DNA from: Heterobasidion occidentale
Lineage: Eukaryota > Basidiomycota > Agaricomycetes > Russulales > Bondarzewiaceae
Direction: 5' to 3'
Length of the DNA: 64,000 bases
Assembly: GCA_039111635.1 (NCBI GenBank)
Contig: JBCAQO010000011.1
Location: 1,116,001 to 1,180,000, forward strand
Shown here: positions 1-64,000 of the stretch, piece by piece
How positions within the stretch are numbered: position 1 is the first letter of the stretch
Layout: each line of letters begins with the position of its first letter
Program-made: the position numbers and the translations under genes
The notes under the pieces: model-generated
Database searches by the model: none
Told to the model about the DNA's origin: nothing
Seen by the model: only the letters and a program-made list of their open reading frames with translations

Positions 1-107
1 TAGTAACATCATAGACCTCGCGGTACCCCACAGAGCGTTCACCATACCAGATACACGGCCGTACGGATGTGCTGCCTGCCCTACAACTCGATCCTCACTC
101 AAGTCTC

Positions 108-1718
108 ATGGCCGCTTATCGACTGACTCATCTGACCGGTGCTCCGCCTTCCCCAACATCACCCAACTCCCCCATAATACCTGTCCATCTACCGCTCCAT
201 TTACTCCCTACGCTCTCTCCGACAGAGAAGCGTGCTCGACGTCTTGCGGTGGCTCTCGACGCAGATGACCTAGCGCAAAAAGACTGGGCTATGGAAGAGT
301 ACGTCAAGCTCGGTCAGGCCGGTCGGCGGCTAGTCCGAGAAGGCGTGTTTGAAGTCGATCTTCGACCGGAAGACAACCGGAGCCGAGAAGAAGCAGAGGA
401 GGAAGAGAGAGAGCGGGAGTGGGCCGCCGAAAGATTCAAGGAAGGAAAAGTGGAAGACATCTATCGGAACGCTGCGGCGATTTTGAATCGTCTGCTGCAA
501 GCTCAGGAGGAATGGAACCTTGCTTGGAGAGACGGAGAGTGGCAGATGACGCCGTCTGTGCTCCGAGAGCCAAGTTCGGACGTTGCAGATGAACAAAGAC
601 CCCAAGCGAACATTGACGAGACTTTACTTAGCCATGACCTCAAGGGTAAAGGCAGGGCAATTCCCGACGCATACCCCTCATCGGTAGAGCAATCCCCCGC
701 GACTATCCATGTCCCTTTGCCTCAGCCTCGACCTAATTCAACTGATGGCGACACTGTCAAAGCCAACAGGACTCCCACCGTCATGGAACAGCCGTACAGC
801 CCGGATGAAGCCCCAAGTCCCGAGCTTCTCACTTACACTATGTCTTCCGTTTCTCAAATGCACAGTCGCGCGCGCGCGCAGCCCACCACATTTACACCAA
901 CCACGGATAACCTCTCGCGCTATAGCTACAACTACAGCAACGAGCCTATTATGTCGCCTCCATCACAGATTGCGCGCGCTGATCGCGCCTCCGTCGCCTC
1001 TGATATTGAAGATATTCCCATCTCTTCTGATTTTGAGGGCTCCGATGGGGGTCTGACGACGCCTAGCCATTCGCGTGTGGGGTCACCTTCGAGGAGGCTT
1101 AGGCGCAACCGCTACATTTCTTCAGGTCTGACGACTCCCGCCCGATCCCCGTCTCCATCGCCCGCGCGTACTACAACTCCTCTTCCCGTGCCCGTTCGCT
1201 CTCCGTTACGTCTCTACGGTGGCGCTGGATCCGATTCTGAGATGACGAGCCGACCACCATCCCCATCTCCTACACGCACGCCTTCCCCCTCCCTGTCTGT
1301 TGACCTGACACCTGGCCCTCCACCATGTTCCCCGACGCCGCATGCCACGCAGCTCCCCTTCAATATACCCATGATTCCTTCTCTTGACCTGCATTCTTCC
1401 TCACATTCCTTCCCGTCTCAGCCCCCGCTCCCACCGATCCAGTTTTGGCTGCCGGCATTGTCGACCAAGCACGCCGAAACCGCGAGCACAGCTCCGCCCG
1501 TATTTCTCGCTCTTGGCGCGCGCCGCGCTTGCATACCATACACACCAGCGTTTCAGGGCCTGGATCTGCGCGTTGTGAGGCCTGTAAGTGCAAGAGAGAA
1601 ACTGGCCGTTCGAGATGCTGTGAATGTTTTGATAAGACTCGGGGCGAAGGTCGTCGGGAATGGGATCGCGCAAAAAAGTAAGGGAGAGATGTGGAGTCTA
1701 AGCTATGTTGAATTCTGA
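108..1718 (+). CDS. hypothetical Ser/Pro-rich protein, possibly 5'-partial
   Basis: I do not recognise this protein. The frame is open from position 15 to the stop at 1716-1718, and 108 is its first ATG, giving 536 residues. The N-terminal third is charged and probably helical, with a Glu/Arg-rich stretch (EEAEEEERERE) near residue 100 followed by a segment that could form helices (NRLLQAQEEWNLAWRDGEW). The middle is low-complexity and disordered, with many SP and TP dipeptides that could be phosphorylation sites. The last 70 residues are more ordered (DLRVVRPVSAREKLAVRDAV). There is no signal peptide or membrane segment. The open frame runs upstream of the ATG to a possible acceptor (ACCAG at 46-50), so an earlier exon may lie outside the window. 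Confidence 0.6.
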   Translation: MAAYRLTHLTGAPPSPTSPNSPIIPVHLPLHLLPTLSPTEKRARRLAVALDADDLAQKDWAMEEYVKLGQAGRRLVREGVFEVDLRPEDNRSREEAEEEEREREWAAERFKEGKVEDIYRNAAAILNRLLQAQEEWNLAWRDGEWQMTPSVLREPSSDVADEQRPQANIDETLLSHDLKGKGRAIPDAYPSSVEQSPATIHVPLPQPRPNSTDGDTVKANRTPTVMEQPYSPDEAPSPELLTYTMSSVSQMHSRARAQPTTFTPTTDNLSRYSYNYSNEPIMSPPSQIARADRASVASDIEDIPISSDFEGSDGGLTTPSHSRVGSPSRRLRRNRYISSGLTTPARSPSPSPARTTTPLPVPVRSPLRLYGGAGSDSEMTSRPPSPSPTRTPSPSLSVDLTPGPPPCSPTPHATQLPFNIPMIPSLDLHSSSHSFPSQPPLPPIQFWLPALSTKHAETASTAPPVFLALGARRACIPYTPAFQGLDLRVVRPVSAREKLAVRDAVNVLIRLGAKVVGNGIAQKSKGEMWSLSYVEF

Positions 1719-1888
1719 CATTTGTTGGTGTCTGTACGCATGGCATTGGCGAGCCCAATATTGCGCTGACCGGACATTGTGCCTACATGACATGAAACGC
1801 TTTGGATGCTTTGTTGTGACAATATCAAATCCTTATAGCACAAAACACAGCAGAATACAGCGAGAGGAACTTACACAGGCAGCACAAA

Positions 1889-2953
1889 CTATTCCTCCAC
1901 ATCGTTCACGGGGTCATCCTCTAATCGATCCATCTCGACGTCTTCATCTGCCAAATCTCCTTCTCCTGCGTCATCCTCGTCGTCCCCATCAATGATATCA
2001 TTTTCTTCATCTTCGGTATTGTAGTCTACCTCCGCTTCCTCTTCGCCAACTCCGGCCGCAAGCGCCTCGTCTTCAGGCATCTCTTGGTCCGTTGGCGAAG
2101 ACAGTGTCAATATGCGTGTGTAGGGCACGGTAAAAGGTGGTTGGCTAGTGCCATTGGCGTCCTCGTATTCCATGGCTGGCGGCGCGCTGATCGATGCGGC
2201 TCCCGAAGGTATCCTAGTATCCTCTACTACAGTTTCAGCGCGCTCTTTTCCTTTGCGTGCTGTTGGTCTAGCCTTGCTCACGACCGAGCCACCATTGGGT
2301 ACGAATGGGGGAATAGAGATAGTGGCGGATGCGGATGTAGTGCCTGCGTTTCCTTTCTTCCCTTTCAAGTTGTCGCGATACACTAGCACGAATTTGAATC
2401 TCTATGTCTGAGGTGAGGGTGATGTATAAACGGAACACACATTGAAGCTCAGCCTGCAACGGCGGGACGAGGTCGGCAAACTCAATCATTTCCAATGCTT
2501 TGAGGACATCAGAGGCCGATATGCTCTTATGCTGTTTGGAGTGGGCGACATCATGCGCGCTGAGCACAAAAGAATTAGCGGGGGAGAATGTAAGGCGAAA
2601 AGATGGCATGTCCTACGTTGCAGCTGAGCACATGATTAACGCCAGTGTAATCGGACACGAAAAGAAACAGGCGCACCAAGATAGTTGATAAAAACTGTTG
2701 AGCCCTTCACCAGCGAGAGGACGGTGTCTTTCTGCAGCTTCGTATTTTCTGGGATCTGGTTCGGTCGTGTCAGACGCGTCAGCTCACGTGTATGTATGTC
2801 CAGAAGAGACGGAAAGGCTGATTTACGCACCGCCGACTTTGCGATTTTCGTGACTAGTGCGCGAGGGAGCTCGAAGTTCTCGATGCCCTCAGAGACAGCC
2901 TCTTGCTGGGCTTGCGCCGACGCTGGAACATTCGACGACTCTTTCCTCGGCAT
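1889..2953 (-). CDS. DPB4: DNA polymerase epsilon subunit Dpb4/POLE3 (histone-fold)
   Basis: Histone-fold small subunit of DNA polymerase epsilon, also shared with chromatin-remodelling complexes; it acts in the nucleus at replication forks. I built five exons: 2953-2831, 2755-2677, 2623-2617, 2559-2441 and 2382-1889, with introns of 75, 53, 57 and 58 nt, giving 273 residues. The fold is clear: FELPRALVTKIAKSA, then TVFINYLAATAHDVA, then SISASDVLKALEMIEF and ELQLYRDNLKGKKG. The third exon is only 7 nt and supplies the AAT of the conserved YLAATAHDV; without it the frame breaks. The tail after residue 115 is disordered and ends in an acidic stretch (DGDDEDDAGEGD), as in POLE3. The ATG precedes a short polar leader. 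Confidence 0.9.
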
Positions 2954-3327
2954 CTTTCGGATTAATCTTATGGGGTAGATTGCTGACCGCGAGTTGGAAG
3001 GGGGGGTGGGGTTTGTGTTGCGGGCTGGTGCGATGGTGGTGAATATGGAACAGTTGAGAGGATAGAAGTGTGTTTATTATACAACTCCTACCCCGCTCGG
3101 TCGATAACCTACTTAGTCGACATGAAATATTATCTCCTTAAATTTGCCTGGTTCGAGAGCAATGACTAACGGTGACTACCTCATCGTTCAGACTATCCGC
3201 GAGCTTGTTTTCGATTGGACCATCCAGTAACCAGCACTTCAGCACATATCATCGGGGCTGCTTTGAACTTCCAGGAAGTATCTTCAGCATCGTCACCCTC
3301 GAAGGACCTGCCCCCGGACCGTTGCCA

Positions 3328-6300
3328 ATGTCTTCTGCAGGCGAAGACGAGGATAACACTAGATCGCATGGTTTCAAGAAGACGAGAAATCAGAGAGCAT
3401 GCGATGTCTGTCGGCGAAGAAAAAGTCTGTTACACCTTTCGTACCTCTGCCGTCACGATTCTAATTTCGAGCGCAGTTCGATGTAGGTTGCTCTTGCCAT
3501 GACTTCTCCGCGAAAGTTGACTTCAACCCTTGGATCAGGCAGTGAGGGGCAGATGCCTGGCTTTCGGTGCTCAAATTGTATAGCCTACGACTTTGAGTGT
3601 ACATATAACGATGTTCTGAAGGTAATGTCACCTTCATGAGTCATTGGTGCCATTCACGAATTCATTCCTCATTCAGAGACGAAGGCCTCCGAAAGGGTTA
3701 ATGAAGCCTTTCATAGACGTTTTTTCTTGCTCATAAGTTCGTTTCAGATACGTGGAGAGCCTTGAGGCGCGTCTCGAGAAGATGGAAGAACTCCTACAGA
3801 AGGTTATTTTTCGCTAACGACATTACCACAATGATTGCTTATAGACTTCCAGCTCTGTCCTGATACTGACTTGTCACAAGAACTTCAAGCAGCTGTCAGA
3901 AAAGAAGCAGAGCGCTCGGAAGTCAACGAGAGTTCTGTGACAACATCTTTGACCCCCATTCGAATACCCTCTCCTAGTACAATGGTCACCGATTTCGATT
4001 CCCTCGACGCCGATCCTGAATCAAGCGACGATGAAGGCGCCCAGACCAATCTGGTGCGAGAACATCTCAAAGATCTGTTCATCAACCCTGTACACAATCG
4101 CTTTTTTGGTAAGTCGAGCGGTGTGAAGCTTGTGAAGACTGCAATAGACCTCAAATCCGAGTACGCGGGGAAAATGCCGGACGAGAACATTGTTCATGTT
4201 TTAGGAAGGAAAAGGCCTGAATACTGGAATTTGCTTCCTGTACGATGCCACTCCGCCTCCTATCTAGCTAAGGCTCATCCATTTCTATTATAGTGGGAGC
4301 GATCCATCCTCGCTACTGAACAGCGAGTCTTCGATTTTCCCGAGCCAGATCTTCTGAATGATCTCGTGGACCTCTTCTTTCAGCATATCAACATCTTTTT
4401 TGGACTTCTTCATCGTCCTCTCTTTGAGCAGGGTATTCAGGATGGCCTACATCATCGTGATAACGGTTTCGGTGGTCTTGTCTTGCTGGTCTGTGCCAAT
4501 GCCTCCCGATATTCTTTCGACCCACGTGTGCGCCTCGAGGGCACAGATTCTTGGCACTCCTGCGGCTGGAAGTGGTTTACGCAGGTACAGATACTTCGCA
4601 AGTCACTTCTTATGTCGCCATGCCTGTATGATATACAGGTATATTCTGTGCGTAGCGCCTTGGTGTTTCATCGTCGCCATCTCACCGATCACATCTGTTC
4701 GTGCTTCTAGCTATCGGCCATGTTCTTGCAAGGCTGCTCGTCCCCCCAAGCCTGCAGGACGCTGATCGGAGTTGGCATAAACTTGGCCCAAGATGTCGGA
4801 GCTCATCGGCGGAAGGTGTACGGCAACAAACTTACTATCGAGGACGAACTTTGGAAACGTGCATTCTGGTACATTTGGTGTTCAAGGATCCTAATATTCT
4901 CTCATTTAACCTTCGTTGCAGGCTTCTCGTCGTCTTGGACCGGACATTGAATGCATCACTCGGCCGCCCATGTGCGATTCAAGAAGAAGAGTAAGTATAT
5001 CCTGCTGATTGAAAATTTCACGAGTGCCTAACATCTCTAGTTTTGACTTGGATCTCCCGGTGGAGTGTGACGATGAACACTTCACGCATCCTGATCCTGA
5101 ACAAGCCTTCAAGCAGCCAGCAGGAAAACCATCAGTCATGTCTCACTTTATATGTCTCATCAAGCTGGATCAGATTCTTGCCTTTGCTTTACGGACAATT
5201 GTGAGCATGCATTCTATCGAAGAAACACCTTGCTTCTCATTATTTTTTCTGCATTCAGTATTCACTTCACAAGTCGAAAGTTTCGCTAGGTTTTGTTGGG
5301 CAACATTGGGAACAGCGTATCGTCGCTGAGCTGGACTCCTCCCTTAATAAATGGGTTGACTCTATCCCCGATCATTGTTCGTTATTCCTTGGCTGCTTTC
5401 ATTCCTTTGATGGATACTGAGCACGCTGTAGTACGGTGGGATCCTACCCGCGAACATCATGTCTTCTTCATGCAATCTGCTAGTCTTTACGGCGCCTACT
5501 ACCATCTCCAAATACTCATCCATCGCCCATTCATCCCCTCCCCTCGCAAACCGTCACCTCTCTCATTCCCGTCCCTTGCTATCTGTATCAATGCTGCACG
5601 TTCGTGTAGCCATGTCGCCGATGTTCTATATCGCCGATCTCCAAAAGCGCCGGTTCCTCACTTCCAGGTTGTAGAATATTCTGTCACAGAATATCATATA
5701 CTAATGCACCTCGTCTTTGATCGTTGTTCAGCCTCCAGCCTTTATGGCAGCAACTGTGCTTCTGCTCAACATCTGGGACGTCAAACGTTCCGGAGTATCG
5801 ATTGACCCAGCGAAGGAGGTAAAGGATGTACACAAGTGTATGCAAGTTCTCGCAGAGGCAGAAAAGAGGTGAGTGTGGACTCTCCAACCAGTTCGTTGTC
5901 GGCTCAATGATTGGTTTGTATTTAGATGGCACACAGCTGGCCGACTTTGGTAGGCGATATCATAAGATCTCATTAGTCGTGATCTTCTCAAACAAATGTC
6001 CATCAAGGGATGTGTTGTATGAGCTTGTCTCTGCAGGTGAATTGCCGCTACCCCAGTCCACTGTATCGTCTTTGAGACGCGAACGAGACTCGCACACTTC
6101 GGAATCGGATACCCCCAACACTTTTATTCCCGCAGCAACCTCAACCCTAAATCTGCATGACGATTCAAGGCCTATCGCTGGCTCCAATCGCATCTCACGG
6201 GAATCATCAACGACAACTCGACATCGCCGTCCTTCTTCATCTACCTCTGAGTCTCAGCTAATTACCACCTTCGGCGATCCTTATTCTTATCCTGCTCTCC

Positions 6301-6728
6301 CCATGCATAGCCACGACCTCGGTCGTTTGCCTCTCAATCCACCCGACAATCTCTTCAACGCCCTTGTCAATCCATTCGCAACAGGACAAGCCTTACCTCC
6401 TCTCGAAAAATCAGGAATCACGCAATACAGTGCACCGGCGGGGGCTATATTGGGAACAATGCCTGCTTACTCCGGAGAAGAAGCGCAGGCCGTTGTTTCA
6501 CATACGCCATTCATGGACGGGTCGTTTCCAGCCCAAGGATTCGCACACGACGGTACGAGCCCAGGTATCGCGACTAGCAGCGAAGCCTCACAATTATTAC
6601 TGCCGAGCACTTCGACGTATGCAACCGAAATGTTCGGATTGACTTCGCCCACAAACGGGCAGCCCGGATCGGATTACGAGATGACGCATGATTCCTTGTG
6701 GTCCAATCTACCGTCAGGCTTTGAGTAA
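3328..6728 (+). CDS. Zn2Cys6 transcription factor with fungal-specific TF domain
   Basis: Nuclear DNA-binding regulator. After splicing, the N-terminus has a binuclear zinc cluster: CDVCRRRKIRC, then SEGQMPGFRC and SNCIAYDFEC (C-x2-C-x6-C-x9-C-x2-C-x6-C), followed by a linker and a short coiled coil (YVESLEARLEKMEELLQ). The middle carries the fungal-specific transcription factor domain: FFGLLHRPLFEQGI, ASRYSFDPRV, ASLGRPCAIQEEDFD, ALRTIYS and QILIHRPFIP. A Ser/Thr/Pro-rich tail ends at LPSGFE. There are about a dozen exons with short GT-AG introns; several exons are only 20-60 nt. The ATG at 3328 was chosen because it opens an acidic leader directly before the zinc cluster. One position of the usual RCDG reads RCSE. 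The target genes cannot be told from sequence. Confidence 0.85.
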
Positions 6729-7558
6729 TTGACTTCATGTATTCTCCCGCTATCAACGCAGCTGATCACCTTTCAACAGATTGGAAGACTGGGACACCTT
6801 CATCTTTGGGTTTGGACAAATTCAACCCGATGTTCATCCTAATGGGCACTCGAACGGGACGGTGCCATGAAACGCCTAAAGTGGTTCAAGTGCTCAAGAT
6901 CACACATTGGGTCGGAATTATAGGTGCAACGCCACCGTCTAAGATTTGCTACGTACGTTGTTGAGATACCGACTGACAATACATGCTCGCGAAACTTTAT
7001 AGGGCACATGCACAAAATCATACATACATGGTTTATGAAATTTGTATACACCCTGCTTTAATTGCTCGCCGATATCGTCTTACGCGGCACTATACAGCTG
7101 TTGCTAATGACACAGCAAGGTGTCATATCATGGAGGCGCCCAAACTGCTGAATTTCTGATTTGCCCCAGTCGTCGTCGTCAATCCCAAGGACACAGTAAT
7201 AATCCAATGCATTCACACGAGCTCTAAGCGGAGAGAAGACCCAGCATGAATATGAAGCAGATTTCTGTCGTTAGCCCTCGGTACAAAACGATCAGTGACG
7301 ACAGTCAAACATAACGCGCTTGACACTTAAGTCAGTTGTATGATTAAAAACACAGTCACATTTAATAAAGGTATTACTTACCGTTTTTGTCGTTAGTACC
7401 AAGCTTATACCTACGGTCTACGCAGTCTCTGGCGAAGAGTCTCATGAGCCACGATGTTTCGACGATCTCAGAAACAGACCCCTCAAGCTGAAGCGCTGAA
7501 GTCGGTAGAGTTCCGGAGATGAACTCAAATTTTTCCACGTGGAGGATGACGCGTGACG
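6729..7558. other. intergenic, no gene seen
   Basis: This AT-richer stretch after the transcription factor stop holds only short random frames. I see no coding signal, RNA gene or repeat before the inverted-repeat element that begins at 7561. Confidence 0.6.
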
Positions 7559-7560
7559 TA

Positions 7561-7585
7561 CAGTGTAGTGGTAGTCCTTGTCTCA
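7561..7585 (+). repeat. left terminal inverted repeat of TIR element
   Basis: 25-bp repeat next to a TA dinucleotide; exact reverse complement of 8330-8354. Confidence 0.85.
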
Positions 7586-8329
7586 CCAGATTTGTGATTA
7601 AATTCCTGCTTTCCTCATTGCTCCCACAACCTCAAAAAAATTATCATAGATTCTGTATGTAAAGGAGATGTCTCAGAATTTTTTGTGATGGAATGGCACC
7701 AGAAATGTTGCACTATCAAATGTTTTGGAACAATAGCGAAATGTCACGGAATGGGGGTCCTTGACACAGCGTGACACTGTCACGGCATGCTACTGCAACC
7801 TGCATGCGGGCCTCATTGTCCTTCAATAACTTTGTTTTTCTTATCTTGTTGAGATAATTGGCACCCTGTTGTGTTGATTTCAGATAGATCTGGTGAAGAG
7901 GACCTGCAATGAGAGGTAGAGAAATTCAGTCGGCAACAATGGTTTAGAGGCGACGCGCGAGGCGTCTCGGTGTGGGGCTCCGAGTCGCGTCACACTTGTT
8001 ATCTCAAAGGCTCTCTACGATCCAAACCTAGATGGATTTCTTTCAAATCTACTGTATTAGGTACACATTTAACCAGGCTAAATACCCAGGTGCTTTTTGG
8101 AGGGTGCTTAAATTCCAACTGTGGAGCAATTTAGCATATGAAAGTTAATTATGGCTTAATTTTGGCCATTCCTGATGTATATGCTCTTGCCCGGAATGCA
8201 TCTTCGCACAAGGGACCACAGATTTCTGTACAAACATGCACACATGGTACGTATAGCTGATATGATTTTATGAAGATTTTGGGAAGTGAAATGCAGAAGT
8301 TTTATTGGAGGTGTGTCAAGGACTACCAG

Positions 8330-8354
8330 TGAGACAAGGACTACCACTACACTG
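8330..8354 (-). repeat. right terminal inverted repeat of TIR element
   Basis: 25-bp repeat followed by TA; exact reverse complement of 7561-7585. Confidence 0.85.
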
Positions 8355-8878
8355 TACTTATCACAGACCTAGTATCCAGACCAACCGCCTGCCTGTCCTC
8401 TGTTGGAACTCAAAGCCATGGCCCACGCCATCCCAGCCTGATTCGCGGCACAGGCCTTCAGAAGTCTATGAGGATGTATATGAGACACCACTCATGGATG
8501 GAGGTTTTGGCAGTCGGGATCATGGCATGAAGGTCGTGTAAAGGAAGGCTCACACTGCAGCGGCGAAGGTACGCTGCTGTTTCTTGCAACAGCTGTGGCG
8601 TTACCGTTTACGTGCTTCATTGAATGAACAGCCTTCTTACCATTTTGGTTCTCTGTGTGCCGACCACTTACAATATTATGGCTGCATCATTTTATAATTA
8701 TCCTGTGCGCCCCGGTGGTCGCCAGCTCGGGAAGAAGTGCCAAGCAAATCAGTTGTAGCAACTCTACGAAAGTACACTGGCCCACGCTCGCGAGCTTTCC
8801 CAGCTACAGCAAGCGCATACACCAACTGTAAGTACCACATCCAGCCACCATGACGGACGTAGATCAAAATTCTCAGCT

Positions 8879-9687
8879 TCAAAAGATCCCAGGTATGATT
8901 CTATACCTGACCTTCTCCCGCCACCCTTCCCATTCCTTGCCGAACCTCCCGTGCATCATCTGATCCTCCTGACCCGTCCTCCACAGCATCACGCTCGCAA
9001 ATTGCACGTTCCACAACACATACACAACTACAAACAATTTACCCACCGCCGTATCTAACCATCCGCATTCACAGAACCATCCGCCTGCACAAAACGCGCA
9101 TACGAGGCTGCCTGCGAACCCGAGTATGCTGCCGGTGTATGACGGATGACGTACAATGCTGTACGGCCCACTCGTCACGAGCTTGTGCTTCGGCTGGATG
9201 GATAGTTCGAAAGTGAAGAGACGCCCAAGTGTGCGGTAGCACAGCGTGCGGATGTACGCGGAGAGCGCGACAAGCGCGAAGCCGAGCAGAAAGGATGGCG
9301 TAATTTGGAGCGCAGAGGCGGAGCGCTCTGAGCGTGCAGGAATGGTACAGAGGAGGGATAGCGCGCGCTGTGCGAGCGCTTTGACCTCAGTGCTGGCATG
9401 CGGGGATGTAGAAATGTTGACGCAAACGATGGCGAGCACCTCGAGGAAAGAGTGAGTGTACATTGCAACCTATCCCTCGCATCGTCCTGAATAAGTCCCG
9501 CGCTACGCAACAAAAGTGGGATCAGACACACTTTAGACAGGCCCGTTCCCCACACCATATACGAGCGCGGCCACAAATCGCGATACTTCGACGTCTCCTC
9601 GACGGGAGGCGGAGGGTTCGGCGCCGTGATGCTGCGGTGAACACAGAAGCTCGCACCGATCAGTAGCGGAATCTTCGCTGAAGACAT
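8879..9687 (-). CDS. isoprenylcysteine carboxyl methyltransferase-like membrane protein
   Basis: Integral-membrane methyltransferase of the ICMT/PEMT family; family members methylate the carboxyl group of prenylated C-terminal cysteines (Ste14-like) in the ER, using S-adenosylmethionine. I see two exons, 9687-9532 and 9469-8879, joined by a 62-nt intron (GTGTGT...GATAG), giving 248 residues. The hydrophobic N-terminus is consistent with an anchor. The core has the family signatures: LVTSGPYSIVRHPSYTG, two hydrophobic segments (ILGFAGSLVCAFCAGGW, GKLFVVVYVLW), then EDQMMHGRFGKEWEGWREKVRYRIIP, in which the Glu and Arg residues contribute to cofactor binding in the family. Many basidiomycetes have several ICMT-like paralogs of unknown substrate, so a role in a-factor-like pheromone processing is possible but not shown. 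Confidence 0.8.
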
Positions 9688-9749
9688 CGCTCGTCGTCCC
9701 CCTGTGGATGTGAGGACTTGTAAGCCTGGTTAATGCTTGTTCCACCTGA

Positions 9750-10799
9750 ATTGGGCCTCAAGTGTGTTTATATAGTCATCGCTTGTTTCTCGGTCTTTGT
9801 ATGACTGGCTTCGGGTGGTCGTACCCCAGCTGGTGCTCAAGGTCAGGAGACACTAACACTTCGAAGTCAGAGTCTTCTATCACCTCGTTGACACCCTCAC
9901 CTCCGGCCTCGGCAAGGATGGCAAAGATAATCCGGTGAGAACGTATCACTCAGAAGGCATCTTCCTCACTTCGAGGTAGCATGGGAAGCTTAATTGAATA
10001 GGCGGTAGCGTCACTGAGGATATATATAACAGTCAACCTGGACCGAGATCAGGTGTAGACACTTCGAGACTGTGCACGCCTTCCAAACGAAGAGTTCCTA
10101 CGAGTTCGGTGAGTAACGAGTTGGTGTAGGGCGAATTACGGAGGATCTGACCTCGTGAACTAGGTCCAACAGAAACCTGTGATTACGGTAGTGTTCCGAT
10201 AGTTCCGTCATAATACGCGAATCTGTGAAGTACATAAGGTGATGGGCGTCTTCGAACAGTGTAAGAGAATGATATGTCTTTGGATTCCATTGATAACAAG
10301 TGACAGAAGTGATGTAAGAACACGGCGGAAAATTCGACTTCGCAGTCGCTGTCCAAGGCAAGCTTCAGGGCATCATGACGGGTGACACATAAAACTCACA
10401 GGTATGACCAACTAAGGTGGCAGTTTTGTTATTGAACATGTAACGTTGCCGTTGTTGATCAGGAGGCAGCATTTCTGAGGAGCACCGGTGCGAATGCATT
10501 TTCCTATCAGGCGACTTGACATTGACCCCTGCTCGCAAGACCTCAGAACTTCCTGTGATCTGCACCGCGCTACTACGCGTAGCGTTTGAAGCCAGAATGT
10601 GAATCAAAGATAGACTGACTATTGTTCTGCGTTGTTTGCAAATTGCTACCAATTACTGACTCAAGCAACCCTACTCGATACCAATCAGTGGTGTACAATA
10701 CAAAACGGGTAGTATCCGCACCTTTTGACGCCGCCCCTCCCATACGTCCATGCCTTCGCTTACATAGCCTGCCCCTGTCTAAGTGATCACTCCCGTACC
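9750..10799. other. intergenic between ICMT-like gene and F-box copy A
   Basis: Short frames on both strands (the longest are about 90 codons on the minus strand) show no recognisable domain and cannot be joined into a gene. I see no repeat or RNA gene here. Confidence 0.5.
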
Positions 10800-11987
10800 T
10801 CAACGTCCCATTTCATTGTTCTGCGAATCAACTAAACACCATAGCGCTTCGAGGGCTTGATCATCGCCAACATCATATGGCAGCGTCATCCGAACTGGCT
10901 TATACAAATCCCCATCTTCGAAGGTCGGTTGTACGTAGTTCATAGGTTCCTCATACCATACTTCAGGCAGAACGAAGAGCAGTCTCAATACCCTAAGTTC
11001 CCTGGCAAAGCGGGTCCAGATATGCGACCATTGGCGTGGTGCTCCTTGTTCCAAGTCTTCGATTGCAATTCTGCACTCCGTGAGCCACAGTTTCCGCAAA
11101 GTTTCTTTATGGCGTACAATGAAATCTTCGACGTGGGTGTCACCATTGAACAAGATCCTTTTCAAAGAGAGGCACTCGAGCGCGGGAAAATTCGCCTGCG
11201 AGAAATCGAGTCTGGGTACAACGCCAACGTCTATGTCGCTGTGGAGTGTGAGCGATGTGAGGGAGGGTGAGAGAGAGCTCAGCATGCGGTGCTGGATCGC
11301 CTGCTCCCAAAACTCGACAAACAGAACCCCACAGCGAGGCTTTCTCTCATAGTGACCAAAAGCTACTTCGATGGAGAGAGAGGCTAGCGAACTAAAGAGG
11401 CTTCCAAAGGAAGGGCAATCGTAAACGAAGTTGTACATTGCAGTTATGTTTTTGATGGTGAGAGAGGTAAGAGAAGGCAGGGGCGATCGGCTTGATATTG
11501 CAGAGAGGATGATCCACTGCAGACGCAAAATCTCCCGGGACGGATGGCGAGGCATCGTGAGAAACGACAACTTCAGGATTTTGAGTCTCGGAAGATCGTG
11601 GACACGGGCGAACGAAGAAGCGAGGGATTCTAGTACGACCTCTAGATTCAACACCGCCTCTCGTTCAGTTTCTAGAGGCATTTGGCATTGTATACTCAGT
11701 CCCTACCCGCGCCAATATGATCGAGCAGACTTACCAATTTGAGGTTCGAATTGATAGACCTCTTCAAATGCTATTGCTTCAATGACCTGAGCAATCGTGT
11801 CATGCTGGAGCATCTCGCCGAATCCTATAGCACTCGCAAGGGTGCTCTCGACTGTGACGTGTCGAAAGACGTGCCGCGTGGCCACCGCGCAGAACGTCTT
11901 GTTCAATGTTCGAATACGAGACAAGTCCGAGCGGTGGGGAATCTTATCGACAATGGCATCGAGAAGTTCATAGGGTAAGGAATTCAT
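10800..11987 (-). CDS. F-box-like protein, family copy A
   Basis: Member of the expanded local F-box-like family (copies A-G). Two exons, 11987-11735 and 11671-10800, are separated by a 63-nt intron, giving 374 residues. The N-terminus is an F-box-like motif (NSLPYELLDAIVDKIP, then LNKTFCAVATRHVFRHV), which in known families binds Skp1 in an SCF ubiquitin ligase. The rest is leucine-rich and repeat-like (FARVHDLPRLKILKLSF, SLTSLTIKNI) with the family's most conserved block (FSQANFPALECLSL...FIVRHKETLRKLWL). The C-terminus (YKPVRMTLPYDVGDDQAL) is most like copy E at 37.7 kb. The reading frame is intact. Substrate unknown. Confidence 0.75.
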
Positions 11988-12431
11988 GAACAGTCCTTGA
12001 GTATTGATGATGTGGGCTAATGGTGGTCAGGAATCAGGATTGGACCGTCTTGAAGTAGGCTGAGCAATATCAGATATGTAAGAAAGCCCGATTGGCAATG
12101 AGCATGGCGAATTTCGTGACTTGAGAGAGTCAGAGAGAGCAAGGAACTTACGCACTTTCCACACCTGCTCATGCACCGCACTGCCGGCAACATCCGAATC
12201 GTCAACTCATCGTTATCCCAAGAACTTCCCCAGTATGCTGCGTCTTTCGTATTCTTGCATATTCGACGGCACGTGGGTGACCAACTCGTCCCGAGCACAG
12301 TTTCTCTCCGCCCTAAGCGCTAGCGATTAAAGTTGGCGCATCTCACAAATTTCAGAAGAATTGAATGTGAGGAAACTAGTAAGGATGGTTACATCTGACT
12401 GCATACACGTTTACCGACTGAAAGCAGTACC
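11988..12431. other. 5' flank of copy A, with a block repeated near 36.0 kb
   Basis: No gene is visible. Around 12183-12235 the sequence matches, in inverted orientation, the block at about 36003-36061: shared words include CATCCGAATC and TTATCCCAAGAACTTCC. The block therefore belongs to the inverted duplication that also carries F-box copies A and E. Confidence 0.6.
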
Positions 12432-14070
12432 TCAATTTAGGAATACCTGATTTAACCAATCCGGAATTGTAGTCTGCATTTGCTCTTGTCGTGATACGTT
12501 TGCATATAGGCCCGCCCGTTTCTCTTCATCCACCCACGCATCGTGTACTGTGTCGTAAGAAATGCCATCTCCCTTCGAGGTATGCTCGTCATCGCCCTTC
12601 AAGTTATGTTCGTCATCTCCCTTCAAGTCATGCTCGCCATCTTCATCAGCATTGTCATTGCATTCTAGGTCGTTGACACTGATCTCTTGGTGATCGTCCT
12701 GGTTCCCAATCTCATCCTCATCGTCATCACCTCGTCGATCTCTGGGCTGAGTCTCCCTGTCCTGCTGCGCGCACGCATCACTGTCCCGTTTGCTTCCATC
12801 CCCGTCGCTGACATAGTCGTCGCGGGCCCCGCCTGTGTTACTCTCGCTATTGTTCTCATTAGGATCGTCAACGTCAACGTCACCGTCATCGGCGTCGTGG
12901 TCGTGGTCGTGATCAATATCAATGTTGTTGTGGGATCTGGAGTCGTCTTTTTCCTCGTCAACGCTGCCGTCGTTGCTGAGTTCACAAACTTCACCATAGT
13001 CCTGGCTTCCACGTCCGTCATCGCTTTCCCCGCTCCCACTAGGGACAGAAAGAAAATCGATGATAGCAGTGGGCCATTGAACCCTTTCCCATAGCGTAAG
13101 CATCATGAACGCGTGTCTTTGTAGGGCGGAAAGGGCCAAAGCAGCCCTAAGATTGCTACGGATCGGGGATTCTCCGCTTGAATTGAATGAGCTGGGTCGA
13201 TCTGCGCCAGTCATAGGTATGCGATCGACTATACACGAGAGATACGCATAGGACAAGGTGCAATTAGACGTAGTCGCCATAGCTGGAGACGCAGTTGGAT
13301 ATGGAATGTGAGCAACGATGACCAGACCATCGGCGTCGTACAGTATTCCAAATATCATGAAGCATGGGGGTAGGGCGGAAGAAGAAACAAATGGGAGAGG
13401 AACCTTGATTTGAACATCTTGCTCGCAACGAAGACACCAGTTCAATAGATGCGCGTCCAAGCTTGATTGTATCATCTGAGAGAGATCACGAACTTTCTGA
13501 TCCATTGACGTCGGAGGGATTCTGGAAGACGTCGGACGAGAAGACACGTGCGAGGGCCACGGAGAAGGCCCCTTCATTCCTACGAGAAGTGCAGGTTCAA
13601 GAAGGTTTGCCTTCATGAGTTCTATGGGAGAGGGAGAGGGATTGAAAGAATCCATCAGAAGCCCAAATGCTTCCAATGGAGATCCACTGGTTCCCTGAAG
13701 CGGCGGCGGGAAGTCCAACTGGAGCTTACTGTACGTGATGAGTTGAGATCAGTCTTGGATGAGAAAGAACTCACGGAACTAGCGCGCAGCCTGGGGTTGT
13801 CAGAAAAAAACTTGGAATTGCAAATGCAGCATTATCTTCATCTCCTGGATACGTGACGATCTCGAGAAAGAATGGTAGAGCGTAGAAAGAATTCTTTGAA
13901 AATGGTGGGTCATCTTCCGATCGAGGGACAGAAGATTTGGGTGCGCGAAGTAAGAAATCTGGAGCGAATGATGAAAGATCATCATGTTTCGTTGCAAGTT
14001 GCGTGTCTGAGAGGGTAGTCATTTGTTTGTCGATGGGCTGCAACCAAGACATCAAGGCGGCTGAGTGCAT
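12432..14070 (-). CDS. hypothetical protein with long acidic His/Asp-rich tail
   Basis: Unrecognised. Two exons, 14070-13775 and 13728-12432, are joined across a 46-nt intron (GTGAGT...GTACAG), giving 530 residues. The first 300 residues look folded, with hydrophobic stretches such as PCFMIFGILYDADGLVIVAHI and ALALSALQRHAFMMLTLWERV. From about residue 330 the protein is strongly acidic and low in complexity (DIDHDHDHDADDGDVDVDD), ending with three tandem repeats of the type EHDLKGDD. There is no signal peptide. The long frames on the opposite strand at 12687-13094 are shadows of the acidic codons. The acidic tail could bind cations, histones or basic proteins; this is a guess. Confidence 0.6.
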
Positions 14071-14591
14071 CCATTCTTGCAGATTCCACGCAGTTGGCCT
14101 TCGAACTGGCTTTTGAAATTTGTCACTTTATTGGATGATTGCCATTCTGACGACGCAACACACCTTCCATTCCTCTGGTATGGCAAACGAATGAGAAGTC
14201 CAATGAAGTTTGAAATCTGCAAGGAAATCGAGTTGTGTCGAACATGCCGCGGCGATGCTTGAGATCAGTAAGTCAGTTGTCCCAACATAAGACCAATTCC
14301 TAGTCAAAAAACAAAGTCATGTTCGTCATCGCGAAGGGGCCACCGGAGAAAGCGAGTACGATTCGTGATTACCGGACCCAGTCACCCCAGCTCGAGCACA
14401 TAGCCTTTCTAAGCTGACTTGAAACGAGTCATTCATCTCGATGGAACGCGTTTCCATGCTCGAAAATACTGGCGGAAGTACGGTCGTGGAGATGGAAAGG
14501 AGCTTTTTCTGGTAGCACTGCGCGTTTGTGGGGTTCTGAGAAAATACGATCCGTTAGATAAGGTATAATTGAGAGTAATCGATAAACAGAT

Positions 14592-14661
14592 GTCACGCGG
14601 CGTGACTGGTATACGCTTCTTCTGCAGTCTTGCCACTGTCAGGCTGACAGTGGCAAGACTG
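14592..14661. repeat. two palindromes just upstream of the 14678 start codon
   Basis: 14592-14606 is a 15-bp palindrome (GTCACGC, central G, GCGTGAC). 14625-14661 is a perfect 37-bp palindrome with 18-bp arms and a 1-nt centre; part of the left arm (GTCTTGCCAC) is repeated again at 14661-14670. The larger one ends 16 nt before the ATG at 14678, so it may form a cruciform in DNA or a stable hairpin in the 5' leader. Confidence 0.8.
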
Positions 14662-14677
14662 TCTTGCCACAACCGTG

Positions 14678-16175
14678 ATGCCTGTCCTGATCGAAAACAC
14701 GCATCGTGCAATTTGTCACACTATTGAAGAGTGGCATCATCTCTATGGGATGAGCCCTGCTAAGCCGGGTAGCGCTCGCGCTTCGGATAAAGTACCACCA
14801 ACGCTCCAGTACGTAGCAAGTCCATCTTCACTGTTCTCCAAGAATACTTACACAGACGCTGTAGGCCACTTACAGATGGTCCTTACAGCTGGCTATTCGA
14901 GAGGAACCGCCTGATTGGTTATGATGGAAGAGCTGGGCTGAGCATTCAGAGCATAGTCAAGGTGATACAATCGCACGACATATACGCAATGCAACCCCTC
15001 GAGGTCCCGGAGGATTGGAAGGCAAGTAGGCCTGGTTCTTCGATTAAATATCCTCATTTCATTGCTTCCCCAGGACGCTCGCTCAAACGAGACTCTGGAC
15101 ATTACGGCTGCGTTGTTACGGACTGCGTTGTGCCAGTATGTGGACAATGTGCACAGTGCGTGGCCCGGCACCCCTGTGCTATTGTATAGGCCAAGGTCGC
15201 ATTTTGCGACTATACCTTATCCACAGCCAAATCTAACTCTGCACGAGTTGCGAGATCCGCACATGGCTTTGTACAGCGTCGAGTGGACCATCTTCAAGAT
15301 TTTGTGTAAGGGAAATAGTGGCGTGACCGGATACAGCGCGCTCGGTCCAAAGCTGTTTTACGATGCCCTATTACCTGCTATCTGTCATCAAATTCGAGGT
15401 TGCAGAGTACTAAGGTTTGTCCTATGCGCATTCTTATTTGACAGCAAGACCTTACTGAGCTGTTTCTAGATCCACTCCTATTGCCTTTCCATCCTACTCT
15501 GCCGATCATGGCTCTTCGACTTGCCTAGATTTTATCTGTCAACCCTCGATAAACGATGCCCTCAATGATCTCCCTGATGGATATGTACCGGTCCTATTTG
15601 CCGCCCATCATGTGGACACACTCCATCCATTCGAACTTGAGGAAATCTCGTACGTTCGTCCAGGACCACCGGAGCTCATGCCAGACAGAACACTGGGCCT
15701 CGTCAAACTGGCGAAGGTTTTTGAGCCTTCGTTACAGCTACTTGTTATGCACTTGACGAAGAAATATCGAATTAATGATTGTCAATGGCGCTCCGAGTGG
15801 AATGTAAGTAACTGCCCACGTCATCCGAAGAAAAAATCGACTGACGCGCCACCCTAGCCAATCATCGGCAAGAAAGATCCTGCATGGTCGAGGCCTCATG
15901 TGCCGGAGAAATATTTTTTCTTCGGCATGAATTACTCCGAAATCTCATGCATCATATACACCTTCTTCCCTCGCTATAAAGTAACCTCATCTGGACGAGT
16001 AGAGTGGGGATTCTGTTGCTACGAGGCATATTACCCGTGGCCCACTGGCGGGATCGACCCATCGTATCGTGTACACTTGATCAACACATTTCTGAGGATT
16101 CAACGCCATACCATGGAGCTTGTCGAGCTTTTCAAAGATGTCTCTCGTTCATTAGGGAACGCCAAACTCGTGTAA
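14678..16175 (+). CDS. uncharacterised fungal protein, family member 1
   Basis: I do not recognise the family. Splicing gives one long frame: the ATG at 14678, a donor GTACGT in the codon series for PPTL, acceptor CTTACAG before HWLFERNRLIGYDG, a GC-AG intron at 15022-15073, a third intron before STPIAFPSYSADHG and a fourth before PIIGKKDPAWSRP. The end is KDVSRSLGNAKLV. No signal peptide or obvious catalytic motif is visible. It is paralogous to the next gene: both have a PEDW/PDSW element, then a helical region, a WPG motif (SAWPGTP / LLWPGKS), and a C-terminal block pairing an aromatic-rich strand (FFFGMNYSEISCIIYTFFP) with a W-x-F-C-C motif. The protein is probably cytosolic or nuclear. 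Confidence 0.6.
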
Positions 16176-16428
16176 TACCACATCTGTAACAACATATCAT
16201 TGAAATCACCTGTCTGAAGTAGTAAGCCCTCGACGTTTGAGTAGCTGAGTAATGTCCGATCGATTAATAGCAATGCGGCTGTTCATAGATCTTGATACCA
16301 ATCAGCCCTACATGCAACGCATCGCTCCACGCTGCCCTCATACCTCATACTATCCCCTATCATCCAGAGGATTCGGAGACGATCACCAATGTATCCCGTC
16401 TCTGAGCTAGAGCAGTAAGCAATCAGAC

Positions 16429-18792
16429 ATGAAGCTATATCATATGGGGAATCTATCATGCGCTGACATCGTATTGTCCAGACACAACCTTCGTATAGCC
16501 CAGGACCGCGTGCCAAACATCCATGGACAAGAAGATATACAAACGAACCTGAATGTAGAGAGGTCGCGCATCTACGAGAATCCCGAAGCATCTGGCCTCG
16601 TGCGTAAAGAGAGGGCCGATCCGGCGGACGACAAATATTGGGACTATATCAACGATCAGTCTGGGGCCAAAGTATGGCAGCGCGTTCATGGGGTCTTATG
16701 GCGCATCACACGCGCAGTAACTTCTGAAGGGAACAAATCAGCGATAACCGCTAGGTAAGTAGTTTCAAACTTCCGAGAACGCTTCACACTATTTAGCGTA
16801 ATTAGCAATGTTCGCCAGTCAGATCTGATTCTCCAATACGGTTGGAAATTTATCAACCTCAAAACTAGTCCGGGTCCAATTTCAAAGCGCATTTGGCAAT
16901 GAACCTGGAATTCACTCATCCTTCAAGTCCGTTCGCACTCGCGCACAGAAAATCCTGAAGGATGTAGTGAAAAAGACGCTAGTCATACCGGATTCATGGC
17001 CAGTGCGTACCTTAATTTCCCCTTTCTTCTGATGCCTGTAAATTCTCCTCATAGAACATGTCGGATAACGACCTGAACATCAACGATGCACACGAAGTCA
17101 CACAAGCTGTACTGAAGGCCCACATCATAATGCTAGAGAACGATCTCGGCAGTGACATCATTCGTATCGACGACATCGACAAATATCAAGATCCAACGAC
17201 TGAAGAGGAGGCTTCGAGCGAGGATGTGATCACGCTCAGATTATGGGACAATACGAGCTCCAACGCAGACACTGAAGAAATGCAGCTGTATATCGCATTT
17301 AATGCGTTATACACGCTGCTGTGGCCCGGGAAATCTAGTGTTGCCTCGGAACTCGCTGTTGAACGTATCATCGGCATCATCATCGCACCACATCTTGAGC
17401 TCAGAGACTGTGAAACTTTGTCGTACGTGCTATACCGCTTTTTGAATTGTCAATGCCAATTAACAGTAACATCAGAGGACAGTCTGTGAGATCGTCCCTG
17501 ATCCTTGGATGCTTTGGCTCTTTTGCTTCGGCCGATATCTGCACAAAGATGGTCTTCAAACCTCCAGTCGACACTGATGGTAACATCCTCCCGAAATATG
17601 ATGATATGACTGTTCTTCAACCTGTCATATTTGGTGCTGAAGCGAAGCAGAGTCTCAGCATTCATGAAGAGAAGCCCACTCCACCTCCCTCTAGACCCAT
17701 TGGTAACAAAACGATGCATCGCGCCTCAGCTCAGCTTGCCTTCTTATTTCAAGGAACATTAAAGATCTTTATTGGCCACCTTTGCGAGCTCGCGGAGTCT
17801 GATATCGATAAGAACTTGAAAAGTACATTTCCGGGCTGGAATTCATTGTCGCTCGAGGCACAGCTGAAAGAGAAAGTGTCCCGGGTCAATTGGACTGGCG
17901 TGGTGGTATGTGTGATCAGAAATTTTACCAAAACAAAATTGCTAAACGCGATGTCAAGATCCCTGACTGGATGTTCTGCTACGGCATCGGATACGATTTT
18001 GCCGGTTTTACCATTTATACCTATTACCCCGCTCTCCTCGTCATAAAAGGAAGGCCTCAGTGGGTGTTCCATTGCTGCCAGATGCAAACTGACTTCGAGG
18101 GAGTGTTTCAACATTATGATGCAGGAGACCGTGTCCAGGCTGTGAAGACTCTGCTGGCGATGCGAAGACATTCTCATTTCCTTGCCAAAACCCTCAGAGG
18201 TCCTAATAAGCTACGTTTCCCAGAGCAATTCATAATGGTGGTCAAAAAAATGGAAGAGCAGGATAGAGCGAAGAAGCACGACCAAGCGGAGGCCAGAAAA
18301 CAGAGTCGACAGACGAAATCTCAAAATGATGTCAAAAACTCGTCGACGAAAGCTGCGTCCTCGAAGGCCGAGAAAGTCGTTCCAAGTGAGGAGAGGGAGG
18401 GGACCTCTTCCCAATCAAAGGGAAAGCAGGCTTCACGATCGCGGAGAGAGAACATCAAGCTCGGAACTATTATGGAGGATGAAGAGGAGGCGAAGAAGGT
18501 CTACAGGAAAGCACCCAAGCGAGATGGGGTAGAACCTGTGGAGGACACGAAGGGCCAAGGAGTGGAAAGGAGAAGGGGGTCTACCTCGAAGGCCAAGAAG
18601 GCACAAAAACAGGACGAAGACGGCGAGTATATCTCGACGAGCAAGGATCACGTGAAGGAGGGGTACGAGGCCCCGAAAACCAGGAAAATTCACATGAAAT
18701 ATAGAGAGGATAGCGAAAGAGAGACTGGTGATGCAACTGGTGACGGAAAGGCAGCAGACGATCTCAGTGGAGATTCGAGCGTTGGCGCGTAA
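16429..18792 (+). CDS. uncharacterised fungal protein, family member 2, with basic tail
   Basis: Tandem paralog of the gene at 14678, on the same strand with about 250 bp between them. The well-supported part begins with LVIPDSWP, continues across an intron (17003-17055) into MSDNDLNINDAHEVTQ, then through introns near 17424-17464 and 17907-17959 into IPDWMFCYGIGYDFAGF and W-V-F-H-C-C, matching member 1. Unlike member 1 it carries about 200 extra C-terminal residues of Lys/Arg/Glu-rich low-complexity sequence (KKMEEQDRAKKHDQAEARK, RKAPKRDGVEPVEDTKGQG). The first exon (16429-16754) and the join to SAFGNEPGIHSSF are uncertain because a long intron with an AAAG acceptor has to be assumed. The tail could carry nuclear-localisation or nucleic-acid-binding signals. 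Function unknown. Confidence 0.55.
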
Positions 18793-18825
18793 GGATCGTA
18801 TACTGCGTACTTGTCCTTAGATAGA

Positions 18826-20390
18826 TCATATCAATCCATATGCATGCAGTGCCACAGACGAAATGGCAACTAACAACAATTTCTTGAAATGAAGGCATCT
18901 GTGTCGGGAGTATTCACCACACCTTGGCGTCCATAACCTGAGGGGCGTATGAGCAGGGAGACTCGATCCACCATTCGCCTTCACACACCACCACAGCATT
19001 CTCGGCGACTTCAGCTGTACCTTAGCCTTTGACATATCATCTTCCAGACACGATGGTGAGGTAGCAAGGTGCTCCAACTCATTGCTGACGGTCTCGAATC
19101 TGTCAGCGAGTGCTGGGTTAATGGCCCGAAGTTCCAGGACGGGCTGCCTGTAACCCTTCATCCTGGACCAAAGCAAGGCTCGTCCTTGCTCCAGCATCTC
19201 GATCGCGACATCCAGCTGGCCCTTGCCAATAGCAGACAATGCAGCATCAACTGCAAGCGAAGAAGAGTTCCTAGTGAGGGAGTTCCACTGCAGCTCCAAG
19301 CTGGGACTGATGGCAAGACCACGCTGGACAAGGGCCAAACATTTTACGTATGCTGAAAGAAGAGAGCTGTGTTGGAACTCGCGAGCCGACCGTACCCACG
19401 ATTGCGCAGTTGAGAGCTGCTGCCTCACGTCAGTAAATCGGCTTTCAGTTGCAATGGCAAACATATGGAAGGCCTCGTTGAGACCATCCTTTCTGGATAT
19501 TGCTTGGAAGCGAGCCAGCAAGCTGCTAGAAAGACCAGCAAGGCAAAATATATGTAGAGAAGAGCCGGCAGGACATATTGCAAGTGCTTCGCGCTGATAT
19601 TCTATGGACTTTTCAATATCTTGCAGCTCCCCTGCACGCTCGAACCGAGAATGCAAGCTGTTTGCGAGGTTGTTGAGGATCTCAGAGCGATAAGAAGAAT
19701 GAAGGGGTCTGAGAGACAGCGCTTCGCGATCCAATTCTATCGCTTCCTCCAGGTCCTGCAGCTGCCCTGTCTGCTTGAAACGAGACCGCAAGTCGATTGC
19801 GAGGTTGAATAGAGAGTTAGAGCGACCAGAATGACCAAGTCCTGCTTCTGTCTTGTCCCCTCGAAACGAGACCACAGATGAATTGCGAGTTTGTTGAGGG
19901 AGTCGAAGCGATCAGAATGGCCAAGGGGATGGAGAGCGAGCGCTTCGCGATCGAGATGAATGGCTTCATCGAGATCGTGCGTCGGCTCAGTCTGATCAAT
20001 GTTCAAGTTATGATCCATCCGTGACATTCAGAGTGATTAGAATCTCTGGAAAGTGCTTGACAACAGCCGATGAAGACTTACCATGCTGATCACGATGTCC
20101 TCTGTTCACTACCCGCAGTCCAAGTATGGTGTTTCCTCAACTGATTACGACGGACGATCAGACTATCGAAAAGATGAAAATGAATTTCCGAGAGTCACAT
20201 ACCAGGCTATGTGCGATGGGTGTATCGTCGGTCGGAAACCTCGAGGTTCCCGCTTACAGCAGCGTTCAGTGTCTGTAGACGCCGAAGTCCACATATCCCA
20301 ACATTTCCTTGATATATCAAAGCGCTCGAAATCGGCTGATATGTCACCATCTTTAGGCAGCGCTTTCCGCACGCGGTGAGAATCAAGCCA
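18826..20390 (-). pseudogene. TPR-CHAT gene copy lacking the CHAT domain
   Basis: Inverted, truncated partner of the TPR-CHAT gene at 31.9 kb. An exon starting after GATCAG on the minus strand (near 19995) encodes TPR-type repeats (DLDEAIHLDREALALHPLG, LQDLEEAIELDREALSLRP) and then the conserved linker (ARFQAISRKDGLNEAFHMF, VAIEMLEQGRALLWSRMKG, RFETVSNELEHLA). Between about 19830 and 19860 part of a repeat is missing and the frame shifts. After SCLEDDMSKAKVQ the similarity ends and the remaining residues do not match CHAT, so the protease domain is absent. Upstream non-repeat exons (20163-20390) still align at the DNA level with 31627-31800. It could still make a TPR-only protein of about 350 residues from 19875. 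Confidence 0.7.
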
Positions 20391-20408
20391 GCTATATATA
20401 TACGGCAT

Positions 20409-21045
20409 AGATCAATGTCTGAACTTGAACGAACACGTCGACAGGGCGATTAGAGTGTCGGCATTGGCCGGAGTGACGCCATTTGGGTAGGTTTGGTAGC
20501 GAGAAAGCATCGTAAGCCCAGATAGAGTCGTCACAGCTCGTCGCGGACAACGAGAAACTCAGAAGCCAGGCAGTGCTGCTTTCTGATCATCGCAGCACCC
20601 TGAGATGCTGCAGCTTCATCATCTGAGACTGTAAAAATAAGACCAAAGTCATCCGGGCAGTTGCAAGGAGGATGGTCATAGCTGCATCGACTCAAAGATG
20701 AGGGTGAGGGGAAGACAAGTACAGTGCGCGAGCTAAATCTTAGGGCGAGATGTCCTCGGGGGATTAGCACAGAGAGTACCAAGCAACTTGGTTGTGATGC
20801 TTTATGTTTTCTCGTAGGTGCGTACCATCCCTCTCTCCTCTCTCCGCCACTCTCTCCACCCCAGCACCATACGCGCGAACGACTCCACCGAACCCCACTG
20901 GCGAATGGCGCGAGAGCACCGAGATAGAGCTGATTGTGCTGCTCTTGCCGCCGCCAATGGCCTTGCCGTGCGTGTCACACATCCGCTCCTCTGCTTCGCG
21001 CGCACAGCCGCTCCTATCCATGCGTGTGGCTCTCTACCTCATCCC
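20409..21045. other. intergenic between TPR fragment and F-box copy B
   Basis: No supported gene. Near 20930-21010 the sequence resembles, in inverted orientation, the 3' end of copy D at 30920-30975 (both contain TAGGAGCGGCTGTGCG). This places it inside the inverted duplication. Confidence 0.5.
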
Positions 21046-22276
21046 TCAAGCTTCTGCTCTTCTGCTCGCTCGCGACCGAACCACCCGCCGAAACTCTCTA
21101 AGCGCTTGAAGATCGCCATCCTCAAACGGCAGGCGTATATGCCATGCTTCATACGATGGCCAATCGAGCCAACTCAGCTGTGCATATTTTAACGAGTCGT
21201 CCTCTCCGGAAAAGTCGGTGGTAAAGCCATTTTCATCGAACGGCTTGGACCGGACGACGAGCAACACCAGTGCCCCCAACTCTCGCGTAAAGTGGTTCCA
21301 TGTGTGCGACCACTCGCGTGGGATTCCTTGATCCCAGCTTTCTGCCGTGATGGCGCAATCGGCGAGCCACAGTTTCCGCAGGGTTTTTCGATGGCGTATG
21401 ATAAAGTCTTCGACATGCGTATCCTCGTTGAACAGGAATTTTTGCAATAAGAGGATCTCTAGCGCAGGGAAATTGGCCTGTGAGAAGTTGTGCTCAGGAA
21501 TGCAACCGGGGGAAATTTGGCCTTGAAGCCTTAGCGTGGTGAGGTTGTGTGAAAGGGAGCCAAGCATGCGATCCTGGATGGCTTCCTCCCAAAGATGGCT
21601 TCCTCCCAAAATTGGACATAGAAATCTTGAGTATTTGAGGTGTAGATATTGTGATCAGCAGTCAGGACGGCAAGGCTGGTCAGCGAGCGGAGAAGACCGC
21701 CAAACGATGGGGAATCATAGATGGGGTGGTACAGTGGCACTAATATGTTGATGGTGAGAGAAGTCAAAGAAGGTGAGGGCGATTGGCTTAATATTGCAGA
21801 GAGGATGGTCCACTGTATAGTTAGAGAATCCTTGTACGATGTATTCTCTGCCGCATATAATGACAACTCGAGGGCTTTGAGTCTCGGAAGCTCATGGATG
21901 CGGGTGAATGAGGAAGTGATGGCGTCCGTTATGAGGTCCGAGGTAGGCCTGTTTTCTGTGAAGAACGATTTTTGGCCTTAACTGTAACATGTATTCCGCA
22001 CTCGCTTCAATGTGAGCGAACAAACTTACTATGCTGGATTGTCCAGACGTCCTCAAATGTGATCGCTTCAATACATTCAGCGACCCTGTCGCATCCCAAT
22101 ATCTTGCCAAATGCAGAGGCACTCTTCAATGTACTCTTTATCGTGACGTGTCGGAAGAGACGGCGTGTGACCAGGGCGCAGAACGCCTTATTCACTGTGC
22201 GAATCTGCGCCAAGTCCGTACTGTTGGGAACTTCATCGACGATGGCATCGAGCAGCTCGTATGGTAGGGTGTCCAC
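21046..22276 (-). pseudogene. F-box-like family copy B, disrupted
   Basis: Closest to copy D, on the opposite strand. The first exon encodes DTLPYELLDAIVDEVP and VNKAFCALVTRRLFRHV, but the codon where other copies have ATG is GTG (22276-22274) and no in-frame ATG lies upstream in the flank I read. An intron joins to the second exon (TSDLITDAITSSFTRIHELP). Within exon 2 a 17-bp tandem duplication (21577-21593 and 21594-21610) repeats the codons for FWEEAI and shifts the frame. The sequence after it continues normally in the other frame (EEAIQDRMLGSLSHNL through FIIRHRKTLRKLWL) to a stop at 21046. It is best read as a recently disabled gene. Confidence 0.75.
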
Positions 22277-22723
22277 AGGGGGCACTTCGACGTTATCCTT
22301 GTGGGTTGTCGCAGACTGTCGCGGCAATCGATGTGACGTAGAGATACTGCAGCGAACTGTCTTGAGGTAAGCTGACTGTAAGGTGGCCCAAAATAGATCC
22401 TGGAGTTCGGTTAGCCTCCGTGGCTGACCTTACCACAGAAGACAGTTGTTCTGTGTACAAGAGAGTTTTGTATGGGATGAGAAAGTGTCGGAAGCCCAGC
22501 GGAGTCGTCTAGGACCACGAGGAAATATGACCAGCCATGACCGTCGCAGGAGGAAGACAAGCCGAGTGTGTGACGTAAGATGGAGGGCGGGGATGTCCTG
22601 GAGAGAGCAGGCGGGCAGACGAGCGGCTCTGTCTTGCTCTGTACCATTCCTCGCTCTCGTCGTTCGCTTGCTCACAGTCGCTCTTTCATCCACGTACCAT
22701 ACCCATCCATCGTCGCACGGACC

Positions 22724-23525
22724 ATGACCGACCTCACCGTGCTCTACATCCCCAACGCGCTGCCCGCGACACCCCCCACGCAAACCGGGCTGGGTCTCAG
22801 TCTTGCCTTTCCCCGCGCCCGTCGCACGCCCCCACGTCTGCCGTTCGCGTCTACCCCGATGGTCACCCTCGAAATGGTCGACCTGCCCACGCCCACCTCC
22901 GACCAACATGCCCTCTACCGCCAGCCCATCTCCCCCGTCCGCACCCGCGACCACTCCCTCCTCTCGCCCCCACCCAACTCGTTCACCTCCAGGCCGAGGC
23001 GACGTCCACATCCCACATCTGACCGTTCTGTGCCCCCGCGCCCTGCATCGGCACCGCCCCTGCCCCCGCCGCGCAGCGCGCCTTTGACCCCGAGCACGAC
23101 CACCCGATTCTCGTTCGACGCCAGCGGAGGCATCGGCGTCTTTGAGCATCCTACCCCGCGCCGTATTCCTCCCTCGCCCTATCGCGAGCGCGCCCCGTCC
23201 GAGCTCGTTCGTCCTGCCCCACCTCTTTGTACGTCCCGTTCCTCTTCCGCTCTCCGCACACTCCAATTCGCTGATCACCCCTCCATTCCTCGCAGGCCGC
23301 CCCAAAACCTTCTGGCGCCACACCTCCCGCTCCGGCGTCACCGCATCCGCTTACTCCCCCTCCTCCCACCTCGTACGCCGCGCCACCTTCGTCGCAGCAG
23401 GCCGCGACCGCGACGTCGCTTCCGACAAGCCCCCCGCGACCGCAGACCTCTCCGCCCTCTGCCTCGCGTCTCGCATTAGCGTCGTCCTCCTCCCGCCCCT
23501 CCCGCCCCTCGCCGCCTTCTCGTAG
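22724..23525 (+). CDS. hypothetical Pro/Ser/Arg-rich protein
   Basis: Two exons, 22724-23228 and 23296-23525, separated by a 67-nt intron (GTACGT...TCGCAG), give 244 residues. The sequence is rich in Pro, Ser and Arg (PPTQTGLGLSLAFPRARRT; RPHPTSDRSVPPRPASAPP) and is mostly disordered. An ordered C-terminal part follows the splice (RPKTFWRHTSRSGVTASAY) and ends in a hydrophobic ISVVLLPPLPPLAAF. I recognise no domain. It lies at the start of a GC-rich block whose next gene is the single-pass membrane protein on the same strand; many long antisense frames here are GC shadows. Confidence 0.55.
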
Positions 23526-24066
23526 CCAGGCCCTCTGCCGCCCTAGGCTGCATCTAGTTGCGGAACCCTAGCCTGAGCCTGCGGCGCGGTCGTGTACATC
23601 TGTCGCATACTCACTCCTAAATATCTCGCGCCGCGCTTACTCGGATGACCGTCCCACCGCCCCCACCGTCTTCCCCGGCCTCGTCCATCGACCCATCGCG
23701 CCCTCTTGCATCTATACCCGCATCACGACATTCATCCAGACGTACACTACATACCCCCCTCGCACGCGCGCACCCTCGCAACGCGGAATTCCACGGCGCG
23801 CTGGACGCGCCGCCCGCGCCCGAGCTTAATTATCTCAACGGCCGCGCCCCCGAGGCCGAGCCCAGGACTACCCTAACCCACCTAAATGTTAATTCCCATC
23901 TAACCGCGCGCCAGCAGGCGTCGCCGATCCTCGTCGGGCCCACGGCCCCAGCCGCTGCCGGCGCGGCGGACACGAGCATAAACTGGTGGCCCTATCCCCG
24001 TGGGGCGCGACGCTCACCAGTGCCGGCGCCGCGCAGGGGGCAGCCACGGCGCTCTCCAGCGCGCCC

Positions 24067-26121
24067 ATGTCCGACACTACTACTCCCGTATCTCCCACCT
24101 CCACGGCCTCTTCCATCTCCTCTTCCACGACCTCCTCCGACCCATCCGCGTCTTCCACGGCCTCCCTCGTCCGCATCCCCGCTCTCCCGCCGTCCAGCGC
24201 GCCCTCCCCCGACCCGCGCCTCCGCCCCGCGCACACACAGCACCCCGCATTCAACATACTCTGGCTCGTGCCCGTATTCGGCGTCCTAGGGCTCCTGCTC
24301 GGCATCGCAGCCGTATGGCTCGCAGTGCGGTGCCGCAGGCGCAGGCGCGGGCGGGCGGGCGGGCTCCGCGGGCCCAACACAGGGGGTCGAGAGCGAGACG
24401 CTTCGCTGCTGTTCGGCCCGCCGTACGACGCCGCGGGCTCGTCCCACGAAGCAGAGAGCGACGCACGCACACAGATGCACGAAGCGAGCCTGCACGCGGT
24501 CGGCGCGCGCGGCGGGTCCGTGTACTCCGCGCGCTCGGAGTGGTCGCTCGTCTCGGGCGCGGGCGAGCGCCACCTGCGGCCGCCGACGACGCTGGGCGGA
24601 CGCCCCTTGGAGCTTGTCGCGCTGGCAGCGTCCCCGCCGCCCCCGCCCGCTCCCGCTGCGCGCGCGATCTCGCGGCACCCGACGTTCATCAGCTCGCGCC
24701 CCGCGACGCCGGGCTCGCTCGGGCTCCTCGGCAGCAGCGCGTATCCCTCCGAGGATGAAGCCGAGGCCGAGGGCAGGGACGACCGCGCGCGCGGGGGCAC
24801 GCGGTTCGTCCAGCGGTCGATCCGGCGCGCGATCATGGAGCGCCTCGGGATCGGGTCTGGGCTCGACAGCGCGGCGAGCAGCAGCGACAGTGCGGGCGTG
24901 AGCCGGGAGAGCAGTCGCTACAGCCGATACAGCCGGTACAGTCGGGCGGGCAGGCTCGCGGGGGGCGTGCTGAGCGGGAGCGAGGACGAGGGCGCGGTGG
25001 GCGCGGGGGCGTACGATCCGGGGCCGCAGCGCGGCGGGGACGACGACGGGTTCGGGGAGGAGGAGGAGGGGGCGTGGGCGCCCGGGCGCGGGTTCCGCAT
25101 CGTCGAAGAGGACACGGAGGCGCCGGAGCGCGTCCCGCTGCAGGTGCAGGCGCAAAGGGCACAGCGCGCTCCCACACCGCGACGCCAGACGACGCACCGC
25201 AGCACGCAGTGGCGCACGGACTCGGAAGTGCGCGCGGCCGTCGACCGCGAGCCGCGCGCGCACTGGATGGCGTGGACGCGCAGCTGGTCGCCCGCGTCGT
25301 CGTACCCGCCCACGATCGCCGACGACGAGCGCGGCCACGACGTGCACGGCGGCGAGGGCGCGCAGAAGACAGGGGATCGGTACACGCCCGTGCCGAGCCG
25401 GCACGCGACGGCGCGCAGGGCTGCGCGGGGCGCGCGCGTCGACGCGTCGGTGCTCCCGCTCAGCCCGAAGCTCATCACGTCTGACCCGCTCGAGGCGCGC
25501 CTGCTGTTCAGCCCGCCCCTCTCATCTGCCTCCGCCTCCGCGTCTGCGTCTTCGACTCCCCGCGCGCCGCGCGCGACGAGGCTCCCGCCTGTTGCGAGCC
25601 CGAGCCCCGGCCGGAAGCTGCACACCGCGCGCGAGCCCCCACTGCTCCCGTTCCCCGCCTCTCCCGCGTTCCAGAACAGGCTCACGAAGCCGCGCGCGGG
25701 GGCGCGCTCCAGCCCCTTATCCAGCCCGCCCTCCGCCACCACCGCTTCCGCCGCGTCGCACTATCCCTTCCCCTCGTCACCGCCGCCCGCGCCCGCGTCG
25801 CCCCCGAGATCACAGCCCCGCACAGGCCCCAGCGCAGGCGCACGCAGTACGTCCCCCGCGGCGCGGCATGCTGCGCGCCGCACGGCGCTCGACCGCGTCG
25901 ACGCTGTTATCGCGCAGAGCTGGAGCGCGCGCGACGTGCACGGGGAGCGCGCCCTGGCGAGTCCAGGCATGTTCGGTGCGGGTAGCCCGGTGCTGCGGGA
26001 CGAAGCCCACGCACCAGAGCAGCAGCGGGAGAGGGAGCAGGATGGAAGGGGACTGCGGTGGGCGGGCGGGATTGAGCAGAGACTGGCTGCTGCTGCCGCT
26101 GGCGCTGGAGGGAGGAGATGA
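24067..26121 (+). CDS. single-pass membrane protein with Ser/Thr-rich ectodomain
   Basis: A long intron-free frame in very GC-rich DNA. From the ATG at 24067 it encodes 684 residues: a short Ser/Thr-rich N-terminal part likely to be O-glycosylated (TSTASSISSSTTSSDPSAS), one strong transmembrane helix (ILWLVPVFGVLGLLLGIAAV) followed at once by a basic stop-transfer cluster (RCRRRRRG), and a long disordered cytoplasmic tail with SRYSRYSRYSR repeats and many SP/TP sites. This architecture is common among Agaricomycete proteins resembling Mid2/Skg6-type wall or polarity sensors; assignment to them is inference. There is no cleavable signal peptide at this start. A separate open frame at 23645-24000 (from ATG 23645) may be an upstream exon, but I could not find a convincing splice pair. 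Confidence 0.6.
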   Translation: MSDTTTPVSPTSTASSISSSTTSSDPSASSTASLVRIPALPPSSAPSPDPRLRPAHTQHPAFNILWLVPVFGVLGLLLGIAAVWLAVRCRRRRRGRAGGLRGPNTGGRERDASLLFGPPYDAAGSSHEAESDARTQMHEASLHAVGARGGSVYSARSEWSLVSGAGERHLRPPTTLGGRPLELVALAASPPPPPAPAARAISRHPTFISSRPATPGSLGLLGSSAYPSEDEAEAEGRDDRARGGTRFVQRSIRRAIMERLGIGSGLDSAASSSDSAGVSRESSRYSRYSRYSRAGRLAGGVLSGSEDEGAVGAGAYDPGPQRGGDDDGFGEEEEGAWAPGRGFRIVEEDTEAPERVPLQVQAQRAQRAPTPRRQTTHRSTQWRTDSEVRAAVDREPRAHWMAWTRSWSPASSYPPTIADDERGHDVHGGEGAQKTGDRYTPVPSRHATARRAARGARVDASVLPLSPKLITSDPLEARLLFSPPLSSASASASASSTPRAPRATRLPPVASPSPGRKLHTAREPPLLPFPASPAFQNRLTKPRAGARSSPLSSPPSATTASAASHYPFPSSPPPAPASPPRSQPRTGPSAGARSTSPAARHAARRTALDRVDAVIAQSWSARDVHGERALASPGMFGAGSPVLRDEAHAPEQQREREQDGRGLRWAGGIEQRLAAAAAGAGGRR

Positions 26122-26323
26122 GGCTCGTCGGGCTGTGCCGGTCGTGCCTCCTTTCTTTTTTTCTTTTTCTTTTTGCTGTGTGTACATTGTGATGACCTGT
26201 TTGAGTCGAGTGACGCTTTGATTTTTGGATTGATTTTTGATTTTGGGAACGAACGTTGGCTTGAGTTTTTTGCATGTCTGTGGAAGTCGCTTGTAGGAAA
26301 GTGCGCCGTCGGGTCGGTCGCCC

Positions 26324-26339
26324 CACGTGCTAGCACGTG
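26324..26339. promoter_or_regulatory. 16-bp palindrome containing two CACGTG E-boxes
   Basis: CACGTGCTAGCACGTG is a perfect palindrome with a CACGTG core at each end, the kind of site bound by bHLH factors of the Cbf1/Pho4/SREBP type. It lies about 200 bp after the membrane-protein gene and 790 bp before the secreted-protein gene, so either could be its target. Function is inferred only from the motif. Confidence 0.45.
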
Positions 26340-26992
26340 CCAGCCTATGCCAGCACACTGTTCGAGTTGTCCACCGTCAACTTTTCTCTCTCGCATCGAC
26401 TTCGCTTCTGCATGGCTTGCCCATGCTTGCCTACTCTCGGACGAGAATTGATGTTTGAATGCCCGCGCAACAGCCGCTCCCTGTCCCAGGCTTTCCTAGC
26501 ATCGTCTTTGAGACGGCCGTCGGCCGACACCTCTTCGCTCTTATGCACTCGGCCCTGAATGCTCCTCTTTGCCCTGTCTCATCTGCAACCCCAACGGAAC
26601 ATCAAGGCAGATGATCCGTTCCGGTCCTTTCGAAGGGATGCTCGACCTCGTGCACTCTCCGCCCAGTCTAGTCAGCGTGTCCGATCCTCTTCCGAGTGCG
26701 AAGTATGGCCCCTAGCACGTTCTGAGCAAGTCCCTGGCCCGCTTTATGCGAGCACCCGCTTCCATGTGTGCACGGTCTTGTGAAAGGCCTCATAACGGCC
26801 GACGGCCCTCGACGCTGCCTAGCTCGGACTAGCGCGCTCCGGGGCATCACCCGACGTCATACACACTTCTGGGGCTGTGAAGGTGTCGCGTTTCACACTC
26901 TCGCTGACGGAATGGGTGGGAGAGTGGCGTCTCCTTTCATGCTTAGCGCCGCGGTCTGCGGTCTGCGATCGCCTGAGTGCATGCTGGCTCCA

Positions 26993-26999
26993 TATATAA
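26993..26999 (+). promoter_or_regulatory. TATA box of secreted-protein gene 1
   Basis: TATATAA, 129 bp before the ATG at 27128. The paralog at 36853 has TATAAA at a similar distance. Confidence 0.55.
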
Positions 27000-27127
27000 G
27001 AGCAGGGCCCCCTAGAGTGCGAGTTTCTCGATCCTTCCTCGTCTTCGATACCCCCTATTTAACGATTTAGTGTCTCGACTTTCGTTTGCAACTTCCTCGT
27101 TGCATCGAACCCTCACCGTGCATTACC

Positions 27128-27741
27128 ATGAAGCTCTTTACTTACTTCGCAGCCATCGCCACACTCGGCGCATGCCTCCTCGGTGCTTCCGCACAGAATA
27201 TCGCGATCGGATATCCGCCCGAGGGGTTCAGTGTCTCACCGAACAGCTCGCTGACCGTTCAGGTCAACCGTCCCGTACGCACACGCTCTCCTCTCCTCAC
27301 TCGCACTTCATGTTGATCGCCGCGTCTCCGCAGAACTCCCTCACCGGCTCGCAAGAGGTCGCCATCGTGATCTCCCTCGCGCACTGCCCATCGTCGAACG
27401 TGCCCCACTGTTTCGATCCGACGCAGCTCCTCGGGCCCACGCTCTACTATGGTCCCTTCGACCCGCAGTACCCTAGCTTCCGCACGCCACAGGACGTGCC
27501 GCAGCAGAATTTCACGGTGACTGTGCCCGCGGCGTTGCAAAATGGCACGGCAGTGCTGACGGTCACGCACCTCAGTCTCGTCGGAGTGAGTGCTCGTTCC
27601 TTTTTCGCAATATTCTCAGTGCATTCTTCCGGTCTACGTTTGCGCGAGAGATGTTGACGGGCTTTTCTTTCACGATAGGCCGGACCGTATCCGTTGTTTG
27701 AGTTCAAGAACATCACGCTCGATGTGCAGCCGCAGCAGTGA
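27128..27741 (+). CDS. small secreted protein 1
   Basis: Three exons, 27128-27274, 27334-27585 and 27679-27741, all joined in phase 0, give 153 residues. A signal peptide is clear (MKLFTYFAAIATLG... with likely cleavage after GASA, before QNIAIGYPP). The mature part of about 130 residues has a conserved plan with its paralog: NIAIGYPPEGFSV, VQVNRPNSLTGSQEVAIVI, two cysteines (AHCPSSNVPHC), PTQLLGPTLY-GPFDPQYP, DVPQQNFTVTVPA and FKNITLDV. Several N-glycosylation sequons (NSS, NFT, NGT, NIT) support secretion. I know the pattern as an Agaricomycete family of unknown function; the beta-rich look suggests a wall or surface role, which is inference. Intron positions are identical to the copy at 36853. 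Confidence 0.85.
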
Positions 27742-28074
27742 TCGCCCGAAAGCACGCTCATGCCAAAACGACGTTAACTTTCGCATTCCTGTTTAGCGCG
27801 TACTTTAGTCAGGGACAGAGACTATCCTAGACACTGTTTCATATCGGATGCTTCCTCTTGGACATGTAGGTAGTGTACGCCCTCTTGTACTCAATTGCGT
27901 GCACCCATTTCGCGTTCTCGAGAAGTACGTACTCAAGTCACGGGTTCTAGCTTTGCACCTGTGCTGGTTATCACCGATCGGACGTCCTGTAGGGCTGTTT
28001 TTTGGGACCTACTCCATAACAAGCACCATCCCTTATCCAATTCTCATCGATCACCTCAGCAATCGACCTCGTTC

Positions 28075-29328
28075 ATGGATTCCTTGCCCTACGAGCTCCT
28101 CAAAGCCATCGTCTACAGAGTCTCACGCCGCAAGGATGTATTGGGTATTCGAATGGTAAACAAGACGTTGTGTGCGGTGGCCACGCCGCGCATCTTTCGA
28201 AGGGTCAACATCATGTGTACGCTTAAGAGCGCCACAGGATTCGGCGAGATCATAGAGCGCGACATCGCTCAGCACGTCGAAGTAATCTCATTCACCGGTA
28301 GGATTGACTTCTTCGCTGATGGTCAGTTCGTTCGGTCCTATTGGTGCTATCGGGCCTTGATGCTGAGTGTCCAAACCCATACCCAAATACGTCTAGAAAA
28401 AATACGCGAGGCGAATGCGCTGCGTGTTGAGAAATCCCTCGTTTCTTCATTCGCTCGCATCCATGAATTTCCGAGGCTCAAGTCTCTCAAGCTGTTATTC
28501 TCCATTGTTTACGATCCGCCTGCATATCGTATACCTCTTCAGTGGACCATCCTCTCAGCAATATTAGGCCAATCGCCTCCGCCTAATCTTTCCTCCTTAG
28601 AAATCCAGGGCCTGATGGCCTTCCGCAGCCCCCATTACGAACTCCCTTCGTTTGCACGTCTAATCAGCTCAGTAACTCGCCTCCACATTGCACCTAATCT
28701 TGGTCTCCTACACGATTCCCGCTTCCGGGATCCCTTTATTGCTTTTTGGGAGCAGGTGATCCAGCTTGACGTTCTGAGCTTGATCTCACACTCCCTCACG
28801 TCGTTCGTACTTCACAGCAACATCGACGTCGGGATTGTACCCAGGCTCGATTTCTCGCAGGTGAATCTCCCTGCACTCAGGTCCCTATCATTGGAAAAGA
28901 TCTTGTTCAACGAGGAAACGCATATTGAGGATTTCATTGTACGCCACAAGAAGACTATGAAGAAATTGTGGCTCACGGAGTGCAGAGTCGCGGTGGGCAA
29001 CGTGGAGCGAAACGCACCACGCAAGTGGTCTCAAATTTGGGAGCACTTCGAAGGAGAATTGAAGGCATTGGTGCTACTTGACGTGCGGTCCGAACTGCAC
29101 TATGACTCTAGTGACGACTCTATCATCATTGGCCCCCCCGCCGGCCCTGACGATACTGTCAACCAACACGTCAACCACGCGATACCCATGGACTATGTAC
29201 AGCAGGATGTAGATGCCGGGTACTCGTACAAACCCATTGAGATGTATTTTTTTCGCGACAAGCAGGCGCTTGAAAAGCTGCAGGTTATGGTTGGTCTTCA
29301 GGCGGCAGAATTGGAGCACAAGGACTGA
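28075..29328 (+). CDS. F-box-like protein, family copy C
   Basis: Starts at ATG 28075 (MDSLPYELLKAIVYRVS, then VNKTLCAVATPRIFRRV), with the leucine-rich body (FARIHEFPRLKSLKLLF) and conserved block (FSQVNLPALRSLSLEKIL; HIEDFIVRHKKTMKKLWL). In its paralogs the intron lies after the first 80 codons. Here the matching segment (28322-28396, GTCAGT...GTCTAG) is 75 nt long with no stop, so the gene is open whether or not it is spliced: 392 residues spliced, 417 unspliced. It sits about 330 bp after secreted-protein gene 1, the same order as secreted gene 2 and copy E. The role is presumably a substrate adaptor of an SCF ubiquitin ligase; substrate unknown. Confidence 0.75.
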   Translation: MDSLPYELLKAIVYRVSRRKDVLGIRMVNKTLCAVATPRIFRRVNIMCTLKSATGFGEIIERDIAQHVEVISFTGRIDFFADGQFVRSYWCYRALMLSVQTHTQIRLEKIREANALRVEKSLVSSFARIHEFPRLKSLKLLFSIVYDPPAYRIPLQWTILSAILGQSPPPNLSSLEIQGLMAFRSPHYELPSFARLISSVTRLHIAPNLGLLHDSRFRDPFIAFWEQVIQLDVLSLISHSLTSFVLHSNIDVGIVPRLDFSQVNLPALRSLSLEKILFNEETHIEDFIVRHKKTMKKLWLTECRVAVGNVERNAPRKWSQIWEHFEGELKALVLLDVRSELHYDSSDDSIIIGPPAGPDDTVNQHVNHAIPMDYVQQDVDAGYSYKPIEMYFFRDKQALEKLQVMVGLQAAELEHKD

Positions 29329-29676
29329 GGTAGAGAGTTGCGGGCACAAATCCTTCGACGGGAGCGGGCGGCGGCGAGCAGAAGCGAAGCGAAGTCGTAG
29401 ACGTGTTTGAGGGCAGGACGGCGGTCAGGTCATGGTCTCACAGCAGTTTACTTTTGAGTGTATACATTCGTGGAGAATGGTGTTGGAGTGAAAAGTACAA
29501 AGGCATGGATGAAGCGAGCCTCGAGAGCGAGGAATGGTGCAGAGCAAGCTGGACTCCGGGCCCGGGTCACGGGCTTTGAACCTAAACTCATCGCTCATCG
29601 AACTTCAACTTTTCCTGCAGCGGTTTCGCTCAATCATATTCCCGCCGACATCGACTACCTCGCTCTATCACTTGCT

Positions 29677-31087
29677 ATGAACTCCTTACCATACGAACTC
29701 CTCAATATCGTTATCGATGGAGTTCCCGATCGCAAGGACTTGGTTCAGGTTCGAGCAGTGAACAAGACGTTCTGTGCGCTGGTCACGCGGCGCATCTTCC
29801 GATACGTCATGGTACAGAGCACAGTCAAGAGTGCCAGAGGATTTGACGAGATCCTAGGGCGTGACGTGATCGCTCGATCTATCGAAGCGATCACGTTTAA
29901 TGGAGGCGTAGAGACATGATGAGGGTAAGTTTGTTCGCTCACATTGAAGCGAGTGGAGGACTATGTGTTCAAGGCTAGATACCTCTGATAACAGAATACA
30001 AGTCGGACTTGAACGACATCATACTAAAAGCCCTCACCTCTTCATTTTCACGCCTCTACCAGCTTCCGAGACTCAAAACCCTCGAGTTGTTGATGGGTGC
30101 GTCGCGCTATGCAGCGAGCGCGAATTGCCAATGTATCCAGTGGCCCATCTTCTCTGCGCTATCAAGTGGATCGCCCCGGCCGACTCTTACCACCCTCGTC
30201 ATCAACAGATTGGCTCCGTTGTACAACCCCGTTTACGATCTTCCTTCGTTTGGGGATCTCTTTCCATCGCTGGCCAGTCTCTCCGTCATGACGGCTTATG
30301 ATGATTTTTTTGGCACAGAGCCTCGCTTTCAGGGTTCCTTTGTCAAATTTTGGGAGGAGGCAATTCAGACTCGCATGCTCGGCTCTTGCTCACACTCCCT
30401 CACCACGCTCAGGCTTCAAGGCCAAGCAGACGTCGGCGTTGTGCCTAAGCTCGATTTCTCGCAAGCGAATTTTCCCGCGCTGGAGGCCCTTCATTGCAAA
30501 AAATCTTGTTCAACGAGGAAACGCATGTCGAAGATTTCATTGTACGCCACCCAGGAACCTTGCGGAAACTATGGCTCGCGGATTGCGCCATAGCGGTAGA
30601 AGACTTGGATGAAGGAGTCCCACGCCAGTGGTCGCATATTTGGAAGCGATTTGCACGGGAATTAAAGGGACTGGTATTGCTTATCGTCCGGTGCGATCCG
30701 CTCGATGAAGATGCCTTTACCACCGACTCTGTTGGAGACCACCACTCTTTAGGATATATACAGCCAAGTTCCCGTCCTTGGCAGACGTATGAGCCATGCA
30801 ATCTACTGTCATATGGTTTTGACGATCATATGGCTCTTATAGAGCTTCGGCAGTTGGTTCGGTCGCAGGCGGCAGAACGGCAGAAGTGCGAGGTTGAAGT
30901 AGAGGGTTGCGCGCGTGTTCAGTTGGGTAGGAGCGGCTGTGCGTGCCAGGCAGAGGAGTGGATGTGTGCGAGAGTAGTACAGACAAGTCCGTCAAGGTCT
31001 TTTCGCGCCATATTTCGAGAATGGTGGTGTGGGTGTGAGTGGAGACGTTCGTGTTACTGGGCTGGCTGGAGATGGCAGCGGAAGTGA
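29677..31087 (+). pseudogene. F-box-like family copy D, disrupted
   Basis: Starts well (NSLPYELLNIVIDGVP; VNKTFCALVTRRIFRYV), but the first exon reaches an in-frame TGA (NGGVET stop, near 29917) before the position where copy B splices. The second exon begins near 30000 (SDLNDIILKALTSSFSRLYQLP) and loses one T near 30493, where ALEALHCKKS replaces the expected ALEALSLQKIL. The correct frame resumes as KILFNEETHVEDFIVRH through LRKLWLADCAIAVEDL and stays open to 31087, past the family's usual end. It is the sister of copy B on the opposite strand. Two independent lesions make a pseudogene likely unless the sequence has errors. Confidence 0.75.
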
Positions 31088-31189
31088 AACAAGGGACAGG
31101 AGGGATGATGATACAGTGTAAAGAGGAAGCATAAAGCATTGCGTTCAAGTTGCTAGATACGCTCAGCGCTGCACCCTCGAGGAGTTGCT

Positions 31190-31420
31190 AGCTCTGCAAT
31201 TTCCATCACATAATATCTTCCTCGCACCCTCGACAGTCCTTGCCTGAAACCGCTCAAAATATCTATCTGAATCAGACGGTGAAGCTGGAGCATCTCACTA
31301 AGCATGCAGTACTCTCTGCCATCTGTTTTTCTCGTTGTCCGCGACGACTCAATGCACTGCTTCGAGCCTCCCGTCATGATTCTGAACTTCCTCAAATGAC
31401 GTCACGCGTCACCCCTAACA
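31190..31420 (+). repeat. diverged direct repeat, copy 1 (partner at 36083)
   Basis: Begins with AGCTCTGCAATTTCCATCA, as does 36083, and continues with matching stretches (TCTGAATCAGACGG/TCTGTATCAGATGG, GCATCTCA, GTGATTC/ATGATTC-type words, AACTTCC-CAAATGACGTCA/AACTTCTCCAAATAACGTCA). No reading frame is conserved. It lies upstream of the TPR-CHAT gene. Confidence 0.6.
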
Positions 31421-31964
31421 TTTCCCCTTCCACCTGGCCGCCCAGATTTATCGGTCCAGCCGGGTCGCACTCCGACACCTCTTCTCCTCTGAGACCTGCC
31501 CCTTCCTCCCACAGCATCTCAGGTCCGTGGTCTGAAGCCCACCAAACATCGTCTACTTACTGTCAGCGTAGTCGCTCAACTTCAGTCATCGAAATATGCG
31601 AGATACATAGTTAGCTTCCTTTTCACCGCGTTTGGAAAGCGCTGCTACGGGCTGCTACGGGAGGGTGTTATATCGGGTTAGATCTTGAGCGCTAATATCA
31701 AGGAGATGTTTGGACATGTGGACCTCGGCGTCTACTGGCACAACGCTGTTGTACTCGTACGCCGGAACCTCGAGGTCTCCGACCAACAATACACCTATCC
31801 CACAACGGCTGGTAGGTTTATCTTCCTCTATTCGATAGTCTAGGCAATACAGGGTATCTTGATCAGCATGGTAAGTCTTCACTGCCTGTGATCAAGTATT
31901 TCGCAGAGGTTCTGACCATTCTGGACTTCGCGGATGGCTTGTAACTTGGCATTGATCAGACTAA

Positions 31965-34835
31965 GCCCACGCATCATGATCTCCATAAAGCCATCCGTCG
32001 AGATCGCAAAGCACTTGCTCGCCGACCCCCTGGTGATCATGGTCGCTATAAGTCCCTCAACGACCTGGCAACTTCCCTCTGGGCTCATTTCAAGCGGACA
32101 AGACGGGAGAAGGATCTGGATGAAGCAATAGAACTGTGGGACGAAGCGCTTGCTCTTGAACTCCCTGGCCGTGTTTTGAACCGCAGCTCTCTCGATGACC
32201 TGGCACTTGGCTTGCGCACTCGTTTCGAGGAGTCAATGAGGCTGCAGGACCTGGAGGAAGCGATAGATTTGAATCGCGAAGCGCTGTCTCTCCGACCCTG
32301 TGGTCATCCTTTTCGCTCCAACTCTCTCATTCAACTCGCAAAGGCCCTGTGTATTCGTTTCAAGCAGACAGGGAAGCTGGAGGATCTGGAGGAATCGATA
32401 GATTGTGGTGGTGAAGCGCTGTCTGACCATCCCCTTGGTGATTCTAATCGTGCCAGGTGCCTCAATACCCTCGCAAATGTCTTGCATTGTCGCTACGATT
32501 ACATAGGGCAGCTGCAGGACTTGGAGGAATCGATAGAAATGAATCGCGAAGCACTGTCTCTCCAACACCCTGGCGATGTTTACCGCTCCTACTCGCTCTT
32601 CACCCTCGCAAACGTTTTGCGCTCTCGTTTCATGCAGACAAATCGGGCACAGGACCTGGAGGAAGCGATAGAATTGTATCGCGAAGCGCTGTCTCTCCAT
32701 ACCCCTGATCATTCTGGTTGCATCCAATTCCTCAACAACCTCGCATGTAGCTTGGATATTCGTTCCCAGCAGACAGGGCGGCTGCAAGACCTAGAAGAAG
32801 CGATAGAAATGCATCGCGCAGCGCTGTCCCTACCCCTTGGCAATTTCCTCGCTCCAAATCACTCATCAATCTTGGAGCAAGCTTATATTATCGTTTCCAG
32901 ACCACAGGGCAGCTGCATGATTTGGAGGAAGCGATAAAATTAGTCAATGAAGCGCTGTCTCTTCCACCCCTCGATCATCATTCTCGCTCGGGCAAACTCT
33001 ACAACCTCGCAATTTTATTGCAATCTCTTTTCAAGCAGACCGGGCAGCTGCAGGACATTGAGGAGGCCGTGGAATATCACCGGGAAGCACTTGTAACATT
33101 TCCTTATGGATCTTCGATGCATATATCTTGCCTCGCTGGTCTTTCTCGCGCTTTGTTGGCTCGCTTTCAAGCAATTTCTGAAGAGGATGATTTGAACGAG
33201 GCTTTCAATATGTTTGCCATTGCAACTGAAAGCCAATTTACTGACGTGAGAGAGCAGCTCTCAGCTGCGCGATCGTGGGTACGGTCGGCTCGCGAGCTCC
33301 AACACGATTCCCTTCTTTCGGCCCATGTACAATGTTTAGCCCTCCTCCAGCGCGGCCTCGCCATCAGTCCCAGCTTGGAGATGCAGTGGAACACCCTTAC
33401 TAGGAACTCTTCTTCGCTTGCAGTCGATGCTGCATCGTCTGCTATTGACAAGGGCCAGCTGAACGTCGCGATCGAGATGCTGGAGCAAGGACGAGCCCTG
33501 CTTTGGTCCAGAATGAAAGGCTACAGGCAGCCCGTCCTGGAACTTCGAGCCATTAACCCAGCACTCGCCGACAAATTCGAGACCGTCAGCGATGAGTTGG
33601 AGCACCTTGCTACCTCACGATCGCGTTTGGAAGATGATGTGTCAAAACGCGTTCCACGATACACGACTGCGTGGGATGATCAATGGATGAAACAGCGTGT
33701 CCTGTCGGATGAATGGAACGAGATCGTGGAATGTATCCGCCAGATCGATGGGTTTTCAGATTTCTTGCAGCCAGTGCCATTTGTACGTCTCAAGCGCGCC
33801 GCGGCGGAGGGGCCTGTCATCATAGTCAATGTGTCTTCGTACCGATCAGACGCTTTGGTCCTTCGAGACGACACTTCTGATCCTACCCTTGTTCGCCTCG
33901 CAAACTCAGTATTTGACGAAGTCGGAAATTTGTCCAAAGTGCTCGGCCAAGCTCGAAGACGCGGTGATAATACTACCCTCGCTGCGGTGATGCAGGATGT
34001 TTTGCGCACACTGTGGAAACTCATTGCTCAGCCAGTGGTGGATCAACTTCGGACTCTTGAAGTTGCCGAGAACTCCAGGATCTGGTGGTGTCCGACTGGA
34101 AAGCTGTGCTCTCTCCCGCTGCACGCTGCTCAACCCCTAATAAACGGCGAACGTGGTCTTCCGGATCTTTATGTATCTTCCTACACTCCTACGCTTTCCT
34201 CACTCATTACAGCAAGGGAGAACATACCTGCAATGCGCTCTGACTACCCCCAACTCCTGACTGTCGGTCAACCAGACGACTCCCTACGGTGGGTAGATGC
34301 GGAGTTGGAAGAGATAAGGAAACTTGGGAACTTTGTGGATACCATTGTTGAGAAACAGGCGACGCCCGATGCAGTGCTCGAGAATCTTCAAACTCACCCA
34401 TGGGCTCACTTTGCTTGTCATGGTCATCTAGACGATGAGCAACCGTTCAAGTCGTCGTTCAAGCTCTATGGAAGCTCCCGCTTGACTGTGATGAATATCC
34501 TACAGTCCCGCCTTCCCAATGCAGAGTTTGCTTTCCTGTCTGCTTGTCATAGTGCTGCGGGCGACTATATCCACACCCCCGACGAAGTCCTGCACCTAGC
34601 CGCGGCGATGCAATTCTGCGGGTTCCGGAGTGTTGTCGGGACGCTGTGGGCAATGGCGGACGATGATGGACCAGTCTTGTCTCGGGAGTTCTACAAGTAC
34701 ATGTTCCGCCACAATGATCCAACGAAGGTGGATTTCAAGGATTCTGCGGTCGCTTTGAGATTTGGGATCAAAGCGTTGAGAGATGCGAAAGTCCCGACCC
34801 ATCGATGGGCTGCGTTTGTGCACATCGGTGCCTGA
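31965..34835 (+). CDS. TPR-CHAT protein (caspase-like CHAT protease), frameshifted
   Basis: The main exon follows an acceptor at GATCAG (31959-31964). It encodes about seven 42-residue TPR-like repeats (pattern LxxLAxxLxxRFxQTGxLQDLEEAIxxxREALSL), a linker (ARFQAISEEDDLNEAF; EQGRALLWSRMKGYRQPVL) and a C-terminal CHAT domain. CHAT is a caspase-like cysteine protease fold; the His is in HFACHGH (34411-34431 region) and the Cys in FLSACHSAAGDY (34534-34560 region), so both catalytic residues are present. Near 32827-32860 the frame shifts within a repeat: the upstream frame stops at 32937 while the repeat resumes as SLINLGASLYYRFQTTGQL in another frame. Conserved non-repeat exons probably begin near 31706, but the true ATG is not resolved. 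In bacteria TPR-CHAT is the protease of the type III-E CRISPR effector; fungal homologs are linked by inference to regulated proteolysis or cell death. Confidence 0.75.
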
Positions 34836-36082
34836 TGGACGTCGGATGGTTATTTGTTCGTATATCAGATTTGTTTTCTATGGCGACCTTCTGCTGACGT
34901 GCGTGCCGCCAACTCATCTCAACAGGTTCATGCTTGAAGAAGAAAGGCGTCCTATGAAGTGTGTATATTTCCTCGTATTACTCTTTGTGAACCCTGTTGC
35001 AATTTCCCCGTCGCTTCGCATCAGAACCTGCACTTGCTTTGTTGACTCGCATGGTTCTTCTGCACTCGCTGTCCAGTCTTATTGCTTTGCTTCTCATTCA
35101 CTGTTTTCGCTTTGCTACTTGCTACTACCAGCTCAGTCATGTCGATGTTTTCCTGTTCACGATATCCATGTTTTAGCCCTTTGCACATCGTCTGCTTTAT
35201 GCACTTTTTGTCTAGAACTTTCGATATCAATGCTCTCGATACATGTCAGCGGTATCTATCGCGGTTGATCATTCATATTTCCGATTTTCGATCTGGAACA
35301 TACATTGTGAACGATAAATGATACATGGGGACATACCAGTCATAGTAGTGGGTCGACTATGCATCCTGTTATTGACTGCTTGAGAGGTGCCCATAAGCAC
35401 TCATTTGGGCTGTTTACCCTGTAGGGTTGTAGATACAGATGTAAGAATAATTCCCATTGCATTCAAGCGAGTATGAGATTATAGGTCGGGGAACTGGAAG
35501 ATGCATACAGGCTGATATACGCACCTCGCGACCACCGACAAGGCCTGATTTTGTTGGCGAGTGCATCGCTCCTCCGTCGGAGGGCAATGAAAAGATATGA
35601 GGAAAGCCTGAAGGGCTGTGCAGAGATGATGAACGAGCCGTGTGCCTGTGAGCTTCAGGGCGAGCTCTAGAAAAGGATCGAAAGTGCACCTTCCATTGGG
35701 CAAATTTTTCGTTGGGCGACAATCTGATGTGGTCGCTATCTCTGAGTGTGAGCAGTGCGTCCCGGACGCTCCAATAAAGAAATTGCGCTCAGATCCATAG
35801 AAGTAGACTCAGCTGACGATGGGAGCTTCTGCGTGCGAGATACGTTGGTTTTGAGGACAGGCCTTCGAGGGGAAGCGGCCGATGTTCTCAATGCACTCGG
35901 ATCTGAGCCAGCGCAGGCACTGTGATGGAAATCCGAGACTGGAGTTCATTGCAAGGGCTTGATTGGGACCAGCTGGGAACCTGATTGTCAAGAGCGCGGA
36001 AGTTCTTGGGATAACGGGGAGTCGACGAAGGAGTTGATGATTCGGATATTGCCGAAACGTCGGCTCCTTCCAGAGCTCCTTC

Positions 36083-36390
36083 AGCTCTGCAATTTCCATC
36101 ATACGATGTACACGTCTTCCTTCCACCCTCATCGAGGCCTCGCCTTCCAGTCGATGCAGCTACGACAGTCCTCACTTGCAACCACTCGAATGACCTCTGT
36201 CTGAAGCTTATCTGTATCAGATGGACAAGCTGCAGCATCTCAGCAAATCTGCGATGATCACAAAGCACGCAGCACTCTCCAGCCTCTGATTCTTTCGCTG
36301 TTCACGACGACCCTATCTGTACTGCTGAGTTTTTGATGTGCCCCTCGTCGTGATTCCGAACTTCTCCAAATAACGTCATCCAGTCCCCTT
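36083..36390 (+). repeat. diverged direct repeat, copy 2 (partner at 31190)
   Basis: Starts with AGCTCTGCAATTTCCATCA and follows the same word order as 31190-31420, with extra bases inserted. It is probably an old duplicated upstream flank. Confidence 0.6.
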
Positions 36391-36739
36391 CCACTCGGAC
36401 CTCTCTCGCCCTCTCAAACTCCTCAACTCCTTGCCGCCCAGAATCATCGGCCCTGCCTGGCTTGCTCTCCGATCCATTCACCCTCCCACAACGCTGTTCG
36501 CGTCCGCTTACACTTTATCCATATAAACACCTTGACTTGCGGCCCATTGCATACTCCGGCCATCGCCAGCGCGCCAAAGGTCGCTTGCTTCGAAGTCTAG
36601 AGGGGCGTCATACGCTCAACGCGGCGCGCGGCACTGTTGACACATGAATATGCAGCGGCACGCACAACAGGGGCCGGAGTCTCCTTCTACAATGTCTCCC
36701 GCTGCAGTTGACTTGTGCACGCACACGAGCAAATAATGG

Positions 36740-36745
36740 TATAAA
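36740..36745 (+). promoter_or_regulatory. TATA box of secreted-protein gene 2
   Basis: TATAAA, 108 bp before the ATG at 36853. Confidence 0.5.
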
Positions 36746-36852
36746 GGACTGCACGATTTCTCATCCGCGTTTTCACCACCTTTCCATCGTTCTCTCCAAA
36801 GCTGCATCCTCGCCGCATACCACTTCGAGCACACGTCTGCCCCCTGATCACC

Positions 36853-37496
36853 ATGAAGTTCTCTGCTCGCCTTGCTCCGCTTGTGATCCTCGCATGTCTC
36901 ATAGGCCGCGCATCTGCGCAGAACATTGCGATTGGATACCCACCCGACGGATTCGCCGTGGCTCCTGATAGCTCCCTGATCGTCCAAGTCAACCGCCCAG
37001 TACGCATGCGTTCTCACCCCTTTCTTCCTCTCACCTGTACTCAACGCTCACTCCACCTTTCCGCAGAACTCGCTCACCGGCTCGCAGGAGGTCGCCATCG
37101 TCATCTCTCTCGCGCATTGCTCATCGTCGGACGTGCCCCACTGCCCGAATCCGACGCAGCTCCTCGGGCCCACTCTCTACGCTGGGCCGTTTGACCCACA
37201 ATACCCCCCCTTTCGCACGCCGCAGGATGTGCCGCAGCAGAATTTCACGGTGACCGTGCCTGCGGCGACGCAGAGCGGCACAGCAGTGCTGACTGTCACG
37301 CATTTGAGTCTCGTCGGGGTGAGTGTCAATCAAAAAATGCTCTTTTCCTCATCCACGCTTTCACTTTGCATCTTCGTTTTGTTTGAGGCGTCGATATGCG
37401 ATAGATGGACGTTGACGGGTTATTTTCCCATGACAGGCCGGGTCGTACCCGTTGCTCGAGTTCAAGAACATCACGCTCGATGTGCAGCAGCAATGA
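36853..37496 (+). CDS. small secreted protein 2
   Basis: Paralog of the gene at 27128, with the same three-exon structure: 36853-36999, 37067-37318 and 37437-37496, all phase 0, 152 residues. The signal peptide differs (MKFSARLAPLVILACLIGRASA) but the mature region is nearly the same (QNIAIGYPPDGFAVAPDSS, NSLTGSQEVAIVISLAHC, DVPQQNFTVTVPAATQSG, FKNITLDVQQQ). Exons 1 and 2 have identical lengths in both genes (147 and 252 nt), while intron lengths differ. It lies about 240 bp before F-box copy E, as secreted gene 1 lies before copy C, so the pair moved as a unit. Function unknown; extracellular. Confidence 0.85.
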
Positions 37497-37731
37497 TTAG
37501 TCTGAATGCACATTCACGACTCTAAGACCTTGTGCATTGTGTCTCCTTTTTCCTCCTTTGACTGGTACTCTGGTCAGGAATCGAGTCGAACACTTTCTCT
37601 ATGACGAATGATGTACGTAGGGCACGTGCTCTTTCGAGTTAGCACCCATCGCTGATCGGACTTGATACATCTTTCATCCAAATCCCATCAATCATCTCAA
37701 AATCCAGCGTCGTCAACGCTAAGGAGCTGTC

Positions 37732-38911
37732 ATGGATTCCTTACCCTACGAACTCCTCGATGCCATCGTCGACAGAGTTCCCGATCGCATGGACTCGGGC
37801 CAGATTCGAATGTTGAACAAGACGTTTCGGGCGGTAGCAACGCCACACGTTTTCCGACAAGTCACAGTCAAGAGCATCCTCCCGAGCACTCTAAGATTTG
37901 GTGAGGTATTGCGGAGCGATGTGGCCCAGTTTATCGAAACAATCGTATATATAGAATTGTCTACATACAGTAAGTTTGTCCCCTCATATTGAAGCGGGTG
38001 GGGGACTATGTATTCAAGGTCAAATGCCTCTACTGCTACCACAATATAGAGAGGATGCGGCTTCACATGCTGAGGCCTTGATGGAAACCCTCAGTCCTTC
38101 ATTCGCCCACATTCACAATCTTCCAAGACTCAAATTCCTGAAGTTGCACTTTCGCGCAACACCCCATGCGCAACCTATGTGTCACCACCGGACCGTCATC
38201 TCTGCGTCATTGAGCCAATCGCCCTTGACTCCCTTACCATTCATAGTTCATAGTTTAACTCCACGGGAAAGTATTCAAATTCGTCCTTCGTTTAGGAGCC
38301 TTTTTGGGTCACTCGTAGGCAGTCCATGTGTCCAAATTGCTGAGGTAGAGCCCCACTTTGGGAATCCCCACGTGGATCTTTGGAAGCATATGTTCGGCTT
38401 CCCCTCAAGCTCTCTCACATCGCTTACGCTTCACAGCGAAGCGGATGTTCGGGTTGTACCTGGACCCGATTTTTCACAAGCAGATTTCGCCGCGCTCGAG
38501 TTCCTCTCTTTGCAAAAAATCTTATTCAATCAGAACACCCACATCGAAGATTTCATCGTACGCCACAAGGAAACCCTAAAGAAACTGCATCTCAAGGAGT
38601 GTAGATTCGTGATAGTGGACGAGGGGATAAGAGCGCCACGCCAGTGGTCACATATCTGGACCCGCTTTTCTGGAGAACTAAGGGCGATGGTGCTTCTCGT
38701 TGTGCAGCCCCAATCGCGTTATAAACAACCTGGCCACGAGTTCGTCGACTATGGGAGACCCCTGAACTACGTACGGCCGCACTTAGAACCTGGGAACTGG
38801 TATAAGCCGGTCACTATGCCGCTGCCATATGATGTCGGCGATGAGCAGGCTCTTACAAAGCTTCGACGTAAGGTTCATTCACAGGCGGCAGAACACGGAG
38901 ATATAGACTGA
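37732..38911 (+). CDS. F-box-like protein, family copy E
   Basis: Two exons, 37732-37969 and 38052-38911, with an 82-nt intron (GTAAGT...ATAGAG), give 365 residues with no disruption. The F-box-like start is DSLPYELLDAIVDRVP, then LNKTFRAVATPHVFRQV. The body follows the family (FAHIHNLPRLKFLKLHF) but the middle third is more diverged than in the other copies. The conserved block is FLSLQKILFNQNTHIEDF and VRHKETLKKLHLKECRF. The C-terminus (YKPVTMPLPYDVGDEQAL) pairs it with copy A. It is presumably an SCF adaptor; the ligand is unknown. Confidence 0.75.
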
Positions 38912-39460
38912 AGTAAACAGCTGTGAGCTTGAATAGGGGCAAGCCTGGGAGAGAGTCAGGTTGTGCGAGTACTGACTCGTAAGGCGGTCGAGTGTTATGG
39001 CTGGGGTTGGCATATAATACGAGATAGCCACGCACTACCTATCAATCAATGTTTTGACCCAGATCACTTTGCACAGTATCAGCGCGGCGAAATATTGGGA
39101 AGTTCTGTAGTATTGCGAGCTGGGGCTCACAGTCTCCGATGACGTGTTCATTTTCGTCCAGGCCATTTCACTGCGCATTGCGCAACATCGATCGACGATC
39201 ACATCCTTTGTTCGCCTCAAAAGTGTCTCAAATCACTTATACCCCAGGATTCTGCCGCAATCTAGGCCGACTTTGCTGCTCACAATATCTAGCCTTGCCT
39301 CTCATCTAGCATCTCCGACCATCAACTCTCGTTTCGTCCACTTCCAAGCCTTGCAAGAAATTCGGCTCAGGAAGATATATTGCCCAAGTCTCCAAATCCA
39401 GCCTGCCTGTGTTCGACGGAATCAATGTTTGCAAGGTGTACAGGAATGCAGCAGCTTGTT
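38912..39460. other. intergenic, no gene seen
   Basis: Short frames only, no recognisable domain. The stretch ends where the segment repeated after the N gap begins (39461). Confidence 0.5.
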
Positions 39461-40145
39461 CCTTGTCAAGGTCAACCATCCTGGACGCACGCTTTCATTT
39501 TTGTCTGCATTCCTGAATGTTTTGCTGGATGTCTACTTGTGGGAACTTGGAAGGCGCCTTACTGTATCAGAACTCATCGACAGGCTCCACTGCCGTCGTC
39601 ATCTCCCTTGCGCACAGCCCTTCGTTTGCTGCCGTCTCCTGCCCGATCCATGTAACATAGCTGCAAGTTTGTTGAAGGCCCCACTTCTCGCCACAGCCCC
39701 TCCAACCCTTTCTTACCCGAGGATGTGAATGGCATTGGACGTGACGGGAGGATAGTAACACATTCGATACTAGGGTACGCATGACGATCTCGATCTCTGT
39801 CAACATGCATGGCCAGAAATGTAGATCGCTGAGTACTAGGCATTGCTCGCCATGACAGGCGGGCTCTATGTCATGCTGGAGGCTAATAACAACACGTCTG
39901 GTCTACAACAACAGCGTCTCTTTCTCTTCTACTCGTACATTGAGTGCCCCAACAGGGACAGGAACATGTTTAGAATCGAATGTTCCCTCGTGGGCTTATC
40001 GGCTGGGAAGTACAATTCTCTACCTATATCGGTGTCCTCGGGATGCGGTGCGTCACAGCCACTGCCGCATATAAGAGCATGGCATAGCTCAATATCGATC
40101 TTCAGCCAGGACCACTCTGATCATCTCCCCAGTGACCCAAGCCGC

Positions 40146-41326
40146 ATGGATCCTTTGCCTTACGATCTTCTCAAGGCCATCGTTGACAGAGTATCTCGAG
40201 GCTCGGACCAACTACGGATTCGATTGTCAAACAGGGATCTCTGTGCTTTGGCCACGCCACACGCGTTTCAGCACGTTAGGATCAGGAATACCCTCGCAAG
40301 TGCTATGAGATTCAGTGAAATCTTGCGGCACGGGTACTTAGCCAAGTATATTGAAGCAATTGCATTCCAAGAGTTCCCTGCAATCGATCTTGGTAAGCTC
40401 TGTTTGCACGACTTCAATAGCTGAGTTCAAACTTGATATCAGGTTCGAAGGAAGAGGGGCGCATGCTGGACTCCCTCGCGTCTTTGTTTTCACAACTCCA
40501 CAAACTTCCTGTGCTCAGGGCTCTGTCATTGTGGTTCGACCCCCAGCACCATCTCCCTGCAGCACATCTCCAATGCGCGATCCTGGCTGCTATCACCGGT
40601 CCAACACGGCCTCCCTTCTTGACTTCTCTTACCATTCTCCATCTTGCTCCCATTCCCAACCCGACCTATACAAGTCCATCATTTCAGAATCTCGTGGACT
40701 CGCTAGACAGTCTGCGTATCACGATTGGCCCAAATCGCAATCGTATCTCACAGTCTCCCTTTAAGACTTTCTGGGAGCGGACAATGCAATATCAAGTCTT
40801 GAACCAACTCAGCTCTCTCTCCCAATCGCTCACGTTGCTCAGTCTTCAAAGCAGTGAGGATGTCGGCGTTATTCCCAGGGTGGACTTCTCGCGGTTGAAC
40901 CTTCCCTCACTCGCACACCTCTCTTTGGAAGGGATTCTTTTCAATGATGATACCCAAGTTGAGGACTTCATCGTCCGTCATAAATGCACACTAAAGGCGC
41001 TGCATCTCAAAGAGTGCAAAATGGCAGTCGACGAAGAGGAACTGCCTCCGCATCCGTGGCGGGAGATCTGGATTCGTTTCGCTGACGAACTAGACGCGTT
41101 GGTGGATCTTGAAGTGGTACAGTGCGTATCGGCGTGCAGTCTTAGGGCCCACCGGGTTCCCCGTTATAAGCCCAGGTATTACACGAGACTAGACGTCTTC
41201 ATGGAGCACCATTCGTATCGTGTAGTCCACACGTTGATGCCAGGAGAGGAGGGTGATAGTGAGGCTCTGCTCGGGCTTGAGAGCTTGGTGGCGAGACGTC
41301 GTGCTTTTCTAGGGATGCCGCCATAG
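40146..41326 (+). CDS. F-box-like protein, family copy F
   Basis: Two exons, 40146-40392 and 40443-41326, with a 50-nt intron (GTAAGC...ATCAG), give 376 residues without lesions. The start is DPLPYDLLKAIVDRVS, followed by LSNRDLCALATPHAFQHV, more diverged than the other copies. The body has FSQLHKLPVLRALSL; the conserved block has FSRLNLPSLAHLSLEGIL and DTQVEDFIVRHKCTLKALHL. The C-terminus differs from A-E, ending in a basic stretch (LESLVARRRAFLGMPP). The matching copy at 56017 is riddled with single-base indels. It is likely a functional member, presumably an SCF adaptor. Confidence 0.75.
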
Positions 41327-42654
41327 ACTTCCGCGTTGGCTGGCATCAGCATAAATCACCTTGCGCGTCAGATGGTTCGACCTGTTCCTTACCCAATTTA
41401 CGACTTACTTACGATGACGATGAAATAGTGGTGGGTTGGAACATTACATCGACTGCCCGGAAGGGATGGGGATAGTGAATCTTCGAGCTGAGCTGTCTCT
41501 TAGGAATCCACTGCCAGTATCTATTAGGATATGCTTCTACTCCTGCTGCATAGCTATTTTTTCGCATGTTATCCGCGCTTCCATGTCATATACAGTATCT
41601 GATCTCCGTAAGGCCACTTTGTGCTCGGGTCGGCATGAAATTGAGTGAGGTGTCCAACTGAGACCGCCGCGTGTTATGAACCTGCAGGATTCTGCGTTCA
41701 TCTCCGGGTTTACTACGCGGTACCTATCAGATAAAGCGTCTTCGCGCGTCAGAAGGATCCAATGGGACATCATAACTGCTATATCGAGTTGAAATGTAGA
41801 CGTGAGCTGAGCTGGACTGAGCTAAACCTCCACCGGATTAACAGCACCTTCTCACGATAGTGACACAGGAATCGGTGGGGCACAGGTGGGATTATGGTGC
41901 GAATGATATACCAAGACAGATGAGGCCGGCAACAACATCGACAGTGCATAGGCTGGTCAACGCGTCTAGATGAGGGCTATAGATGTGGTTAAATCGCATG
42001 TTCAACAACACAGTTTCCTCTAGGGATCTTATCATCACATCATCAACACCAACTGCGATGTCAACCCCGTTGAGATCTTTTTGCTAGTGATACCGCCGCG
42101 GGGGGGGGGGAAATCTGTGCATGCAAGTTTGCCCTCAATCGCTTCGAAGGGGATTGCAATGTCGAAAGGGAAAGAGCACGATGCACAGCTGCTGAGCGCT
42201 TGGGAAAGTGGAAAGAGAAAGAGGGAGGCCGGTACCGGAGGTACCGGTGAAGATCGGCGCGATGATGGACTGATAATGGCTGTGGAAGGCAACGAAAGGA
42301 CAGCAGCCAAGGCCGCTGAGTAAAAAAATGACGGATATCCGTCACAACAACTCACCCTCTTTCCGTTGAGCAAATTCTAACATAATGATGCTCTCAGGTT
42401 CTCCTTCTCGCCCCTCACCTCTCTACACACATCACTACACCGTCGGGAGACTTCTCCCCAGGCTCTAGAGCTGCCGGCCCTGGATCCGACGGAGGACAAT
42501 CTACACGGCGGCTGCGCTTTCTCCTGGCACCTTCCTGAGCCTTATTCCGCAGCATCGCTTTGGCGGGCGTCCCCGCCATAAATAACATCCTATTCTCACG
42601 TCTTGACATCTATTCCCCCTTTGTATTCCTACTCCGGCTCGGCGAGGTAGCGCG
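41327..42654. other. intergenic between F-box F and GT15 gene
   Basis: No supported gene. It contains a run of ten or so G at 42100-42111 and the small palindrome CCGGTACCGG at 42230-42239. The frame from 42081 to 42323 is open but unlike any protein I know and is not preserved in the second copy. Confidence 0.5.
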
Positions 42655-44423
42655 ATGAGCAAGTTTGTGCGGTCCATGGCGCAGTGGCGGTAGTCTTCGT
42701 GCGTCATATCGAGCGTCTTTCGTTGGAAATATCTGACTTTTCAATTGCAGGTCCTCGTCTTCTCTCTCCTTCGCCTTTTCACAGAACCTTTCGCACACCT
42801 CAAGTCGGTGTATGGTCTCGCCGGATCGGAACACTCAGTCAATGGCGTTTCCGGATTCGTTCTATTCTTCAAGAGAACAAAATAGCCATCCCCATTCCCC
42901 CGCCCCCGGTGTCTCTCAAGCAAAATCCCTTCTTGTTACGCAAGGCCAACGCATCGCTCTTTTTGCTCGCGAGTAGACTCGGACTTGGACGGTGTTATCC
43001 GCAGTGTAACGAGAAGTGGAGGACAAGTTCAACAAAAAGTTCAACTATCCATGGGTATTTTTGAATGAGGAGCCGTTCTCGGATGAGTTTCAAGAGGTGG
43101 CGCCGTGATTTCGTTCGTGGTGTCCGGCATCAAATAAAACTGCCCCTGCCAGACGAGTTGGGCAACCTCATTGGCGCTGCCGTTCATTTCGGTCAGATCC
43201 CACGGAGCACTGGCATCAGCCGGATTGGATAGATGAAACAAGAGCTACCAACGCGCGGAACAAGATGGTCGAAGATAACATCATCTATGGAGGCAGTGTC
43301 TCGTGAGTCATGCGTCTCGAATTAGACGGAAACACGTCGTTGAACTGACCCATCACAGATACCGCAACATGTGCCGCTTTAATTATGGTGTACGCATCTC
43401 TTTCACTGAAATCTTTAAACATAATAGAAATTGAATAAGCGCGGTATTCTGGTATGTAGTTCTTCTACCGTCACAAACTCCTCCAACAGTACCGCTACTA
43501 CTGGCGCGTCGAGTACGTTTCTATTTTGCTTATACTCGGTATATGCTGACATTGGCGGATTTCAGGCCAGATGTTCATTTCCATTGCGATGTGAACTTCG
43601 ACCCATTCTTATACATGCAAAGCAACAACAAAACTTATGGTACTCAAAGTACTTCCCCTCTGCCTATCTCACACTTATTTCGAAATAGGCTTTACGATTA
43701 CAATGTACGAATTCGAGGCCACAATCCCCACACTATGGGCAACCGCCAAGGGTACCCGTTTACTTATCCTGACTGTTTTTCGTACTAACTCGACCCATCG
43801 ATATAGAATTCATTGATCAACATCCACAATACCTATCCCCCGACAATGCAATGGGTTTCGTGTCTGACAACCACGGTAACAACTACAAACCTATGTCATT
43901 GTACGTCCATATATGGCCCTCTCCGAGTTATCACACGCGGTTGCTAACATCGAAAAATGATCCGCAGTCTGGAGTAACTTTGAGATTGCTGACATGGACT
44001 TCTGGCGAGGAGAGGCATACACTAAGTTCTTCGAGTTCTTGGATTCCAAGGGTGGATTCTACTACGAGGTAAGAGATCGTCCATGCCCATTCTTGCCTTG
44101 ATGATGAATGCGAATGTTGATAAACCTGATCAACTTGTAGCGGTGGGGCGATGCTCCGGTACACTCGATCGCTGCGGCGCTATTCGCGCGCAAAGACCAG
44201 CTCCACTTCTTCCGCGAGATCGGATATGAACACAACCCGTACACGCACTGTCCGAAGGAGAAGGACCTCTGGCAACGAGGGCGCTGCACGTGTGATCCAG
44301 GCAAGAGTTTCGGTACGTCATCTTTCTCCCTGCCCGACTTCCGTCCTGACCGTTGTTCGTGTGGTCGCAGATTACGACGGCTACTCGTGCTTGAGCAAGT
44401 GGGACAGGTTTATGGGCGCATAA
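42655..44423 (+). pseudogene. GT15 alpha-1,2-mannosyltransferase, indel-damaged copy
   Basis: Same gene as the intact copy at 58516-60287: KRE2/MNT1-type mannosyltransferase. Exon 1 lacks one G after TCCATGG, giving an early TAG. Exon 2 has extra or missing single bases (for example GGCGTTTCC, CTATTCTTC, GCGAGTAGAC and GTGTAACGAG against the second copy), so RKANATLVMLARN is no longer read. Exon 3 has GAGTTGGGC for GAGTGGGC, and AACTACAAACC carries an extra A before the NFEIADMDF exon. The 3' half (RWGDAPVHSIAAALFARK to WDRFMGA) is intact. Substitutions also separate the copies. The indels may be sequencing errors rather than true decay, because the neighbouring copy F is intact. Confidence 0.7.
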
Positions 44424-45291
44424 GCAGCTCATTCCTGCCCACATTCTTTGTGTGTGTAGGCTTTTGCTAGAATGGCGAGTGTATGTCGTAGAGGCGCAGA
44501 CCCGTGGTCACGATAACTTATTTTATTCATTCCCCCCGCACAGTGCGCACATGTACTCTGTTTCATTACATAGACTCATCCCTCCTATAATGTCACCTGT
44601 TACACGCGGATGCATCACAACCTACCACATACTCTACCAGTGTGCAGATTCCGTGTACATGTGACACAGATGCGTCACACTCCGATACTATTTTTCTAAA
44701 TTATTCTATATGTCTGTCACGATCTGTCACGCTGAAGTGTCCTTTTGCCAATCTTGATCATTGCCACATCGGGAAATTGGCAGCGAAATGACATTCTTAT
44801 ATAAAGTAATATAAGCTATGTAACAACCATAATATATCCAATACTTTTACATCGTACGGGCAAGCCATACATGAGGCGGCACGGTTGGTAGATACCACAA
44901 CATCCCTCAGACTTCCCGAACTTCACAAAGAATATCAGATATGGGATTAGAAGGTGAAGATGAGCAGGAATGCAACACCGATGACCTCTGGTAAGCAAAA
45001 GATTAAAGATAATGAAGTGACATATCAATCATACTTCTGGGTACACAGCACAAGTATCTAGTCAAGTAATGCCCGGTGATGTTGGTGAAACTCTCCATCA
45101 ACAACAGGTTGACAGCAAATGTCAAGAAATGGAGGAAATATAGCCATGGTTCAAGGTTGATGCACATGCATCGGAGGGACAGCCCTCGAGACAGCCAACA
45201 AGAATGTTATGTGATTCAAAGTAGTACCAATCATTGTAATAGACGGCGGGATTTGCGAAGGCTATTATCTTTGTCAGACTGATGTTCTCGG
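44424..45291. other. 3' flank of GT15 gene, no gene seen
   Basis: AT-rich stretch with several words of the type GTCACA/TGTCAC around 44590-44730. Short frames only. The minus strand near 45122-45304 encodes ENISLTKIIAFANPAVY, which resembles the reading of the tandem repeat that follows. Confidence 0.45.
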
Positions 45292-45709
45292 CCAACACAT
45301 GCAAGAATTTTAGATAAGATCAACCTACATCAGGGAGAAGGGTTTCGTAAAGGTCAATAAGAAAGCCGAATTGTCAGCAATAGAGCCTACCTTTATAATT
45401 AACGATGGAGTTGCCGGTGCCGACAATCCTTGCCAGACTGACGTTCACGGCCAACACATGCGAGAGTGACGATGTTTGTCCAGACTTGATCGCGCAACAG
45501 CCAATACATGCAAGAGTTTTACATAAGATCAACCTACATCAGGGAGAAGGGCTTCGCAAAGGTCAATAAGAAAGCCGAATTGTCAGCAACAAAGCCTACC
45601 TTTATAATTAACAATGGAGTTGCCGGTGCCGACAATCCTTGCCAGACTGACGTTCACGGCCAACACATGCGAGAGTGACAATGTTCGTCCAGACTTGATC
45701 GCGCAACAT
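45292..45709. repeat. 209-bp tandem repeat, two units (copy 1)
   Basis: Unit 1 is 45292-45500 and unit 2 is 45501-45709; they differ at only a few positions (for example CCAACACATG/CCAATACATG, AGGGTTTCGTAA/AGGGCTTCGCAA). Each unit read on the minus strand holds an open stretch (HVLAVNVSLARIVGTGNSI) followed by AAAG|GTAGGC, like an exon with a splice donor. The same array is at 61155-61572. Confidence 0.85.
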
Positions 45710-46012
45710 CAGCGCGATACTGAGTCTGAATGTGAGTAAAAATGAATCAGAAGCAAAATAATTGCGAAATGCAGTAAGAAAGCCGCACGATTGACTGCGA
45801 TTATCAAGACCTGGACATATGATGGAGTCCGGTCAGGCTTGACACATTAATTGTTCAAATGATTAAGAAATAGCAATGTCTAGCGAGGATATCTACTATT
45901 GTAACTAATTATGATGATTGCAGAAGCTACTATCATTGGAAGGAAAGATATAGTCCCTTCTGCACACAAGATGAAGCGACAGATGATAGGCATTGATACC
46001 GTGAAAAGCATA

Positions 46013-47471
46013 TTATACTGCCCGACGTCTAGTACGTTCCTCAACGGTAGGCTCCCTTGAGATAGGATCCTTCCTCGCCTCAGCCGCTTTTCTCTGAGCC
46101 CTTCTTTCTCTGATCTTGGCCAGCGCACTGTTGGTTGATGCTGCGGGGTGAGCTGAAGAAAAACTGGGAAAAATCTGACTTCAAAGAATGTCAGAAAGGG
46201 TTGAAGATACTTTGAGATACGTACCAGTTCCACCATAATAATAGCGCGTCAACTTCCTCCTTTTCCTCCACATCCTCAAACAATTCCAATACACTATTGA
46301 AGAAACGCTCTGAGTCGGTGACAGTATCTGTTCGAGAAAATACAGCTGACGACGAGAGGGAAAATCGAGCCTAGAAAGGGGAATCAGAAGCAACATGCGA
46401 AGGGGTCTCTTAACAGCTACCTGCGTGGCAATGTAAGCGATCGATGCCGGTGTGACGCATTTCATACCGTGAATCCGCGCGTTCCCAGACCTTGTGGCCC
46501 TCGCATCCTTTTCCACTGAACTTGGAGATGTAAACACGTGCTTATAGGCCTATGAACATCAGCATGCGAGTTCGTCGAAAGTACCAGATAGAAACATACT
46601 GAGACGAGCAGCTGGCTCTTGAAAAGCCCCTTCCATGGGTCATCAGAATCGTACCGATAACCAGCATATAGAAAAATGGGCCACTGGTCTCCTGGAATAA
46701 GCATTTCACCGTCTCGCAATTTCCGTTTGATACTGTTCGAGTGAGATGAACGGGAAAAAATGAGATTATTTGATCTTACTCAGGATTCGACCAATCCAAT
46801 CCTGCAGGGCAAAGCAGCGCTCCTGTCTGTTCATGGCGAAAGCCCCGATCTGATTTCATGTTACGGGAGAGTGGCGGAATAAGGGATTGGCCTCGAGGAG
46901 TGATCCAATCGAGGATAGGGCCTTTCATACTCTTTGTATCGTCCGATCTAGCGCTAGACACCCCTTTTTGAATCTGCCCTACCGTTAAATAGCCACACTC
47001 AAGGTGATGCGGTCACACTTACTAGTTTCCCTATGTGCATGATCTCCTCGTCAGAGCCTTCCTGTAGGCGCTCTTCAAGATGGGGGACCATCCGAAGTAA
47101 TTCTTCATAAACCTTGTACTCCCGCCTCTGCCTATCAAACAATGAAACACGCAGTGCATGACAAGAATGATTGATTCAGCGAGTTGGCCTTAGATAGGAA
47201 CGGCTCACTCATATGTCAAGGACTCAGGCTCCTCAGCCAGCTCTCCCATTCTAAGAAGACCACGTGTGATTATAGACTGGACGTTGCAAAGAGCGTGTAC
47301 AGTCCGTCCAAAATGACGACCGTGATGAACAAGCGGATCTGTGAGACACCTTGCGGAGGGTCAGAGGTCGCCCAGGCAGGCGAGGCAAAGTAGTGCTTAC
47401 GGCCTTTTCCTGGGGCCTAGTTGAAGAGCACTAGGCTGACGTTTATCACCAAGAGAGTGGTCCTCAGGCAT
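46013..47471 (-). CDS. DUF6698-like basidiomycete protein (copy 1)
   Basis: Splicing on the minus strand gives an uninterrupted protein of about 340 residues from ATG 47471 to TAA 46015-46013: MPEDHSLGDKRQPSALQLG, DPLVHHGRHFGRTVHALCN, EQRREYKVYEELLRMVP, GFRHEQTGALLCPAGLDW, GDQWPIFLYAGYRYDSDD, GNARIHGMKCVTPASIAYI and FSRTDTVTDSERFFNSVLE, ending in a Lys/Arg/Glu-rich tail. This order matches what I know as the DUF6698 family of Agaricomycetes, which is multicopy and of unknown function. There are about eight short GT-AG introns. No transposase catalytic triad is visible. The copy at 61876-63334 is almost identical. The family name is from memory and should be confirmed. Confidence 0.7.
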
Positions 47472-47720
47472 GGAAGTAAGAACGGTGCGTCGATGAGAAA
47501 ACGGGCGTGGGACCTGGTATCGCGTCCAAAGTTTTTAACGAGCGAGCAAGCGAACGAGTCATAAACTATGGTGAGTCAGAAAGTCAGTGGGAGTCAGAGC
47601 GAGTCACCTCGGGTAGGAGGGAAGGTCGGGCTTCGGGTATCCAAGCCAATTCGAAGCGACCCTCAAGGGTATTTAGGACATTGACCTGCTCAAGGCCATC
47701 TCATCCTGCACTGCCTAGCC

Positions 47721-48734
47721 ATGTCGTCCCAACCTTTAACTCGCGAATCACTGGTCATCTCCATCCCTTCTCGTCATCGCCGATACCTGGACAAGGTTCG
47801 GGGATCTGACAACGTGGTTTTTCAGTACGACATTCAAACAGGGGAGATGATTCCATGGAAGTGGTGGGTCTTGTCATCTCAAAAATTTGAAATGTCTGAC
47901 GCACAATGCAGGCCCGTAAGCTTAAGGGAGGGGGACCGTGTCGTGCCTTCGTCTCTGAGGAAACACCGCCTGACGAATAGATTTCTCGGGCCGTGTTGTT
48001 TGTGCCCCTTGCTCGAGAGAAACGGACCACCGGTGTTCATGGAGGCAGCTATGTATCTTGCAACGTCGGGTCCTTTCCATGGTCAATACATTGCTCGATG
48101 CGCACATGGAGTGTGTGGATATATAGGTCAGTCCCCATCCAATGAGCGTGAATACACACGACTTACCAATCTCACAAGTTCGCCTCGAGCATGCCTACCA
48201 ACGTATTGGTTGTCCAGTGCATATGTACGCGCCTCGTGGTGAGCACCTCGAGATCAATCTCTAGGTCTAGAATTGACTCCCACGCAGAGGCAACCGAAGC
48301 GCGCCCACGACCAGTGCTACACTTTAGCGAAGCAGGATATGTCCCCCTGAACCCCTTTCCAATGCCTCTGAAACGCACTCACGCACAAATCGGTGAGTGT
48401 CAGTACCTGTTTGACATTCAGGTGTAACTCACTCACCATTTCAGATGTAACCTCGAACGAAAACCCACTTCTCCGCCTTGTGCAAAGGCGCCGTGTCTCT
48501 ACTCAATATCGACCAAACCCGTTGTATGACCTCCTTCGACAGATGGACACGAACATTTATCCAGGTGTTTCCGAAGAGGCCTTTTCCAAATTCTTTGTGA
48601 AGTGCTCCTGTCGATTGATCACGACCCGTCGGGCCTTCGCTCACCATGAATGCCCGTTGGAAGTAATTGATCTCACCACAGATTCAGATAATCAAGGGGG
48701 AGATACCAATGAGGAGCAAGCTACAGAACTTTAG
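47721..48734 (+). CDS. GRF-like zinc-finger protein with C-terminal SIM-like motif
   Basis: Starts at ATG 47721 (MSSQPLTRESLVISIPSRH). Exon 1 has a Cys-rich segment, CCLCP, then SGPFHGQYIARC and GVCGYI, spaced like a GRF-type zinc finger. Introns follow at CGYI|VRLEHAY, YAPRG|EATEARPR and THAQI|DVTSNENP. The C-terminus has LYDLLRQMDTNIYPGVSEE, then CSCRLITTRRAFAHHEC (a second Cys/His cluster) and ends with VIDLTTDSDNQGGDTNEE. VIDLT followed by acidic residues is the classic form of a SUMO-interacting motif. A 48-nt segment around 47864-47911 may be an in-frame intron. The gene is divergent from the DUF6698-like gene and lies next to a Ulp1 protease gene. Function unknown; zinc binding and SUMO binding are inferences from motifs. 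Confidence 0.6.
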
Positions 48735-48930
48735 AAAATTAGTACCAAAGCGTTGACACCATAGGATTCATATACAGCCATTACAGTCAGCATAGAATTA
48801 ATGTACAGCCATTAGACTCAACACCATAGGATTGATACGTAGCCACTCATTTCAATATGAACCGGCTCATATGCATGAAGATCAAGTTGTGGGAATGGTA
48901 AAAGTGCGTATTAAGGGAAGAACCAAAGAC

Positions 48931-51005
48931 TCAATGGTCAGCAAGTCTGCGAGACAGAACAGTAGTGGCCATGTTCTACAGACTCGACAGCATATGACTT
49001 TGAGTCTGCACATTACGCTACGTACTCACCTTCCCGAGAGCTGTTGCCATTCATCAGAAAGTTTGAGGAGTTCTGCCTTCAGCATCTCACGCATGGTGGG
49101 AACGACGCCCGCCTCCCATTCTATTTCTGCCCCTGATGCATGCCCCTTCTTCAATGTCTTGCATGATGGCCCAAGGGCAATAGATCAGGATTCGTGATAG
49201 CAAGCATCGTGAAGACTTACCGATGTCGGTCTCATGAACATATCCGGGTTTTTCATGAAAAGATAGTTGAAGTGGAGAAGGTACAAGCCACAATCATACT
49301 GATTGGGTTGCATGGGCACCTGACGAGGACATTCATTCGAGGCATACATCATACACAACAAATGTGACCCACCTCAAACTGTTTTGCATGCGGTTCGAAC
49401 AGAGGCGTGATATTGATTCGGGCCTTGACCTCCTCACATAGATATTCAGCTAAGCGCCGGCCCGTATTCCGACGCTTTCGGTTGAGAGAATCGAATATAA
49501 AGATTTGCGTACTGGCAAAGATCAATTAGGAGTAACAGTGAAACGATCATCATCGTTATGGCTCACGCGTGGACCCAACTTGATGTAGTCGAGCCTTCGC
49601 TATCCGACAACATAGTCCATCCAAGTCGGTGCGCCGAATCAACGGCAAAAACAGTATTGTATTTAGCTGGCGGGCGCTCGAATAGGCCTTGTGGATGGCT
49701 TATGACTGCCAAGTACCAATGCTGTTCCGCCCTATCAGTCATGTCTCAGCAATGTAGTCACGGAACTAAGAAGCTTGCTCGCACTCATCATGTATAGGGA
49801 CGATCAAGAACTTCTTGCTGAAGATATCGACTCTGTTTGTATGACTTTTGGCTGCTTCATAGCCAGCTCGTCTACGAAAAAAAAATAAGCGATCTTCACA
49901 GCGCTCCATGAGACGTAACTCACAATCGCGTATAGAAAAACGTGCTATATATGTGTACCTGGTCCATAGCAACAGAATCCTTCACCCTTGACTTGGCATA
50001 CCACAGTCTTTGTGTTCATATGAGCGAGCACTCGGGTTTCGGATAAAATCGAACACTTACTTTAAACCAAGATTGATGAGATTATCATTTAAGAATCTGC
50101 GAGGTTTTAGTCGCTCCATATCCTGTGGTCCGATATCAATCGCGCCATGGCCAACAAAGGGGTAAGTCAAAATACTGTAGAAAGTCGAGAATAAGTGACA
50201 ATTTGTATGTATTCATTGATACATACATCGCGCGAGTGTCCGATCGAGCAGATGAGTCAGATTGCTTTGGCAAAGGTACTTTCGTGGGCAGCTCTACCTC
50301 AACATCATCATCTTCAGACGTGAGAGAACTGAGTGGAGAGGATGGAGGAATAGGTAATGCCTCTGAGACCGTTGGCAACGAAGCATCCTCTAGAGCTGAT
50401 GCTGGAGTATTTGAGGAATTGAAGAGAGGTGGGGGCGCCGGCACGGTTCCTGTGCCAGATCGTGGAAAACCAGTGTCAAGAGATGATGCTTGTGTGCGAG
50501 ATGTTTTGATTGGCTTTGAGCCAAGAGACAAAAGAGGCTTCATTTTTGAGATATATCGTGGCGAGATTGTGTTCGAGGCTACCGCTATAGTTGAAGAATT
50601 TTTTGATTCATAGAAAGACTTCTGTCGGCGTACGGCAAATGTAGGATGCGAAGATGCTGCACTCTGTTGCAAGGGTCGTTCGGATTGTGCCGCATGTTTC
50701 CTATGGTATGATCTATGTCGGCGGCGTCTGGAAGGCACGCATATCAGACTTACGCAATGGGGCACAAAGCAGACTTGGATAACACCCGCTTAGTGTGCGC
50801 AAGAGGCGATGGCACTCGCAAGGTGCTGGGTGGCAGAGACGCACTAGCATAATCTTGTGTGAGAAAGGCTGAGATCGTGCGTGACAGAGTGAACATACCT
50901 CGCCGACGCAAACCCCATAACAGCGTGCATCCTCGCCACAAGATCCTTCGGTGGTGGTTTCTTCATGGAGCGAGCTAGCTCCGCATCTTCAGGATTCAAT
51001 AGCAT
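48931..51005 (-). CDS. Ulp1-like SUMO protease (C48 peptidase)
   Basis: Cysteine protease of the Ulp1/SENP family, which cleaves SUMO precursors and removes SUMO from targets. About ten minus-strand exons splice into an open frame from MLLNPEDAELARSMKKPPP (ATG 51005). A Ser/Thr-rich linker (SSLTSEDDDVEVELPTKVP) leads to the catalytic domain: DMERLKPRRFLNDNLINLG, LWYAKSRVKDS, VHIYSTFFYTRL, DIFSKKFLIVPIHDE, then EQHWYLAVISHP (catalytic His), FIFDSLNRKRRN (Asp) and QPNQYDCGLYLLHF (oxyanion Gln and nucleophile Cys). All four key residues are present. The end is MLKAELLKLSDEWQQ and RLADH. The introns are 40-70 nt. It lies between two genes with SIM-like C-termini. Such proteases are also carried by some fungal transposons, but I see no transposase here. 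Confidence 0.85.
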
Positions 51006-51610
51006 GATTTGTCTGGACGTCGAAAGGCTGAAGCGATGGACATTCGAAGTTTACTCGTCGAGCACAGCAGTCCTGCAATGAGCAAGACTGAGTGATGTCG
51101 GTCACCCGATACCACCTGCAATGAGCAAGTGAATACCTTCGTGGAAGGGGAGACGGATGTCGAGAGAGTCGCAGAAAGAGGAGGTCCGTCACGGAGTGCG
51201 TTGTGGAAATGGCCAGCCTGGCAATGCCCGAAGCAGCGAAAGTTTGCCAAGGGAAATTTCCCACGTCCCGGAAATATCCGGGTGAGGCGTATGAGTGTGT
51301 ATGGCCGGTTATACACGACCTTATTCACCTTCATGACCTACGATGACTACATTTGTTGCAGGCTCTCGAACGAAGACTGCGTTAGACAATTATGCTCTGA
51401 TGAGGGGAAGGCTTTGCACGTTGTTGACACATCATATTCGATCATGGACTTGCGGCGACCTAGTACGTCGGACTGACACGACGGGGTTTGTCCTGCTCGC
51501 AGTGAGTGAAATTGCGCCTCGTGTGTCTATTTAATCCGATCTGCCTCTCCCACATATTGATATGCCCTTTGGCAACGTACCACATCACTCTAGTGCCATA
51601 TCAAAGGAAG
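51006..51610. other. intergenic between divergent Ulp1 and SIM-protein genes
   Basis: Shared 5' region of the Ulp1-like gene (minus) and the gene at 51611 (plus). Short frames on both strands are not conserved protein. No clear TATA box was found. Confidence 0.45.
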
Positions 51611-52571
51611 ATGAGTGAACAACGCTCTTGCAATCATGACAACAGGTTGGCATTCCCCGAGTTGCCTAGCATGCCAGACAGGAGCGACGCGCCTCGTTGC
51701 AGAGTGTTTCTCGACGGCAATGGTCCCCTGTGCCGCGTTCTCTTATCTACTGTTCACCAGCTTGACGATGACCAGACGGAAGAACATCCCTGCGTCATGC
51801 CTTGGTGCTATTCTATCCCCCTCACCCTCATGAACAAGGCTATGGCTTTCTTCGAGTCACTGCGGCACCCCGACGGCTCACCCATCGTCTATCCTACACA
51901 CGAGAAGGATCTAGAGATGTCGCCGAGACACATGTGCGAATACACGTACATCTGGAGGCTGCGGCGTGCGTTTCTTAAGGCAATTTACGCGGCCAGTTGC
52001 AATGATCAGATGGGAAGTAACTGGCGATGGCCAAAGATCCACGGGTACCTGTATCGGGAGTACTCTGGTTACGGTCACGATCGCGCACAGCGAATGTTCT
52101 ACCGTGAGGATGAGCAGGCTGTGGGCCAGGTTCCTTACACTGTGCCGGACGTGGCCCAAATGAGTTGAGTGTTTTGTTTTATCTGAGAATGTGGCTTGCT
52201 GATCGTACTTGGTCCTAGATTGGGCGGCGCTGCTCAACAGAGACATGAAACGAAGGAAATGGCGATCCTTTTTGTGGCGACATATCAGCCAAGGGTATGA
52301 TTCGTTTGGAGAAGAAAATGTCAGGATGTGGTTCGCATGGCGCGAACGCAAGTACTCCATCAGCGGGGACCAATTTCTGTTCGATGATGATATCCCGCCT
52401 CGCCTCGCCTATCTAGCATCCGGAACACAGGAAGCAGAGGAGGGTAAGTCAGCTGAATCTGGAACGGACGTCAGCTGACCAGAAGGCATGGCGACAGTTG
52501 ATCTTGTACAATCCGACGACGAAGGCTCCAGTTTGATCCATGTTGAAGCGGATAGAGAGCAGTCATTGTGA
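51611..52571 (+). CDS. uncharacterised protein with C-terminal SIM-like motif
   Basis: Unrecognised. Three exons: 51611 to about 52163 (MSEQRSCNHDNRLAFPELP through VPYTVPDVAQM), a second starting near 52219 (WAALLNRDMKRRKWRSFLW), and a short last exon after an intron that begins GTAAGTCAG at about 52445. The last exon encodes VDLVQSDDEGSSLIHVEAD, a hydrophobic V-D-L-V followed by Ser and acidic residues, which fits a SUMO-interacting motif. The body is rich in Trp, Tyr, Arg and Cys (CVMPWCYSIPLTLMNKAM; YIWRLRRAFLKAIY). No signal peptide. It is divergent from the Ulp1-like gene. If the third exon is not used the protein ends at GTDVS instead. Confidence 0.55.
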
Positions 52572-53619
52572 TTAGGACAGGTCATCCCACTCGATCGAAA
52601 AGACAGATTTTTCAAGTTCCACCATCTCTGATCGTATGAGCGCTTCGTATTGTGGTCAGTTGGCAGTCGTGTGCTTTGTCTTGTGTTGTATGTTTATGAG
52701 TAGTCCCCACTGAGAAGTTTCGTATCATGATGTACAAAAGAACGTGGTTATTTGGTGTTCATATTAGTGATGTCGATGAACATTTGTCGTCTATAATGCT
52801 GCGTGGTTGAAGCCTTGCTGTGTATGGCGGTCAAAGTGTCGTTTTATTCATTCCGCACGACAATGGAGGTTCCCACGAAAACTAAGCTCCCCACGAGACT
52901 GCACAACTCCCGAACACACGAGAATGACATCACACACGAAAAACAAAACCGCACACACATGTTACATCTCGGTCAAGCGCACACGAGACTGACCAGTGTT
53001 GCGTATCATAAACTGTTTCGCAAAAAGATAATAAAAGTTGAATGTGGATCACTCTAGTCTCTACGCAAACGTTCTATTCTTGCTAACATATGTCCTGGAC
53101 AGAGCTGCGCGCCTCTTCACTATGCTGTGCCACTGACACATCCATGGCTCGTCGCGCAAGGCGTCTCCGATCTCGAAGACAGCGGCGAGGCCACCCTCAA
53201 TAAACTCAACACCCTCATCGTTACTCATCTTGTTTGTCCTCCTGCCCGCCCCGACTCCGCCCCGTCCCTGCCACAGGACGCGCTACCGGCTACTGGAAAA
53301 TCACTAAGTACTGCACAACGCAAGCCCTCCGCATCGCCGGGTCCACCCCGGCGCGGCGCCCTGACCCTCGCCTCTAGCTACGGCACTGCAGACGCGCCTG
53401 CCGGACGCGGAGCGCGCGCTCTGTGTCTCGTTCACGTTCATGCCGTTGCCTTGCATGGCGGTGGGCCTGCAGTCCGCATGCTGGACGAGGGACACTTTGT
53501 GGACGCAGATCAAGAAGGAAAAGTGGGAGAGCGCGGTGATGGAGTGCTTTGAAGGCGCCTTTAAGAGGTGCAAATGCGGCACAAAGGAATTGGAGGAAAG
53601 GGGGGGACATGATCAGAAT
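52572..53619. other. intergenic, no supported gene
   Basis: Frames at 53127-53552 (plus) and 53304-53682 (minus) are GC-rich and overlap the 3' flank of the SFH5-like relic. They show no domain I can name. Confidence 0.4.
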
Positions 53620-54200
53620 GGGGTGTCGGCCACGGTGTCGCCGTATCACGTTGGAAGCTTGTCGTTGATGATGAGCAGCCACAGCTCTGCCCCGATCGCA
53701 TGTGCGCCGCTCCCAGCGACCTTTGTCTTCGCGAGGGTGTTGGCGGAGAGCAAAGGCTTGAAGAGCCAGAAAATCTACGTCAGGGAGCCCGGATCATTCA
53801 TGAAGAACTCGTACGCCTGCGGCGCAAGGGGGCACGTGTCAGCCGGTGTGTGGGAACACGAGCTGTTGAAGCCAAACCAGCGGAGCACACCGAAGGAACC
53901 GCTGTATGTCGCTGGATATGACGATCAGATCTTTATTTGCGCCATAGAGCGCTGTCTTCGCATCCAGCTTGTCGTACATGCTCGCAAATATCTCGGGGAG
54001 GTGTGTCTGCTACGGCTGTGAGTATGGTGTGGTCACGGCAGCATCGAAGGGACAGGGGCACGTACACGGAACTCCTTGAGCGTCGACTGTTCGCTCGCTG
54101 TGAACGTCTGGGCCGGTGGGCTCCGGGACTGCTGACTCGACGTGCGTTCTCCTTTCCTTGCTGTCGCATTTCGTGTGGTCACGCTTGCGGGTGTAAATCG
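53620..54200 (-). pseudogene. SFH5-like (CRAL-TRIO) phosphatidylinositol transfer protein relic
   Basis: Fragments on the minus strand, in correct order, match what I know of Sec14-homolog SFH5: FTASEQSTLKEFR, LPEIFASMYDKLDAKTA, LYGANKDLIVISSDIQRFL, YEFFMNDPGSLT, IFWLFKPLLSANTLAKTK and VAGSGAHAIGAELWLLIIN, ending LPT-stop-YGDT. SFH5 proteins move phosphatidylinositol between membranes at the ER and plasma membrane. Here TAG replaces the Trp of LTWIFWLF, TGA precedes YGD, and stretches between DAKTA and YGANKD and after QRFL are missing or unreadable. Both stops fit G:C to A:T transitions (TGG to TAG, CGA to TGA). The gene is clearly dead. Confidence 0.7.
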
Positions 54201-55241
54201 AAGATCCCCGCGTCAACTGTATGTATGCGGCCGATGGAATGTGACAAAGTCCATTTCTTCGTGTAGTATCTTACCGAAGAAGACAAGGCAGTCGAGCAGT
54301 TCGAAACCACGCGCACGGCTGGCATCAACGTCACTCAAAACAAGGACGAGGAGCGTGCGTGGGCAAGAACACGGGCGCGAAGACGAGGGGGAGCCAGGCG
54401 AGGCGATGGGCGATGGCAACAACGAGGGCGACAACGAGGATAACAACGAGGAGTGATGGAGGGAAGAGTTCACAGGATAGGCAATGCAAATTGCTTCAGG
54501 GAAAACTGGCTGGACAACTTGCATGAACTAGAATAGCATCCCAGTTTAAGTTACCTCCTCATTAGCTTCTTTACAATTTATGAGAGTGAAGACAACATAC
54601 CGCGCTGTAGGGCCCTCTGAGACATCTTCTCTGCCGCGTGAATTTTGACCCCAGACCTGCAAACCGTATGAAATGTCCTGTCTTTTCATCCCACTACCTA
54701 CGTCTCCGAATTCACTGCTCTTTCACCTCTCTCCCCTACCTCTTCCCTCCTTCCAACAGTGCCAATGTAACCCTCGGCATCAATATCAAGGCTGTGGTTG
54801 TAGATCAGGGATGCGGCAGAAAAGACAACAAAAAACCTACAATTCTGCGCGAACAGATTGAATGAACCCACAATCGGGCGGATGACGTCCGAAGAAAAAT
54901 CGAATCTTGCCCCGCAGCGCGTCGATGTGGAACGAGGTCGAGACTTTAAGACGGTACCAAGCGTATTTGGGGTTCATGATTGAGAGTAGGTCGTGATGTG
55001 TGGTGAGGGTGCGAGGAGCGCAAACGAAACGCGAAGTGTGAAAGGGTTTAAGGAGAAAGGCGAATGCGAATGGAGAGCGAGTATGGTGAGCGAATGAATG
55101 CAAGCGCAAACGGATGGTAGTTGAGGACGTCACGTACCCGACACATATCCCCAACGACGTTCTCGCACGTCGAACAATCGATGTGCACTTTCAAGGCAGC
55201 GCGTCGTTCTTCCATCCACCAAACTCGACAACAGCGTACGG
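54201..55241. other. left flank of assembly gap, weak minus-strand exon-like frames
   Basis: Minus-strand pieces could be exons of an unrecognised gene: MNPKYAWYRLKVSTSFHID from ATG 54978, then FLDIDAEGYIGTVGRREE after a plausible intron, then VWGQNSRGREDVSEGP. The frame at 54213-54524 (FELLDCLVFFGKILHEEMD) may also belong. I cannot connect them or name a product. Confidence 0.3.
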
Positions 55242-55341
55242 NNNNNNNNNNNNNNNNNNNNNNNNNNNNNNNNNNNNNNNNNNNNNNNNNNNNNNNNNNN
55301 NNNNNNNNNNNNNNNNNNNNNNNNNNNNNNNNNNNNNNNNN
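55242..55341. other. assembly gap, exactly 100 N
   Basis: A run of 100 N, the conventional placeholder for a scaffold gap of unknown size. The base to its left is unique sequence; the base to its right is the start of the second copy of the 39461-48135 segment. Confidence 0.98.
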
Positions 55342-56016
55342 GTTCCTTGTCCAAGGTCAACCATCTGACGCACGCTTTCATTTTTGTCTGCATTCCTGAA
55401 GTTTTGCTGGATTCTACTTGTGGGAACTTGGAAGGCGCCTTACTGTATCAGAACTCATCGACAGTCTCCACTGCCGTCGTCATCCCCTTGCGCCAGCCCT
55501 TCGTTTGCTGCCGTCTCCTGCCGATCCATGTAATCTAGCGCAAGTTTGTTTGAAGGCCCCACTTCTCGCCACAGCCCCTCCAACCCTTTCTTACCCGAGG
55601 ATGTGAATGGCATTGGACGTGACGGGAGGATAGTAAACACATTCGATTACTAGGGTACGCATGACGATCTCGATCCTGTCAACATCATGGCCAGAATGTA
55701 AGTCGCTGAGTACTAGGCATTGCTCGCCATGACAGCGGGCTCTATGTCATGCTGGAGCTAATAACAACACGTCTGGTCTACAACAACAGCGTCTCTTTCT
55801 CTCTACTCGTACATTGAGTGCCCCAACAGGGACAGGAACATGTTTAGAATCGAATGTTCCCTCGTGGGCTTATCGCTGGGAAGTACAATTCTCTACCTAT
55901 CTCGTGTCCTCGGGATGCGGTGCGTCACAGCCACTGCCGCATATAAGAGCATGGCATAGCTCAATATCGATCTTCAGCAGGACCACTCTGATCATCTCCC
56001 CAGTGACCCAAGCCGC

Positions 56017-57188
56017 ATGGCTCCTTTGCCTTACGATCTTCTCAAGGCCATCGTTGACAGAGTATCTCGAGGCTCGGACCAACTACGGATTCGATTGTCC
56101 AAACAGGGATCTCTGTGCTTTGGCCACGCCACACGCGTTTCAGCACGTTAGGATCAGGAATACCCTCGCAAGTGCTATGAGATTCAGTGAAATCTTTGCG
56201 GCACGGGTACTTAGCCCATATATTGAAGCAATTGCATCCAAGAGTTCCCTGCAATCGATCTTGGTAAGCTCTGTTTGCACGACTTCAATAGCTGAGTTCA
56301 AACTTGATATCAGGTTCGAAGGAAGAGGGGCGCATGCTGGACTCCCTCGCGTCTTTGTTTTCACAACCCACAAACTTCCTGTGCTCAGGGCTCTGTCATT
56401 GTGGTTCGACCCCCAGCCCATCTCCTGCAGCACATCTCCAATGCGCGATCCTGGCTGCTATCACCGGTCCAACACGGCCTCCCTTCTTGACTTCTCTATA
56501 CCATTCTCCATCTTGCTCCCATTCCCACCGACCTATACAAGTCATCATTTCAGAATCTCGTGGACTCGCTAGACAGTCTGCGTATCACGATTGGCCCAAA
56601 TCGCAATCGTATCTCACAGTCCTCCCTTTAAGACTTTCTGGGAGCGGACAATGCAATATCAAGTCTTGAACCACTCAGCTCTCTCTCCCAATCGCTCACG
56701 TTGCTCAGTCTTCAAAGCAGTGAGGATGTCGGCGTTATTCCAGGGTGGACTTCTCGCGGTTGAACCTTCCTCACTCGCACACCTCTCTTTGGAAGGGATT
56801 CTTTTCAATGATGATACCCAAGTTGAGGACTTCATCGTCCGTCATAAATGCACACTAAAGGCGCTGCATCTCAAAGAGTGCAAAATGGCAGTCGACGAAG
56901 AGGAACTGCCTCGCATCCGTGCGGGAGATCTGGATTCGTTCGCTGACGAACTAGACGCGTTGGTGGATCTTGAAGTGGTACAGTGCGTATCGGCGTGCAG
57001 TCTTAGGGCCCACCGGGTTCCCCGTTATAAGCCCAGGTATTACACGAGACTAGACGTCTTCATGGAGCACCATTCGTATCGTGTAGTCCACACGTTGATG
57101 CCAGGAGAGGAGGGTGATAGTGAGGCTCTGCTCGGGCTTGAGGAGCTTGGTGGCGAGACGTCGTGCTTTTCTAGGGATGCCGCCATAG
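56017..57188 (+). pseudogene. F-box-like family copy G, counterpart of copy F with many indels
   Basis: Corresponds to copy F (40146-41326). The start is APLPYDLLKAIVDRVS, but single-base changes follow quickly (TTGTCCAAACAGGG for TTGTCAAACAGGG, ATCTTTGCGG for ATCTTGCGG, CAACCCACAAAC for CAACTCCACAAAC, CATCTCCTGCAG for CACCATCTCCCTGCAG, and others), so no frame survives except the block QVEDFIVRHKCTLKALHL to MPGEEGDSEALLGLE. The lesions are almost all 1-nt deletions near the gap, which suggests sequence error at a contig end rather than evolutionary decay. Confidence 0.75.
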
Positions 57189-58515
57189 ACTTCGCGTTGG
57201 CTGGCATCAGCATAAATCACCTTGCGCGTCAGATGGTTCGACCTGTTCCTTACCCAATTTACGACTTACTTACGATGACGATGAAATAGTGGTGGGTTGG
57301 AACATTACATCGACTGCCCGGAAGGGATGGGGATAGTGAATCTTCGAGCTGAGCTGTCTCTAAGGAATCCACTGCTAGTATCTATTAGGATATGCTTCTA
57401 CTCTCTCCTGCTGCATAGCTATTTTTTCGCATGTTTCCGCGCTTCCATGTCATATACAGTATCTGATCTCCGTAAGGCCACTTTGTGCTCGGGTCGGCAT
57501 GAAATTGAGTGAGGTGTCCAACTGAGACCGCTGCGTGTTATGAACCTGCAGGATTCTGCATTCATCTCCGGGTTTACTACGCGGTATCTATCAGATAAAG
57601 CGTCTTCGCGCGTCAGAAGGATCCAATGGGACATCATAACTGCTATATCGAGTTGAGATGTAGACGTGAGCTGAGCTGGACTGAGCTAAACCTCCACCGG
57701 GTTAACAGCACCTTCTCACGGTAGTGACACGGAATCGGTGGGGCACAGGTGGGATTATGGTGCGAATGATATACCAAGACAGATGAGGCCGGCAACAACA
57801 TCGACAGTGCATAGGCTGGTCAACGCGTCTAGAAGAGGGCTATAGATGTGGTCAAACCGCTTGTTCAACAACACAGTTTCCTCTAGGGATCTTATCTTCA
57901 CATCATCAACACCAACTGCGATGTCAACCCCGTTGAGATCTTCTTTTTGCTAGTGATACCGCCGCGGGGGGGGGGGAAATCTGTGCATGCAAGTTTGCCC
58001 TCAATCGCTTCGAAGGGGATTGCAATGTCGAAAGGGAAAGAGCACGATGCACAGCTGCTGAGCGCTTGGAAAGTGAAAGAGAAGAGGGAGGCCGGTACCG
58101 GAGGGTACCGGTGAAGATCGGCGCGATGATGGACTGATGATGGCTGTGGAGCAACGAAAGGACAGCAGCCAAGGCCGCTGAGTTCAAAAATGACGGATAT
58201 CCGTCACAACTCACCCTCTTTCCGTTGAGCAAATTCTAACATAATGATGCGCTCAGGTTCTCCTTCTCGCCCTCACCTCTCTACACACATCACTACACCG
58301 GCGGGAGACTTCTCCCCAGGCCCTAGAGCTGCCGGCCCTTGGATCCGACGGAGGACAATCTACACGGCGGCTGCGCTTTCTCCTGGCACCTTCCTGAGCC
58401 TTATTCCGCAGCATCGCTTTGGCGGGCGTCCCCGCCATAAAACAACACCCTATTCTCACGTCTTGACATCTATTTCCCCCTTGTATTCCTACTCCGGGCT
58501 CGGCGAGGTAGTGCG
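57189..58515. other. intergenic, counterpart of 41327-42654
   Basis: No gene seen. Same poly-G run (57966-57975) and sequence as in copy 1, with scattered indels. Confidence 0.5.
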
Positions 58516-60287
58516 ATGAACAAGTCTGTGCGGTCCATGGGCGCAGTGGCGGTAGTCTTCGTGCGTCACATCGAGCGTCTTTCGTTGGAAATATCTGACT
58601 TTTCAATTGCAGGTCCTCGTCTTCTCTCTCCTTCGCCTTTTCACAGAACCCTTCGCACACCTCAAGTCGGTGTATGGTCTCGCCGGATCGGAACACTCAG
58701 TCAATGGTGTTCCGGATTCGTTCTATCTTCAAGAGAACAAAATTAGCCATCCCCATTCCCCCGCCCCCGGTGTATCTCAAGCAAATCCCTTCTTGTTACG
58801 CAAGGCCAACGCAACGCTCGTTATGCTCGCGAGGAACTCGGACTTGGACGGCGTAATCCGCAGTGTACGAGAAGTGGAGGACAAGTTCAACAAAAAATTC
58901 AACTATCCATGGGTATTTTTGAATGAGGAGCCGTTCTCGGATGAGTTCAAGAGGTGCGCCGTGATTTTGTTCGTAGTGTCTAGCATCAAATAAAACTGCC
59001 CCTGCCAGACGAGTGGGCAACCTCATTGGCGCTGCCGTTCATTTCGGTCAGATCCCACGGGAGCACTGGCATCAGCCGGATTGGATAGATGAAACAAGAG
59101 CTACCAACGCGCGGAACAAGATGGTCGAAGATAACATCATCTATGGAGGCAGTGTCTCGTGAGTCATGCGTCTCGAATTAGACGGAAACACGTCGTTGAA
59201 CTGACCCATCACAGATACCGCAACATGTGCCGCTTTAATTCTGGTGTACGCATCTCTTTCACTGAAATCTTTAAACATAATAGAAAAATTGAATAAGCGC
59301 GGTGTTTCTGTCATGTAGTTCTTCTATCGTCACAAACTCCTCCAACAGTACCGCTACTACTGGCGCGTCGAGTACGTTTCTATTTTGCTTATACTCGGTA
59401 TATGCTGACATTGGCGGATTTCAGGCCAGATGTTCATTTCCATTGCGATGTGAACTTCGACCCATTCTTATACATGCAAAGCAACAACAAAACTTATGGT
59501 ACTCAAAAGTACTTCCCCTCTGCCTATCTCACACTTATTTCGAAATAGGCTTTACGATTACAATGTACGAATTCGAGGCCACAATCCCCACACTATGGGC
59601 AACCGCCAAGGGTAACCCTTTTGCTTATCCTGACTTTTTTCGTACTAACTCGACCCAATCGATATAGAATTCATCGATCAACATCCACAATACCTATCTT
59701 CCGACAACGCAATGGGTTTCGTGTCTGACAACCACGGTAACAACTACAACCTATGTCATTGTACGTCCATATATGGCCCTCTCCGAGTTATCACACGCGG
59801 TTGCTAACATCGAAAAATGATCCGCAGTCTGGAGTAACTTTGAGATTGCTGACATGGACTTCTGGCGAGGAGAGGCATACACTAAGTTCTTCGAGTTCTT
59901 GGATTCCAAGGGTGGATTCTACTACGAGGTAAGATATCGTCCATGCCCACTCTTGCCTTGATGGGTGAATGCGAATGCTGATAAACCTGGTCAACTTGTA
60001 GCGGTGGGGCGATGCCCCAGTACACTCGATCGCTGCGGCGCTATTCGCGCGCAAAGACCAGCTCCACTTCTTCCGCGAGATCGGATATGAGCACAACCCG
60101 TACACGCACTGTCCGAAGGAGAAGGACCTCTGGCAACGAGGGCGCTGCACGTGTGATCCAGGCAAGAGTTTCGGTACGTCATCTTCCTTCTCCCTGCCCG
60201 ACTTCCGTCCTGACCGTTGTTCGTGTGGTCGCAGATTACGACGGCTACTCGTGCTTGAGCAAGTGGGACAGGTTTATGGGTGTATAA
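58516..60287 (+). CDS. alpha-1,2-mannosyltransferase KRE2/MNT1-like (GT15), intact copy
   Basis: Golgi type II glycosyltransferase that adds alpha-1,2-mannose from GDP-mannose to N- and O-glycans. Eleven exons give about 395 residues. Exon 1 (58516-58560) plus exon 2 (from 58613) encode a short cytoplasmic tail and membrane anchor (VAVVFVLVFSLLRLF), then a stem. The catalytic domain follows: RKANATLVMLARNSDLDGV, FNYPWVFLNEEPFSDEFK, FGQIPREHWHQPDWIDE, IYGGSVSYRNMCRFNSGFF, YYWRVEPDVHFHCDVNFDP, YEFEATIPTLWATAKEF, NFEIADMDFWRGEAYTKFF and RWGDAPVHSIAAALF. RVEPDV and the Glu of NFEIAD are the metal/donor and proposed catalytic positions of the family. The end is CLSKWDRFMGV. No lesion found, unlike the copy at 42655. 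Confidence 0.85.
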
Positions 60288-61154
60288 GCAGCTCATTCCT
60301 GCCCACACTCTTTGTGTGTGTAGGCTTTTGCTAGAATGGCGAGTGTATGTCGTAGAGGCGCAGACCCGTGGTCACGATAACTTATTTTATTCATTCCCCC
60401 CGCACAGTGCGCACATGTACTCTGTTTCATTACATAGACTCATCCCTCCTATAATGTCACCTGTTACACGCGGATGCATCACAACCTACCACATACTCTA
60501 CCAGTGTGCAGATTCCGTGTACATGTGACACAGATGCGTCACACTCCGATACTATTTTTCTAAATTATTCTATATGTCTGTCACGATCTGTCACGCTGAA
60601 GTGTCCTTTTGCCAATCTTGATCATTGCCACATCGGAAATTGGCAGCGAAATGACATTCTTATATAAAGTAATATAAGCTATGTAATAACCATAATATAT
60701 CCAATACTTTTACATCGTACGGGCAAGCCATACATGAGGCGGCACGGTTGGTAGATACCACAACATCCCTCAGGCTTCCCGAACTTCACAAAGAATATCA
60801 GATATGGGATTAGAAGGTGAAGATGAGCAGGAATGCAACACCGATGACCTCTGGTAAGCAAAAGATTAAAGATAATGAAGTGACATATCAATCATACTTC
60901 TGGGTACACAGCACAAGTATCTAGTCAAGTAATGCCCGGTGATGTTGGTGAAACTCTCCATCAACAACAGGTTGACAGCAAATGTCAAGAAATGGAGGAA
61001 ATATAGCCATGGTTCAAGGTTGATGCACATGCATCGGAGGGACAGCCCTCGAGACAGCCAACAAGAATGTTATGTGATTCAAAGTAGTACCAATCATTGT
61101 AATAGACGGCGGGATTTGCGAAGGCTATTATCTTTGTCAGACTGATGTTCTCGG

Positions 61155-61572
61155 CCAACACATGCAAGAATTTTAGATAAGATCAACCTACATCAGGGAG
61201 AAGGGTTTCGTAAAGGTCAATAAGAAAGCCGAATTGTCAGCAATAGAGCCTACCTTTATAATTAACGATGGAGTTGCCGGTGCCGACAATCCTTGCCAGA
61301 CTGACGTTCACGGCCAACACATGCGAGAGTGACGATGTTTGTCCAGACTTGATCGCGCAACAGCCAATACATGCAAGAGTTTTACATAAGATCAACCTAC
61401 ATCAGGGAGAAGGGCTTCGCAAAGGTCAATAAGAAAGCCGAATTGTCAGCAACAAAGCCTACCTTTATAATTAACAATGGAGTTGCCGGTGCCGACAATC
61501 CTTGCCAGACTGACGTTCACGGCCAACACATGCGAGAGTGACAATGTTCGTCCAGACTTGATCGCGCAACAT
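61155..61572. repeat. 209-bp tandem repeat, two units (copy 2)
   Basis: Counterpart of 45292-45709 with the same two-unit structure and essentially the same sequence. Confidence 0.85.
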
Positions 61573-61875
61573 CAGCGCGATACTGAGTCTGAATGTGAGT
61601 AAAAATGAATCAGAAGCAAAATGATTGCGAAATGCAGTAAGAAAGCCGCACGATTGACTGCGATTATCAAGACCTGGACATATGATGGAGTCCGGTCAGG
61701 CTTGACACATTAATTGTTCAAATGATTAAGAAATAGCAACGTCTAGCGAGGATATCTACTATTGTAACTAATTATGATGATTGCAGAAGCTACTATCATT
61801 GGAAGGAAAGATATAGTCCCTTCTGCACACAAGATGAAGCGACAGATGATAGGCATTGATACCGTGAAAAGCATA

Positions 61876-63334
61876 TTATACTGCCCGACGTCTAGTACGT
61901 TCCTCAACGGTAGGCTCCCTTGAGATAGGATCCTTCCTCGCCTCAGCCGCTTTTCTCTGAGCCCTTCTTTCTCTGATCTTGGCCAGCGCACTGTTGGTTG
62001 ATGCTGCGGGGTGAGCTGAAGAAAAACTGGGAAAAATCTGACTTCAAAGAATGTCAGAAAGGGTCGAAGATACTTTGAGATACGTACCAGTTCCACCATA
62101 ATAATAGCGCGTCAACTTCCTCCTTTTCCTCCACATCCTCAAACAATTCCAATACACTATTGAAGAAACGCTCTGAGTCGGTGACAGTATCTGTTCGAGA
62201 AAATACAGCTGACGACGAGAGGGAAAATCGAGCCTAGAAAGGGGAATCAGAAGCAACATGCGAAGGGGTCTCTTAACAGCTACCTGCGTGGCAATGTAAG
62301 CGATCGATGCCGGTGTGACGCATTTCATACCGTGAATCCGCGCGTTCCCAGACCTTGTGGCCCTCGCATCCTTTTCCACTGAACTTGGAGATGTAAACAC
62401 GTGCTTATAGGCCTATGAACATCAGCATGCGAGTTCGTCGAAAGTACCAGATAGAAACATACTGAGACGAGCAGCTGGCTCTTGAAAAGCCCCTTCCATG
62501 GGTCATCAGAATCGTACCGATAACCAGCATATAGAAAAATGGGCCACTGGTCTCCTGGAATAAGCATTTCACCGTCTCGCAATTTCCGTTTGATACTGTT
62601 CGAGTGAGATGAACGGGAAAAAATGAGATTATTTGATCTTACTCAGGATTCGACCAATCCAATCCTGCAGGGCAAAGCAGCGCTCCTGTCTGTTCATGGC
62701 GAAAGCCCCGATCTGATTTCATGTTACGGGAGAGTGGCGGAATAAGGGATTGGCCTCGAGGAGTGATCCAATCGAGGATAGGGCCTTTCATACTCTTTGT
62801 ATCGTCCGATCTAGCGCTAGACACCCCTTTTTGAATCTGCCCTACCGTTAAATAGCCACACTCAAGGTGATGCGGTCACACTTACTAGTTCCCCTATGTG
62901 CATGATCTCCTCGTCAGAGCCTTCCTGTAGGCGCTCTTCAAGATGGGGGACCATCCGAAGTAATTCTTCATAAACCTTGTACTCCCGCCTCTGCCTATCA
63001 AACAATGAAACACGCAGTGCATGACAAGAATGATTGATTCAGCGAGTTGGCCTTAGATAGGAACGGCTCACTCATATGTCAAGGACTCAGGCTCCTCAGC
63101 CAGCTCTCCCATTCTAAGAAGACCACGTGTGATTATAGACTGGACGTTGCAAAGAGCGTGTACAGTCCGTCCAAAATGACGACCGTGATGAACAAGCGGA
63201 TCTGTGAGACACCTTGCGGAGGGTCAGAGGTCGCCCAGGCAGGCGAGGCAAAGTAGTGCTTACGGCCTTTTCCTGGGGCCTAGTTGAAGAGCACTAGGCT
63301 GACGTTTATCACCAAGAGAGTGGTCCTCAGGCAT
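61876..63334 (-). CDS. DUF6698-like basidiomycete protein (copy 2)
   Basis: Counterpart of 46013-47471 with the same ATG context, exon order and stop. Motifs are unchanged: HHGRHFGRTVHALCN, GDQWPIFLYAGYRYDSDD and FSRTDTVTDSERFFNS. I noticed only intronic or silent differences, such as TTTCCC against TTCCCC near 62890. If the two segments are alleles, this is the other haplotype of the same gene. Confidence 0.7.
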
Positions 63335-63585
63335 GGAAGTAAGAACGGTGCGTCGATGAGAAAACGGGCGTGGGACCTGGTATCGCGTCCAAAGTTTTTA
63401 ACGAGCGAGCAAGCGAACGAGTCATAAACTATGGTGAGTCAGAAAGTCAGTGGGAGTCAGAGCGAGTCACCTCGGGTAGGAGGAGGAAGGTCGGGCTTCG
63501 GGTATCCAAGCCAATTCGAAGCGACCCTCAAGGGTATTTAGGACATTGACCTGCTCAAGGCCATCTCATCCTGCACTGCCTAGCC

Positions 63586-64000
63586 ATGTCGTCCCAACCT
63601 TTAACTCGCGAATCACTGGTCATCTCCATCCCTTCTCGTCATCGCCGATACCTGGACAAGGTTCGGGGATCTGACAACGCGGTTTTTCAGTACGACATTC
63701 AAACAGGGGAGATGATTCCATGGAAGTGGTGGGTCTTGTCACCTCAAAAATTTGAAATGTCTGACGCACAATGCAGGCCCGTAAGCTTAAGGGAGGGGGA
63801 CCGTGTCGTGCCTTCGTCTCTGAGGAAACACCGCCTGACGAATAGATTTCTCGGGCCGTGTTGTTTGTGCCCCTTGCTCGAGAGAAACGGACCACCGGTG
63901 TTCACGGAGGCAGCTATGTATCTTGCAACGTCGGGTCCTTTCCATGGTCAATACATTGCTCGATGCGCACATGGAGTGTGTGGATATATAGGTCAGTCCC
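63586..64000 (+). CDS. GRF-like zinc-finger protein, copy 2 (3'-truncated by window)
   Basis: Same start as 47721 (MSSQPLTRESLVISIPSRH). Compared with copy 1 it has three replacements visible in the window: Val to Ala in GSDNxVFQYD, Ser to Pro in WVLSxQKF, and Met to Thr in PPVFxEAAMY. The Cys-rich segment is kept (CCLCP, ARCAHGVCGYI). The sequence ends at the first intron donor. The replacements are clean substitutions, as expected between alleles or true paralogs and not from indel errors. Confidence 0.65.
   Translation, partial: MSSQPLTRESLVISIPSRHRRYLDKVRGSDNAVFQYDIQTGEMIPWKWWVLSPQKFEMSDAQCRPVSLREGDRVVPSSLRKHRLTNRFLGPCCLCPLLERNGPPVFTEAAMYLATSGPFHGQYIARCAHGVCGYIGQS

Follow-up and report, generated by a model that had tools for sequence, protein, structure and literature searches.

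The window analysed here is a stretch of 64,000 nucleotides of Heterobasidion occidentale, contig JBCAQO010000011.1 (called C11 below; C6 and C7 are the contigs of other loci). Between 10.53 and 39.13 kb it contains a cluster of F-box/LRR-like genes (A to E), two TPR genes (T1 and T2) and two Nis1-family genes. The features are, by position and strand:

10526..10576, minus: A 3' flank, matching 39076-39125 beyond E (74.5%, E 0.008)
10803..11998, minus: F-box/LRR-like gene A, left outer copy; relative P0013 is 90% identical
12185..12229, minus: rare block, inverted copy of 35998-36054
12443..18925, no strand assigned: later insert, 6483 bp, with sharp edges
18926..20444, minus: truncated TPR gene T1; CHAT domain missing, T2 homology stops at 19028
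20498..20703, minus: TPR-type 5' flank between B and T1; matches 31272-31347, 36138-36310 and C6:520664-520605
20976..22281, minus: F-box gene B, decayed; GTG in place of the other copies' ATG
22479..22705, minus: TPR-type 5' flank upstream of B; matches C6:520954-520790 and 520656-520608, 37 bp in common with the D side
22706..26221, plus: axis spacer with a long G+C-rich open frame (23893-26121)
27016..27657, plus: Nis1-family secreted-protein gene before F-box C (Pfam)
28075..29328, plus: F-box/LRR-like gene C, a single open frame of 417 aa; relatives P0001 (89%) and P0002 (84%)
29512..29549, plus: short TPR-type 5' flank piece upstream of D, 38 bp
29675..30991, plus: F-box gene D, the sister of B, with changes of frame near 30.45 kb
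31095..31404, plus: D-T2 intergenic stretch, common to the B-T1 intergenic stretch; holds a TPR-type 5' flank piece
31558..34835, plus: TPR-CHAT gene T2 (TPR_10 2.1e-24, CHAT 2.2e-33), in two overlapping frames
34860..35567, plus: T2 3' flank, colinear with the C6 copy at 73-74%
35998..36054, plus: rare block, inverted partner of 12185-12229
36138..36472, plus: third TPR-type 5' flank; no TPR gene was found to follow it
36891..37525, plus: Nis1-family secreted-protein gene before F-box E (Pfam)
37728..38911, plus: F-box/LRR-like gene E, right outer copy; relative P0014 is 86-89% identical
39076..39125, plus: E 3' flank, partner of 10526-10576

Across the frames scanned (30+5+3, the first 30 from stop to stop), only TPR families, CHAT, Nis1 and one ICMT/PEMT/ERG4-type frame pass the Pfam cut-offs, and these scans give no family name for the genes of the insert. 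F-box/LRR proteins serve SCF ubiquitin ligases as substrate adaptors. The likeness of genes A to E to this group (Skp2/FBXL type) consists of a weak N-terminal F-box-like match and an LRR-like predicted fold. None of the five pieces scanned has a Pfam family past its cut-off, and the F-box-like match appears in two of them (E 0.0055 and 0.013; 16.9 and 15.7 bits, below the cut-off of 24.3). The predicted fold (pLDDT 70.7) has LRR parts of NLR-type proteins as its top Foldseek matches, and also matches Skp2 (1fs2, E 2.3e-3) and FBXL17 (6w66, E 3.4e-3), with TM-scores of at most 0.42. Among the 12 relatives found for F-box C, the six with a source name are all from Heterobasidion irregulare. Both secreted-protein genes belong to the Nis1 family (PF19271) by Pfam match alone, at 37.7 and 30.1 bits against a cut-off of 27. 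The TPR-CHAT group comprises caspase-like proteases with links to regulated cell death in fungi. T2 resembles its members in its TPR repeats and in a CHAT match over the full length of the domain, both above the Pfam cut-off; it differs in being spread over two overlapping frames, with one repeat spacing of 131 instead of 135 nt, and T1 differs in having no CHAT. The idea of a gasdermin-like gene behind T2 was given up, since the stretch conserved with C6 (34860-35567) shows no conserved reading frame against the C6 copy. The open frame in the axis spacer has one likely membrane span, predicted by eye, and no second long copy of 22706-26221 is found among the matches listed.

On sequence evidence, the inverted duplication of the two arms (10.53-22.71 kb and 29.51-39.13 kb) is real and is strongest in the inner half. 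The matches that the arms have in common are on the minus strand only, and include F-box B/D (20976-22278 with 29675-30968, 70%), TPR T1/T2 (19028-19783 with 32891-33646, 84%) and F-box A/E (10852-11998 with 37721-38853, 65%). When 8.0-23.5 kb is compared with 26.5-42.0 kb at high sensitivity, 41 of 41 matches with E<=0.1 are on the minus strand. The genes point outward, and gene-body matches are therefore necessarily minus. When the gene bodies are masked, all 8 matches between the left and the right arm are again inverted, and 7 of them are colinear: 22633-22669/29512-29548, 20753-20842/31095-31183, 20601-20626/31272-31297 and 20538-20584/31301-31347 in the inner half, and 12199-12229/35998-36028, 12185-12208/36031-36054 and 10526-10576/39076-39125 in the outer half. 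Reversing the right arm without complementing it gives 0 masked matches, and six other stretches give 1, 1, 0, 1, 0 and 0. Because the arms are old (65-84% identity), the non-coding anchors remain only as short pieces. Two observations speak against the interpretation favoured below: one masked match (20538-20703/36138-36310) is inverted but out of order, and two TPR-bearing loci give 6 (C7) and 8 (C6) masked matches, those at C6 being mostly TPR-type 5' flank.

The minus diagonal outside the gene bodies, on which the preliminary description had staked its inverted duplication, is thus present in the masked arms. The centre was put there at 25-26 kb; match midpoints put the axis at about 26.0 kb from the inner anchors and at 24.1-24.8 kb from the outer ones. 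The gene scheme given there, B, T1 and A against D, T2 and E, has no place for F-box C and the Nis1 gene before it (27.0-29.3 kb).

The pairing of B with D, also proposed there, is borne out by the F-box tree (built without copies I, J and Fp, which are near-identical to G, H and F), in which they are sisters with support of 100/100; bootstrap values are 99-100 in each of five overlapping partitions with 9 copies. The competing pairs A+B and D+E are both rejected (AU p 8.8e-48 and 2.9e-9). The motif FEDV, described as the C-terminus of B, is instead found inside the protein. F-box B carries a 17-bp tandem duplication at 21577-21610, where its frame changes. A mosaic ancestry of D, considered because raw synonymous divergence in the 5' part of D is lower to A (0.49) than to B (0.73), was rejected, with AU p <=0.002 for A+D in 5 of 5 partitions.

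As for the TPR genes, the left copy is truncated, as had been claimed: its homology to the right copy stops at 19028, and no CHAT match is found in frame 18829-19911. The edge of T1 (18939-19013) is weakly like the CHAT part of T2, with 7 of 500 randomised sequences equally good. The best TPR tree joins T1 and T2 with support of 61/46, and neither T1+C6 nor T2+C6 is rejected (AU p 0.11 and 0.35). Since the C6 and C7 copies are equally close, the TPR pair alone is no proof of duplication. TPR-type 5' flank precedes B, D (the 38-bp piece), T1 and T2, and the flank of the C6 copy runs without an F-box gene. Of 11 TPR places grouped from the matches listed, only T1 and T2 have an F-box family match within about 2 kb; the TPR and F-box copy lists are lower bounds. 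At the level of sequence, these comparisons establish a module of TPR-type 5' flank piece, F-box gene, TPR-type 5' flank and TPR gene in two copies of opposite orientation, from 22.71 to 19.03 kb and from 29.51 to 33.65 kb, with the right CHAT part running on to 34.84 kb.

It is worth noting that the pairs differ in synonymous divergence (B-D 0.52-0.73, T1-T2 0.36, A-E 0.82), so that they may not all share one date. For each of the F-box genes A, C, D and E there is a separate close relative elsewhere (83-90%), and the relative of B (P0019) is more distant, by tree only. P0008, HETIRDRAFT_409859 of H. irregulare, is a protein of the B/D type and P0012 a protein of the C6 type. Relatives in other species suggest that the copies are older than speciation. 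In the tree with proteins from elsewhere (P0004 and P0011 left out as less than 60% filled), the strict pair B3+D3 (AU p 0.0003) and A+E as a pair (AU p 7.8e-62) are rejected; in each pair the genes' own relatives fall between the two members, so these rejections mean splits older than the relatives and not that the pairs are unrelated.

The interval 12443-18925 is an inverted copy of C11:1598556-1605376 and C11:1654096-1660972 (72-82%). Its edges are identical against both whole copies, which stay alike past them. Of the later insertions that had been proposed, the left-arm one is right and more sharply bounded than described there. For "secreted gene 2", taken here as the Nis1-family gene at 36.9-37.5 kb, late insertion is too simple an account, because DNA like Nis1 is also found ahead of F-box C and of two further F-box copies, at C11:1104 kb and 1353 kb. 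These two copies, near-identical to each other, may represent a single locus. The Nis1 DNA upstream of C and of E (27169-27734 and 36891-37492, 74%) forms direct and not inverted repeats, and of the two arms only the right carries a Nis1 gene, before E.

That a segment of this fungal gene cluster was duplicated in inverted orientation long ago is in our judgement the likely explanation (rough probability 0.8). The left arm would then have received the 6.5-kb insert copied from elsewhere on the contig, at the expense of the CHAT part and the 3' flank of T1, and F-box B would have lost its frame. The cluster would be under birth-and-death evolution, with the left arm decaying and the right retaining a TPR-CHAT copy with its CHAT domain; the right arm also has frame changes, in D and T2. 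The locus resembles known segmental inverted duplications, and birth-and-death of clustered families, in that its copies are inverted and colinear, intergenic pieces are conserved between them, the arms have decayed to different degrees and one of them later took an insertion. It differs from the typical case in that the arms are old, the anchors short and the extent of the outer half unsettled.

The copied segment probably also included the rare block and F-box A/E, in which case the arms extend over 22.71-10.53 and 29.51-39.13 kb. The block had been described as inverted between the arms, and an exact copy is indeed found at 12211-12229 (minus) and 35998-36016 (plus), where 100 shuffles give a mean expectation of 0.00. 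As a 25-letter pattern (23 fixed letters, up to 3 mismatches) it has three places in 45 Mb, with 0 for the control, and a partial third copy adjoins a TPR fragment at C7:651595. A serious possibility, though held at somewhat less than even odds, is that only the inner F-box and TPR module (about 4 kb) was duplicated in inverted form, and that A and E are independent family members which settled nearby. Copies of this F-box family are indeed scattered along C11 in both orientations, the nearest flanks of A match copy G on both sides, and A-E exceeds B-D in synonymous divergence. The proposed pairing of A with E is not confirmed as described, in that A is not specially like E (A-K 70%, A-G 69%, A-E 68%, A-H 68%, A-D 67%). 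A+E is the best tree in no analysis, yet a clade made up of the A and E lines is not rejected (AU p 0.19; 0.12 with orthologues, in a tree without the nine rows B3, D3, P0009, P0018, P0019, P0020, F, P0017 and P0011; 0.19-0.47 over five partitions). The trees neither support nor reject the pairing, which rests on position and short flank matches. Position favours it, because two of the three places of the rare pattern are the matching spots of the arms. If the insert is disregarded, about 0.3 kb separates the block from the end of T1, as in the order of the right arm, and the A/E 3' flank match lies where expected (score 24, against a maximum of 19 in 1000 randomised sequences).

A further and quite improbable explanation places the origin of the F-box and TPR unit at a TPR locus such as C6:517-521 kb, from which C11 would have received two copies, one in each orientation. 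In its favour, T1 and T2 are no closer to each other than either is to C6, and the flank ahead of B has a longer match in C6 than at D. Against it stand the rare block and the colinear B-T1/D-T2 intergenic match (20753-20842/31095-31183), the latter lacking in C6, and the C6 copy has no F-box match nearby among those listed. It is very unlikely that there was no segmental event at all, only repeated single-gene duplications in two families, with the minus diagonal reflecting gene orientation. Both families are multicopy, and outward-pointing genes force minus matches between gene bodies, but the non-coding anchors are also inverted and colinear, F-box lies beside TPR only in the two arms among the copies listed, B and D are sisters in every partition tried, and with three places in 45 Mb the rare block is no common repeat. 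It is hardly credible that the arms arose during assembly, by the joining of two haplotypes in opposite orientations: near-identical repeats in the assembly do end exactly at 100-N gaps, but these are 98-99% alike against 65-84% for the arms, the window has a single run of N, at 55242-55341, and A, C, D and E have separate relatives elsewhere. Two such near-identical repeats nearby, for which the places in question are 55242-55341 of the window and C11:1373964-1374063, are probably artefacts, a caveat that matters when counting copies here.

Among the literature matches listed, mostly the leading rows of far longer lists, no paper title names this cluster. The locus illustrates the stepwise growth of an F-box-like/TPR-CHAT/Nis1-family cluster by inverted and direct duplication, with one-sided decay. 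The duplication is real in this wood-decay fungus, yet it represents genome evolution of an ordinary, known kind. Since B and D sit behind 5' flanks of the TPR-CHAT type (22705-22479 and, for D, the short piece 29512-29549), as T1 and T2 do, one may speculate, as an unlikely reading, that the duplication was preceded by the capture of an F-box gene into the regulatory setting of TPR-CHAT genes, and that a co-regulated ubiquitin-ligase adaptor and caspase-like protease, possibly a cell-death module, were then copied in inverted form. The shared 5' flank makes the co-regulation of F-box and TPR-CHAT genes a testable idea.

An old inverted duplication of a gene module is confirmed at this locus, most strongly in its inner half, with the two arms taken as about 10.53-22.71 and 29.51-39.13 kb of the window (C11:1116001-1180000 in an assembly of 45 Mb and 159 contigs). 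The inner half of each arm holds an F-box gene and a TPR gene, the outer half a rare block and a second F-box gene; a further F-box copy, C (28075-29328, plus strand), lies between the arms. When the window is compared with itself, inverted pairs appear as follows:

A (10803-11998, minus strand) and D (29675-30991, plus strand), F-box genes: 71%
A and E (37728-38911, plus strand), F-box genes: 65%
A and C, F-box genes: 67%
B (20976-22281, minus strand) and D, F-box genes: 70%, 1318 columns
T1 (18926-20444, minus strand) and T2 (31558-34835, plus strand), TPR genes: 84% over 756 bp

A sensitive comparison of arm against arm gave 41 matches, every one on the minus strand. Because gene orientation by itself yields minus-strand matches there, gene bodies were masked; eight matches were left, all inverted and seven of them colinear, which bears out the inverted arrangement outside genes proposed in the preliminary description. 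No masked match was found with the right arm reversed without complementing, and six other stretches, one of them a TPR-bearing stretch on contig C3, gave 1, 1, 0, 1, 0 and 0. The TPR-bearing loci on C7 and C6 gave 6 and 8 in the same comparison, with 7 of the 8 at C6 on pieces of a TPR-type 5' flank.

In the inner half, B was expected to pair with D, and in a tree of 15 F-box copies this pair has support of 100/100, with the contrary pairs A+B (p 8.8e-48) and D+E (p 2.9e-9) both rejected. Bootstrap for B+D is 99-100 in all five alignment partitions, which overlap and hold nine copies. The intergenic DNA between B and T1 also aligns with that between D and T2, over about 245 bp of the former (score 41 against a randomised maximum of 20, n=1000). 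At least 69 match pieces belong to the F-box family (query C) and at least 62 to the TPR family (query T1); of the 11 TPR places grouped by hand from the matches listed, T1 and T2 alone lie within about 2 kb of an F-box match. The TPR tree gives T1+T2 weak support (61/46), with the C6 gene equally near. Identity between T1 and T2 rises along 750 bp (19044-19800 versus 32874-33630), from 68-70% in the 5' part to 91-94% in the 3' part, and gene conversion could be a cause. T1 lacks CHAT, in keeping with its earlier description as truncated. B has GTG in place of the ATG of other copies and a 17-bp tandem duplication (21577-21610) at the point of a frame change, D changes frame near 30.45 kb, and T2 has two overlapping frames and one repeat spacing of 131 versus 135 nt. 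These frame changes may reflect true decay, an intron that went unrecognised, or indels in the assembly.

The 5' flank of the C6 TPR gene (520954-520605) has no F-box gene inside it. Pieces of this type recur in the window:

22705-22479: before B
20567-20498: before T1
29512-29549, 38 bp: before D
31302-31353: before T2
36282-36469: before E and the Nis1-family gene that precedes it

Both inner F-box genes therefore stand behind a TPR-type 5' flank (D behind a short piece only), and this shared flank is a third observation tying the modules together.

For the outer half, the evidence on the proposed pairing of A with E is mixed. The rare block (12185-12229 and 35998-36054) is common to both arms, and its 25-letter pattern (23 fixed, at most 3 mismatches) occurs at 3 places in 45 Mb against 0 for the control, the third being beside a TPR fragment on C7. 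The 3' flanks (10526-10576 and 39076-39125) match with a score of 24 against a randomised maximum of 19 (n=1000). Both count for the pairing. A+E is never the best tree and is not rejected, at AU p of 0.19 for 15 copies, 0.12 with orthologues, and 0.23, 0.43, 0.19, 0.47 and 0.26 across five partitions. The bare pair is rejected in the tree with relatives from elsewhere, because the relatives of A and of E stood outside it. A special likeness by identity does not hold: among F-box copies, A is nearer to K (70) and G (69) than to E and H (68) or D (67), and the DNA immediately flanking A matches G, upstream and downstream alike. The chance that the full-length arms arose in one single event is near one half.

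The unequal arm lengths had been ascribed to later insertions, among them a gene pair at 14.7-18.8 kb in the left arm. Whole, inverted counterparts of window 12443-18925 lie at C11:1598556-1605376 and C11:1654096-1660972, each matching in four colinear pieces (72-82%), and a third copy, a partial one, lies at C11:1576756-1581413. Similarity to both whole copies ends exactly at 12443 and 18925, while those copies remain alike further out. These sharp common edges, one lying 214 bp from the block and the other 103 bp from where T1 homology stops, confirm the insertion within wider limits. Two of its genes have older, weaker relatives (66-68%) at C11:1422-1425 kb and other places, so that gene family is old.

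Two further repeats concern the assembly. A direct repeat of 15.8 kb (98.6%; 39458-55240 and 55342-64000, on to C11:1187110), whose copies meet exactly at a 100-N gap (55242-55341), probably reflects overlapping contigs or paired haplotypes that were left unmerged, and no true tandem duplication. An inverted repeat of about 34 kb (98-99%; C11:1082063-1117051, ending in window 1-1051, versus C11:1340626-1373963) ends exactly at a 100-N gap (C11:1373964-1374063); it is probably an unmerged haplotype or overlap, and possibly a misplaced haplotype or a recent inverted duplication. The arms are far more diverged than these repeats and contain no gap. The sequence at 44767-48135, with a 209-bp tandem pair inside and a copy from about 60.6 kb, has many copies genome-wide (96-100%; at least 18 near-full-length at 99-100%) and is probably a young mobile element. 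Between the arms, 23750-26000 has G+C of 69-79%, where most of the window is at about 50%, and long open frames on both strands; judged by eye, the plus-strand frame likely encodes a predicted single-span membrane protein. Within this open frame, 25432-25504 (73 bp) has 86-92% identity to many genome places.

The Nis1-family genes before C and before E are direct repeats (74%). Similar DNA at C11:1105396-1105681 and 1352005-1352290 adjoins F-box copies G and I, so the pairing of Nis1 and F-box genes predates the array or spread with it; G and I, both within the 34-kb repeat, may be a single locus. C groups with G and the further copy H (82/91, DNA tree), and C+E has AU p of 0.06. Among 12 relatives of protein C, all six with a named source are from Heterobasidion irregulare (Bondarzewiaceae, Russulales); the relatives nearest to A and to C share 84-90% identity with them. 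In the tree, relatives from elsewhere go with separate copies (A with P0013, E with P0014, C with P0001/P0002, D with P0015/P0018), and P0008 from H. irregulare is placed on the side of B (89/80). B joins P0019 (94/89), although in plain identity P0019 is slightly closer to D (68%) than to B (66%). As relatives sort with separate copies, the B/D split is probably older than the species split. Pair by pair, synonymous divergence comes to 0.52-0.73 (B-D), 0.36 (T1-T2) and 0.82 (A-E).

At the protein level, F-box matches occur in 2 of 5 pieces scanned, below Pfam cut-offs. The predicted model of C (mean pLDDT 70.7) matches LRR proteins at low TM-scores, among them NLRs, Skp2 and FBXL17. As background to the TPR-CHAT gene T2, PMC12881547 describes a TPR-bearing CHAT protease of P. 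anserina by which a fungal gasdermin is activated, and according to PMC10197012 some fungal gasdermin genes, about 19%, have a CHAT protease gene no more than 10 kb away. Outside the left arm, a minus-strand frame at 8882-9469 passes the cut-offs of the ICMT, PEMT and ERG4-type families of membrane methyltransferases/reductases.

The process behind the duplication is of a known kind and of low novelty; the interest of the locus lies in its shared 5' flank and its clear stepwise history.
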